Shown: positions 1-64,000 of the stretch, piece after piece | Numbering within the stretch: the stretch's first letter is position 1 | Layout: every line of letters starts with the position of its first letter | Assembly: GCA_963669155.1 (NCBI GenBank) | Contig: OZ022595.1 | Location: 20,209,491 to 20,273,490 of the forward strand | Direction: 5' to 3' | Length of the DNA stretch: 64,000 bases | Source: Arbacia lixula | Lineage: Eukaryota > Echinodermata > Echinoidea > Arbacioida > Arbaciidae | Notes under the pieces: generated by a model | The model's database searches: none | What the model was told of the DNA's origin: nothing | The model's input: the letters and a program-made list of their open reading frames with translations, nothing else | Position numbers and translations under genes: made by a program

Positions 1-3000
1 CCTTCGGACTGTTCACCAATGTCACAACTGGTTATAATTTCTTTTTCATCAATATTTTGATATATTTCAAGTACCCCATATGTAGCGCTTGTCACTTAAG
101 ATAGAATAGGAACTTCTCCTATTGTATTGGGGGTAAGTTGCTCTTGCCTCACTCCTCAATCTAATATACAAGTAATATGTGAACTTGTTTTCCCGTTGTA
201 TGCAGGTTTCAAGTATGTGTTTATACCTTTTCAGTTCTGAGAATATGGTGTGCAAAATGCTCCCATGCTGTATGCTGAAACAACGTGGCTCTTGTATCAT
301 CCATGAACTTGAAGCATGGAGTGTAATAATACGCTCTGTGTCAGAGGGAATTAGCTTCCTATTCAGCTATCTGCTTTTAAATTGAATTTTTTTGTTGAAT
401 ATTCAGGGGAAAGAGGGATCATGTAAAAGAGACTCATATCAAATTAGTTTTGTCTGACCAATGACTCTATGGAGGGATTCCTCATCACAGTTTGTTGTGT
501 TGCTCAGTGTATATTTGTTCAGATATTTGCAGTGGTGTGTTTAAACAGGTCAACATTTTGGATTCAATCTGAATGATGTCACTTCACATCTCACGGAGTA
601 ATATAGAGAACCGATGTGTGATGTAATATGAGCATGTTGTCAAGACAACTGGTTCTAAGCTATGTGGGTAGAGCAAGCAGCGGTGATCACAGCGGAGACT
701 CTCATTGACAGTGCTTGATACTAACCTGCTAGACAATGTCAGATCAGTGAAAGTCTTACTTGAGTGATGTTGTTTACATCTAAAAACCTGCATAATAATG
801 GATATGATGACACCACTTTCAATTGGTATTCTTTTGCTCTTATTTCAACGCAGTGCTGTTAATGAAAATTCTCCTCATCTCCTCATTCTCCCTTCCATAT
901 CGTGGTCAACGATTGAAGGGAAATTGTAGGCTCTAACCATAACCATGATCCCTATAATGTTCTTCCTGTGTGTCACCACCAACACAGCATTAGCACTAAG
1001 CACTGCAAATGTATTTGACCAAAAGGGTTTCACGATAAAGAAACCTATACATTCCCATGTCCACTTTGATATAATTGATGATTACTAATATGACCTGTTG
1101 CCATGGAAACAACAGAGAGTCACCATACATACTCTTTATTGAAGCAATAGCACAAGAAGGTGCTGTAAACATCTCTTCGGTTTGGCCCGTTACCTAGGCA
1201 ACAGCCAGCATATGAGGGATGCTTTCTTGAAAAAAAAAATAATTAAAACTACAAGTACTTGCCTATTTCCCGTGTTTTTTTCCAAACCACTCAAATTGAT
1301 GCAGTTGGGGCAACAAAGCTAGTTAATATTTTGCTTGATTGAGTCCAGACTTCCTCATGGATTCTATTTGTGTCTGTTCCTTGCAGTTGTGTACTGTGAA
1401 CCAGAGGTTTTACAGATATGTGTTCTTTATTTATCTGTAATACTGCTGTTTTCAGTGATTTCACATGGATCTAGGTGTCAAGAGCCAATTTCCCTTTAAA
1501 GGTTTTCCTGCTGTACCAAGGAACATAGATCCAGAAGTATCAGAAATAGTGAAGCTTGGATGAAATCATTTTTGGGGTAGTCTATTTTGGAGATGTATGT
1601 TCAGGCATATGAACCTATCAAAGTTTTATGGCATATTCTCCTTGGATAGTTTGCTGTGCTCTGTCGTGATCTGAAGTCAAGTAATAGTCAGCTTTTCACA
1701 ACAAATACCATGTATGCTGTCGCTCTCTTTCTTTCACACACTATCATTTAACCCATTAAAAACTAATCAGAAAAAGAAATCTATCCAACCACTGCCTTTT
1801 CATATATCTTCTTGTGAGTTTTAGTAATGCATTAATGAGTTATATTTTACTTGCATTTAATAGAGTTATAGATTGCAATGACTGTGACATGGAATCTGCA
1901 TATCCTATTTTAACATAAAAGTGGATGTAACGCAATTGTGTATTCATAGTATTGATAAGAACAGCCGCAGTTACAGTGACAGTCATGGCAATGTAAAACT
2001 CTCTATTGTAAGGTTACTAAACACTCTGTAGATGGCTACATATTGCTTTTTGTCTATCAGTAATTGTGTTGTAATGCTATGTATAGTCATGATATTCTTG
2101 TATACATGTGTGTTCACCACCCTACTGCTCTTAAAACAGCTTCTTTTATTTTCATTTGAGATTCATTTGTATATTAAAACACATAGTATTTATCAATGTA
2201 AAATAAGAGAGAGGGTATATCAGAAAGATAAAATCTCACTAGATTTGCTTTTTTCAAGTAACAGAAGGTGTGTTGTGCAGTGAATGAATGGGAGAAGCTC
2301 TCATCAGAGTTTATTGACCTTAACATGTCGTGCAGTTGATATCAGTTTCAAAATGAATTCATTACAACTTAGATTATATGGTACTTATAACTTGTGTGTG
2401 AATGACAATTCTGGAGAAATATCCAAAAGTAGTATTTTTTTCTCCGGGATTAGTACTATATGTAGCTTAATATCATTACTGACGTTTATTTAAACAACTT
2501 TTTAATATTTATCCAGTAATCCAGTAGAGTTCATAGTCACATTCGGATTTTGTTTTCAGTCATGTCCGTTTTTTGGTCTCGTCTACTAGTGTGTGAGACA
2601 GGAAGCGGATATGACTATGAACCAAGCTGGAGGTCACCCTGCAATGCATTATGGGACAACTTTCTCCTCTATGTGGTATGGAGAAATGTCCTTCAATTCT
2701 TTTTATTAAGTATCACAACTTGTTGACTCATCACAAATTGATGAGGTGTAATTCGGCTCCCTTGGTCCATTGCATTATTCAGGAGGGAGAATGACTGTTT
2801 TAAGATTTGGACTTTGCGGCATTACCTCAAAATCAAAAAAGAAGGAAAACATATATCATTGCCATTACTTGAATTACCTGAATATCTCAGAAAACGTTAA
2901 GCATTTTTCAGTCATGTCACAATTACATTGAATTTAAAGATTTGGGCATAGAAGTGCTACCTGAAATTTAAAAAGGAGAACAAAGATACTTGATTGTGCT

Positions 3001-3360
3001 CTCAAGGATTTGATATTGTAGCAATTGCATTGCAGCTCCCAACCAGTACAATGTTCATGTGTTTGGTGTGATATGAATGTAGCCAAGGAAATCAGTCTAA
3101 TGACATTCACATTAAAAAAAAACTTGTTTTCAATCAATATCTCTAAGTAGCTTCAGGAAGAATTATTTCACGAGAATCTGGCTGTAAATCATGCCTGGAG
3201 ATGAATTAAGCCCATATTAGTAGAGTTGGATAGTTTACACTCTCAGTGAAAATTGCAACAAAATCTGAGAAGTATATTACTCTTTGTATGTTTGTGAATA
3301 AGATACCTCAGTTGAATCATATATATTTTTATATTTTTATTGTACTGGACTTTTCAAGAC
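1..3360. other. Gene-poor single-copy DNA
   Basis: Only short scattered frames, none with convincing splice borders or domain content. The one recognisable item is a dispersed repeat at about 605-835. Confidence 0.6.
605..835 (+). repeat. Dispersed repeat, copy a
   Basis: About 225 bp (from cgatgtgtga through the accacttt..ggtatt end) recur at 3,808-4,022 in the same orientation with roughly 80 percent identity by eye. Family not recognised; no clear inverted ends. Confidence 0.6.
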
Positions 3361-3363
3361 CTT

Positions 3364-3532
3364 GGCCCTGTAGCATAAAACTTACCATTAAGGGTAGCTC
3401 TGTCATCAATGGTAACTACTATGGGAACATCGCTCAACAGCCAATCAATTTCAAGGTTTCCACACAAGTTGACATTGGAAGCAAAGTTACCATCAATGGT
3501 AAGTTTTATGCAACAGGACCCAGTGCCCTTAT
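3364..3532. mobile_element. Small hairpin MITE
   Basis: Inverted ends: left ccctgtagcataaaacttacc, right ggtaagttttatgcaacagg, with further pairing inside (tcatcaatggtaac against gttaccatcaatgg). About 169 bp, non-coding; the short frame across it is incidental. Non-autonomous DNA transposon; superfamily not determined. Confidence 0.6.
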
Positions 3533-3807
3533 GGCAACTTGACTTGCAATTGATATCAATCTTAATCCTGTATATTAGTGATAGGTGATTAGACTTCAGA
3601 TAGATTCATTTTAATTGCAACACTTTATGAGACAGGGCCCTGAATGGGTTATTATTACTAAAGACGTTGAAATGTTATGATCATTGATTTACAGCTTATG
3701 CACCATACCATACCATACTGAAAGGTTTTTGTTAGAGACTCTCGTAGACAGGTTCTCGATCTGTTTTATTCCACTTAGGAAATGCAGCTATGTATGCATA
3801 ATACAGC

Positions 3808-4022
3808 ACCGATGTGTGACCTCATATGAGCACATTGTCAAGACAACTGGTTCTAAACTCTGTTAGTGGAGCAAACATCAGTGATCACAGCAGGGACTCT
3901 CATTGGGAGTGCTCGAAACTAGCCACGAGACAATGTCAGACCAGTGAAACTCTCATGTGATTGATGTTGTTTAGAATCATAAATTTGCATAACAGCGATA
4001 TGACGGTACCACTTTGGTATTT
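3808..4022 (+). repeat. Dispersed repeat, copy b
   Basis: Direct partner of 605-835. Shared blocks include tgtcaagacaactggttcta and the stretch around gagacaatgtcaga. Confidence 0.6.
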
Positions 4023-4228
4023 TATGGTTGTTTCGTTTACCTTGCATTGCAATTTGTAGACATCTCCATGACTGACAAGTGTATCATAAGTCTACACAGT
4101 CTGTAGTTTATATTTTGTAGTTCATTCAGCAAGTTTTCAGTCACTTTCTCAATATATTGTGATTTCACTATTGAGGCCATTTGGAGACATGTTGGGTGCC
4201 CCCTTTACACGAGATGTTACAATAAAAA

Positions 4229-4715
4229 TTAAAAAAAGTTTTTTAGCCATGTATTTCTCATTTCTTTGATACCTGTTTATATCGTTTTATGCATCAGTCC
4301 ATTAGCGAATATCCTCCTCTGTAAAATAACACAAATTTTGTATCAATCAATTCCTTCATGGCGGAGTACCTCTCCTTTTTTGCTATTGCTTTTCAAACAG
4401 AATGTGTGAAATTGACCAGCATCTGTGCCAATCCTATTGATTATGTTGCTATATGATAAAGTAATGAATGGGTTGAATGAATGTATAAGACTTTGTTTGG
4501 TTGTACTGGGGCAGATACTGGTCAATTTTTGTCAAATTCTTGTTAGGGTCTAACCTACAAACAAAGGGTACGGTACTTCAACGTGAAGCAACTGATTGTT
4601 ACAAAAAATTGTGTTGTTTACAGAATAAGGATATTAGCTAATAGACTGATGCATAAAATTATACAAATAGGTGTCAAATAAATGAGAAATAGGTGGCTCA
4701 AAAAACTTTTTTTAA
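4229..4715. mobile_element. Hairpin MITE with arms of about 125 bp
   Basis: The left arm (aaaaaaagttttttagcc ... gcatcagtccattag) pairs with the right arm (ctaatagactgatgcat ... ggctcaaaaaacttttttt). About 487 bp, non-coding, imperfect arms, so not recent. Confidence 0.65.
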
Positions 4716-6180
4716 GGGATATTATGTAGGCTATTGAGGCTAGTATAGGGTTCTATAACATGATATTTTCCTCTGCATAACCTAATGCATCATCTAGGTT
4801 ATACACTGGAAGAAAAATATATAAAACTAGTATCCTAAAATAGCCTGTTAAGGCTTAAAATCTCCGAGTTCCTCGTTAAAGGGAACACAAAAAATGTTGC
4901 AACTTGACACCGTAACCTAGGGAAAGACCCTGTTTCATAAGTAGAGATTGTCAATATTTCTAATTTACATATTAGTTATGCACATTTAGTTTATGATATT
5001 TGTTGAAGTGATTATACTGTTAATGTGGCATATAAAGCTGTTCATTGTGCCCTTTGAATATTCCTGCTTCATCATGTGTCAGTATCATTCAATTACCTCA
5101 ATGTTAAGTGAGCACATGCATATATATTATTATCAAGTCCCCCACCCCCACACCCCCATTTTTTATTGTTACTGTTCTTCATATCAATCTTTCATTTGAA
5201 CTATAACTTTTTGTTACTTTCATGGTTAATCTTTTCAGCAGATCTGTTTTCTAATTGAAGACATATTCTTCAATTCAGATCATTTTTTTTTTACTTGCAG
5301 CTTGTTTTTGTATTTTGAGAATAACTGATATACACTATTATTTGCTTTAATGCATTATTTCAATATATTTCATATATAACCACATTAATCAATGTTATCC
5401 ACAAAATAAGATATCCATCCAATACATGTAGCTCATAGAGAACATCCATGATCGTATATTTGATTTGCAGGTTCAAATTGTATTTGAAAAGAGATGAAAA
5501 ATTGTGTTGTATTTCAACATTTTGTTTCAATACTTAAGCTTCTTTATTTCAACCAAAATATTTGTATGTGTAGCTGCAGTACTGAATGTTTCCCCTTGTA
5601 TTTATATTTGAGTGTGAAGGACTGATTCAGTATAAGCTAGGGATGGGGGAACAAATTAGCTATTGGGGGAGAAAATACCCCCCCCCCCTTCCCTCTCCAT
5701 CTTCTTCAGACTATACAGCACAAGGAAAGTTTTTGACATGTAAGCAAGTCTTTTAAATATTCATTCTTACCTGTATGTGATGTGCTGGTGTTTACAGAGA
5801 ACGCATTAAAAACATGCAAAACAAAATTGAGGCATATCACCACATCATGACCAGTATAAATGTTTTAAAAAATGGCTTTTAGTTGTACATTTTCCCTGCA
5901 TCCGTGTTCACAGGTTGATACATGTAGATATTGATGTAGTGATTTAAATTACAACCATTTTTTTTTTTCGTAAGTGGGGGAGGATGAGCAAAGCACAGAA
6001 GAGCCTGTCAGGAAGAAGGCCAATTTGTTATGACAACCATGAATGATTGTATGTTGTGACATGTATCTATGAGTGATGCCTATAAAAGTATGAATTGGAC
6101 TTATTTGAACAATTAAATAAATGTACCATTTATAAGAAATGTTATTATCTGTGGAAGCTTGATCATTGCATTGAGCATGT
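4716..6180. other. Non-coding AT-rich interval
   Basis: No gene or element recognised apart from a poly-C run at about 5,680. Short frames look like chance. Confidence 0.5.
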
Positions 6181-6329
6181 GTGTATGTGTCCAGCTGTGT
6201 GTGCCCCCCCCCCAACTTCTCTCCTGCTATTGTCTTTTACTTGTGTTTCTTGTAAGCGTTTTTTGTTACTCTTGTTCTCTGATCCTATGATACCCATGGA
6301 CTATTGTACCCTGCCGAATATGGATGATA

Positions 6330-6760
6330 CAATTGCACTCTTCCTCCTTCTCTCTCTCCCTCTCTCTTTCTCTCTCTCCCTTTCTCTCTCTCTCTCTTTC
6401 CCTCACTCTCTCTTCCTTTTTTTCTCTCTCCATCTATCTCTCTCTCTCTTTCACTCTTCTTCTGTTTGTCTTCCCCGTCTTTCCATCTTTCTCTCTTTCT
6501 CTTTCTCAATATCTCCTTTCTCTGTTTCTTTCTTTACATTTCTCTCTTATTAGTTTTTATCTCTTCCCTCTCTCCTCTCCTCTCTCTCTCTCTCTCTGTC
6601 TCTCTCCCTGTATTTTGCCATATCTTGCTTAGTCTCTGTCTTTCCATCTTTCTCTCTTTCTGCCTTTCTCATTATCTCCCGTTTCTCTGTTCCTTTCTTT
6701 ACATTTCTTTCTTCCTATTAGTCTTTATCTCTTCCCTCTCTCCTCTAACACAGGTTAGTC
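6330..6760 (+). repeat. CT-rich low-complexity tract
   Basis: About 430 bp dominated by (CT)n with TTTC/CCTC interruptions. The long Ser/Leu/Phe frames on plus and the Arg/Glu frame on minus are low-complexity artefacts. Confidence 0.9.
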
Positions 6761-6998
6761 CATGTACACATTCACAAACACACACACACACTAAGTTAAA
6801 AACAAACAAAAGTTAACAAAAATACATTATAGGTTGCATTATCTGCCAATTTGGCTTTTTTTTTACAGCAGAAGTCTCAAATAATATGCATTAATATATA
6901 TAGTACTGCTCTTCATGATTTCAATTCATATTTTAAAAATGGGAACAAAAACCCAATGACAAGCATGTTTAAATGCAGAAGAACAAAGGAATTAAAAA

Positions 6999-7048
6999 CA
7001 GTTTGTGCCCATGTTTATTCAAATTTGAATAAACATGGGCACAAACTG
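6999..7048. repeat. 50-bp perfect palindrome without spacer
   Basis: Two 25-bp arms meet between 7023 and 7024 (centre ttcaaa/tttgaa). The centre gives AATAAA on both strands. It is the first AATAAA found on the minus strand below the tail-anchor stop codon (7841), so it may serve as the 3' end signal of that gene; that is inference. Confidence 0.8.
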
Positions 7049-7797
7049 AATTTTCTGAATACCACCCCAGGAAAATATTTTACCGTCACCCATGATTACC
7101 TGAAGTATCTTTAGATACATATTTGCTTTTTCCTAAAATATTCAAAAAGAAATTTAAAAAAAAAAAGTCGCATAAATCTATTTTGTACTGATAAGGAATA
7201 ATCATTCCAAAATATGTAATACATGTAGGTTTTCAAATATTCCTGTATAATCACAAACAATATATACAGACATTCATCAGCGAATTAAACATTATTCATA
7301 ATATGTGTAAACATCCAATACATTTTGGGGAATATTGCTAAGAAAATGTACATTAGAAGATAAGAAAACAGGTCAATGTACATCACATTTGTGATATGAA
7401 GAATGATATTGAATGATATGTACATGTATTATTAATGACAATATCAATACAAATATGCACGGAGGTAGCACTTAGTACTTCGTACACTTGACAACATGAC
7501 GCATTGAATAAATAGTGTCAATCATTGTTCTGGCAACCACAGACGATACACTTTTGGCCAAGATTCTGCAGTTGTAAGGTCACTTTGACCCCCATCCGGG
7601 TCATTTCTTTAAAAATTTGTGTTGATGCAACCTTTCATGGCCAAGATATTTAGGGGGGGGGGGGGGTGTCCAATTGACGCCCCCCCCCCTCCTCTCCCCT
7701 CCCCCCAGTCAAAACCTGATCTTAAAAAAGTTATATTACTGATCAGATTGTGTCATCTATGGTGTCTTCAGACATAAAGTTATTTCTCATACTAGAT

Positions 7798-7799
<2 letters not shown>

Positions 7800-7831
<32 letters not shown>
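7800..7831 (+). repeat. (GT)n microsatellite
   Basis: About 16 GT units just below the stop codon of the death-domain gene, in its predicted 3'UTR. Confidence 0.95.
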
Positions 7832-7834
<3 letters not shown>

Positions 7835-7840
7835 CACTCA

Positions 7841-8037
7841 TTATTTTTGTTTGGCTTTGAAACAGAGGAACCCGACTCCCACTGCTGCTGCTGCCACCAT
7901 AAAAATCATGGCAAGGGAGGTCTTGTCAATGTTGTTGCCTGTCAGCTTCCATTTTTCATCTTTCACATTATTGCCCTCCTTCGTGACTTTGGTCTTCTCA
8001 TAAGTGAAGGATGCTCCCCCTGCAGGCTGAGGCATAA
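7841..8037 (-). CDS. Terminal exon: membrane tail anchor
   Basis: Acceptor cctctttttcag precedes the exon at 8038. The phase-1 reading gives residues 178-241, beginning MPQPAGGASF, then a Lys-rich stretch (EKTKVTKEG, KDEKWK), then about 20 hydrophobic residues (core MIFMVAAAAVGVG), a five-residue basic tail and TAA. One hydrophobic helix at the extreme C-terminus with flanking Lys residues is the usual form of a tail-anchored protein. This exon occurs only once in the window, unlike the death-domain and ATG exons. A (GT)16 microsatellite starts 10 bases after the stop. Confidence 0.8.
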
Positions 8038-11000
8038 CTGAAAAAGAGGAATATTGGATAATCCTGTATATTAATGTCATACGGCGGTATTTAGCCGATT
8101 GCCAGCAAGGTATGCTTTGGGTTAGTTAAGTTTTACTACAAACCATTCCTTCACCAAATGCAATACTAGTCGCAAAAAATTGGAATCAGATGTACATAAT
8201 GCTTAATTTTATTGCCAATGAATTCTTCCACAGAGGTCCAAATTCACAAAGAAGTTTACGACGTACATGTAAATCACAGTTGAAGCAGGTTTCATGGCGT
8301 ATAAGCAGGATATATGAAATGGCTATAATGGGGCCAAAGGACATAGAAAAAAGAAGGTGCATATGATAATTGGACTTATGATATCAGTTTTAAAAAAAAA
8401 CCTAGGCTATGAGTACAGCACAAGGAGCTGTTATAGCCGTCAGCAATATTTTAACCCTAATACTCCCAGGCTATTTCAAAGCCACTATGCATTATGCTTG
8501 ATGCATGGAACCCCTCTTTTAGTCAAGAAAGTTCTCAGTTCTACTACAGTCATCTTCTGAAACATTTCGTACAAACTCTCCATCTGACAGTATGGTAGTA
8601 AATATAGGACAAATTTCTGTGGGAAAGTGGGTTACCGGAAAAGTGTTGATGGTAGTGCGATCGTTTGCACTGACATACTAAAATAACTGGAAACTGCCCA
8701 GTTCACCACTTTACAAGCCCCATATCTGAAAAGTGTTAGAGCGCAATATTTCACAGTTATTAGCGACATCGAGATTTGAATACCACAATGTGACTGCTAA
8801 TTGTATAATACAGGTCGTCATGCTAATTATAATAACAATGTATCATTTTGAGGAGATCACTTCAGGTTACAAGTTGCCTGATAAGACATATACAGTAAAG
8901 AAAAAGAATGAATAGATTCCACAAGATTCCTCATGATCATGAAATATTTGTGTCAGTATATTCAAGCACCCAGTGTAACTACTCACCTGAACAGAATCAA
9001 TCTATTATTCTGATGTTTTACATCTAACACAAACACACAAAATCCACTTCTACACTTATTTTTCTCAAGAAGCATAATCAAAAGAATTGGTAGCCAAGAA
9101 CTAAGATCCAAGTACCTTGTTGCAGCCCATCATTGACTGCATCGGAGGACACCTGTTCGTTGTCTGTGGGTTCAATCAACTCATCCTCTTCTTCAGCGCC
9201 TCTGACAGGCTCTTGAATGCCTGGCAATTATATCACCAGATAATACCGTCAAAATCTTCTAAGATGGCTATTACAATTATGTAAGGTCAAAAGTTGATAA
9301 AAAGGACACATTATCTTACATAATATATTGCTAATTATTAATCACAGATGAATACCAACTGTGCAGCCAATCATGGCCAGCTATATTATCAGTTCATATT
9401 GCAGAGGTAAACCTGGCATATCACCAGCTGTAAACACTTCAGATGTCTAATGGCTGCTCGCATCTCTCTTCAGACTCACAACTCCTTCTCTGCCAGATTC
9501 CATACTGCCAAAAAAAAAACCTTCGTATACACTACTCATCCACAAAATATCCCCAAAAAATTGTTCTGATAGGTACTAAAAGCTGCGTATTTGAACAGGA
9601 ATTAATCAAATCATGCGGTATTTGCTTCTTTCTTTTTCCGCCTATTCAGCGGCAATTTTGCTAATTGAGATCTAGTAATAATACCGCAATATTGCAGTAG
9701 GCGAATCTTATAAACTGTGTCTGCAAAATAGCCACAAATGTTGCACCTTCTGCATTGCGCTCTGGTATGTGATTCAGTAATCGCAACGCTCGTATGGCTT
9801 AGCGGAACAAGTCAGCATCGTATGTTTACTCTAGCTAGGGGTGTGGAGAGAGTCCAGCTGTCCAAAACACGGCAATATTATGGCTATTTCAGTGTATATG
9901 GACGGTGTTTTCAGAGGTTAGCTGGAAACTTCCAAACCGATGTGAATTGGTAATAACAGCGGTATTATTATGATTATGGTACATGAATGGGGCTCTAGAC
10001 AAATGATGTGTATTACACCGGTGGAAAAATGCCTCACTGGTGCAAAAGGAGTCAACTACTGCAGAGCATCATATGCATGAATGTACCTTGCGCCCCTCTG
10101 CCACCAGCTGGCTGTCTGACTGGTAAGGGTTGGCCCGACACATGGACAGGAGCTGGTAGATTCTGGACCGGCCTTGCTCCTTCTCCGCTTGCCACGGCGT
10201 TTCTCTCAGCTCCTGCAAAGAAAGTGGGAGTTCAATGTCATTTTCTATCTGCACATTCTATGCATGATCAAACTTTTGGCATCATTTATCATTTGTTCCT
10301 ACTGTCCTACACGCAACACCATAATGTTATCAGCTGACACTTATCGGGTCAATTAAACATAAATCAAGAATACAGCGCAGCGGTCTACAAACAAACACTG
10401 AGGGAATGAAGTCATCAATACTGGGGTACCTGAGTATTAATGTACATTGTTAGACATTCTGGTAAGAAATGTATGTGAAATAAGATTGTCAATTTGTTTT
10501 CATTTCTTAACATTTTAGGATTTAACTTATTTGTTCGACACATACCCAGCTGCCACAGGCTCTCTACATTTTATACCGGTACTACATAATGTCCTCTATG
10601 TACAAACATTGAAGGATCAGCAAACGTTTTTCCTCCGAGGTTTCCTCTATCTGATTTTTTTTTTTATTTAAAATCAAGTTGTCCCACCGTCATGAAAGTT
10701 TGAAAAGCATGTTTATGGGTCCTGGCATTGAGGAGTTTGAACTAACCAACATTCTATGCTGTGGTGTGGAAGGACATAACTGATTCTGTCAATAACTATG
10801 TCTGGGAACAAAGACTATGCCTTACGCCCACTTGCTAGCCACTCTCAGTGGTGTTACGACATAGTCTTTGTTACCAGACATAGTTGGTAACAGAATTGTG
10901 GTGTCCATGCACTTCACAGCCTAGAATCTATGCTAGGTTTGAACATCTAGTTTACCTCCATCGCAGTGCTTGGCGATAATCGGCAAACCAAAGCCACCAA

Positions 11001-11830
11001 TATCAGCATCCTTCAGGGCTTTCTCCAACCCTTCTCTGGAAGCTCCTTCCTTGGAGGACCACTGCCAGAGCACTTCTTTAACAGCTTCTCTATGGTCTTG
11101 CTTGTGTTTTTTTAAAATGGCTTGATTCTCATCATAGCCCACTCCAAGTTGACCACAAAAGCTGGTGTAGGCAGCTGTAGGAAACTTCTGAGCAAGCTCC
11201 TCAAACAATGGTTCCCTCTTTTCTAAGAATCTATTCCCTGTTGAAAGTAAATGATAGCAATTAAGATGAATAGATTATGGGTGTGGGGAAACCCTCGCTA
11301 ATTTACACGAGGAGTGTCCTAGGAGGACATTCTGGAATACTAATTTGGCCTCTCCTAGGCATCTTGGGGAGTTAAGAGAAAACTTAGGAGAAAACTTAAC
11401 ATAAGAGGAATTTTGGTTTACCAGCCTCAGGCTCCAGAACATTATTTCATTATATCCTCAGATGCAATGTCAGGAGCAAGTTCTGCTTAAGAGGTCTAAT
11501 CAAGTTCACATTCATAGGCTTAAATGATTGTTAAAACAATCAAACTTAAAAGGTCCTACTATAATTGAGCTAGATGACATCTGTCCTGTGTGCATTCAAT
11601 TCACACAAATACTTGACAAGACAATAACGTTGCAACATCGCAATTTCCAGTTTGCCTTATCGTGAGACAAAAGATCCAACTACTTCAGCGATTTTCTACT
11701 ACCACGATGATGAACATCTTCCGTACTAAGACAGTAACATTAACAAATAATACTTACTTTCATGCAGTTAATTCATACAAATACTTGACAATAACATTAA
11801 CAAATAATTCTTACCGCTTGTGGCAGCCAT
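7841..11830 (-). CDS. Tail-anchored death-domain protein, complete 5-coding-exon gene
   Basis: Joined from five minus-strand exons: 11815-11830 (coding part), 10956-11237, 10087-10212, 9116-9220, 7841-8037. Coding lengths 16+282+126+105+197 = 726 nt, that is 241 residues plus stop; every border is AG..GT and all four introns are phase 1. Residues 1-6 come from the ATG exon, about 15-88 form a death domain, 100-142 a Pro/Gly-rich linker, 143-177 an acidic segment with an EEEDE run, and about 217-236 a single hydrophobic segment followed by FKAKQK-stop. There is no signal peptide, so a C-terminally anchored cytosolic protein on mitochondrial, ER or other membranes is inferred. Death domains mediate homotypic assembly in apoptosis and innate signalling; the partner is unknown. 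The start is supported by an in-frame TGA nine bases upstream and by G at -3 and +4. No named orthologue recognised; the splicing model is my reading and untested. Confidence 0.82.
9116..9220 (-). CDS. Acidic linker exon (constant exon 4)
   Basis: Minus-strand exon of 105 nt with acceptor ttgccag and donor CAACAAG/gtactt, phase 1 at both ends. It encodes 34 whole codons, IQEPVRGAEEEDELIEP at the start and AVNDGLQQ at the end, with 10 Asp/Glu. It is read in the only frame that joins the neighbouring phase-1 exons. Too short for the usual ORF length cut-off. No domain recognised; probably a flexible spacer between death domain and membrane anchor. Single copy in the window. Confidence 0.75.
10087..10212 (-). 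CDS. Pro/Gly-rich linker exon (constant exon 3)
   Basis: Minus-strand exon of 126 nt with a strong acceptor (cactttctttgcag) and donor CGCAAG/gtacat. Two frames are open. The phase-1 frame needed by both neighbours gives AERNAVASGEG, then Pro-rich NLPAPVHVSGQPLP and PAGGRGAQ. The phase-0 frame (ELRETPWQAEKEQ...) is also open but would not join in frame. I prefer the phase-1 reading. Single copy in the window. Disordered linker; no domain recognised. Confidence 0.75.
10759..10920. mobile_element. Hairpin element FB1 in intron 2
   Basis: Arms of about 60 bp: left ends ctatgtctgggaacaaagac, right starts with its near complement (gtctttgttaccagacatag) and ends gtgtccatgcacttcaca. It belongs to the same family as 13,281-13,475, 34,860-35,050 and 56,194-56,390, but is more diverged. 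Confidence 0.7.
10956..11237 (-). CDS. Death-domain exon, copy 1 (nearest the constant exons)
   Basis: Minus-strand exon of 282 nt, acceptor ctttcaacag at 11238 and donor GGAG/gtaaac at 10955, phase 1 on both sides. The 93 whole codons start NRFLEKREPLFEELAQKF and end LPIIAKHCDG. The death-domain pattern is visible: LFEELAQKF (helix 1), FCGQLGVGYDENQAI (the helix 2-3 LA..LG...DE..I pattern), then EAVKEVLWQWSSKEGAS with the conserved Trp of helix 5, and GLEKALKDADI (helix 6). The symmetric phase makes it a movable exon, and two near-identical copies lie at 18.0 and 39.5 kb. Confidence 0.85.
11730..11815 (-). repeat. Short tandem repeat beside ATG exon, unit 1
   Basis: Repeats of about 60 bp containing tacttgacaataacattaac and a cttac motif. 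On the minus strand each carries a GTAAG splice-donor core just downstream of the ATG exon. The array is longer in units 2 and 3 (about 32,740-32,986 and 54,129-54,375). Confidence 0.6.
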
Positions 11831-11855
11831 TTCAAAATATCAATGAAGAGATTAT
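11815..11855 (-). CDS. ATG exon, unit 1
   Basis: Minus-strand exon of 41 nt, acceptor tttttgttctttcag and donor AGCG/gtaaga. ATG at 11830-11828 starts MAATS, with the first base of the next Gly codon before the donor (phase 1). The 25-nt 5'UTR part holds an in-frame TGA, which fixes the start. The exon joins the death-domain exon 577 bases downstream to read MAATSGNRFLEK. Equivalent exons lie at 32,987-33,027 and 54,376-54,416. Confidence 0.75.
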
Positions 11856-12183
11856 CTGAAAGAACAAAAAAAATATCCAATCATTAAATGTACATTAATT
11901 TCCTGGACCTTGACTAGTAATTGAATGGTCTCTAGCTATAAAAGTCTTAGCATGCATGTATGAGCAAATCTTCTACGCTATGGAAAAGCAACATTTTTTA
12001 GAAAACATTATTTTGTAGTCATGAGAGAGTCATATTCTTATTTCATTTCTTTCACGATCACACTCACAGGAAGGAATCATCGAAATGACAAGAATGATTA
12101 TGTAACAAAAATAGCCTAGTACAAAATACTGCAATACTGCATCATTATTGCCTAATACTAATATTATATTTATAATGTGCACT

Positions 12184-12257
12184 AAGTGTAATTGTTGTAT
12201 ATATTATAGCCTAGTATTAGTAATACTAATAGGCTATACTGTACAACAATTACACTT
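12184..12257. repeat. Compact hairpin, unit 1 only
   Basis: 16-bp perfect arms (aagtgtaattgttgta and its complement) enclose a second palindrome (agcctagtattag/taatactaataggct). Units 2 and 3 have only the left motif followed by unrelated sequence. Confidence 0.65.
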
Positions 12258-12595
12258 GGCCACATTATAAATATATAACGAGCCACCACAGAGCATGGAC
12301 AAATACATGTACTGATAACAATCCACAGATAGATGACTTTACTTCTGCCTTCAGTACTAAAAATGGTTACAGACAGGGACATGAGAGAGATCGCTGTCTT
12401 GCTTGTACTTGTACACGTACCAGCGTTGTAACACGCCGTCGCATTGCCGTGCCGGGCGGGGTGGCTGATAGGTCTACATGTCAAATTAGAAATGTTGGGA
12501 GTCACTAAAAGTAATGAATCTATGCAGCGTAGATCTATAAAGTGACACACAGATAGCTCTTCCTTAAAACTGTCTCCTAATTCCTGCTGTGTTAC

Positions 12596-12670
12596 CTTTT
12601 GATGATCAGTCTTTATCCAAGTGAAATAGGAAATCCAGGCAAGTAGAATATGCGATATTAGTTACTGGCA
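12596..12670 (-). other. Putative 5'UTR exon, unit 1
   Basis: The minus-strand donor CAAAAG/gtaacac at 12595 is kept in all three units, and the ATG exon has its own strong acceptor, so a non-coding first exon is expected here. The 5' end is set only by a TATA-like box about 30 bases further upstream and is approximate. No ORF. Confidence 0.45.
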
Positions 12671-12698
12671 ACGTGTTGATCCCAGCACGCCGTCGTTG

Positions 12699-12787
12699 TA
12701 TAATTATACAAAGAACATGTACTGCAGTATAGACGGCGATTTATTGTGGGGATTGGGGAATCCCCGTCCGCGTACCGCGTGACGTCA
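12699..12787 (-). promoter_or_regulatory. Unit 1 promoter: TATA, kappaB-like palindrome, CRE
   Basis: Reading upstream on the minus strand there is a TATA-like TATAATTATA at 12699-12708, a perfect 11-bp palindrome GGGGAATCCCC at 12755-12765 that fits a Rel/NF-kappaB site, and a consensus CRE TGACGTCA at 12780-12787. Order and spacing recur in units 2 and 3, and the CRE is identical in all three. A GC box (GGGCGGGG) lies at about 12456-12463, inside the first intron. Binding by Rel or CREB/ATF proteins is inference from motifs. Confidence 0.55.
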
Positions 12788-12985
12788 GAGGTGCTATTTT
12801 CCACTGGCCTTTTCATCGCCTAATTCTGTTGTGTGTGTTAGTAAATTCGCGTTTCGTTTCAGATTTTTCCATAGGTGTTTTAATGATAGGTATATAGGTA
12901 TGAAGGTGAATTGAGCCGTAAAGAAAAAATAACGTTTGTGTCTAAGCCACATCAGAGGAAAAACTCGGGTTAAAGACTTCCAATA

Positions 12986-13275
12986 TTAAAGGGATAGTTC
13001 CCCCACAAAATTATTTTGGTTTCATATAATCGACACATAATAGAGACATATTAATGATGGTTTTACGAAAATCGGTCACAGGAAAAGGAAGTTATTTGAT
13101 TTTGTGACGTCACTTGCTAGGTGCTCTTCCATATGTTGTGTACACATTTTGTTTGGAAAATGTCCATATTTTCACCTGTGCGATTGATATATCATTAGAC
13201 ACATGTTTTTACACACATATCGCTATAAAAAGAATGTATTCTTTCATTAAAGAAAAAATAAAAAGGCACTTTATA
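12986..13275. mobile_element. Left part of TTAAAGGGATAG hairpin MITE, unit 1
   Basis: Matches 34,110-34,400 of the full element in unit 2. The right arm is missing, with the join ctttat/aggtac to hairpin FB1. Confidence 0.6.
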
Positions 13276-13280
13276 GGTAC

Positions 13281-13475
13281 TAGGCTGTGAGGTGCATGGA
13301 CACAACCCAGTCTGGTAATAACTATGTCTGGTAACACATACTCTACGCCCTAATGACGTCATAGCTCCTCTGGCTTCTTCCCCTCTTCTGCAGATGAGGA
13401 GGGAGGATGGAATTTGTGCATAGTCTGTGTTTCCAGACATAGTTGTTAACAGACTGGGTTGTGTCCATGCACTTA
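13281..13475. mobile_element. Hairpin element FB1, unit 1
   Basis: Arms of about 55 bp (ggtgcatggacacaacccag on the left, its complement ctgggttgtgtccatgcac on the right) around a loop with TGACGTCA and a CT/AG-rich core. It stands at the left edge of the recently duplicated block. Confidence 0.75.
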
Positions 13476-13779
13476 AATTTGCCAACGCAATGCGAGATAA
13501 AAACAGATGATTTCATGCATGAGAATCGAATGTTTCATATTATATTACTGTACATGCTGTAGAATAAATTGCATAACCATCTTTTTATGTTTTCTATGCG
13601 AATGGTTGCATTTTGCGCCGTGTATGTAGCTGCAATTTAGTTGTGACCTGAACTTATGAATGTATGTATAGTCATTCAGTGTTCCCATACGGCTAATATC
13701 AAGACAAAAAATAAAGTTTGAGAACTCCCTCTACCCCCACCCCCATACAACCCCAACCCTACCCCTCCTGTATCCCTGT

Positions 13780-13784
13780 TTCTG

Positions 13785-13815
<31 letters not shown>

Positions 13816-13981
13816 TCTCCCAATATTCTTTCTTTCTATTCACACCCCCCCCCCCTCTCTCTCTTTATACAACACCATTTCACACCCTCTTTATGACATT
13901 TATTTCTCCTTATCTATATTTCTTTTTTTCGCTATCTCTCTCTCACTTTCTCTCTACCCCCCTTCTCTCTCTCTCTACCCC

Positions 13982-14048
<67 letters not shown>

Positions 14049-14070
14049 CTTCACTCTCTCTTTCCTCATT
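13780..14070 (+). repeat. CT-rich array, unit 1
   Basis: (CT)n with poly-C interruptions. Shorter in unit 2 (35,345-35,620) and shorter again in unit 3 (56,700-56,835). Frames across it are artefacts. Confidence 0.9.
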
Positions 14071-14739
14071 GTACGTCACCCTCCCATGCTCCATCTCTCA
14101 TGCAGGCAGCTACATAACGCGTGTATAATATGTGTATAAATGTGCAGTGTGTGCGTGCCTGATGTCTATGTGTCGAGCTCCGTGAGTATGCGCCCGTCGT
14201 CCAATCGCCCCTGGGACGGCTACACCCACCACCACTACGTAGTGGTATAGTTCAGTGGACGGCTATGTACCCGTGATTAGCCGCGTAGACTGCCGTGGAT
14301 ACACTATATATATAGTTGAACTAGCGCCGGGCGGTGAGCTGAGGCTGAGCGAATATTTCGTCACAATTTAGGAGATAAATAAGAAAAGCAAAACAACGAG
14401 GTTTACGATCCCTGATTTTCTTCCCTTTTTCGAATGCTGGTCTGCTCCTTTTCTCTCCCTTTTCTTAGGTATTGGTAGGGAGATTTATGACGGGCACCAC
14501 AACCAACTTTAACTCCACGACGTAATTCTAACGGAATTCCGTCGGACGCTAGTATAATATGTGCGATGTAAGAAAAAGAAACAAGTTGGCGCTGAAAATG
14601 ATTCAAATTTTGGGATTATCAAGAGATCGTCGGGACGATGTGCGACGTTTAAACAATGAACAAGTATGATCACCGAACGGAGATTTAATTTGATTGGGCA
14701 CTCGTCGGTTTCACATTTAGACGAATAGACCATTTTCGC

Positions 14740-14950
14740 ATGCAATGCAAATTTTATTCATCCCGTTCAAACAAAACGTTACTAATGGTAACCTCAAAGC
14801 TTGTCCAAGGTTTGTCCGAGTAGCAAATATTAATAGATTCAAAGCGCATTCCATCCAATGAATCTGAATGACCAGATACATGGGAATGCAATAACGCGTT
14901 ACTACGCAGTTAGGGGGAAGTTATGAATACATTACGAGAACGGTGTATTT
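14740..14950 (+). repeat. Dispersed repeat ending in acgcagttaggggg
   Basis: About 200 bp from ttttattca.cccgttcaaac to the tacattacgaga end. It recurs at 36,288-36,498, 57,478-57,662 and, more diverged, inside the hairpin element at 29,660-29,855 (and 51,612-51,805). Confidence 0.65.
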
Positions 14951-15267
14951 GGATCTGAACATTTGAGTGTATCAGATAATTTATTCAGAAATAACACAGA
15001 ACACAGAATAACACAGAAATGCTATTGTACATCACAGATGACAACCCGCAACTTTTTTTTTTCTGCCAGAAGCACCATGCATGACAGTTGCAAGTGGATT
15101 AACAGGTGCGATACTCAATGGTCATTGAGCATGTGTATTGAGTGTGTGGAGGTATGTTCCCCTGACCCCATTTGCTTGCGCAGTTGTGACATGTAATGTA
15201 TCTAATATGCATCTATAAAGATTCAATCGAGGAATATTGTTACAATATGGCAATAAGGCTTTAAACG

Positions 15268-16003
15268 TGATATCTGGGCCTTGATATGGGCCCCACATGG
15301 GCTGCCCATATGGGGAGCATCTGGGCCCATATGGCCCCATTTGGCCAATCTGGGACCCATCTATCTTTTGCACCGTACACCCCGTCTGGGGCCCATATTT
15401 GCCAAATGGGCAAAAAAATGGAGGGCTGATATTTCACATGACTAATCATACTTGAATCGGCTACATATGAACAAATAATACTTATCCTATCCTTAGCCTA
15501 TGTTAACTGATCCTAGGGTTAGTACACTCACTTTCATATATAAAGTACTACGTAAATTTACATTAAAAATATTGATTAGTACAATTAAAGATGAATATTT
15601 TGTTGTAATCATTGTTGTCTGGACTCAATTAGGTTGCACTCATTTTTTAATAAAATAGTAATTTGAATGTATGCTTAAAATCCTTCTATATAGTTATATG
15701 CCGGTTATATTTATTCAAATGTACAAAAATATGACAAAATTCAATAGGACCAATGCATGCATGAATATTCATAAGCATTTCAGTTAGTGGGTTCTAGGTG
15801 GGGACAACCCATATGGGCCCCATATGGGTTTTATATGACTCAGTCGACCCAGAAATAAGACCATATTGCCCATATACATACCACATGGGGCCCTATGGTT
15901 TTATCATCTGGGTTCTAGGTGGGACAAGCCACATGGGCCCCATATGGGTGGTACATAGTACATATGGGCCCCAGTAGACCCATATGGGCCCCAGATACTT
16001 TGC
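15268..16003. mobile_element. GGGCCCATATGG-rich element, unit 1
   Basis: Two clusters of the self-complementary words CCATATGG and GGGCCC (15,268-15,415 and 15,800-16,003) flank about 385 bp of AT-rich DNA. The outer ends are inverted: tatctgggcc on the left, ggccccagata on the right. Frames rich in Gly-Pro-Tyr-Trp follow from the motif and are unlikely to be genes. Confidence 0.55.
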
Positions 16004-16011
16004 TTTGCCGA

Positions 16012-16420
16012 GTGTAAGCCTAAAATCCGTCAAAGGATAAGAAATATGTGACTTCTTAAGTTTTACTTTTGCGACGTCACGTGCGACATGCTCTTCCATA
16101 TGTTGTGTTGTTGTTGCTTTTGGAAAACTTTGATTCTTTTTTTCTCAACAGGCTCTATACCATGTTACCTTTGCATTGGACACACATTTTTTCACGGTCA
16201 TATACCTTAAGGGCAAAGATGTATTCCTTCATCAAAAAACAGAAAAGGGGGAATTTATGAAATGATTCAGCACACGTTTCGTCAACAAATTAAAACTTAA
16301 AAAAACACGTAGTTTTTTTATCCTTTGACTGATATTCATGAAAGCTTCACTAATATGTTTCTTTTATGTGCCTGCCTTCATTAAATCCAAATCAACTACA
16401 GGATAGTCTTTCCCTTTAAA
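16012..16420. mobile_element. Related TTTAAAGGGAAAG MITE, unit 1
   Basis: Shares ctcttccatatgttgtgt and the central Lys-rich-looking aaa tract with the 12,986 family. The right end is actttcccttt-type; the left arm is shortened. Equivalents: 37,575-37,870 (with deletions) and 61,140-61,545. Confidence 0.5.
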
Positions 16421-16509
16421 ATTGTCAGAAAGGTTATGGAAGTTTGTGAATGTTTGTTAGAGTTTTGATCTCGACCGTTCTTTACTAGGCCGGCTTAACA
16501 TGAGCGTCT

Positions 16510-16995
16510 CTAATTGTCAATGCGATTTATGTTCAGCTCAAATAAAACGAATCTCACTTGTTTAATAATCGATAAAACCTCCTCCCTAAGAGCGATGGTG
16601 GGAGTGATGTTTGTGGTAGCGATAGTGGGAGTAGTATCGATGGTGGAAGTGATGAAAGGGGTAGAGATGGGAGAAGAGGCATCGATGGTGGGAGTGGTAG
16701 CAATGCTAGAAGTGGTAGTGATGGTGGGAGTGGTGTCTGTGGTCGCGATGGGGGGAGAGGTGGCTGTGGTAGTGATGGTAGGAGTGGTGGCTGTGCTTGC
16801 GATGCTAGAAGTGGTGTCTCTGATAGCGATAGTGGGAGTGGTGGTTGTGGTAGCGATGGTAGAAGTGGTAGAAGTGGTAGCGACGGCGGTAGCAATGGTG
16901 GAAGTGGTATCGATGGTGGGAGTGGTCGCACCAATTTCGACTAAAATGTTCATGTTATAAATGAAAGACAAGAGGAATCGAAGAATATCAATCAT
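16510..16995 (-). pseudogene. Collapsed copy of the mucin/PAN ORF, unit 1
   Basis: 161 residues. The N-terminal 30 residues match unit 3, and about 90 residues of TTPTIATTA-type repeat remain. The PAN segment and most repeats are missing: sequence after agcgat in unit 3 (61,725) is joined directly to a repeat. The join changes frame, so the tail reads ALREEVLSIIKQ instead of LLGRRFYRLLNK. A truncated secreted peptide is possible, but loss of the only folded domain suggests a non-functional copy. Confidence 0.55.
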
Positions 16996-17107
16996 ATGCA
17001 ATCCTATGTTACATACATAATTTAATTACTGTAATAGTCTTGAAAAAATGTTTTCATTGATCTCTATCATGGAAAGATATACTAGCGAAAATGTATTTGT
17101 CGTTTCC

Positions 17108-17111
17108 CCAG

Positions 17112-17142
<31 letters not shown>

Positions 17143-17295
17143 ACGCACACGCACAAGAAATATGCGTTGTCTGATTATTCCCTATCCCAATCGTGTATCC
17201 CAAAACAAGTACCCTGTCCAGCGGCACGTCCATGCACAGTACTTTCAGCAGAGGAGTACCTCTCAACCACCCACCGCCCCCCCCCCCCCCCCTTC
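17108..17295 (+). repeat. Poly-C and (CA)n cluster, unit 1
   Basis: Poly-C run, (CA)n and a second poly-C run within a segment of about 235 bp (17,110-17,345) present in units 1 and 2 (38,563-38,747) and absent in unit 3 (join at 63,725). Confidence 0.85.
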
Positions 17296-18002
17296 AACCC
17301 CCGACGCGGGATATTGACATGGTTTTATATTTATTGCACTGCCAAAGGGATATTAAGATTTAAAAATCTTGCTTAAAGGATTATTGCCGCCTTTTTCACC
17401 TCTTTTTTCTTTGTACTTTCCATTAAAATACACTGTACCTTAAAATCATTGTAAATGAAATGTCATCATTTTTAAGTTCACTAAAGTGTCGCATTACGTA
17501 ATTACATGATTTAGACTTGTTTTAGTACCATGTAAAATAGGATTATGAAAGAAGAAATCAATGTGTCAAAATTGAATTGAATTAAAGATGTATGTACTAC
17601 CTTTTTCATTGGGTTGCCATGGTAACTGCATCACCCCCAGGTCCAGGGCCTATACATGAAGCAATTAATAGTTACCCAGTAAGCATGCTTCTGCGTTTTT
17701 ATATCTTTCATTCATTTTCCTTTTTAGCAATTTCGGAAACTCCTTGTTTGTAATTGTTTTCATTCGTTCCTTTTAATTTCTTTCATACCTTCTCCTTTTT
17801 AATTTCTTTTATCCCTTCTCATCTATTTCTTTTATTCCTTCAGCTTTCTACTTCTTCCATTCCTTCTTTTCAAGCTCTTCCAGCATTCACTCTTTTCATG
17901 TTCTGTTTTTATCATCAATTTCAGTATTTGATCTCTAAAGTTATTGCTCCAAATCACAGTTTTGTGGGTGCCGGTCATGAAAGATTTGAACATCCACTTT
18001 AC

Positions 18003-18284
18003 CTGTATCGCAGTGCTTGGCGACAATCGGTAAACCAAAGCCACCAATATCAGCTCCCTTCAGGGCTTTCTCCAACCCTTCTCTGGAAGCTCCTTCCTTG
18101 GAGGACCACTGCCAGAGCACTTCTTTAACAGCTTCTCTATGGTCTTGCTTGTGTTTTTTTAAAATGGCTTGATTCTCATCATAGCCCACTCCAAGTTGAC
18201 CACAAAAGCTGGTGTAGGCAGCTGTAGGAAACTTCTGAGCAAGCTCCTCAAACAATGGTTCCCTCTTTTCTAAGAATCCATTCC
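18003..18284 (-). CDS. Death-domain exon, copy 2
   Basis: 282 nt with the same acceptor (ctttcaacag) and a good donor (ACAG/gtaaag), phase 1 at both ends, open throughout. Relative to copy 1 it differs at R8G, D to G in EKALK(D/G)AD, I to V, and the last codon G to T. About 165 bp of upstream intron is also copied, up to TTAAC at about 18,447, where it breaks into unrelated CpG-rich sequence. It is the first death-domain exon downstream of the unit 2 ATG exon. No copy of the linker or tail exons follows it before the unit 1 promoter, so it must splice about 7-8 kb onward to be expressed. Confidence 0.7.
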
Positions 18285-18449
18285 CTGTTGAAAGTAAATG
18301 ATAGCAATTAAGATGAATAGATTATGGGTGTGGTGAAACCCTCGCTAATTTACATGAGGAGTGTCCTGGGAGGACATTCTGGAATACTAATTTGGCCTCT
18401 CCTAGGCATCTTGGGGAGTTAAGAGAAAACTTAGGAGAAAACTTAACCC

Positions 18450-18760
18450 GAGAAGCCCGATTTCAATAACTGAGCGTGAACCGCGCCGTACGATTTCATT
18501 TCCAGGAAACAGAAGACCGCGGCGTTTCCATCAGTAGGCGGTGCTTAGCGCGCGTTCCGCCAATAGATAGAAAGCGCTCTCCGGTTTAGCGATTTCCCTT
18601 CTTTCGACGTCATTATGTAATGAATATTCATGAAAAACGACTGTCATATATGAATATTCATATATTCGTCTTGTTTGACCAATGGCGTGCACCTCACGAT
18701 CTCCGCATCGAAATCCATATTCATGAAGAGCGGAGTTATGTCATCGCAGCGGTCGTGATC
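18450..18760. promoter_or_regulatory. CpG-rich CCAAT-bearing block upstream of death-domain copy 2
   Basis: It starts where copied intron sequence ends. CpG-dense (ccgcgccgtacg, gcgcgcgttccgccaat), with CCAAT at the gccaatag and gaccaatgg sites, a cgacgtcat CRE-like site and three ATATTCAT motifs, two within palindromes (atgaatattcat). It lies about 170 bp upstream of the death-domain exon on the minus strand, so it could act as an alternative promoter. Counterpart at 40,344-40,655. Confidence 0.3.
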
Positions 18761-18764
18761 ACGG

Positions 18765-19555
18765 GGGGGGGGGGGGGATGAAGAAAGAGAAAAGGGCAAA
18801 AAAAATGAAAAGAAGAATGACAAAAGAAGGAGAAACTAGTAGGAGAGGGGTGAGGGAAAAAAAGACAAAGAAATAATGCAGAACAACGAAGTAGAAGAGG
18901 TAGAAGAAGAAGAAGAAGAAGAAGAAGGAGAGAAAGGAGGAGATGAATAACGAAGGAGAGGCAAAAAAGAGAAGTAGAAGGGGGATGGGAGAAGGAGACG
19001 TGAAAGAAAAGGGAGGGGAAGAATTAGCAGAAAGAGGAGGTGAAGAGAAATATTGAAAGAAATGAAGAAGGATAAGAGGAGAAAAAAAGGAGAAGGAGGA
19101 GAAAAAGATTTTTAAAAAATACGAAGCAGACGCGAGGGAACTAGAAGAGGGGGAGGCGGGGGGGGGGAGAAAAAAAGGAAAACGGAGAGAAGAGAGAAGA
19201 AGAACGAGGAGAAGAAGAAGAAAAGCAAGGTATAGAGGAAGAATAACGAAGAAGGAAAGCAGGAGATGTAGAAGGAGGGAGAGGTAGAAGGAGCAGAATA
19301 AGAAGGAGAAGGAAAAGAATGATATCAAAAGAGATGACGAAAATAAGAAGAATAAAAAAAGAATGAGAAGAAGACAATAAAGAAGGAAATAGAGATGATA
19401 AAGAAGAAGGAGTCGATAAAGAAGAAGGAAAAGCAAGAGAAATAAAAGATGGGGGAGTTGGTGAGAAGAATATCAGTAAGAAAAGAAAGGGAAGGAGAAG
19501 AAGAAGAGGGGGAGGAAGGGGAAGAAGCAACAGTAAAATAAGAAGATAAATAAGT
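18765..19555 (+). repeat. Polypurine tract, about 0.8 kb, unit 1
   Basis: Begins with poly-G and continues as GAA/GGA/AAG-rich DNA with very few pyrimidines on the plus strand. The long Ser/Phe/Pro/Leu frames on the minus strand are its translation, not genes. Confidence 0.9.
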
Positions 19556-19731
19556 CGATTATTCATCTTCCATTGGGATAAAGTTAGGGCTCATTTACGG
19601 AATAAGTATCCCTCCAAACCGTTTATGTGTCAAAAATTGAGGAGGGACATTTATCTGCGACCCCCCCCCCCTCCCCCCCCCCCCCCTCTCTCTCTCCCTC
19701 TCTCTTTCACCCCCTGGTTTACTGAAGATCA

Positions 19732-19870
19732 GGGGGGCATTTCATCAAAGGACTTGTCGGACGTTTTATCCGACAAACTGTTATAAGCTACTGAAATGCT
19801 TGCATCTTATTGGCCGAGAGCAAACTTGTCGGATAAAATATCCGACAAGTCCTTTGATGAAATGCCCCCC
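19732..19870. mobile_element. 139-bp hairpin MITE, unit 1
   Basis: Arms begin ggggggcatttcatcaaagg and end in its exact complement, with inner pairing of gtcggataaaat-type sequence. agatc flanks both sides and may be a target duplication. Very well preserved ends suggest a young element. Confidence 0.75.
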
Positions 19871-20474
19871 AGATCTATTATTATTAGGTGGTCTGTCGTC
19901 AACGACAGATCACCTCTTAATTTCGTTAAACTTTTCTTTATCTTCTTCTCCTTCTTCTTGTTCTTTATTTTTATTCCTTCACCCCCACTTTTTTGTGCCG
20001 GGCATAACTCATAATTGCCACATCATTTTTATTGAAACTTTTATCACTTCTTGGTATTAATGTAATCTTTTAGGAATAAGCTTTTCAAGGTCATCACATG
20101 ATCATAACGTCATCAACGAGCAATTTATTGAAAAACTATTACTTCATCCAACTCCAGAATGGATAATTGGCTCAAAATGAAATTTGACATGAATAAATCA
20201 AACAAGTTGACAAATAATTTCATTACAAAAAAAACGCGCGCGTACGCGTACGTTATTGCATTTACAAGCGTGCAAAATTTAAAAATGCTCTAAATCAGCT
20301 AGAATTTTTTTTGCATATGTTTTAGGCTATTTCGAGCATTTCAAAAATTTCCGCGCGTACGCGCGCGTTCGCACGTTTTTCCGTGCGTAGCGCAAACGCA
20401 GCGTCAAAATTCCGTGTTTTTACTGGTTTCATGTTTCTGACACTCCATAAATTACATTCTGCAATTTTGAGCCA

Positions 20475-21605
20475 TTTTCATGCAATAATAAGGTCGTGCG
20501 GGTGCGTCAAAGTTCAAAGTCCGCGCGCGCGTCAATACGTTTTTGTGTGCAAATATTGCAAAATACATGACTATATTCAATCGGCTCCTAAAAATAGCTC
20601 CTCAGAATGGCTGGTAACCCCCAATTTTTTTTTTTCATATTTTGAAAGAGTGGGAACTCTAGATGCTATTTCATGTATCATTTGGTCGTTAAATACATCG
20701 TGACGTCATCATATTGCCATATGAATCGAAAAAAAAAATCAATTTTCATGTATGACGTCATAAACTTTTTTACCCGTTCTTGCGTATCTCAATAATCCTT
20801 TGTCAATTTTCTTCCATATTTCAGTATGTGATAGCTGAGACATTGCTCTATGAAATATCAGCCCTAATTCTTAACAGGATTCCATCTTCATGGTATAAAT
20901 TTGATTATAGACATTAATGTCAAAATCGGTCGCATGTACGTGTTATGTCAATGGAAGGGGTATTTATGAAATGACATGACGAGCTTCTAGGAGCTGTATC
21001 TCGCTTATGTTCAATTCTGTTACTCTGAAATTTTAGTATGTTGTAGCTGAGTGTACTAGCTTTCGTGAACGTAACCTTTATTTTTTAATCAGATGTCGCG
21101 ATCATGGCGAAATTTCAGCTTGAATATCAATTTCTTAATCATCCTAGCCCCTGCTGGGCATTACGTGTTAAGTGAATGGGAAGATGTGTGGCTCAACGGG
21201 TAAGGCGCTGCTTTAAGATCTCGAGGCCCCCGGTTCGTTTCCTGGAGTGGGTACGGTCAATTTTTGTATTCCTTTTGCAATGTTTATTTTGCCACTTTCC
21301 TCTGTTCTATCCCTCACTTTGTCATTGTCTTTGAGATTTTCTTTCCCATTCTTTTTCTCTTGCCCCTTTATCTTACATGATATTAATCAAATGTTATTAG
21401 CACAGACATGTGATCATTTTGTGAAGTCTCTGAAATGTTAGTATATTGTACGTGGCTTTATGAGTTTTCTTGAGCGTTGCCTCTGATTTCTAATAAATAG
21501 ATAGTGTCACCATGGAAAGACGATGGTGTCACCGTGCATTTACCATACCATGTCTGTGCACAAATTTGTGAATGCAGATCACCTTATACTTGTCCACAAG
21601 TATGT
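20475..21605 (+). repeat. 1.1-kb dispersed repeat with tRNA-like head, copy A, unit 1
   Basis: Aligns with 26,265-27,350 at roughly 80 percent identity. It includes repeated tgacgtcat motifs and, at 21,183-21,255, a tRNA-like segment (A-box-like tggctcaacgggtaagg, B-box ggttcgtttcc). Confidence 0.6.
21183..21255 (+). repeat. tRNA-derived SINE head
   Basis: Pol III A- and B-box-like motifs at tRNA spacing but no pairing acceptor stem, so a SINE head or tRNA relic rather than a tRNA gene. Others: 26,956-27,020, 43,065-43,137, 48,902-48,966. Confidence 0.45.
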
Positions 21606-21609
21606 ATCG

Positions 21610-23652
21610 TGATAATTCATGTTTGATATCTGCAAGCAGTGCTACATGTGGGCGGGGGGGGGGGGGGGACATGCTTCCGAACAACAGATATTATGCTTAT
21701 ACCACCCCTGGGCTCCCTAACACACGTATTGTCTCATATCACCTCTATTTGCATATCTATTGTAGATATTCAATGGATGTGCAGTGTGGCGTGAATCTCG
21801 TGACTGAATTCTGTAACCGGAGATACATTCTTCGGGATTGAGCTAACATCAACCCACCAGTCCGTACAGATATCTAGTGCGATTTATTGTGTACATTGAA
21901 AAGAGGAAGTTGTGTTTCAAAAGAGACATCTTAAAGCATATTTTGTATAACTGATCTGTAATTACTCCAGCCTTCTCATATGGTGGAAATAATCAAATAT
22001 TTATAAATGACAATATGCCACTGTAGCAAGCTCCCCCCCCCCCCTCTGTTTGTCTGTCTGTATGTCCCTCTCGTCTGTCTCTGTCTCTCCTTCAATCTCT
22101 CTCTCTTTCTCTCTCTCCCTCTCCTTCAATCTCTTTAATATTCTCTTGCACTCTCCCGTTCGTTCTCTACATCGTTATTCCCAGAGCCAGTTTGGCCAAC
22201 TCAGTTTCAATAGGTAACAATATGGCGCATATTATTTTATTGTCTGCTTGCTTGCCAAAATCTGTGTATAGATGGCTGTAGTTATCCATATGTTTAGCCT
22301 ATCACCATTATCAGCTCTGTATGTCTCTCCTCCTACATTTCTCTTTCCTCTGTTCTCTTTCTATGTTTCTCTGTCTATATTTCTTTCCATTTCTTTTTCT
22401 ATTTCTCACATACACACACGCCTACATACAATTACGAACATACACACAAACGCATTGACCAAAGAAAGAAGCTCATTTCCCCATGTGTTCCCTCTCCAAG
22501 TTCTACTGCATTTACATAATATGAACGTATGTAATTGCTATAAAAATAGCATATCTGTTTCATGAACACTTTGCAGAAGGGCCTCTGAAATAGAGGCGGT
22601 CGAGTTTGAACCATGGTAAAATAAATACTGCAACTACACGTGGTGAAAGATTCCCGCCTGAAGTTACACTGAGCGTTGGGTTGGGCCCACGCGCAGTCAG
22701 ATCTTGATCTTGCAAAACAATTATTTCTATAAGATATTTGCACGGAATAATGGCGTGACCCCTGTTAGTACTTTGATGTATTCATAAAGAAATAGGGTGC
22801 AGCTTGTCACCAAATAAGGCTTGAAGAATGAGCGCAGACATCACGTGATGAGGTGCGTTATGTATTCATTTCATTCATCATATTCAGTAGAAGTCTATAA
22901 TAGCATGTGCTACGTGGCATGTATTATCGCACATTGGCCTCCAACGATGGTATACATTTTACAAAGCAGACGGACTATGCAGTCTCCATACGCAAGTACA
23001 AGGCATGGAATGGCCGACTCTGTGTACGTTCATAATGCCTGTCAAAGTGCTGTTCCTTTTATTACCAATTAATGTTGAATTTATGATCGAAACATCATCA
23101 ATGATTATTGTGATATCTAGCACCAAATATGGGTTTCCTTTTTGTGGGACGCACTGTATAATCAAGGATAATATATGAAGAGAAATGTTAAAAATAATAT
23201 TTTGTTTTACTTTAACCAAAATAAATCAACATTATTTTTCACAAAAATGTTAGATAAGAAAACGCATGGCAAATCATTGAGATTTTGGTCCCTCATCTAG
23301 GGGGACGGGGAAGAGGCTTCCCAACCTATAGTTACTTTAGACAAAGGGAGTACATATTCCCTTGAGCGATCGCTGCCCGTGCTAAAAGAAAAAGGATACT
23401 TACGAAATGCAAACTTTACTTGCCTAGCAGCAAAGTTGTACATTGATCTTCAATGATAGGCCTGCAAATATTGTTTAATTCGGTGAAAACCATGTGGAGT
23501 AAATGTCGAAAAACGTACAAATTTAGATGATCAATGCAATCTTTTAAAATAGTGCATACTAAAATGACCTTATGTTAGAACTGATATTCAAAATATGTCG
23601 ACCGATTGCTTGTATACTGAAATGAATAGAGACCCATATGTATTTACCGTGA
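21610..23652 (+). repeat. Nested tandem repeat, first copy, unit 1
   Basis: From tgataattcatgtttgatat to the ccgtga motif; repeated at 23,762-25,977. Contains a poly-G run, a CT minisatellite with 2 ccttcaatctct units, and non-coding DNA. Confidence 0.85.
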
Positions 23653-23761
23653 CTTTATTCCCCTTCCCTTTTTGCTCACTAATCATTTATTTTGCAGCTA
23701 CATACAAATATTTTGTATCAATTGATATCCAATTTATATTTTCTATTTGCAAACATGTTTA

Positions 23762-24249
23762 TGATAATTTATGTTTGATATCTGCAGTGATACATGTGGG
23801 GGGGGGGGGGGTATGCTTCCGAGCAACAGCTCCCTGACACACGTATTGTCTCATATCACCTCTATTTGCATATCTATTGTAGACATGATGTGCAGCGTAG
23901 CGTGAATCTCGTGACTGAATTCTGTAACCGGAGATACATTCTTCGGGATTGAGCTAACACACATCAACCGACCAGTCCGTACAGATATCTAGTGCCATTT
24001 ATTGTGTACATTGAAAAGAGGAAGTTGTGTTACAAAAGAGACATCTTAAAGCATATTTTGTATAACTGATCTGTAATTACTCCAGCCTTCTCATATGGTG
24101 GAAATAATCAAATATTTATAAATGACAATATGCCACTGTAGCAAGCTCCCCCCCCCCCCCCCCCTCTGTTTGTCTGTCTGTATGCCCCTCTCGTCTGTCT
24201 CTGTCTCTCCTTCAATCTCTCTCTCTTTCTCTCTCTGTCTCTCCTTCAA

Positions 24250-24280
<31 letters not shown>

Positions 24281-24415
24281 GTCTCTCCTTCAATCTCTCT
24301 CTCTCCCTCTTTCTCTCTCTGTCTCTCCTTCAATCTCTCTCTCTCTCTCTCTTTCTCTCTCTGTCTCTCCTTCAATCTCTCTCTCTCCCTCTTTCTCTCT
24401 CTGTCTCTCCTTCAA

Positions 24416-24447
<32 letters not shown>

Positions 24448-25977
24448 CTTCAATCTCTTTGATATTCTCTAGCACTCTCCCGTTCGTTCTCTACATCGTT
24501 ATTCCCAGAGCCAGTTTGGCCAACTCAGTTTCAATAGGTAACAATATGGCGCATATTATTTTATTGTCTGCTTGCTTGCCAAAATCTGTGTATAGATGGC
24601 TGTAGTTATCCATATGTTTAGCCTATCACCATTATCAGCTCTGTATGTCTCTCCTCCTACATTTCTCTTTCCTCTGTTCTCTTTCTATGTTTCTCTGTCT
24701 ATATTTCTTTCCATTTCTTTTTCTATTTCTCACATACACACACGCCTACATACAATTACGAACATACACACAAACGCATTGACCAAAGAAAGAAGCTCAT
24801 TTCCCCATGTGTTCCCTCTCCAAGTTCTACTGCATTTACATAATATGAACGTATGTAATTGCTATAAAAATAGCATATCTGTTTCATGAACACTTTGCAG
24901 AAGGGCCTCTGAAATAGAGGCGGTCGAGTTTGAACCATGGTAAAATAAATACTGCAACTACACGTGGTGAAAGATTCCCGCCTGAAGTTACACTGAGCGT
25001 TGGGTTGGGCCCACGCGCAGTCAGATCTTGATCTTGCAAAACAATTATTTCTATAAGATATTTGCACGGAATAATGGCGTGACCCCTGTTAGTACTTTGA
25101 TGTATTCATAAAGAAATAGGGTGCAGCTTGTCACCAAATAAGGCTTGAAGAATGAGCGCAGACATCACGTGATGAGGTGCGTTATGTATTCATTTCATTC
25201 ATCATATTCAGTAGAAGTCTATAATAGCATGTGCTACGTGGCATGTATTATCGCACATTGGCCTCCAACGATGGTATACATTTTACAAAGCAGACGGACT
25301 ATGCAGTCTCCATACGCAAGTACAAGGCATGGAATGGCCGACTCTGTGTACGTTCATAATGCCTGTCAAAGTGCTGTTCCTTTTATTACCAATTAATGTT
25401 GAATTTATGATCGAAACATCATCAATGATTATTGTGATAGCTCCAAATATGGGTTTCCTTTTTGTGGGACGCACTGTATAATCAAGGATAATATATAAAG
25501 AGAAATGTTAAAAATAATATTTTGTTTTACTTTATCCAAAATAAATCAACATTATTTTCACAAAAAAATTAATGTTAGATAAGAAAATGCATGGCAAATT
25601 ATTGAGATTTTGGTCCCTCATCTAGGGGGAGGGGGAAGAGGTTTCCCAACCTATAGTTACTTTAGACAAAGGGAGTACATATGCCCTTGAGCGATCGCTG
25701 CCCGTGCTAAAAGAAAAAGGATACTTACGAAATGCAAACTTTACTTGTCTAGCAGCAAAGTTGTACATTGATCTTCAATGATAGGCCTGCAAATATTGTT
25801 TAATTCGGTGACAACCATGTGAAGTAAATGTCGAAAAACGTACAAATTTAGATGGTCAATGCAATCTTTTAAAATAGTGCATACTAAAATGACCTTATGT
25901 TAGAACTGATATTCAAAATATGTCGACCGATTGCTTGTATACTGAAATGTATAGAGACCCACATGTATTTTCCGTGA
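23762..25977 (+). repeat. Nested tandem repeat, second copy, unit 1
   Basis: Same sequence with 7 ccttcaatctct units at 24,186-24,460 and a shorter tatctagcacc/tagctcc site at about 25,437. Confidence 0.85.
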
Positions 25978-26264
25978 TAAATCAGAAGTCATGTCGATGA
26001 CAGCTTCATGGTGTAATTTGATTATAGGTATTTATGTCAAAATCACACGCTTGTACGTGTTATGTCAATGGAAGGGGCATTTTTTTCTCATCATGAAATG
26101 ACATGTCGACCTTTAATCTATAATCTATTTTTCGTGTGAATCAACAATGCCCAGTCTGATTGTGATTAATTGATACATGATTCTCATACATGTATTTCTA
26201 AAATGAGGTATTGAGGAGACTATGAAGTAAGCAGCTACAGTTTTATATTGTTGTTTATGTTGTC

Positions 26265-27350
26265 ATTTGAGCCATTTCCTTGCAATAAATAGGTCGAGTG
26301 CGTCAAAGTTGAAAGTCTGCGCGTGCGTCAATACACTTTTGTGTGCAAATATTGCAAAAAACATGACTGTCTTCAATCGGCCATAGCTCCTCAGAATGGC
26401 TTGTGACCCCCAATTTTATTTTAGTATTCTAAAAGATGATGGAATGTAGATGTGATTTCATGTATCATTTTGTCCTCAAGTACATCGTGACATCATTAAA
26501 TTGAATGAATTAAATGAATGTTCATGTATGACGTCATGAACTTCTTTAGCCGTTTTCGTGTATCTCAGTAATCCATAAATTTTCTCTCAAATTTCAGTAT
26601 GTTGTGCCTAAGACATTGTTCTATGGTAACATTGCCATTATTTTTCATTTTGATAACGCCTTCATGGTGTAAATTTTTGATGATAGGCATTAATGTAAAA
26701 ATCGGATGTTTGTACCTGTAATGTCATTGGGAGGGGCATTTATTTGACATGACGATCTTTTAGGAGCTGTACTCACTTATGTTTAGTCTTTTACTCTGAT
26801 TTTTTTTTTTTTGTAGCTCAGTCTATTAGCTTTCTGTAACGTGGTCTTTATTTTCTAATCAGACGTCGGGATTATGGCGAAATTTCAGCTTAAACATTGA
26901 TTTTTACATCATTATAGCCACTTTTTCTGCTTTACGTGTTAAACGAAAGGGAAGATTTGTGGCTCAATGGGAAAGGCGCTGTTTTAAGAACGCGAGGCCC
27001 CCGGCTCGAATCCTGGTGTGAGTAGGGTAAATTTTTCATTCCTTTTGCAATGCGAGTTTTGCGACCTTCTTCTGTTCAATCCCTCACTTTGTCATTCTCT
27101 GATATTTTCTTTCCCTTTTTTTTACTCTCTCCCCTTTATCATGTTGCTAACACATACATTTGATCATTTAGGCAAATCTTTGCAAATAGTATGTTGTAAG
27201 TGCGCCATGACCTTTCGTGAGCGTTGCCCTTGATTTCTTATGAATAGATGGTGTCACCGTGGAAGGTCCATGGTGTCACCGTGCATTACCATCCCATGTC
27301 TGTGCACGAATCTGCAATACAGACCACCTTATACTTGTCCACAAGTATGT
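26265..27350 (+). repeat. 1.1-kb dispersed repeat, copy B, unit 1
   Basis: Diverged direct copy of 20,475-21,605. tRNA-like segment at 26,956-27,020 with B-box ggctcgaatcc. Counterparts in unit 2: 42,364-43,487 and 48,213-49,298. Confidence 0.6.
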
Positions 27351-28940
27351 CTCGTCATTAACTTGCATTACGGTCTACTACTTAAGTCCTTTTGAATTTT
27401 GTTTAGAAAAGTGTTTAAAATTTACATCACGGAAAAGGACGACGGGAAGAACCCAACTATGATTTATCAGTTTTCTATACCCATTCTCTCTCTATTTTCC
27501 TCTCTTTTCCCTTTCGCCAACATTACCCCCTGCCCTCTTTATTACTTACCATGCTCAAACAGATGTGGTAAATTATTCCATACAAAAGTTCCTTGTATCT
27601 CATTTCCCCTTTTCGCCAACCTTTCTCTCTGTCAATTTATTTGCCTCTACCAAATTTCCAAATTGAGGGGACGAAATTGCGAGCGAGCAAAATTTTTGAT
27701 ATTTTTACTAGAAAATCAAAATTTGTGATAGATTAAAACATAATATTCCGAAAAGAATATCCTTCACTCCTCTCGTGTTTGTTTTCTTTCTTGGTCGTGA
27801 ATTATCTTGGGGGAAAGCGCCCCAAGCCCCTTCATCTTTACAGCACTGTCTTTACAGTGTATGATTGCGTATAACGGTGTTAGGACAAACATAAAAAGGG
27901 ATGGATTAATGGTATAAAAAATTGACAATTATTGAAAGATAAACAGGTTGCTATTTGCAATCACATACCCACAACAATACATGTGTAATGGTATTTATTA
28001 ACATTCTCGACGCCAAATTGCACATACGTTACTCTACCGACACGCACCGATTATCGACATCATTTATATTCGAAATTTCTGAGAAATTCACGATTTTGAG
28101 GGACAGCTGGTCACGAATGAGATGCCACCTCCCCAGAAGAAGCCTCGCTTCGTCTTTGTGGAATATGTACTGGACATGGCAGATTGTGGGCTCTGATAGT
28201 GAGATCGACTCTTCTTTTACCCAACACAAAGATACAACTTCAATATTTTTAAACACTTGTTACAACATTATCCAGTTTTATATTAACTCGGTGCAAGCTG
28301 CTCATGAGGTTCAGAGTAATGTTTATAATATATTCATCATGTGCATAAAGAATTAAAGGTGGCTTTATTAACTTTGAGAAGTTCAGAGAAATTAATTCCT
28401 GTCCTGTTTATCGTGCTACATGCTTTGTCAAGTTTTCAAAGGACCCGCTCCGTAATTGACTATGATTTGAAAATGGCTTGGGTGCGTCACTTCCTGTTCT
28501 TTCATAAAAAAAAAAGTGCCCTTTCACTGGCTCCACAATAGGTTTTTCAAATTCAACTGATAATGGATCGTAGCCCTGCAGATACCAAAGAAAGATTAGA
28601 GCCTATGGCAGGCGTATTCGTGCATATACATATGTAACATTTCAACATTACCTGGGTAACACCCAAGGTCCACTTCTTTAGACATTCACCCCACCCCTAA
28701 GGAGCTCATTAGGCGCGCATGACCACACATCCTGCTCTTTTGTAAAGCAAGGAACGTACCTCTCATAAGCTATGAAATGGGCCCCTTTCAAACTGAAAAT
28801 GAACTTGGTACCATAAGAAAGCGTAGATCCCCTGCTACACACGACCTTCATACCGTTATTACCAGTCTATAAACAAGAGCGTTAGATGTGCATGCAAAAT
28901 CATGTATACAGGAAGTGAAAGAAACATAGGTTGAAGGGGT
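27351..28940. other. Non-coding interval, unit 1
   Basis: Open frames of 60-133 codons on both strands overlap one another and show no family resemblance. Counterpart 49,299-50,888. I see no supported gene. Confidence 0.45.
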
Positions 28941-28943
28941 TAC

Positions 28944-30026
28944 TAAATTCGAAAAATAAGTTCCCACTAATTTATGTAAAATTATCCACTAAAAACGAAT
29001 TTCACATTCGTTTGCCGCACTAAAAGATCCCCTGTCATCAAAATGTATGTTGACTTATGTCGATGCAAAATAATATGTACATAACAAAATCACTAACTAT
29101 TCAATGAAAATATGCGTGCTATATTTTGAAACAATTTTTCTTTATTTTTTCTCAGCACTGATAAGCCCCGCCTCCAAAATATCATCCAACACAAAATTCC
29201 CCCTGTGACAACATCATTAGCAGGATGACAAGCAGAATTTATGCACAAATTTAACATTGCAATGACTACCTCCACCTGCCCACAAGAGCATCACATGTCT
29301 TCACACAATTCATCTAACAACCTTTCATGTGGGAATAATCGTTTCCTTATGTCAAAAATGTGCTAGCTATGTGAAGCTATTAGAAGCACTTGCAGGTAGA
29401 CATTGCAATGTTTTGGTTGTGCATGAATTATGTCTATTGTTCTGCTAATTTCTACCTTTGATGATGTCATAGGGGGAATCTTGAGTTGGTGATTTTGTTA
29501 AATACATATTATGTTGCATCAACAGAAGTCAACATATATTATGACGACAGGGGCCCTTTTAGTCTCATTTTGACGAAAATTTGACCAAAAAAAACCCCGC
29601 ACACCTCCAGTGACGTCAGAAAAGTCAAAATGCCATCAATGCCAACGGCGTGAATAAAATGTTTTATTCACGCCGTTCAAACAATATGTTACCCATGGGA
29701 ACCCCAAAGCTTGTCCGAGGTTTGTCGAGTAGCAACAACTAAAAGATTCAAAGTGCATCCATCCATTGAATATGAATGACAAGATACAGGGGAATGCAAT
29801 AATGCGTTACTACGCAGTTAGGGGGAAAGTTGTGAATACATTACGAAAATCGTCTATTGTTGACTTCCGTACACGCCGTTGGCATTTTTACTTTTCTGAC
29901 GTAACTGGAGGTGTGCGTTTCTTCAACTTTTCGTCAAAATGAGACCTTATTGCGGCGAACAAATGTAAAATTCGTTTTTAGTGGATAATTTTACATAGAT
30001 TAGTGGGAACTTATTTTTCTAATTTA
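28944..30026. mobile_element. Large hairpin element with a second hairpin inserted, unit 1
   Basis: Outer arms: left aattcgaaaaataagttccc ... tctcattttgacg ... gccaacggcgtg; right its complement from cacgccgttggca to ggaacttatttttct. The inner element occupies 29,021-29,562. A dispersed repeat lies in the centre (29,660-29,855), next to a 34-bp palindrome (aacggcgtgaataaaa/ttttattcacgccgtt). Confidence 0.65.
29021..29562. mobile_element. Inner hairpin MITE, unit 1
   Basis: Ends ctaaaagatcccctgtca and its complement tgacgacaggggcccttttag (one or two mismatches). Pairing continues almost to the centre (attccccctgtgacaacatc against its complement near 29,470). It splits the left arm of the outer element, so it arrived later. 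Confidence 0.7.
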
Positions 30027-30028
30027 TT

Positions 30029-30866
30029 AACCCTTTGAATCAGAGAGATGTAAGGAATGGATTCAGCATGAAGTGTAATTTATTCCTACAGCAGTCGCGT
30101 GCACAATGGAATATTTTACGCGTTTGGCTCTTTGATCGAGGGAGATCCGCCGCCAAACAATAATGACAAATTTTGGATGCATTTAGAGGAATAAATATTC
30201 TGTTTGCGCAGAAGATTTTAGAAGCACTTCATGTACTAAAGCGCATGTGCAGTAGTGGAACATCGTATAATGATACAAATATCTTGTAAATCGTTTATTG
30301 CGTGTTTCACCTTCCATGGAAACCACCTCGATTTTATGTGCGGAGATGTCCGAAAAAGTTACGGACCAAATCATTTCTACAATTTTATAAAAATTTCCCT
30401 CCGCTCACCCCCAATCTAATTTAGTAACCCTTTGAATCAGAGAGATGTAAGGAATGGAGTCAGCACGAAGTGTAATTTATTCCTACAGCAGTCGCGTGCA
30501 TTGATATCACAATGCAATATTTTACGCGTTTGGCTTTTTGATCTAGGGAGATCCGCCGCAAAACAAGGATGACAAATTTTGGATGCATTTAGAGGAATAA
30601 ATATTCTGCGAACTTCAGATTATATTGTTGCTTCGTTTCTTGATAAATCGAGAATAATGTCGAAAACATGTCAGAGAAATGCCTCCATATCGCACATTGG
30701 GCAATCATATTTCCTTACAAATATCTTGTAAATCGTTTATTGTGTGTTTCACCTTTCATGGAAACCACCTCGATTTTATGAGCGGAGATGTCCGAAAAAG
30801 TTATGGACCAAATCATTTCTACAATTTTATAAAAATTTCGCTCCGCTCACCCCCAATCTAATTTCC
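30029..30866 (+). repeat. Tandem duplication of about 0.4 kb, unit 1
   Basis: Blocks 30,029-30,421 and 30,424-30,866 share aaccctttgaatcagagaga at the start and cgctcacccccaatctaattt at the end; the second has an extra stretch near 30,610-30,716. Counterpart 51,978-52,815. Confidence 0.85.
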
Positions 30867-30868
30867 AG

Positions 30869-31211
30869 TGTGTGTAATAAAATCAGTTGTGAACTCCCAG
30901 CGAAGGCTGAACGGTTGACATATTTCTCAAACCAGATTCTCTTTTGTTATTCAGAGGCATTGCCTAATGAGAAATACGACGTATTGTTTGAAACACCTGA
31001 ATATCTTGAATTTTATGAGGCGGCGGTCATCATAGATCAAAGGAAGTCTTTCCGAGTGCAATCCATCCATGATAGGTCCATGATTAATAAAAACAGACAC
31101 GGTGTAAGAATAAAGCCACGGGATGCAATGAACATCCCTCTAAAGAACATAAAATTCCCTGAAACTTATATAAACAATATTTCTTTGTTATACCATCATA
31201 TCAAAAGTTAA
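30869..31211 (+). CDS. Unrecognised possible 3' exon, unit 1
   Basis: A plus-strand frame open for 113 codons to TAA follows an acceptor-like ctaatttccag; reading starts at phase 2. Composition is protein-like (VCNKISCELPAKAERLTYFS, then LFETPEYLEFYEAAVIID, then basic RVQSIHDRSMINKNRHGVR). I recognise no family. The open frame also extends upstream into the 0.4-kb tandem repeat, so it may be chance or part of a mobile element. Unit 2 carries the same frame intact. Confidence 0.25.
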
Positions 31212-32526
31212 AACGATTTGAAATGTTTATATCAGCCATTGCTCAAGTACGAGTCTTGGGAAGTGCGCAAAAACCTGGCACAGAGAGCAAAGCGCGGGGG
31301 CACACAAAGAGTTAGCAAACAGAAATGCATTATCTTTTCTTCGGGAATGTTCACAACCCATGCAATACCTTTGTTCAATTAATGAATGCTTTCAAAGTTA
31401 TGATATGGAATTATGTGCCTACAAAATCATTTGTATCTGCTTATCGTTGATAATGATGTTTCATGCGAGATATTTTATGACACAAGTAGATGGTGTTGAT
31501 TTCCAATAAAAAAATATATATGAACTTCCTATTCCTATTATAACGGCATATTCAAATCAGGGATGTGTTAGGAAGGAGGGACAACTCAACCATAATATAT
31601 TCAAACATCTGTATGGATACTAAAGCGTGCTAATGAATGTCAAAAGCATTCCACAATCACTGCAATGCTTTGAAGTCCCATGCGCGGCACCGTCATTTTG
31701 CTATCGTCAACTTGGAAAGCAGTATCTTTAATTGCCTGTTTTGTTTCTCGAAGCTGTGTTTCTTATCACATTTTTTTGCAATTTTCAAGAAAGTTAAGGG
31801 GCAACACCTCTAAAGATCCTGTATTCGTTTTTCTTCTAAATAATTGTTGAATGATGCACAAACGGAGATATAAGATAATATTCTTACTTACATAATTAAC
31901 AAATTTCTTCACTTTCCGGAGATTTCCGGAAATGTCGGATTCAATCATTATCAAAATCATATATTAAGCTGCTTACTTTCATTAACAGAGTTTGCGTGAA
32001 TTTGCGTGCAAATGAGATATTTTACTTTAAAAAACTGTTAATTTTTGTTCGCTGATATCTCTTTTCCTCACAAAAGTATTGATGCAATCCAACAGAAGTG
32101 GACAAGCGAAATAAGACTCTACATTTCTTTTGTTCTGCACGTTCCTAACATGCCTAAATGCAAATGAGGACAATTCACGCCGAGGTCTAGTGCCAGCTTC
32201 GCTTTGATTGGCTGATTTTTCTTACACACAGGGCTGGTTACTAGGGGCAGGTTTCGAGACGAAATTCTGGAGAAATAATATCTTTATACGAAATTTTCTG
32301 AAGGCAAATCACATCTTTTGAGACGGAAACCGCCTTTAATAATAAGAAAAAGGTTTAGACTTTTGACTGATGGAAAAATTATGATCATTTTCAACGCAAA
32401 ACTGTGTTAAATGTTGGATAGAAAATGTCCTTAGCATTACGCACCCGGTGCACGAGTTATCTCGTTCTTCGGGTGTGAGTGTGGAAAACTTTAAACGAGT
32501 TATCTCGTTCTTCGGCTGGAACGGGT
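31212..32526. other. Non-coding end of unit 1
   Basis: No gene seen. It ends with two copies of an acgagttatctcgttcttcgg motif (32,453-32,515). About 560 bp (roughly 31,556-32,123) are missing in unit 2, where 18 unrelated bases fill the join at about 53,507-53,525. Confidence 0.6.
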
Positions 32527-32986
32527 TAACATAAGAGGAATTTCGGTATACCAACCACAACATTATTACATTATATCCTCAGATGCAATGTCAGGAGCAA
32601 GTTCTGCTTGTGTCGGAGAGGTCTAATCAAGTTCACATTCATAGGCTTAAATAATTGTTAAAAAAATCAAACTTAAAAGGTACTAACATAATTGAGCTAG
32701 GTGACATCTGTCCTTTGCACATTCAATTCATACTAATACTTGACAAGACAATAACATTTACAAATAATTCTTACCTTCGTGCAGTTAATTCACACAAATA
32801 CTTGACGATAACATTCACACATCAAATTCAAAAGGTACTGATTGAACTACAGTAGATGACATGACATCCGTCATTTGCGCAGTTAATTCATACAAATAAC
32901 TAACAATATCATTTACAAATAATTCTTACTTTCACACAGTTAATTCATACAAATACTTTACGATAACATTAACAAATAACTCTTAC

Positions 32987-33027
32987 CGTTTGGGGCAGCC
33001 ATTTCACAATATCGATGAAGAGATTAT
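32987..33027 (-). CDS. ATG exon, unit 2
   Basis: Same 41-nt structure as in unit 1: acceptor ttgttctttcag, ATG at 33002-33000, peptide MAAPN, donor AACG/gtaaga, phase 1. The upstream in-frame TGA of unit 1 is CGA here. The next death-domain exon on this strand is at 18,284-18,003, so the first coding intron would be about 14.7 kb. Confidence 0.6.
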
Positions 33028-33719
33028 CTGAAAGAACAAAAAAAAAATATCCAATCATTAAATGTACATTTCCTGGACCTTGACTAGTAATTGAATGGTC
33101 TCTAGCTATAGCATGCAAGTATGAGCAAATCTTCTACGCTATGGAAAAGCAACATTTTTTAGAAGACATTGTTATGTAGTCATGAGAGAGTCATATTCTT
33201 ATTTGATTTCTTTCAGGATCACAGGAAGGAATCATCGAAATTACAAGAATGATTATGCAACAAAAATAGTACAAAATACTGCAATACTGCATCATTATTG
33301 CCTAATACTAATACTATTATATTTATAATGCGCACTAAGTGTAATTGTTGGCTAAACCATTTTTGGTGCACATTATAAATATTTAACGAGCCGTCACAGA
33401 GCATGGACAAATACTAGTCCACAGTCACAGATACTCTGCCTTCAGTACTAAAAATGGTTAACAGTTTAGACCTCTACTCTAGTCATAGCAGTACAAATAG
33501 CAAACTCAAATTAATCGCTGCCTTGCTTGTACATGTACCACTACCAGCGTTGTAACACGCCGTCGCATTGCCGTGCCGGGCGGGGTGGCTGATAGGTCTA
33601 CATGTCAAATTAGAAATATTGGGAGTCACTAAAAGTAATGAATCTATGTAGCGTAGATCTATAGAGTGACACACAGATAGCTCTTCCTTAAAACTGTCTC
33701 CTAATTCCTGCTGTGTTAC

Positions 33720-33780
33720 CTTTTGTCTTTATCCAAGTGAAATAGGAAATCCAGGCAAGTAGAACATGCGATATGGCAAC
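33720..33780 (-). other. Putative 5'UTR exon, unit 2
   Basis: Donor ACAAAAG/gtaacac at 33719 matches unit 1 and unit 3. The 5' end is estimated from the TATATA at 33807-33812. Non-coding. Confidence 0.4.
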
Positions 33781-33806
33781 GTGTTGATCCCAGCACGCCG
33801 TCGTTG

Positions 33807-33916
33807 TATATACAAAGAACATGTACTGCAGTATAGACGGCGATTTATTGAGGAGATTTGTTGAAGCCCACTGGGAGATCAGTGAGGAATCCCCGTCCGC
33901 GTACCGCGTGACGTCA
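33807..33916 (-). promoter_or_regulatory. Unit 2 promoter: TATA, kappaB-like half, CRE
   Basis: TATATA at 33807-33812, kappaB-like GAGGAATCCCC at 33884-33894 (one base off the unit 1 palindrome), CRE TGACGTCA at 33909-33916. The kappaB site is further from TATA than in unit 1 because units 2 and 3 carry about 25 extra bases in between. Confidence 0.5.
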
Positions 33917-34109
33917 GAGTTGATATTTTTCACTGGCCTTTTCATCGCCTAATTCTGTTGTGTGTTAGTAAATTCGCGCTTCGTTTTAGATTTTTCCATA
34001 GGTGTTTTAATGATAGGTATATAGGTATGAAGGTGAATTGAGCCGTAAAAAAATAACGTTTGTGTCTAAGCCACATCAGAGGAAAAACTCGGGTTAAAGA
34101 CTTCCAATA

Positions 34110-34564
34110 TTAAAGGGATAGTTCCCCCACAAAATTATTTTGGTTTCGATAAAAAGAGACACTTAACATAAACATATTAATGAATGTTTTACGAAAATCG
34201 GTCACAGGAAAAGGAAGTTATTTGATTTTGTGACGTCACTTGCTAGGTGCTCTTCCATATGTTGTGTACACATTTTTTTTGGAAAATGTCCATATTTTCA
34301 CCTGTGCGTTTGATATATCATTAGACACATGTTTTTACACACATATATCGCTATAAAAAGAATGTATTCTTTCATTAAAGAAAAAATAAAAAGGCACTTT
34401 ATGGGGAAGTAGTACACAATATATGAGAGCACCTCACACGTGACGTCGCAAACTCAACATTTTAATATCAAATAACTTTCTTTTCCTTTGACCGATTTTC
34501 GTCAAACCTTCATTTCTATGTTCCCTTCATGGGTCACATTTTCAGGGTGACCTATCACTTTAAA
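34110..34564. mobile_element. TTAAAGGGATAG hairpin MITE, unit 2
   Basis: Left arm ttaaagggatagttccccca ... cgaaaatcggtcacaggaaa, right arm its imperfect complement (ttcctttgaccgattttcg ... ctatcactttaaa). Contains tgacgtca in the left part and tgacgtcg in the right. 455 bp, non-coding. Confidence 0.65.
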
Positions 34565-34767
34565 GAGCATTGGTGGGTTTTTTTTTGCCGAAGACAGCCT
34601 AGAAATATTCGAAATCTAATATGTAAAGATAATGTGTCCCATTTGCAAAAGTCATATGAGACTCGCAGGAATCAGAAGTTGATATCGAGAACATGCGTGG
34701 AATATCACAGTCATCTCACGAACATTCAGGAAAACTGAAAAAAAAATCAACATTTTAGCTTAGGTAC

Positions 34768-34856
34768 TAGGCTGTGAGGTGCATGGACACAACCCAGTCT
34801 GATAACAACTATGTCTGGTAACACAGACTATGCCCCAATCCCATCCTCACTCCTCC
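34768..34856. mobile_element. Extra half of hairpin FB1 at the duplication join
   Basis: One arm plus half the loop. After the arm it continues into the complement of the other loop half (aatcccatcctcactcctcc) rather than the normal loop, then meets a complete element. It marks the switch of unit 2 from unit-3-like to unit-1-like sequence. Confidence 0.7.
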
Positions 34857-34859
34857 TAC

Positions 34860-35050
34860 TAGGCTGTGAGGTGCATGGACACAACCCAGTCTGATAACAA
34901 CTATGTCTGGTAACACAGACTATGCCCTAATGACGTCATAGCTCCTCTGGCTTCTTCCCCTCTTCTGAGAGGAGGAGGGAGGATGGAATTGGTGCATAGT
35001 CTGTGTTACCAGACATAGTTGTTAACAGACTGGGTTGTGTCCATGCACCT
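34860..35050. mobile_element. Hairpin element FB1, unit 2
   Basis: Complete copy directly after the half copy; same arms and loop as 13,281-13,475. Confidence 0.75.
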
Positions 35051-35344
35051 CAATTTGCCAACGCAATGCGAGACAAAAACAGATGATTTCATGCATGAGA
35101 ATAGAATGTTTCATATTATATTACTGTACATGCTGTAGAATAAATTGCATAACCATCTTGTTATGTTTTCTATGCGAATGGTTGCATTTTTCGCCGTGTA
35201 TGTAGCTGCAATTTAGTTGTGACCTGAACTTATGAATGTATGTATAGTCATTCAGTGTTCCCATACGGCTAATATCAAGACAAAAAATAAAGTTTGAGAA
35301 CTCCCTCTACCCCCACCCCCATACAACCCCAACCCTACCCCTCC

Positions 35345-35537
35345 TGTATCCCTGTTTCTGTCTCTGTCTTTCTCTCTCTCTCTCTCTTCTCCCAATATTC
35401 TTTCTTTCTATTCACACCCCCCCCCCCCTCTCTCTCTCTTTATACAACACCATTTCACACCCTCTTTATGACATTTATTTCTCCTTATCTATATTTCTTT
35501 TTTTTTCGCTATCTCTCTCTCACTTTCTCTCTACCCC

Positions 35538-35592
<55 letters not shown>

Positions 35593-35620
35593 ACTCTTCT
35601 TCACTCTCTCTTTCCTCATT
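35345..35620 (+). repeat. CT-rich array, unit 2
   Basis: Counterpart of 13,780-14,070 with a different repeat count. Confidence 0.9.
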
Positions 35621-35772
35621 GTACATCACCCTCCCATGCTCCATCTCTCATGCAGGCAGCTACATAACGCGTGTATAATATGTGTATAAATGTGCAGTGT
35701 GTGCGTGCCTGATGTCTATGTGTCGAGCTCCGTGAGTATGCGCCCGTCGTCCAATCGCCCCTGGGACGGCTA

Positions 35773-35810
35773 CACTGAACTATACCACTACGTAGTGGTA
35801 TAGTTCAGTG
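35773..35810. repeat. 38-bp perfect palindrome, unit 2
   Basis: Two 19-bp arms centred on ctac/gtag (cactgaactataccactac and its complement). Unit 1 (about 14,224-14,257) keeps the right arm but has a changed left arm; unit 3 has lost the whole motif (about 56,990). Confidence 0.8.
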
Positions 35811-36819
35811 GACGGCTATGTACCCGTGATTAGCCGCGTAGACTGCCGTGGATACACTATATATATAGTTGAACAAGCGCCGGGCGGTGAGCTGAGGCTG
35901 AGCGAATATTTCGTCACAATTTAGGAGATAAATAAGAAAAGCAAAACAACGAGGTTTACGATCCCTGATTTTCTTCCCTTTTTCGAATGCTGGTCTGCTC
36001 CTTTTCTCTCCCTTTTCTTAGGTATTGGTAGGGAGATTTATGACGGGCACCACAACCAACTTTAACTCCACGACGTAATTCTAACGGAATTCCGTCGGAC
36101 GCTAGTATAATATGTGCGATGTAAGAAAAAGAAACAAGTCGGCACTGAAAATGATTCAAATTTTGGGATTATCAAGAGAGATCGTCGGGACGATGTGCGA
36201 CGTTTAAACAATGAACAAGTATGATCACCGAACGGAGATTTAATTTGAATGGGCACTCGTCGGTTTCACATTTAGACGAATAGACCATTTTCGCATGCAA
36301 TGCAAATTTTATTCATCCCGTTCAAACAAAACGTTACTAATGGTAACCTCAAAGCTTGTCCAAGGTTTGTCCGAGTAGCAAATATTAATAGATTCAAAGC
36401 GCATTCCATCCAATGAATCTGAATGACCAGATACATGGGAATGCAATAACGCGTTACTACGCAGTTAGGGGGAAGTTATGAATACATTACGAGAACGGTG
36501 TATTAGGATCTGAACATTTGAGTGTATCAGATAATTTATTCAGAAATAACACAGAACACAGAATAACACAGAAATGCTATTGTACATCACAGATGACAAC
36601 CCGCAACTTTTTTTTTCTGCCAGAAGCACCATGCATGACAGTTGCAAGTGGATTAACAGGTGCGATACTCAATGGTCATTGAGCATGTGTATTGGGTGTG
36701 TGGAGGTATGTTCCCCTGACCCCATTTGCTTGCGCAGTTGTGACATGTAATGTATCTAATATGCATCTATAAAGATTCAATCGAGGAATATTGTTACAAT
36801 ATGGCAATAAGGCTTTAAA

Positions 36820-37555
36820 CGTGATATCTGGGCCTTGATATGGGCCCCACATGGGCTGCCCATATGGGGAGCATCTGGGCCCATATGGCCCCATTTGGCC
36901 CATCTGGGACCCATCTATCTTTTGCACCGTACACCCCGTCTGGGGCCCATATTTGCCAAATGGGCAAAAAAATGGAGGGCTGATATTTCACATGACTAAT
37001 CATACTTGAATCGGCTACATATGAACAAATAATACTTATCCTATCCTTAGCCTATGTTAACTGATCCTAGGGTTAGTACACTCACTTTCATATATAAAGT
37101 ACTACGTAAATTTACATTAAAAATATTGATTAGTACAATTAAAGATGAATATTTTGTTGTAATCATTGTTGTCTGGACTCAATTAGGTTGCACTCATTTT
37201 TTAATAAAATAGTTATTTGAATGTATGCTTAAAATCCTTCTATATAGTTATATGCCGGTTATTTTTATTCAAATGTACAAAAATATGACAAAATTCAATA
37301 GGACCAATGCATGCATGAATATTCATAAGCATTTCAGTTAGTGGGTTCTAGGTGGGGACAACCCATATGGGCCCCATATGGGTTTTATATGACTCAGTCG
37401 ACCCAGAAATAAGACCATATTGCCCATATACATACCACATGGGGCCCTATGGTTTTATCATCTGGGTTCTAGGTGGGACAAGCCACATGGGCCCCATATG
37501 GGTGGTACATAGTACATATGGGCCCCAGTAGACCCATATGGGCCCCAGATACTTT
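36820..37555. mobile_element. GGGCCCATATGG-rich element, unit 2
   Basis: Nearly identical copy of 15,268-16,003. Confidence 0.55.
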
Positions 37556-37962
37556 GCTTTGCCGAGTGTAAGCCTAAAATCCGTCAAAGGACGGAAAACT
37601 TTGATTCTTTTTTTCTCAACAGGCTATATACCATGTTACCTTTGCAATGGACACACATTTTTTCACGGTCATATACCTTAAGGGCAAAGATGAATTCCTT
37701 CATCAAAAAACAGAAAAGGGGGAATTTATGAAATGATTCAGCACACGTTTCGTCAAAAAATTAAAATTTAAAAAACACGTAAGTTTTTTTATCCTTTGAC
37801 TGATATTCATGAAATCTTCACTAATATGTTTCTTTTATGTGCCTGCTTTCTTTAAATCCAAATCAACTACAGAATTGTCAGAAAGGTTATGGAAGTTTGT
37901 GAATGTTTGTTAGAGTTTTGATCTCGAACGTTCTTTACTAGGCCGGCTTAACATGAGCGTCT

Positions 37963-38448
37963 CTAATTGTCAATGCGATTTATGTTCAGCTCAAATAAAA
38001 CGAATCTCACTTGTTTAATAATCGATAAAACCTCCTCCCTAAGAGCGATGGTGGGAGTGATGTTTGTGGTAGCGATAGTGGGAGTAGTATCGATGGTGGA
38101 AGTGATGAAAGGGGTAGAGATGGGAGAAGAGGCATCGATGGTGGGAGTGGTAGCAATGCTAGACGTGGTAGTGATGGTGGGAGTGGTGTCTGTGGTCGCG
38201 ATGGGGGGAGAGGTGGCTGTGGTAGTGATGGTAGGAGTGGTGGCTGTGCTTGCGATGCTAGAAGTGGTGTCTCTGATAGCGATAGTGGGAGTGGTGGTTG
38301 TGGTAGCGATGGTAGAAGTGGTAGAAGTGGTAGCGACGGCGGTAGCAATGGTGGAAGTGGTATCGATGGTGGGAGTGGTCGCACCAATTTCGACTAAAAT
38401 GTTCATGTTATAAATGAAAGACAAGAGGAATCGAAGAATATCAATCAT
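37963..38448 (-). pseudogene. Collapsed copy of the mucin/PAN ORF, unit 2
   Basis: Same 161-residue form and same deletion join as unit 1, differing by one visible substitution in the repeat (GCTAGA to GCTAGAC context near 38,160). The shared deletion shows that the right parts of units 1 and 2 descend from one copy. Confidence 0.55.
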
Positions 38449-38578
38449 ATGCAATCCTATGTTACATACATAATTTAATTACTGTAATAGTCTTGAAAAA
38501 ATGTTTTCATTGATCTCTATCATGGAAAGATATACTAGCGAAAATGTATTTGTCGTTTCCCCAGCCCCCCCCCCCCCC

Positions 38579-38609
<31 letters not shown>

Positions 38610-39456
38610 AAGAAATATGCGTTGTCTGATTATTCCCTATCCCAATCGTGTATCCCAAAACAAGTACCCTGTCCAGCGGCACGTCCATGCACAGTACTTT
38701 CAGCAGAGGAGTACCTCTCAACCACCCACCGCCCCCCCCCCCCCCCTTCAACCCCCGACGCGGGATATTGACATGGTTTTATATTTATTGCACTGCCAAA
38801 GGGATATCAAGATTTAAAAATCTTGCTTAAAGGATTATTGCCGCCTTTTTCACCTCTTTTTTCTTTGTACTTTCCATTAAAATACACTGTACCTTAAAAT
38901 CATTGTAAATGAAATGTCATCATTTTTAAGTTCACTAAAGTGTCGCATTACGTAATTACATGATTTAGACTTGTTTTAGTACCATGTAAAATAGGATTAT
39001 GAAAGAAGAAATCAATGTGTCAAAATTGAATTGAATTAAAGATGTATGTACTACCTTTTTCATTGGGTTGCCATGGTAACTGCATCACCCCCAGGTCCAG
39101 GGCCTATACATGAAGCAATTAATAGTTACCCAGTAAGCATGCTTCTGCGTTTTTATATCTTTCATTCATTTTCCTTTTTAGCAATTTCGGAAACTCCTTG
39201 TTTGTAATTGTTTTCATTCGTTCCTTTTAATTTCTTTCATACCTTCTCCTTTTTAATTTCTTTTATCCCTTCTCATCTATTTCTTTTATTCCTTCAGCTT
39301 TCTACTTCTTCCATTCCTTCTTTTCAAGCTCTTCCAGCATTCACTCTTTTCATGTTCTGTTTTTATCATCAATTTCAGTATTTGATCTCTAAAGTTATTG
39401 CTCCAAATCACAGTTTTGTGGGTGCCGGTCATGAAAGATTTGAACATCCACTTTAC

Positions 39457-39738
39457 CTGTATCGCAGTGCTTGGCGACAATCGGTAAACCAAAGCCACCC
39501 ATATCAGCTCCCTTCAGGGCTTTCTCCAACCCTTCTCTGGAAGCTCCTTCCTTGGAGGACCACTGCCAGAGCACTTCTTTAACAGCTTCTCTGAAGTCTT
39601 GCTTATGTCTTTTTAAAATGGCTTGATTCTCATCATAGCCCACTCCAAGTTGACCACAAAAGCTGGTGTAGGCAGCTGTAGGAAACTTCTGAGCAAGCTC
39701 CTCAAACAATGGTTCCCTCTTTTCTAAGAATCCATTCC
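39457..39738 (-). CDS. Death-domain exon, copy 3
   Basis: 282 nt, phase 1-1, both splice sites intact, open throughout. It differs from copy 2 by six substitutions, five of them amino-acid changing: I to M in GGFG's neighbour (AD-I/M), K to R in AILK(K/R)HK, and H to F in KQD(H/F)REA, the last needing all three bases of one codon. The surrounding kilobases differ by well under one percent by eye. A MITE (39,763-40,203) sits in the upstream intron 24 bases from the exon. First death-domain exon downstream of the unit 3 ATG exon. Confidence 0.7.
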
Positions 39739-39762
39739 CTGTTGAAAGTAAATGATAGCAAT

Positions 39763-40203
39763 AAGCCAGTTCGTAATTACAATTTGCGCATGAGCAGATG
39801 AAGGTCAAAGTGACCAAACCAGCTTGTTGGTTTTTAAATCACTGAGATAAGCATCATCATTAATAAGTTATTTTAGAATATGCTTGTTATCCAATTTATA
39901 AAAGAACACCGAGGTGTTCAATCATGGGGTATTTGACAACAGGCCAAACGACAACAATTAGTTTACAATAAACAATGTAATAGAAGCTTTCCCAATTGTT
40001 CACAGACCGTAGCCTACTATTCTTGTCACCTGTCTTGAAATGGTTCCTTTATTAGAGGTTGAATATCGCAAATTGCTATGTCGGGTAAGCACATTACGTA
40101 ACATCTCCTTTTGAAATGATATATTAATCAACTGCTTATCCTAATGAAAAAGGGAAAGGTCATAGTGACCAAACCTGATCCAGAGCTAACTACGAACTGG
40201 CTT
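39763..40203. mobile_element. 441-bp MITE private to unit 2
   Basis: Inverted ends aagccagttcgtaattac / gaactggctt with one mismatch, flanked by AT on both sides. The empty site gcaattaag is seen at 18,305-18,312 and beside death-domain copy 1. Inserted after the units separated, so a young element. Confidence 0.8.
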
Positions 40204-40343
40204 ATTAAGATGAATAGATTATGGGTGTGGTGAAACCCTCGCTAATTTACATGAGGAGTGTCCTGGGAGGACATTCTGGAATACTAATTTGGCCTCTCCT
40301 AGGCATCTTGGGGAGTTAAGAGAAAACTTAGGAGAAAACTTAA

Positions 40344-40655
40344 CCCGAGAAGCCCGATTTCAATAACTGAGCGTGAACCGCGCCGTACGATTTCATTTCC
40401 AGGAAACAGAAGACCGCGGCGTTTCCATCAGTAGGCGGTGCTTAGCGCGCGTTCCGCCAATAGATAGAAAGCGCTCTCCGGTTTAGCGATTTCCCTTCTT
40501 TCGACGTCATTATGTAATGAATATTCATGAAAAACGACTGTCATAGATGAATATTCATATATTCGTCTTGTTTGACCAATGGCGTGCACCTCACGATCTC
40601 CGCATCGAAATCCATATTCATGAAGAGCGGAGTTATGTCATCGCAGCGGTCGTGA
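40344..40655. promoter_or_regulatory. CpG-rich CCAAT-bearing block upstream of death-domain copy 3
   Basis: Nearly identical to 18,450-18,760. It is separated from the exon by the 441-bp MITE as well as the shared intron. Confidence 0.3.
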
Positions 40656-40660
40656 TCACG

Positions 40661-41445
40661 GGGGGGGGGGGGGGGATGAAGAAAGAGAAAAGGGCAAAAA
40701 AAATGAAAAGAAGAATGACAAAAGAAGGAGAAACTAGTAGGAGAGGGGTGAGGGAAAAAAAGACAAAGAAATAATGCAGAACAACGAAGTAGAAGAGGTA
40801 GAAGAAGAAGAAGAAGGAGAGAAAGGAGGAGATGAATAACGAAGGAGAGGCAAAAAAGAGAAGTAGAAGGGGGATGGGAGAAGGAGACGTGAAAGAAAAG
40901 GGAGGGGAAGAATTAGCAGAAAGAGGAGGTGAAGAGAAATATTGAAAGAAATGAAGAAGGATAAGAGGAGAAAAAAAGGAGAAGGAGGAGAAAAAGATTT
41001 TTAAAAAATACGAAGCAGACGCAAGGGAACTAGAAGAGGGGGAGGCGGGGGGGGGGGGAGAAAAAAAGGAAAACGGAGAGAAGAGAGAAGAAGAACGAGG
41101 AGAAGAAGAAGAAAAGCAAGGTATAGAGGAAGAATAACGAAGAAGGAAAGCAGGAGATGTAGAAGGAGGGAGAGGTAGAAGGAGCAGAATAAGAAGGAGA
41201 AGGAAAAGAATGATATCAAAAGAGATGACGAAAATAAGAAGAATAAAAAAAGAATGAGAAGAAGACAATAAAGAAGGAAATAGAGATGATAAAGAAGAAG
41301 GAGTCGATAAAGAAGAAGGAAAAGCAAGAGAAATAAAAGATGGGGGAGTTGGTGAGAAGAATATCAGTAAGAAAAGAAAAGGAAGGAGAAGAAGAAGAGG
41401 GGGAGGAAGGGGAAGAAGCAGCAGTTAAATAAGAAGATAAATAAG
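40661..41445 (+). repeat. Polypurine tract, unit 2
   Basis: Counterpart of 18,765-19,555 with small length changes in (GAA)n and poly-G. Confidence 0.9.
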
Positions 41446-41620
41446 TCGATTATTCATCTTCCATTGGGATAAAGTTAGGGCTCATTTACGGAATAAGTAT
41501 CCCTCCAAACCGTTTATGTGTCAAAAATTGAGGAGGGACATTTATCTGCGACCCCCCCCCCCTCCCCCCCCCCCCCCTCTCTCTCCCTCTCTCTTTCACC
41601 CCCTGGTTTACTGAAGATCA

Positions 41621-41759
41621 GGGGGGCATTTCATCAAAGGACTTGTCGGACGTTTTATCCGACAAACTGTTATAAGCTACTGAAATGCTTGCATCTTATT
41701 GGCCGAGAGCAAACTTGTCGGATAAAATATCCGACAAGTCCTTTGATGAAATGCCCCCC
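41621..41759. mobile_element. 139-bp hairpin MITE, unit 2
   Basis: Identical in position and structure to the unit 1 copy. Confidence 0.75.
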
Positions 41760-43491
41760 AGATCTATTATTATTAGGTGGTCTGTCGTCAACGACAGATC
41801 ACCTCTTAATTTCGTTAAACTTTTCTTTATCTTCTTCTCCTTCTTCTTGTTCTTTATTTTTATTCCTTCACCCCCACTTTTTTGTGCCGGGCATAACTCA
41901 TAATTGCCACATCATTTTTATTGAAACTTTTATCACTTCTTGGTATTAATGTAATCTTTTAGGAATAAGCTTTTCAAGGTCATCACATGATCATAACGTC
42001 ATCAACGAGCAATTTATTGAAAAACTATTACTTCATCCAACTCCAGAATGGATAATTGGCTCAAAATGAAATTTGACATGAATAAATCAAACAAGTTGAC
42101 AAATAATTTCATTACAAAAAAAACGCGCGCGTACGCGTACGTTATTGCATTTACAAGCGTGCAAAATTTAAAAATGCTCTAAATCAGCTAGAATTTTTTT
42201 TGCATATGTTTTAGGCTATTTCGAGCATTTCAAAAATTTCCGCGCGTACGCGCGCGTTCGCACGTTTTTCCGTGCGTAGCGCAAACGCAGCGTCAAAATT
42301 CCGTGTTTTTACTGGTTTCATGTTTCTGACACTCCATAAATTACATTCTGCAATTTTGAGCCATTTTCATGCAATAATAAGGTCGTGCGGGTGCGTCAAA
42401 GTTCAAAGTCCGCGCGCGCGTCAATACGTTTTTGTGTGCAAATATTGCAAAATACATGACTATATTCAATCGGCTCCTAAAAATAGCTCCTCAGAATGGC
42501 TGGTAACCCCCAATTTTTTTTTCATATTTTGAAAGAGTGGGAACTCTAGATGCTATTTCATGTATCATTTGGTCGTTAAATACATCGTGACGTCATCATA
42601 TTGCCATATGAATCGAAAAAAAAATCAATTTTCATGTATGACGTCATAAACTTTTTTACCCGTTCTTGCGTATCTCAATAATCCTTTGTCAATTTTCTTC
42701 CATATTTCAGTATGTGATAGCTGAGACATTGCTCTATGAAATATCAGCCCTAATTCTTAACAGGATTCCATCTTCATGGTATAAATTTGATTATATTAAT
42801 GTCAAAATCGGTCGCATGTACGTGTTATGTCAATGGAAGGGGTATTTATGAAATGACATGACGAGCTTCTAGGAGCTGTATCTCGCTTATGTTCAATTCT
42901 GTTACTCTGAAATTTTAGTATGTTGTAGCTGAGTGTACTAGCTTTCGTGAACGTAACCTTTATTTTTTAATCAGATGTCGCGATCATGGCGAAATTTCAG
43001 CTTGAATATCAATTTCTTAATCATCCTAGCCCCTGCTGGGCATTACGTGTTAAGTGAATGGGAAGATGTGTGGCTCAACGGGTAAGGCGCTGCTTTAAGA
43101 TCTCGAGGCCCCCGGTTCGTTTCCTGGAGTGGGTACGGTCAATTTTTGTATTCCTTTTGCAATGTTTATTTTGCCACTTTCCTCTGTTCTATCCCTCACT
43201 TTGTCATTGTCTTTGAGATTTTCTTTCCCATTCTTTTTCTCTTGCCCCTTTATATTACATGATATTAATCAAATGTTATTAGCACAGACATGTGATCATT
43301 TTGTGAAGTCTCTGAAATGTTAGTATATTGTACGTGGCTTTATGAGTTTTCTTGAGCGTTGCCTCTGATTTCTAATAAATAGATAGTGTCACCATGGAAA
43401 GACGATGGTGTCACCGTGCATTTACCATACCATGTCTGTGCACAAATTTGTGAATGCAGCTCACCTTATACTTGTCCACAAGTATGTATCG

Positions 43492-45601
43492 TGATAATTC
43501 ATGTTTGATATCTGCAAGCAGTGCTACATGTGGGCGGGGGGGGGGGGGGGGGGGACATGCTTCCGAACAACAGATATTATGCTTATACCACCCCTGGGCT
43601 CCCTAACACACGTATTGTCTCATATCACCTCTATTTGCATATCTATTGTAGATATTCAATGGATGTGCAGTGTGGCGTGAATCTCGTGAATTCTGTAACC
43701 GGAGATACATTCTTCGGGATTGAGCTAACATCAACCCACCAGTCCGAAAGATATCTAGTGCGATTTATTGTGTACATTGAAAAGAGGAAGTTGTGTTTCA
43801 AAAGAGACATCTTAAAGCATATTTTGTATAAGTGATCTGTAATTACTCCAGCCTTCTCATATGGTGGAAATAATCAAATATTTATAAATGACAACATGCC
43901 ACTGTAGCAAGCTCCCCCCCCCCTCTGTTTGTCTGTCTGTATGTCCCTCTCGTCTGTCTCTGTCTCTCCTTCAATCTCTCTCTCTTTCTCTCCTTCAATC
44001 TCTCTCTCTTTCTCTCTCTGTCTCTCCTTCAATCTCTCTCTCTCTCTCTTTCTCTCTCTCCCTCTCCTTCAAACTCTTTGATATTCTCTTGCACTCTCCC
44101 GTTCGTTCTCTACATCGTTATTCCCAGAGCCAGTTTGGCCAACTCAGTTTCAATAGGTAACAATATGGCGCATATTATTTTATTGTCTGCTTGCTTGCCA
44201 AAATCTGTGTATAGATGGCTGTAGTTATCCATATGTTTAGCCTATCACCATTATCAGCTCTGTATGTCTCTCCTCCTACATTTCTCTTTCCTCTGTTCTC
44301 TTTCTATGTTTCTCTGTCTATATTTCTTTCCATTTCTTTTTCTATTTCTCACATACACACACGCCTACATACAATTACGCACATACACACAAACGCATTG
44401 ACCAAAGAAAGCAGCTCATTTCCCCATGTGTTCCCTCTCTAAGTTCTACTGCATTTACATAATATGAACGTATGTAATTGGTATATGTTTATCTGAAAAT
44501 GGCATATCTGTTTCATGAACACTTTACAGAAGGGCCTCTGAAAATAGAGGCGGGTGAGTTTGAACCATGGTAAAATAAATACTGCAACTACACGTGGTGA
44601 AAGATTCCCGCCTGAAGTTACACTGAGCGTTGGGTTGGGCCCACGCGCAGTCAGATCTTGATCTTGCAAAACAATTATTTCTATAAGATATTTGCACGGA
44701 ATAATGGCGTGACCCCTGTTAGTACTTTGATGTATTCATAAAGAAATAGGGTGCAGCTTGTCACCAAATAAGGCTTGAAGAATGAGCGCAGACATCACGT
44801 GATGAGGTGCGTTATGTATTCATTTCATTCATCATATTCAGTAGAAGTCTATAATAGCATGTGCTACGTGGCATGTATTATTGGCCTCCAACGATGGTAT
44901 ACATTTTACAAAGCAGACGGACTATGCAGTCTCCATACGCAAGTACAAGGCATGGAATGGCCGACTCTGTGTACGTTCATAATGCCTGTCAAAGTGCTGT
45001 TCCTTTTATTACCAATTAATGTTGAATTTATGATCGAAACATCATCAATGATTATTGTGATATCTAGCACCAAATATGGGTTTCCTTTTTGTGGGACGCA
45101 CTGTATAATCAAGGATAATATATGAAGAGAAATGTTAAAAATAATATTTTGTTTTACTTTAACCAAAATAAATCAACATTATTTTTCACAAAAATGTTAG
45201 ATAAGAAAACGCAAGGCAAATCATTGAGATTTTGGTCCCTCATCTAGGGGGACGGGGAAGAGGCTTCCCAACCTATAGTTACTTTAGACAAAGGGAGTAC
45301 ATATGCCCTTGAGCGATCGCTGCCCGTGCTAAAAGAAAAAAGGATACTTACGAAATGCAAACTTTACTTGCCTAGCAGCAAAGTTGTACATTGATCTTCA
45401 ATGATAGGCCTGCAAATATTGTTTAATTCGGTGAAAACCATGTGGAGTAAATGTCGAAAAACGTACAAATTTAGATGATCAATGCAATCTTTTAAAATAG
45501 TGCATACTAAAATGACCTTATGTTAGAACTGATATTCAAAATATGTCGACCGATTGCTTGTATACTGAAATGAATAGAGACCCATAATGTATTTACCGTG
45601 A
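43492..45601 (+). repeat. Nested tandem repeat, first copy, unit 2
   Basis: Counterpart of 21,610-23,652 with 4 ccttcaa-type units. Confidence 0.85.
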
Positions 45602-45710
45602 CTTTATTCCCCTTCCCTTTTTGCTCACTAATCATTTATTTTGCAGCTACATACAAATATTTTGTATCAATTGATATCCAATTTATATTTTCTATTTGCA
45701 AACATGTTTA

Positions 45711-46193
45711 TGATAATTTATGTTTGATATCTGCAGTGATACATGTGGGGGGGGGGGGGTATGCTTCCGAGCAACAGCTCCCTGACACACGTATTGTCTC
45801 ATATCACCTCTATTTGCATATCTATTGTAGACATGATGTGCAGCGTAGCGTGAATCTCGTGACTGAATTCTGTAACCGGAGATACATTCTTCGGGATTGA
45901 GCTAACACACATCAACCGACCAGTCCGTACAGATATCTAGTGCCATTTATTGTGTACATTGAAAAGAGGAAGTTGTGTTACAAAAGAGACATCTTAAAGC
46001 ATATTTTGTATAACTGATCTGTAATTACTCCAGCCTTCTCATATGGTGGAAATAATCAAATATTTATAAATGACAATATGCCACTGTAGCAAGCTCCCCC
46101 CCCCCCCCTCTGTTTGTCTATCTGTATGCCCCTCTCGTCTGTCTCTGTCTCTCCTTCAATCTCTCTCTCTTTCTCTCTCTGTCTCTCCTTCAA

Positions 46194-46224
<31 letters not shown>

Positions 46225-46277
46225 GTCTCTCCTTCAATCTCTCTCTCTCCCTCTTTCTCTCTCTGTCTCTCCTTCAA

Positions 46278-46308
<31 letters not shown>

Positions 46309-46361
46309 GTCTCTCCTTCAATCTCTCTCTCTCCCTCTTTCTCTCTCTGTCTCTCCTTCAA

Positions 46362-46393
<32 letters not shown>

Positions 46394-47927
46394 CTTCAAT
46401 CTCTTTGATATTCTCTTGCACTCTCCCGTTCGTTCTCTACATCGTTATTCCCAGAGCCAGTTTGGCCAACTCAGTTTCAATAGGTAACAATATGGCGCAT
46501 ATTATTTTATTGTCTGCTTGCTTGCCAAAATCTGTGTATAGATGGCTGTAGTTATCCATATGTTTAGCCTATCACCATTATCAGCTCTGTATGTCTCTCC
46601 TCCTACATTTCTCTTTCCTCTGTTCTCTTTCTATGTTTCTCTGTCTATATTTCTTTCCATTTCTTTTTCTATTTCTCACATACACACACGCCTACATACA
46701 ATTACGCACATACACACAAACGCATTGACCAAAGAAAGCAGCTCATTTCCCCATGTGTTCCCTCTCTAAGTTCTACTGCATTTACATAATATGAACGTAT
46801 GTAATTGGTATATGTTTATCTGAAAATGGCATATCTGTTTCATGAACACTTTACAGAAGGGCCTCTGAAAATAGAGGCGGGTGAGTTTGAACCATGGTAA
46901 AATAAATACTGCAACTACACGTGGTGAAAGATTCCCGCCTGAAGTTACACTGAGCGTTGGGTTGGGCCCACGCGCAGTCAGATCTTGATCTTGCAAAACA
47001 ATTATTTCTATAAGATATTTGCACGGAATAATGGCGTGACCCCTGTTAGTACTTTGATGTATTCATAAAGAAATAGGGTGCAGCTTGTCACCAAATAAGG
47101 CTTGAAGAATGAGCGCAGACATCACGTGATGAGGTGCGTTATGTATTCATTTCATTCATCATATTCAGTAGAAGTCTATAATAGCATGTGCTACGTGGCA
47201 TGTATTATTGGCCTCCAACGATGGTATACATTTTACAAAGCAGACGGACTATGCAGTCTCCATACGCAAGTACAAGGCATGGAATGGCCGACTCTGTGTA
47301 CGTTCATAATGCCTGTCAAAGTGCTGTTCCTTTTATTACCAATTAATGTTGAATTTATGATCGAAACATCATCAATGATTATTGTGATAGCTCCAAATAT
47401 GGGTTTCCTTTTTGTGGGACGCACTGTATAATCAAGGATAATATATAAAGAGAAATGTTAAAAATAATATTTTGTTTTACTTTATCCAAAATAAATCAAC
47501 ATTATTTTCACAAAAAAATTAATGTTAGATAAGAAAATGCATGGCAAATTATTGAGATTTTGGTCCCTCATCTAGGGGGAGGGGGAAGAGGCTTCCCAAC
47601 CTATAGTTACTTTAGACAAAGGGAGTACATATGCCCTTGAGCGATCGCTGCCCGTGCTAAAAGAAAAAGGATACTTACGAAATGCAAACTTTACTTGCCT
47701 AGCAGCAAAGTTGTACATTGATCTTCAATGATAGGCCTGCAAATATTGTTTAATTCGGTGACAACCATGTGAAGTAAATGTCGAAAAACGTACAAATTTA
47801 GATGGTCAATGCAATCTTTTAAAATAGTGCATACTAAAATGACCTTATGTTAGAACTGATATTCAAAATATGTCGACCGATTGCTTGTATACTGAAATGT
47901 ATAGAGACCCACATGTATTTTCCGTGA
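45711..47927 (+). repeat. Nested tandem repeat, second copy, unit 2
   Basis: Counterpart of 23,762-25,977 with 7 ccttcaatctct units at 46,130-46,405. Confidence 0.85.
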
Positions 47928-50892
47928 TAAATCAGAAGTCATGTCGATGACAGCTTCATGGTGTAATTTGATTATAGGTATTTATGTCAAAATCACACGC
48001 TTGTACGTGTTATGTCAATGGAAGGGGCATTTTTTTCTCATCATGAAATGACATGTCGACCTTTAATCTATAATCTATTTTTCGTGTGAATCAACAATGC
48101 CCAGTCTGATTGTGATTAATTGATACATGATTCTCATACATGTATTTCTAAAATGAGGTATTGAGGAGACTATGAAGTAAGCAGCTACAGTTTTATATTG
48201 TTGTTTATGTTGTCATTTGAGCCATTTCCTTGCAATAAATAGGTCGAGTGCGTCAAAGTTGAAAGTCTGCGCGTGCGTCAATACACTTTTGTGTGCAAAT
48301 ATTGCAAAAAACATGACTGTCTTCAATCGGCCATAGCTCCTCAGAATGGCTTGTGACCCCCAATTTTCTTTTAGTATTCTAAAAGATGATGGAATGTAGA
48401 TGTGATTTCATGTATCATTTTGTCCTCAAGTACATCGTGACATCATTAAATTGAATGAATTAAATGAATGTTCATGTATGACGTCATGAACTTCTTTAGC
48501 CGTTTTCGTGTATCTCAGTAATCCATAAATTTTCTCTCAAATTTCAGTATGTTGTGCCTAAGATATTGTTCTATGGTAACATTGCCATTATTTTTCATTT
48601 TGATAACGCCTTCATGGTGTAAATTTTTGATGATAGGCATTAATGTAAAAATCGGATGTTTGTACCTGTAATGTCATTGGGAGGGGCATTTATTTGACAT
48701 GACGATCTTTTAGGAGCTGTACTCACTTATGTTTAGTCTTTTACTCTGATTTTTTTTTTTGTAGCTCAGTCTATTAGCTTTCTGTAACGTGGTCTTTATT
48801 TTCTAATCAGACGTCGGGATTATGGCAAAATTTCAGCTTAAACATTGATTTTTACATCATTATAGCCACTTTTTCTGCTTTACGTGTTCAACGAAAGGGA
48901 AGATTTGTGGCTCAATGGGAAAGGCGCTGTTTTAAGAACGCGAGGCCCCCGGCACGAATCCTGGTGTGAGTAGGGTAAATTTTTCATTCCTTTTGCAATG
49001 CGAGTTTTGCGACCTTCTTCTGTTCAATCCCTCACTTTGTCATTCTCTGATATTTTCTTTCCCTTTTTTTTACTCTCTCCCCTTTATCATGTTGCTAACA
49101 CATACATTTGATCATTTAGGCAAATCTTTGCAAATAGTATGTTGTAAGTGCGCTATGACCTTTCGTGAGCGTTGCCCTTGATTTCTTATGAATAGATGGT
49201 GTCACCGTGGAAGGTCCAGGGTGTCACCGTGCATTACCATCCCATGTCTGTGCACGAATCTGCAATACAGACCACCTTATACTTGTCCACAAGTATGTCT
49301 CGTCATTAACTTGCATTACGGTCTACTACTTAAGTCCTTTTGAATTTTGTTTAGAAAAGTGTTTAAAATTTACATCACGGAAAAGGACGACGGGAAGAAC
49401 CCAACTATGATTTATCAGTTTTCTATACCCATTCTCTCTCTATTTTCCTCTCTTTTCCCTTTCGCCAACATTACCCCCTGCCCTCTTTATTACTTACCAT
49501 GCTCAAACAGATGTGGTAAATTATTCCATACAAAAGTTCCTTGTATCTCATTTCCCCTTTTCGCCAACCTTTCTCTCTGTCAATTTATTTGCCTCTACCA
49601 AATTTCCAAATTGAGGGGACGAAATTGCGAGCGAGCAAAATTTTTGATATTTTTACTAGAAAATCAAAATTTGTGATAGATTAAAACATAATATTCCGAA
49701 AAGAATATCCTTCACTCCTCTCGTGTTTGTTTTCTTTCTTGGTCGTGAATTATCTTGGGGGAAAGCGCCCCAAGCCCCTTCATCTTTACAGCACTGTCTT
49801 TACAGTGTATGATTGCGTATAACGGTGTTAGGACAAACATAAAAAGGGATGGATTAATGGTATAAAAAATTGACAATTATTGAAAGATAAACAGGTTGCT
49901 ATTTGCAATCACATACCCACAACAATACATGTGTAATGGTATTTATTAACATTCTCGACGCCAAATTGCATATACGTTACTCTACCGACACGCACCGATT
50001 ATCGACATCATTTATATTCGAAATTTCTGAGAAATTCACGATTTTGAGGGACAGCTGGTCACGAATGAGATGCCACCTCCCCAGAAGAAGCCTCGCTTCG
50101 TCTTTGTGGAATATGTACTGGACATGGCAGATTGTGGGCTCTGATAGTGAGATCGACTCTTCTTTTACCCAACACAAAGATACAACTTCAATATTTTTAA
50201 ACACTTGTTACAACATTATCCAGTTTTATATTAACTCGGTGCAAGCTGCTCATGAGGTTCAGAGTAATGTTTATAATATATTCATCATGTGCATAAAGAA
50301 TTAAAGGTGGCTTTATTAACTTTGAGAAGTTCAGAGAAATTAATTCCTGTCCTGTTTATCGTGCTACATGCTTTGTCAAGTTTTCAAAGGACCCGCTCCG
50401 TAATTGACTATGATTTGAAAATGGCTTGGGTGCGTCACTTCCTGTTCTTTCATAAAAAAAAAAGTGCCCTTTCACTGGCTCCACAATAGGTTTTTCAAAT
50501 TCAACTGATAATGGATCGTAGCCCTGCAGATACCAAAGAAAGATTAGAGCCTATGGCAGGCGTATTCGTGCATATACATATGTAACATTTCAACATTACC
50601 TGGGTAACACCCAAGGTCCACTTCTTTAGACATTCACCCCACCCCTAAGGAGCTCATTAGGCGCGCATGACCACACATCCTGCTCTTTTGTAAAGCAAGG
50701 AACGTACCTCTCATAAGCTATGAAATGGGCCCCTTTCAAACTGAAAATGAACTTGGTACCATAAGAAAGCGTAGATCCCCTGCTACACACGACCTTCATA
50801 CCGTTATTACCAGTCTATAAACAAGAGCGTTAGATGTGCATGCAAAATCATGTATACAGGAAGTGAAAGAAACATAGGTTGAAGGGGTTACT

Positions 50893-51974
50893 AAATTCGA
50901 AAAATAAGTTCCCACTAATTTATGTAAAATTATCCACTAAAAACGAATTTCACATTCGTTTGCCGCACTAAAAGATCCCCTGTCATCAAAATGTATGTTG
51001 ACTTATGTCGATGCAAAATAATATGTACATAACAAAATCACTAACTATTCAATGAAAATATGCGTGCTATATTTTGAAACAATTTTTCTTTATTTTTTCT
51101 CAGCACTGATAAGCCCCGCCTCCAAAATATCCTCCAACACAAAATTCCCCCTGTGACAACATCATTAGCAGGATGACAAGCAGAATTTATGCACAAATTT
51201 AACATTGCAATGACTACCTCCACCTGCCCACAAGAGCATCACATGTCTTCACACAATTCATCTAACAACCTTTCATGTGGGAATAATCGTTTCCTTATGT
51301 CAAAAATGTGCTAGCTATGTGAAGCTATTAGAAGCACTTGCAGGTAGACATTGCAATGTTTTGGTTGTGCATGAATTATGTCTATTGTCCTGCTAATTTC
51401 TACCTTTGATGATGTCACAGGGGGAATCTTGAGTTGGTGATTTTGTTAAATACATATGATGTTGCATCAACAGAAGTCAACATATATTACGACGACAGGG
51501 GCCCTTTTAGTCTCATTTTGACGAAAATTTGACAAAAAAAAAACCCCGCACACCTCCAGTGACGTCAGAAAAGTCAAAATGCCATCAATGCCAACGGCGT
51601 GAATAAAATGTTTTATTCACGCCGTTCAAACAATATGTTACCCATGGGAACCCCAAAGCTTGTCCGAGGTTTGTCGAGTAGCAACAACTAAAAGATTCAA
51701 AGTGCATCCATCCATTGAATATGAATGACAAGATACAGGGGAATGCAATAATGCGTTACTACGCAGTTAGGGGGAAAGTTGTGAATACATTACGAAAATC
51801 GTCTATTGTTGACTTCCGTACACGCCGTTGGCATTTTTACTTTTCTGACGTAACTGGAGGTGTGCGTTTCTTCAACTTTTCGTCAAAATGAGACCTTATT
51901 GCGGCGAACAAATGTAAAATTCGTTTTTAGTGGATAATTTTACATAGATTAGTGGGAACTTATTTTTCTAATTT
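50893..51974. mobile_element. Large hairpin element with inserted hairpin, unit 2
   Basis: Counterpart of 28,944-30,026; inner element at 50,968-51,510. Confidence 0.65.
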
Positions 51975-52817
51975 ATTAACCCTTTGAATCAGAGAGATGT
52001 AAGGAATGGATTCAGCATGAAGTGTAATTTATTCCTACAGCAGTCGCGTGCACAATGGAATATTTTACGCGTTTGGCTCTTTGATCGAGGGAGATCCGCC
52101 GCCAAACAATAATGACAAATTTTGGATGCATTTAGAGGAATAAATATTCTGTTTGCGCAGAAGATTTTAGAAGCACTTCATGTACTAAAGCGCATGTGCA
52201 GTAGTGGAACATCGTATAATGATACAAATATCTTGTAAATCGTTTATTGCGTGTTTCACCTTCCATGGAAACCACCTCGATTTTATGTGCGGAGATGTCC
52301 GAAAAAGTTACGGACCAAATCATTTCTACAATTTTATAAAAATTTCCCTCCGCTCACCCCCAATCTAATTTAGTAACCCTTTGAATCAGAGAGATGTAAG
52401 GAATGGAGTCAGCACGAAGTGTAATTTATTCCTACAGCAGTCGCGTGCATTGATATCACAATGCAATATTTTACGCGTTTGGCTTTTTGATCTAGGGAGA
52501 TCCGCCGCAAAACAAGGATGACAAATTTTGGATGCATTTAGAGGAATAAATATTCTGTGAACTTCAGATTATATTGTTGCTTCGTTTTTTGATAAATCGA
52601 GAATAATGTCGAAAACATGTCAGAGAAATGCCTCCATATCGCACATTGGGCAATCATATTTCCTTACAAATATCTTGTAAATCGTTTATTGTGTGTTTCA
52701 CCTTTCATGGAAACCACCTCGATTTTATGAGCGGAGATGTCCGAAAAAGTTATGGACCAAATCATTTCTACAATTTCATAAAAATTTCGCTCCGCTCACC
52801 CCCAATCTAATTTCCAG

Positions 52818-53160
52818 TGTGTGTAATAAAATCAGTTGTGAACTCCCAGCGAAGGCTGAACGGTTGACATATTTCTCAAACCAGATTCTCTTTTGTTATT
52901 CAGAGGCATTGCCTAATGAGAAATACGACGTATTGTTTGAAACACCTGAATATCTTGAATTTTATGAGGCGGCGGTCATCATAGATCAAAGGAAGTCTTT
53001 CCGAGTGCAATCCATCCATGATAGGTCCATGATTAATAAAAACAGACACGGTGTAAGAATAAAGCCACGGGATGCAATGAACATCCCTCTAAAGAACATA
53101 AAATTCCCTGAAACTTATATAAACAATATTTCTTTGTTATACCATCATATCAAAAGTTAA
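52818..53160 (+). CDS. Unrecognised possible 3' exon, unit 2
   Basis: Same 113-codon frame as 30,869-31,211 with identical translation; the copies are too young for this to prove selection. Confidence 0.25.
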
Positions 53161-54375
53161 AACGATTTGAAATGTTTATATCAGCCATTGCTCAAGTACG
53201 AGTCTTGGGAAGTGCGCAAAAACCTGGCACAGAGAGCAAAGCGCGGGGGCACACAAAGAGTTAGCAAACAGAAATGCATTATCTTTTCTTCGGGAATGTT
53301 CACAACCCATGCAATACCTTTGTTCAATTAATGAATGCTTTCAAAGTTATGATATGGAATTATGTGCCTACAAAATCATTTGTATCTGCTTATCGTTGAT
53401 AATGATGTTTCATGCGAGATATTTTATGACACAAGTAGATGGTGTTGATTTCCAATAAAAAAATATATATGAACTTCCTATTCCTATTATAACGGCATAT
53501 TCAAATAGCATAAGGCGTGTTACATGCACGTTCCTAACATGCCTAAATGCAAATGAGGACAATTCATGCCGAGGTCTAGTGCCAGCTTCGCTTTGATTGG
53601 CTGATTTTTCTTACACACAGGGCTGGTTACTAGGGGCAGGTTTCGAGACGAAATTCTGGAGAAATAATATCTTTATACGAAATTTTCTGAAGGCAAATCA
53701 CATCTTTTGAGACGGAAACCGCCTTTAATAATAAGAAAAAGGTTTAGACTTTTGACTGATGGAAAAATTATGATCATTTTCAACGCAAAACTGTGTTAAA
53801 TGTTGGATAGAAAATGTCCTTAGCATTACGCACCCGGTGCACGAGTTATCTCGTTCTTCGGGTGTGAGTGTGGAAAACTTTAAACGAGTTATCTCGTTCT
53901 TCGGCTGGAACGGGTTAACATAAGAGGAATTTCGGTATACCAACCACAACATTATTACATTATATCCTCAGATGCAATGTCAGGAGCAAGTTCTGCTTGT
54001 GTCGGAGAGGTCTAATCAAGTTCACATTCATAGGCTTAAATAATTGTTAAAAAAATCAAACTTAAAAGGTACTAACATAATTGAGCTAGGTGACATCTGT
54101 CCTTTGCACATTCAATTCATACTAATACTTGACAAGACAATAACATTTACAAATAATTCTTACCTTCGTGCAGTTAATTCACACAAATACTTGACGATAA
54201 CATTCACACATCAAATTCAAAAGGTACTGATTGAACTACAGTAGATGACATGACATCCGTCATTTGCGCAGTTAATTCATACAAATAACTAACAATATCA
54301 TTTACAAATAATTCTTACTTTCACACAGTTAATTCATACAAATACTTTACGATAACATTAACAAATAACTCTTAC

Positions 54376-54416
54376 CGTTTGGGGCAGCCATTTCACAATA
54401 TCGATGAAGAGATTAT
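54376..54416 (-). CDS. ATG exon, unit 3
   Basis: Identical in structure and peptide (MAAPN) to unit 2, ATG at 54391-54389, donor AACG/gtaaga. The next death-domain exon downstream is copy 3 at 39,738-39,457. Confidence 0.6.
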
Positions 54417-55108
54417 CTGAAAGAACAAAAAAAAAATATCCAATCATTAAATGTACATTTCCTGGACCTTGACTAGTAATTGAATGGTCTCTAGCTATAG
54501 CATGCAAGTATGAGCAAATCTTCTACGCTATGGAAAAGCAACATTTTTTAGAAGACATTGTTATGTAGTCATGAGAGAGTCATATTCTTATTTGATTTCT
54601 TTCAGGATCACAGGAAGGAATCATCGAAATTACAAGAATGATTATGCAACAAAAATAGTACAAAATACTGCAATACTGCATCATTATTGCCTAATACTAA
54701 TACTATTATATTTATAATGCGCACTAAGTGTAATTGTTGGCTAAACCATTTTTGGTGCACATTATAAATATTTAACGAGCCGTCACAGAGCATGGACAAA
54801 TACTAGTCCACAGTCACAGATACTCTGCCTTCAGTACTAAAAATGGTTAACAGTTTAGACCTCTACTCTAGTCATAGCAGTACAAATAGCAAACTCAAAT
54901 TAATCGCTGCCTTGCTTGTACATGTACCACTACCAGCGTTGTAACACGCCGTCGCATTGCCGTGCCGGGCGGGGTGGCTGATAGGTCTACATGTCAAATT
55001 AGAAATATTGGGAGTCACTAAAAGTAATGAATCTATGTAGCGTAGATCTATAGAGTGACACACAGATAGCTCTTCCTTAAAACTGTCTCCTAATTCCTGC
55101 TGTGTTAC

Positions 55109-55170
55109 CTTTTGTCTTTATCCAAGTGAAATAGGAAATCCAGGCAAGTAGAACATGCGATATGGCAACG
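55109..55170 (-). other. Putative 5'UTR exon, unit 3
   Basis: Donor ACAAAAG/gtaacac at 55108, as in the other units. The 5' end is estimated from TATATA at 55196-55201. Confidence 0.4.
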
Positions 55171-55195
55171 TGTTGATCCCAGCACGCCGTCGTTG

Positions 55196-55305
55196 TATAT
55201 ACAAAGAACATGTACTGCAGTATAGACGGCGATTTATTGAGGAGATTTGTTGAAGCCCACTGGGAGATCAGTGGGGAATACCCGTCCGCGTACCGCGTGA
55301 CGTCA
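55196..55305 (-). promoter_or_regulatory. Unit 3 promoter: TATA, weakened kappaB, CRE
   Basis: TATATA at 55196-55201, GGGGAATACCC at 55273-55283 (T-to-A-type change inside the kappaB palindrome) and an unchanged CRE TGACGTCA at 55298-55305. It differs from unit 2 at only a few bases over 2 kb. Confidence 0.5.
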
Positions 55306-55498
55306 GAGTTGATATTTTTCACTGGCCTTTTCATCGCCTAATTCTGTTGTGTGTTAGTAAATTCGCGCTTCGTTTTAGATTTTTCCATAGGTGTTTTAAT
55401 GATAGGTATATAGGTATGAAGGTGAATTGAGCCGTAAAAAAATAACGTTTGTGTCTAAGCCACATCAGAGGAAAAACTCGGGTTAAAGACTTCCAATA

Positions 55499-55953
55499 TT
55501 AAAGGGATAGTTCCCCCACAAAATTATTTTGGTTTCGATAAAAAGAGACACTTAACATAAACATATTAATGAATGTTTTACGAAAATCGGTCACAGGAAA
55601 AGGAAGTTATTTGATTTTGTGACGTCACTTGCTAGGTGCTCTTCCATATGTTGTGTACACATTTTTTTTGGAAAATGTCCATATTTTCACCTGTGCGTTT
55701 GATATATCATTAGACACATGTTTTTACACACATATATCGCTATAAAAAGAATGTATTCTTTCATTAAAGAAAAAATAAAAAGGCACTTTATGGGGAAGTA
55801 GTACACAATATATGAGAGCACCTCACACGTGACGTCGCAAACTCAACATTTTAATATCAAATAACTTTCTTTTCCTTTGACCGATTTTCGTCAAACCTTC
55901 ATTTCTATGTTCCCTTCATGGGTCACATTTTCAGGGTGACCTATCACTTTAAA
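55499..55953. mobile_element. TTAAAGGGATAG hairpin MITE, unit 3
   Basis: Same length and sequence as the unit 2 copy apart from rare substitutions. Confidence 0.65.
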
Positions 55954-56035
55954 GAGCATTGGTGGGTTTTTTTTTGCCGAAGACAGCCTAGAAATATTCG
56001 AAATCTAATATGTAAAGATAATGTGTCCCATTTGC

Positions 56036-56098
56036 AGGAATTGCATTTGCATTTGCATTTGCATTGCATTGCATTGCATTTGCAAATTGCATTTGCAG
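56036..56098 (+). repeat. GCATTT/GCATT microsatellite, unit 3
   Basis: About 60 bases of gcattt and gcatt repeats replace the short aaaagtcatatgagactcg stretch of unit 2 (34,648-34,668). Confidence 0.85.
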
Positions 56099-56193
56099 GA
56101 ATCAGAAGTTGATATCGAGAACATGCGTGGAATATCACAGTCATCTCACGAACATTCAGGAGAAATGAAAAAAAATCAACATTTTAGCTTAGG

Positions 56194-56390
56194 TACTAGG
56201 CTGTGAGGTGCATGGACACAACCCAGTCTGATAACAACTATGTCTGGTAACACAAACTATACGCCCTAATGACGTCATAGCTCCTCTGGCTTCTTCCCCT
56301 CCTCCGCAGAGGAGGAGGGAGGATGGAATTGGTGCATAGTCTGTGTTTCCAGACATAGTTGTTAACAGACTGGGTTGTGTCCATGCACTT
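56194..56390. mobile_element. Hairpin element FB1, unit 3
   Basis: Complete copy with the same arms, single, without the extra half seen in unit 2. Confidence 0.75.
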
Positions 56391-56699
56391 AAATTTGCCA
56401 ACGCAATGCGAGATAAAGACAGATGATTTCATGCATGAGAATAGAATGTTTCACATTACTACTGTACATGCTGTAGAATAAATTGCATAACCATCTTGTT
56501 ATGTTTTTTATGCGAATGGTTGTATTTTGCGCCGTGTATATAGCTGTAATTTAGTTGTGACCTGAACTTATGAATGTATGTATAGTCATTCAGAGTTCCC
56601 ATACGGCTAATAATAATAATGATAATAATATCAAGACAAAAAATAAAGTTTGAGAACTCCCTCTACCCCCACCCCCATACAACCCCAACCCCACCCTTC

Positions 56700-56782
56700 C
56701 TGTATCCCTGTCTCTGTCTCTGTCTTTCTCTCTCTCTCCCTCTCTCTCTCTTCTCCCAATATTATTTCTTTCTATTCACCCC

Positions 56783-56833
<51 letters not shown>

Positions 56834-56835
56834 AT
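56700..56835 (+). repeat. CT-rich array, unit 3
   Basis: Short counterpart; lacks the second CT block. Confidence 0.9.
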
Positions 56836-57844
56836 TATACGTCACCCTCCCATGCTCCATAATTATCTATCTGCAGGCAGCTACATAACGCGTTTATTAT
56901 ATGATTGTGTACAATGTGCAGTGTGTGCGTGCCTGATGTGTATGTGTCGAGCTCCGTGAGTGTGCGCCCGTCGTCCAATCGCCCCCGGAACGGCTATCTA
57001 CCCGTGATTAGCCGCGTACGGTCGGTGAGCTGAGGCTGAGCGAATATTTCGTCGCAATTGAGGAGATAAATAAGAAAAGCAAAACAACGAGGTTTACGAT
57101 CCCTGATTTTCTTCCCTTTTTCGAATGCTGGTCTGCTCCTTTTCTCTCCCTTTTCTTGGGTATTAGTCGGGAGATTTATGACGGGCACCACAACCAACTT
57201 TAACTCCACAACGTAATTCTAACGGAATTCCGTCGGACGCTAGTATAATATGTGCGATGTAAGAAAAAGAAACAAGTCGGCACTGAAAAATGATTGAAAT
57301 TTTGGGATTATAAAGAGAGATCGTCGGGACGATGTGCGACGTTTAAACAATGAACAAGTATCATCACCGAACGGAGATTTAATTTGATTGGGCACTCGTC
57401 GGGAAGATGTGCGACGTTTAAACAATGAGTTATTACTTTTCACATTTAGACAAATAGACCATTTTCGCATGTAATGCAAATTTTATTCATCCCGTTCAAA
57501 CAAAACATTACTAATGGTAACCTCAAAGCTTGTCCGAGTAGCAAATATTAATAGATTCAAAGCGCATTCCATCCATTGAATCTGAATGACCAGATACATG
57601 GGAATGCAATAACGCGTTACTACGCAGTTAGGGGGAAGTTATGAATACATTACGAGAACGGTGTATTTGGACCTGAACATTTGAGCCTATCTGATAATTT
57701 ATTCAGAACACAGAAATGCCTATTGTACATCACACGTGACAAGCCGCAACTTTTTTTATCTGCCAGAAGCACCATGCATGGCTAGTGGATTAACAGGTGC
57801 GATACTCAATGGTCATTGTGCATGTGTATTGGGTGTGTGGAGGT

Positions 57845-58145
57845 ATGTTTCGCGAGCATGCCAAGTGGATTGTTTTGGAAGAAAGAGAGAGAGGGGGGGG
57901 GGGCGCGTCGGAGTGGGGGGGGGGGCGGGAGCATGGGGAGAGGGGTGAGCTTGCATGTGCATGTGATGTGTGAGAGATGTGTCATGGCAAGTGGGAGCAT
58001 GCATGGTCATAATGGTGGGAACAACACTGCATTGTTATGTCAATCAAGGGTGCACCCCACGTCCGTTATGCACATGCACGTATGATGTAGATTAAACCGA
58101 AACAGAAGATGTTCGAATGACAAAAAATGTATTACCTACTTCTTC
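57845..58145. other. Unit 3 private segment with G-rich runs
   Basis: About 300 bp absent from units 1 and 2, including poly-G/GGGGCGGG runs and ATG-rich gcatg repeats. No gene recognised. Confidence 0.6.
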
Positions 58146-58244
58146 CCCTATTTGCTTGCGCAGTTGTGACATGTAATGTATCTAATATGCATCTATAAAG
58201 ATTCAATCGAGGAATATTGTTACAATATGGCAAAAAGGCTTTAA

Positions 58245-59016
58245 ACGTGATATCTGGGCCTGCATATGGGCCCCACATGGGCTGCCCATATGGGGAGCAT
58301 CTGGGCCCATATGGCCCCATTTGGCCCATCTGGGACCCATCTATCTTTTGCACCGTACACCCCGTCTGGGGCCCATATTGGCCAAAGCGGCAAAAAATGG
58401 AGGGCTGATATTTCACACGATTAATCATACTTGAATCGGCTACATATGAACAAATAATATTTATCCTATCCTTAGCCTATCTTGACTGATCCTATCCTAT
58501 CCTACTCGATCATATCGTATTCCCCAGTACACTCACTTTCATATATAAAGTACTACGTAAATTTACTTCAAAAAATATTGGTAAGTACAATTAAAGATGA
58601 ATATTTTGTTGTAATTATTGTTGTCTAGACTCAATTAGGTTGCATTCACTTTTTAATAAAACAGTTATTCGAATGTATGCTTAAATATTCCTTTTGTCAA
58701 GTTATATGCCGGTTATCTATTCAAATGTACAAAAATATGACAAAATTCAATAGGACCAATGCATGAATGAATATTCATAAGCATTTCAGTTAGTGGGTTC
58801 TAGGTAGGGACAACCCATATGGGCCCCAAATGGGTTTTTTATGGCTCAGTCGACCCAGAAATAAGACCACAGTGGCCATATACATACCACATGGGGCCCA
58901 CATGGTTTTATTATCTGGGTTCTAGGTGGGACAAACCACATGGGCCCCATATGGGTGGTACATAGTACATATGGGCCCCAGTGGACCCACATGATTCCCA
59001 TATGGGGCCCAGATAC
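58245..59016. mobile_element. GGGCCCATATGG-rich element, unit 3
   Basis: Same organisation, more diverged, with extra motif copies at the right end (cccatatggggcccagata). Confidence 0.55.
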
Positions 59017-59021
59017 TTTGC

Positions 59022-59819
59022 TATCTGGGTAGCGCAAGCAAAGCAGCATTATACAGACAGAATGGAACCCTTGACCCCCAAAATCCTAACAAAGTGATGG
59101 CGTTTTTCATTTTATTTCTTCTATTGGACAGACATGAAAGCATATAATTCTGGCTATTAATGCACAATAATAGCCTCTAAATATGCAAATTAGTGCAGCC
59201 ATCTTAGATTTTACAATGAAATGATGGTCGTATGCATAATAAATGGAATCATATTGACCCAAAATACCCAAGAAATATGGTATTGTTTTTCATTTTAGCC
59301 CTCCTAATTGAGCACTTAAGTCAATACAAAATAAATGTAAATTAGCTCATTATGCTAATTATGCAAGTGAACCAGGCTAAATTTTCTTTTATACCTGGAA
59401 CAAGATTCCATCAAAAAACCTTGTACTTATCCACGTGTCCAGGTCGTGTACACAACACACTGGACCGTCTACGGGACTAAAACTCTCCCTCATTCGCTTA
59501 TATCTCGCTTCTATGTCCACCATTCTCTTAATCCTTACTTTTAATATCGTCAATTATATCAAATCAGACCACAAGGCCTTTGCAATTCAACCAGTGAAAA
59601 TTTATGACAAGGTGTTAATTCAATCATGTTCTGACATTTTCCGAGTCCATAGTGAACACCAAAGAGGTCATATACATTCGTACGCCATTACACCTAATAA
59701 TGCATCTAATCATCGTAGAATAAATGGATTTGGCTACTAATAGCAAACACAATGGATCAATAATACCTCTCCTAATCTCTCATTACTTTCCAAATGATCA
59801 GATTCGGCAATATATAGCA

Positions 59820-59892
<73 letters not shown>

Positions 59893-61135
59893 TGGCTTTC
59901 AAGGTCCTTTCCTCAACTCATATAGGTGACAACTATTCATCTGTAACATATATTGAACACAGATTCGTTATTAGCCGTTGCCATGGTTATGGACAAAAAT
60001 AATATCTGTTCGTTTCACGTACAAAGATGAAATTCTTTGTCGTGTCTTTTGTCTTTCATAGACAGATTTGATATTCAACAATTCTCGAAGCAAAGACATA
60101 TACACATTACTATACGGATTTCGAGGTTCTTCCCTCAAATATGGAAATGGGCAGATGCCGCACAGTTTCGGTTAGATCAGCTGCGAGAAATAAATATTCA
60201 ATGTCTGTTTGCTTCGCGTACATAGCTCAGGTTCTTTGTCTTGATTTGTTTTCTGTCTTTCATAAAATCATTGAATATTCAATACTACTCTAAGCAAAAC
60301 ACATACGTATTAGCATTAGCATGACATACTTAATGACAAACTATCGCATGGTGGGGAAAAGGGATTTTTGTTGTCAGTATTTCCAAGGGCATTTTTGAAT
60401 ATGATGCTTTCTGTACTAATCTGTATAGGCAAGCTGTCGACGAACAAAACAAAGCAAGGCCCCATTATGAGCAAAGATATTATGATGATAATTTTGCAAG
60501 CGCTTTACATTTGTTCAACGTGTACATTAATTAGGCAGAATGATAACACCATTATCACTTAAAACATAATCAACCATTGCATACATATTACATTAAACTT
60601 GCAATATGTTATTCCACGAATGCTCAATTAATATATAAATATAAATATTTTTATTCAATGTATATAGGCGATCCTACACAGCTATAGAATCTTTAAAAAA
60701 ATCTTTTTGATAGAGCGGACAAATAAAAATGCGATACGTTTAGTCAATTTTATTCTTTCCCCTGACTATGTATGCACACATTCAAGCAAAACGTATGAGC
60801 AAACGCAAAACTGTTTTCTTGTTAGCATTTAATCGACAATAAAAACTATACAAGTGTGCTTGACACTGAGTTATGCGGTTAATTGTATTTATGTAACTTA
60901 ATGTGCTTTTATGACTTGTTTAAGCCTGATTTTAGCTTCTAGATTGGTTGTTCCTTTCAGTAATCTAACTCTTTCTGTATCATATATACTCTTGCTCCCA
61001 ATCAACATGATCAAGCTAACATTGTAATGATAGTGTTCTATTTATCACGTATTCAAGAGGTTTGCGGCTGAGCCCAAAGTTGCATTTCATACAAAGGTTT
61101 TCAATCATTAAGGGTGGATGACGCTCTCTTTACTG
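59022..61135. other. 2.1-kb segment only in unit 3
   Basis: Units 1 and 2 join its two edges (actttgct and gagtgtaagcc) directly. Holds short unrecognised frames, of which the longest (59,435-59,740 plus) shows no known domain, and a (TA)n(GT)n microsatellite at 59,819-59,887. Confidence 0.6.
59819..59887 (+). repeat. (TA)n(GT)n microsatellite
   Basis: About 9 TA units followed by about 25 GT units. Confidence 0.95.
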
Positions 61136-61139
61136 CTGA

Positions 61140-61545
61140 GTGTAAGCCTAAAATCCGTCAAAGGATAAGAAATATGTGACTTCTTAAGTTTTACTTTTGC
61201 GACGTCACGTGCGACATGCTCTTCCATATGTTGTGTTGTTGTTGCTTTTGGAAAACTTTGATTCTTTTTTTCTCAACAGGCTATATACCATGTTACCTTT
61301 TCATTGGACACACATTTTTTCACGGTCATATACCTTAAGGGCAAAGATGAATTCCTTCATCAAAAAACAGAAAAGGGGGAATTTATGAAATGATTCAGCA
61401 CACGTTTCGTCAAAAAATTAAAACTTAAAAAACACGTAAGTTTCTTATCCTTTGACTGATTTTCATGAAAACTTCACTAATATGTTTCTTTTATGTGCCT
61501 GCTTTCATTAAATCCAAATCAACCACAGGATAGCCTTTCCGTTTA
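61140..61545. mobile_element. Related TTTAAAGGGAAAG MITE, unit 3
   Basis: Aligns with 16,012-16,420 throughout; better preserved than the unit 2 copy. Confidence 0.5.
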
Positions 61546-61682
61546 GAATTGTCAGAAAGGTTATGGAAGTTTGTGAATGTTTGTTAGAGTTTTGATCTCG
61601 ACCGTTCTTTTCTAGGCAGGCTTTAAACATGAGCGTCTTTAATTGTCAATGCGATTTATGTTCAGCTCAAATAAGACGAATC

Positions 61683-63608
61683 TCACTTGTTTAATAATCG
61701 ATAAAACCTCCTCCCTAAGAGCGATCCCATTCCACAAGTATCGATAGTATCGTACAGTCCACATTCACCATCGTGGCTGCGGTACGTGAAGGAGCGACAA
61801 CTCTCGGCCTGTGCGCAGCTTCTCGCGCATCTGACCAGTGTTCGCGTGCGATCCGATTTCGACGCGAAACTCGACAAACTGCTGATGCACATGTCGTTTT
61901 CTGTTTCTTCTTTGAATAATATTTTCTTGGATCTAGTGGACGAATTTCTCGTTGTAGTTTGAGTGGTGGACTGGGTGATGGTATAGGTGGTAGCGACAGT
62001 AGGGGTAGTGGGTGTGGTAGAGATGGTAGATTTGGTAGCGATGGGAGTGGTGGGTATGGTAGCGTTGTTAAAGGTGGTATCGATGGTAGAAGTGGTATCC
62101 ATGGTGGAAATAGTATCGATGGTGGGAGTGGTGGTTGTGGTAGCAATAGTGGGAGTGGTGGTTGTGGTATCAATAGTGGGAGTGGTGGCTGTGGTAGCGA
62201 AGGTAGGAGTGGTGGCTGTGGTAGCGATAGTGGGGGTGGTGGGTATGGTATCGATGGTAGAAGTTATATCGATGGTTGGAGTGGTGGCTGTTGTAGCGAT
62301 GGTGGGAGTGGGGGTTGTGGTAGTGATGGTAGGAGTGGTAGCTGTGGTAGCGATAGTAGATGTGGTATCGATGGTTGGAGTGGTGGCTGTGGTATCAATA
62401 GAGGGAGTGGTGGTTGTGGTAGCAATGGTGGGAGTGGTAGGTGTGGTAGGTGTGGTAGGAATGGTAGAGATGGTAGAGGTAGTATCCATTGTATAAGTGG
62501 TGTCGATAGTGGGAGTGGTGGTTGTGGTAGCGATGGTGGGAGTGGTAGCTGTGGTAGTGATGGTAGGATTGGTGATTGTAGTCAGAGTGGTAGAGATGGT
62601 AGAAGTGAAATCCATGGTAGAAATGTTGTCGATATTGGGAGTGGTGGTTGTGATGGTGGGAGTGGTGGTTGTGGTAGCGATAGTGGGAGTAGTATCCATG
62701 GTGGGCTTGGTAGGCGTGGTGGGAGTGGTAGAGATGGACGAAGAGGTATCGATGGTGGGAGTGGTGGCTGTGGTATCAATAGTGGCAGTGGTGGTTGTGG
62801 TAACGATAGTGGCTGTGGCATCGATTTTGGGAGTGGTGGGTGTGGTAGCGATAGTGGGAGTGGTGGTTGAAATAGCGATGGTATGAGTGGTGGGTGTAGT
62901 AGCGATGGTAGAAGTGACATCGGTGGTTGGAGTGGTGGCTGTGGTAGCAGTGGTGGGAGTGGTTGTTGTGGTAGCGATAGTGGGAGTAGTATCCATGGTG
63001 GGCGTGGTGGGAGTGGTAGAGATGGAAGAAGAGGTATCGATGATGGGAGTGGTAGCAATGGTAGAAGTGATGTCGATAGTGGGAGTGGTGGGTGTGGTAG
63101 CGATGGTAGATGTGGTATCGATGGTTGGAGCGATGGAAGGAGTGGTGGCTGTGGTAGTGATGGTAGGAGTAGAGGCTGTGGTTGCGATGGTAGAACTGGT
63201 AGCGATGGTGGGAGTGGTGTCTGTGGTCGCGATGGGGGGAGTGGTGGCTGTGGTAGTGATGGTAGGAGTGGTGGCTGTAGTTGCGATGCTAGAAGTGGTG
63301 GCTCTGGTAGCGATAGTGGGAGTGGTGGTTGCGGTAGCGATGGTAGAATTGATATTGATGGTTGGGATGGTGGCTGTGGTAGCGATGGTAGAAGTGGTAG
63401 CGACGGCGGTAGCAATGGTGGAAGTGGTGTCGATGGTGGGAGTGGTCGCTGGGGTGGCTGTGGTACCGATGGTAGAAGTGGTAGAAGTGGTAGCGACGGC
63501 GGTAGCAATGGTGGAAGTGGTATCGATGGTGGGAGTGGTCGCACCAATTTCGACTAAAATGTTCATGTTATAAATGAAAGACAAGAGGAATCGAAGAATA
63601 TCAGTCAT
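61683..63608 (-). CDS. Thr-rich mucin-like protein with C-terminal PAN/Apple-like motif (unit 3, longest copy)
   Basis: 641 residues from ATG at 63608-63606. The N-terminus (TDILRFLLSFIYNMNILVEIG) is moderately hydrophobic and may be a signal peptide. Alternatively the exon starts at the acceptor-like acattttag just before the VEIG codons. About 530 residues of a degenerate 9-residue repeat of the TTPTIATTA type follow, ideal for dense O-glycosylation. Then comes a Cys-bearing segment (about 568-627) with Cys at 574, 594, 598, 604, 616 and 625 and the pattern VRCARSC.....CRSFTYR...CGLY, typical of PAN/Apple folds (Cys-x3-Cys-x5-Cys-xx-Phe-x-Tyr). It ends RFYRLLNK. Likely a secreted or surface glycan- or protein-binding mucin. 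It lies within the long intron between the unit 3 ATG exon and any upstream module, on the same strand. The repeat also leaves other frames open; the PAN segment singles out this one. Confidence 0.6.
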   Translation of the reverse strand: MTDILRFLLSFIYNMNILVEIGATTPTIDTTSTIATAVATTSTTSTIGTTATPATTPTIDTTSTIATAVATTSTIATTATIPTININSTIATATTTPTIATRATTSSIATTATTPTITTTATTPPIATTDTTPTIATSSTIATTASTPTITTTATTPSIAPTIDTTSTIATTPTTPTIDITSTIATTPIIDTSSSISTTPTTPTMDTTPTIATTTTTPTTATTATTPTTDVTSTIATTPTTHTIAISTTTPTIATTPTTPKIDATATIVTTTTTATIDTTATTPTIDTSSSISTTPTTPTKPTMDTTPTIATTTTTPTITTTTPNIDNISTMDFTSTISTTLTTITNPTITTTATTPTIATTTTTPTIDTTYTMDTTSTISTIPTTPTTPTTPTIATTTTTPSIDTTATTPTIDTTSTIATTATTPTITTTTPTPTIATTATTPTIDITSTIDTIPTTPTIATTATTPTFATTATTPTIDTTTTTPTIATTTTTPTIDTISTMDTTSTIDTTFNNATIPTTPIATKSTISTTPTTPTVATTYTITQSTTQTTTRNSSTRSKKILFKEETENDMCISSLSSFASKSDRTRTLVRCARSCAQAESCRSFTYRSHDGECGLYDTIDTCGMGSLLGRRFYRLLNK

Positions 63609-64000
63609 ATGCAACCCTATGTTACATACATAATTTAATTACTGTAATAATCTTGAGAAAATGTTTTCATTGATCTCTATCATGGAAAGATATAGCAGCG
63701 AAAATGTATTTTGTCGTTTCCCCAAAGGGATATCAAGATTTAAAAATCTTGCTTAAAGGATTATTGCCGCCTTTTCACCTCTTTTTTCTTTGTACTTTCC
63801 ATTAAAATACACTGTACCTTAAAATCATTGTAAATGAAATGTCATCATTTTTAAGTTTACTAAAGTGTCGCATTACGTAATTATATGATTTAGACTTGTT
63901 CTAGTACCATGTAAAATAGGATTATGAAAGAAGAAATCAATGTGTCAAAATTGAATTGAATTGAAGATGTATGTACTACCTTTTTCATTCTTAGCTTCGC

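Follow-up and report, generated by a model that had tools for sequence, protein, structure and literature searches.

The window, a 64,000-nucleotide stretch of the Arbacia lixula genome, contains three units on the minus strand, each with a presumed promoter, an ATG exon and a death-domain (DD) exon, all upstream of a single set of linker, acidic and tail-anchor exons. These exons are listed below; C13 denotes the contig that carries an intronless copy of the gene.

54376..54416, minus strand: unit 1 ATG exon (phase; acceptor ahead of the ATG)
39457..39738, minus strand: unit 1 DD exon (282 nt, intact AG/GT, phases; Pfam match)
32987..33027, minus strand: unit 2 ATG exon (phase; acceptor ahead of the ATG)
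18003..18284, minus strand: unit 2 DD exon (282 nt, intact AG/GT, phases)
11815..11855, minus strand: unit 3 ATG exon, 41 nt of which 16 are coding (acceptor ttctttcag; read as internal)
10956..11237, minus strand: unit 3 DD exon (282 nt, intact AG/GT, phases; Pfam match in the spliced model)
10087..10212, minus strand: constant linker exon, phase 1/1 (splice phases; exact DD-linker junction present in the C13 sequence)
9116..9220, minus strand: constant acidic exon, phase 1/1 (splice phases; counterpart in the C13 copy)
7841..8037, minus strand: constant tail-anchor exon with the stop codon (phases, hydropathy; homologous stretch in the C13 copy)

The threefold promoter-ATG-DD order had been noticed in the original prediction, and its coordinates, phases and splice sites were confirmed. 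All three DD exons are 282 nt long and stop-free, with an acceptor reading ..caacag, a GT donor and phase 1 at both ends. The coding parts of the ATG exons end at 54376, 32987 and 11815, in phase 1 in each unit as claimed. The single set of constant exons also held: a second set was not found within the window by tblastn, and a search of the 607-Mb genome found the set to be single except for the intronless copy. In this search six of the eight scored candidates were matches, three of them the window exons, two stretches of C13 and one a weak match on C9 (E = 0.5). Comparison with Rfam gave no match at gathering cut-offs.

The ATG exon had been taken for a first exon. In every unit, however, a strong acceptor, consisting of a T run followed by GTTCTTTCAG, precedes the ATG by 25 nt; we therefore read the exon as internal, 41 nt long and preceded by a non-coding exon. 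The presumed promoters carry the following sites recognised in the sequence, which we take to be kappaB-like and CRE-like:

12755..12765, minus strand: unit 3 kappaB-like palindrome GGGGATTCCCC
12780-12787, in the presumed promoter: unit 3 CRE-like TGACGTCA
33884..33894, minus strand: unit 2 kappaB-like site with one base changed, GGGGATTCCTC
55273..55283, minus strand: unit 1 kappaB-like site with one base changed, GGGTATTCCCC

Over 1454 aligned promoter/ATG columns, units 1 and 2 differ at only two positions, both in the kappaB-like site and each breaking one half-site.

The spliced model of unit 3 gives an open protein of 241 aa. Residues 17-83 match the Pfam Death family (PF00531) with 26.8 bits against a cut-off of 22.6, and the unit 1 part scores 28.9 bits (cut-off 22.6). 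Among solved structures, the only sequence matches to the DD at E up to 10 were those of PIDD1 (LRDD; PDB 2of5 and 9tuf), and these were weak (E = 0.23-0.26). The protein has one C-terminal hydrophobic stretch, with a mean Kyte-Doolittle value of 2.5 at residues 218-236 (19-residue window); windows starting before residue 200 reach at most 0.63. With its sole hydrophobic segment near the C terminus, it is predicted to be tail-anchored. Unit 3 is the only unit that runs directly into the tail-anchor exons, and it looks like an ordinary complete gene.

The exons of the original prediction stood. It had overlooked exon S, the Thr-rich terminal exon inside units 1 and 2, and the donor of the latter, the lectin-like gene. 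These elements are:

61683..63553, minus strand: terminal exon (Thr-rich and PAN) of the lectin-like neighbour, from which the fused 3' end of units 1 and 2 derives
39055..39103, minus strand: unit 1 exon S (C13 spacer match and lectin-like exon match)
37963..38393, minus strand: unit 1 copy of the Thr-rich terminal exon (sequence comparison)
17601..17649, minus strand: unit 2 exon S, 49 nt, chimeric, with a TGA in frame with the DD (sequence comparison)
16510..16940, minus strand: unit 2 Thr-rich terminal exon, a truncated copy from the lectin-like gene (in frame with the DD)

The 5' part of exon S matches the spacer of the C13 copy; its last 10 nt and its donor derive from the lectin-like exon. 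In unit 0 the lectin-like exon ends in AATGAAAAAG/GTAGTA (..CAYLVTGRSTVSMWLCDFMTPVIGVLCEAKNEK), and exon S of units 1 and 2 ends in the same ten bases, donor and following sequence (87 of the 88 nt compared). The fusion region shared by unit 0 and units 1 and 2 is a 269-nt block at 98%. In each of units 1 and 2, a fusion within exon S thus leads into the 3' end of the lectin-like/Thr-rich/PAN neighbour, which gives the unit a candidate terminal exon of its own, at most 1.1 kb from the DD donor. Splicing of the DD to S would bring in an in-frame stop and yield the DD plus 14 residues. Splicing to the Thr-rich exon, whose acceptor keeps phase 1, would give a 242-aa ORF in both units, without a membrane anchor. 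Against Pfam the lectin-like exon scored 15.2 bits, below the cut-off of 22.6, which counts against the explanation preferred below; the exon next to it gave no match.

Alignment of the units defined a recent duplication and a repeat at its borders:

34857..56286: unit 1 of a 21.4-kb tandem duplication (alignment)
13278..34855: unit 2 of the same duplication (alignment)
10742..10936: palindromic repeat directly after the unit 3 DD exon (homology to unit 2 ends at 10935)

Units 1 and 2 are 99.5% identical, with 93 mismatches in 19770 clean columns (0.47% divergence) and a few larger indels. As they stem from one recent duplication, the three copies are not three long-kept alternatives. Such divergence and indels lie within the allelic range, and units 1 and 2 might be two haplotypes of one unit set in tandem by the assembler. 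We regard this as very unlikely: the window has no sequence gaps (zero N), no further close copy of the DD exon that would mark a second haplotig was found in genome searches, and the units meet at an older repeat boundary, found at 13.27 and 56.19 kb as well, where the palindromic repeat is present, as expected of unequal exchange and not of an arbitrary mis-join. Relatives of the repeat are found at all three joins. The repeat is also clustered at 100.1-100.6 kb, away from any join, an observation that counts against the explanation preferred below. A fourth DD unit at 56-64 kb was considered and rejected, the block being the 3' part of the lectin-like gene, and a tblastn search for a DD unit in the next 40 kb beyond the window gave a best E of 9 (7500 bases of the 114 kb of sequence retrieved are N).

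Between copies, the DD exon gave no indication of purifying selection: units 1 and 3 differ at 13 of its 282 positions, compared with 82 of 1387 in the promoter/ATG block. The changed codons mostly alter the amino acid (three of four between units 1 and 2, seven of nine between units 1 and 3). Units 1 and 2 show six differences in the DD exon against 1.26 expected (Poisson P = 0.002), a generous value given that as many as 14 occur in other 282-nt windows, in part where the alignment is poor. Diversifying selection was rejected for this cluster, since denser 282-nt windows exist and conversion covers part of it. With C13 as outgroup, three of the 13 sites variable among units are common to units 2 and 3 against unit 1 and C13, so a short conversion tract between units 3 and 2 explains part of the cluster. 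The copies are not identical, as codon 48 encodes an aromatic residue in unit 1 and His in units 2 and 3. Units 1 and 2 could also be silent 5' gene fragments, kept only through their youth, with unit 3 alone working. This is unlikely in our view, even if the DD differences, mostly amino-acid changing and with a frequency similar to that in the promoter/ATG block, and the two broken kappaB-like half-sites, the sole promoter/ATG differences between units 1 and 2, would agree with it; the DD and ATG splice sites and frames are intact in both units, which at such an age is weak evidence against it.

The C13 copy is intronless and has the order ATG-DD-S-ATG-DD-linker-acidic-tail anchor. Its DD-S, DD-linker and linker-acidic parts are joined at, or a few bases from, the exon ends. 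Its S has a match in units 1 and 2, 0.36 kb downstream of the DD exon, beyond an intron that is absent from the copy. Compared with the 600 nt beyond the unit 1 and unit 2 DD exons, the 43-nt spacer gives a score of 42. Among 690 other overlapping 600-nt windows in the region the highest score was 30, and none of 2000 shuffles of the spacer reached 42. Because S matches window sequence across an intron that C13 lacks, two DD modules were probably present in series, ahead of the constant exons, in an ancestral spliced mRNA. The ATG exon of its second module is in frame as an internal exon. Between the acidic and tail-anchor parts there are about 95 extra nt, for which no match was found in the intron at that place (score 22; 60 shuffles reached up to 26). 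As to hallmarks of a processed copy, no poly(A) tract was seen by eye and no convincing flanking repeat or target-site duplication was found. The copy is old, with 14-21% substitutions per exon. Both of its DDs carry an identical stop codon and have in common 17 differences from the window copies, which fits conversion between the two after insertion and would also fit a second copy arising within C13.

We considered that the two C13 modules arose by DNA duplication inside the copy, and the stop codon present in both DDs counts for it. However, such a duplication would have to break precisely where the DD exon ends and would repeat the whole of S before the first ATG, where in an ungapped comparison only CAACCCACG is common beyond the ATG region (63 nt at 94%). 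Between the two modules, the ATG region shows differences at 3 of 53 positions and the DD at 43 of 272, a hint at most against duplication (Fisher P = 0.05, varying from 0.016 to 0.17 with the cut of the ATG region, and 0.01 with another cut).

The original prediction also proposed a choice of death domain, or death domains in series. The splice phases permit any DD exon to join the linker or another DD exon, and together with the series on C13 they support this proposal; the captured terminal exons and the stop in S oppose it. The linker acceptor has the highest pyrimidine content of eight acceptors compared (0.93; S 0.64, Thr-rich exon 0.43, acidic constant exon 0.43). As the DD donor of units 1 and 2, CAG/GTAAAG, is good and the acceptors of S and the Thr-rich exon are weaker than that of the linker, splicing from DD to linker with both skipped is feasible. 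By hand count, inclusion of the next unit's present 41-nt ATG exon puts the message out of frame, so this exon must be skipped when DD is joined to DD. It is somewhat unlikely that the three modules are alternative or additive 5' modules splicing into the shared tail-anchor 3' end. Compatible phases throughout, the strong linker acceptor, the C13 fossil with two modules on the constant exons and an in-frame internal ATG exon, and a codon 48 that is aromatic in unit 1 only would all suit it. Against it are the captured terminal exon and the S stop that follow the DD exon in units 1 and 2, before the next unit begins, the frame broken by an included ATG exon, the near identity of units 1 and 2 and the absence of a constraint signal. 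A choice of death domain at the locus is unproven and faces a strong rival. Less probable again, and quite doubtful, is a living module array in which promoter choice would set one, two or three DDs per tail-anchored adaptor and soluble versions would end in the lectin-like exon. The ATG exon would then either start its own message or act, under upstream transcription, as an in-frame internal linker as in C13; the extant 41-nt exon would be skipped.

Combined, these results make it just about probable that unit 3 is a complete tail-anchored DD gene and that units 1 and 2 are duplicated front-half chimeras, most likely self-ending. Unit 3 with the constant exons would form the gene of a small adaptor with a DD facing the cytosol, a proline-rich and acidic linker and a C-terminal membrane anchor. 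Units 1 and 2 would be 5'-half copies comprising the presumed promoter, the 5' exon, the ATG exon, the DD exon and the start of exon S. Such a copy may have become joined through unequal exchange, inside exon S, to the 3' end of the lectin-like/Thr-rich/PAN neighbour, and the recent tandem duplication would then have doubled the chimera into units 1 and 2. If expressed, these units most likely end within themselves, either with the DD stopping in S or as a DD-Thr-rich fusion, both anchorless, and their products might compete with, or tune, the anchored form. Their splicing into the constant exons would be a side route at most.

Death domains signal via assembly into helical oligomers, so the assembly threshold would be expected to depend on how many DDs each anchored chain carries and on how much anchored DD there is relative to soluble DD. 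With an anchored gene, two potentially soluble chimeric copies and a fossil two-DD message elsewhere in the genome, the locus may serve as a concrete test case for adaptor copy number and valency evolving through partial duplication. Literature searches joining death domain with tandem duplication or tandem and alternative or variable first exons, with starfish and gene family expansion, or with chimeric gene, tandem duplication and unequal crossing found nothing.

The predicted protein shares its layout with MAVS-type adaptors, in which a death-fold domain at the N terminus is followed by a proline-rich linker and a C-terminal membrane anchor; MAVS has a CARD and the window protein a Death-family match. 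PIDD1 comprises parts besides its death domain, and these are absent here. Osteoprotegerin is described as a TNF-receptor relative with two death domains (PMC4442310). Two DDs in one chain are likewise seen in the C13 copy. Osteoprotegerin is not known to have a tail anchor or a module array. At the UGT1A and clustered protocadherin loci, several promoter and 5'-exon units lie upstream of one 3' exon set on one strand. The DD locus likewise has several 5' units ahead of a single constant 3' set on the same strand; unlike those loci, its units 1 and 2 carry another gene's terminal exon, and so have a candidate ending of their own, and represent one recent duplication, and shared use of the 3' end is unproven here. 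Where a terminal exon captured from a neighbour offers another ending, an array of 5' modules in front of a single 3' end can be mistaken for a variable-exon locus. Chimeric genes can arise by partial tandem duplication or unequal exchange between neighbours. Here, likewise, the 5' half of a gene is linked through a breakpoint within an exon to a neighbour's 3' end, followed by amplification; unlike in such cases, the gene that provided the 5' half is still complete at the end of the array, so a read-through route to the constant exons stays open.

The exons, phases and splice dinucleotides listed in the original prediction were all recovered in the sequence of contig C20 (positions 20,209,491-20,273,490; a 607-Mb genome of 590 contigs was searched), and the anatomy of the locus is real and was well described. 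When the ATG and death-domain (DD) exons of unit 1, 2 or 3 are joined to the constant linker, acidic and tail-anchor exons, all three spliced models are open and encode 241 aa; a model carrying the three DDs in series is open as well. The DD exon matches a Death-family profile above the cut-off and, by hydropathy, the tail-anchor segment is the sole strong hydrophobic stretch of the protein. The constant exons had been described as a single set, and they were found once in the genome, apart from one intronless copy (eight scored candidates only). The 41-nt ATG exon looks like an internal exon rather than a first exon.

Searched as DNA, the DD exon gave five matches in the genome (four scored candidates), namely the three exons of the window and two in the intronless copy on contig C13. 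Searched as protein, it gave 46 matches (48 scored candidates), 19 of them on contig C12; six are accounted for by the three window exons plus three segments of the C13 copy. Since the remaining 40 are at most 42% identical, the DD of the window belongs to a large family, of which it is a distinct member. At DD codon 48 (window 18139-18141, 39593-39595), unit 1 has Phe, units 2 and 3 have His, and both C13 copies and several distant DD relatives have Tyr.

In the alignment of units 1 and 2, 93 of 19,770 clean positions are mismatched (columns within 12 of a gap excluded); all aligned columns together give 143 mismatches. Unit 3 and the lectin-like region at 56-64 kb are more anciently related, with ~1.5-6% substitutions in most blocks and more in the Thr-rich repeats. 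The ATG-DD intron holds a ~2.2-kb internal tandem duplication in both units 1 and 2 (window 21610-25977 and 43492-47927). A palindromic repeat is present at each unit join (13.27, 34.76 and 56.19 kb), a relative lies directly 3' of the unit 3 DD exon at the point where homology stops, and further relatives are found at 100.1-100.6 kb, where there is no join.

Palindromic repeats and the neighbouring gene
Window 13273-13474, 34756-35052, 56185-56390: palindromic repeat, unit joins
Window 10742-10936: palindromic repeat, after the unit 3 DD exon
Window 61683-63553 and 2-976 of stretch L006, minus strand: lectin-like / Thr-rich minisatellite / PAN gene

In the lectin-like gene at the window's right-hand end, one exon matches Pfam Lectin_C at 15.2 bits, below the cut-off, and the next has no Pfam match. 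The lectin-like exon ends in AATGAAAAAG, directly before GTAGTA, and splices in phase to a Thr-rich and PAN terminal exon (PAN_1 26.7 bits, cut-off 21.4). In units 1 and 2, exactly the same ten bases, the donor and the downstream sequence are fused to the first portion of exon S, a 49-nt exon downstream of the DD, so the left part of these units is the 3' end of the lectin-like gene and the right part the 5' half of the DD gene. A local family is suggested by another lectin-like start, near 99.2 kb in window coordinates (stretch L009), and by a relative of the Thr-rich exon that lies inverted at about 77-78.5 kb.

The intronless copy carries two modules and has decayed.

Intronless copy
Contig C13, ~10,116,198-10,117,376 (stretches L012-L014, L035, L036): intronless decayed two-module DD gene copy

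Its order is leader, ATG (MAASNAGSERG), DD, a 39-nt spacer, leader, ATG, DD, linker (with a deletion), acidic part, ~95 nt, tail anchor and the first bases of the 3' UTR. The ~95 nt (L013 about 846-942), for which no counterpart was found in the window, may represent an exon that was later lost, or inserted DNA. At 26/31 positions the spacer matches a piece of the genomic strand that lies 363-393 nt past the DD donor of units 1 and 2 and begins 9 nt behind an AG. It scores 42; the highest score among 690 other overlapping 600-nt windows from the region is 30, and none of 2000 shuffled spacers reached 42. Because the copy lacks the 0.35-kb intron and its DD ends at the DD splice site, the most likely explanation is that an earlier form of the locus produced a single spliced mRNA containing two serial DD modules, 84 nt apart in the copy, in which the second ATG exon served as an internal exon and kept the frame. 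Against this reading, both C13 DDs contain the same in-frame TAG and have 17 differences from the window copies in common, neither poly(A) nor a target-site repeat was found at the copy, and the coding part of the ATG exon is 31 nt there compared to 16 today. The two C13 ATG regions resemble each other slightly more than the two DDs do, although not clearly so (3/53 versus 43/272 differences, P = 0.05). The fossil evidence for a former series of two DDs is good but not complete.

Transcripts of units 1 and 2 could end in two ways, in an internal terminal exon or in the constant exons. Exon S, 0.35 kb past either DD exon, would give a DD followed by GPGPGGDAVTMATQ and a stop. At 1.1 kb a truncated Thr-rich terminal exon lies in frame, giving a 242-aa ORF predicted to be without a membrane anchor, since its best hydropathy is 1.09. 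AATAAA/ATTAAA words, which may be due to chance, are present downstream in both units. Splicing onward over 7.8 kb (unit 2) or 29.2 kb (unit 1) to reach the linker is phase-compatible; inclusion of the next unit's ATG exon would break the frame. Acceptor strength favours the linker in a crude comparison against consensus values, in which one true constant exon, the acidic one, scores as low as the Thr-rich exon. As the nearest option is a complete terminal exon, we favour the internal ending.

Divergence among the DD copies is about as rapid as in the promoter/ATG block and falls mostly at the amino-acid level; this comparison therefore gives no sign that three alternative DDs are being preserved. 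Over 1454 aligned promoter/ATG columns, units 1 and 2 show two differences, both within one 11-bp kappaB-like palindrome.

kappaB-like 11-mers
Window 55273-55283: unit 1
Window 33884-33894: unit 2
Window 12755-12765: unit 3

The palindrome is perfect in unit 3 and has lost one half-site in unit 1 and one in unit 2, changes that may reflect chance or loss of induction.

The proposal of variable modules ahead of a constant 3' end is possible, but it is not the likeliest for units 1 and 2 as they stand today. The locus is a partial-duplication chimera adjoining an intact tail-anchored DD gene.
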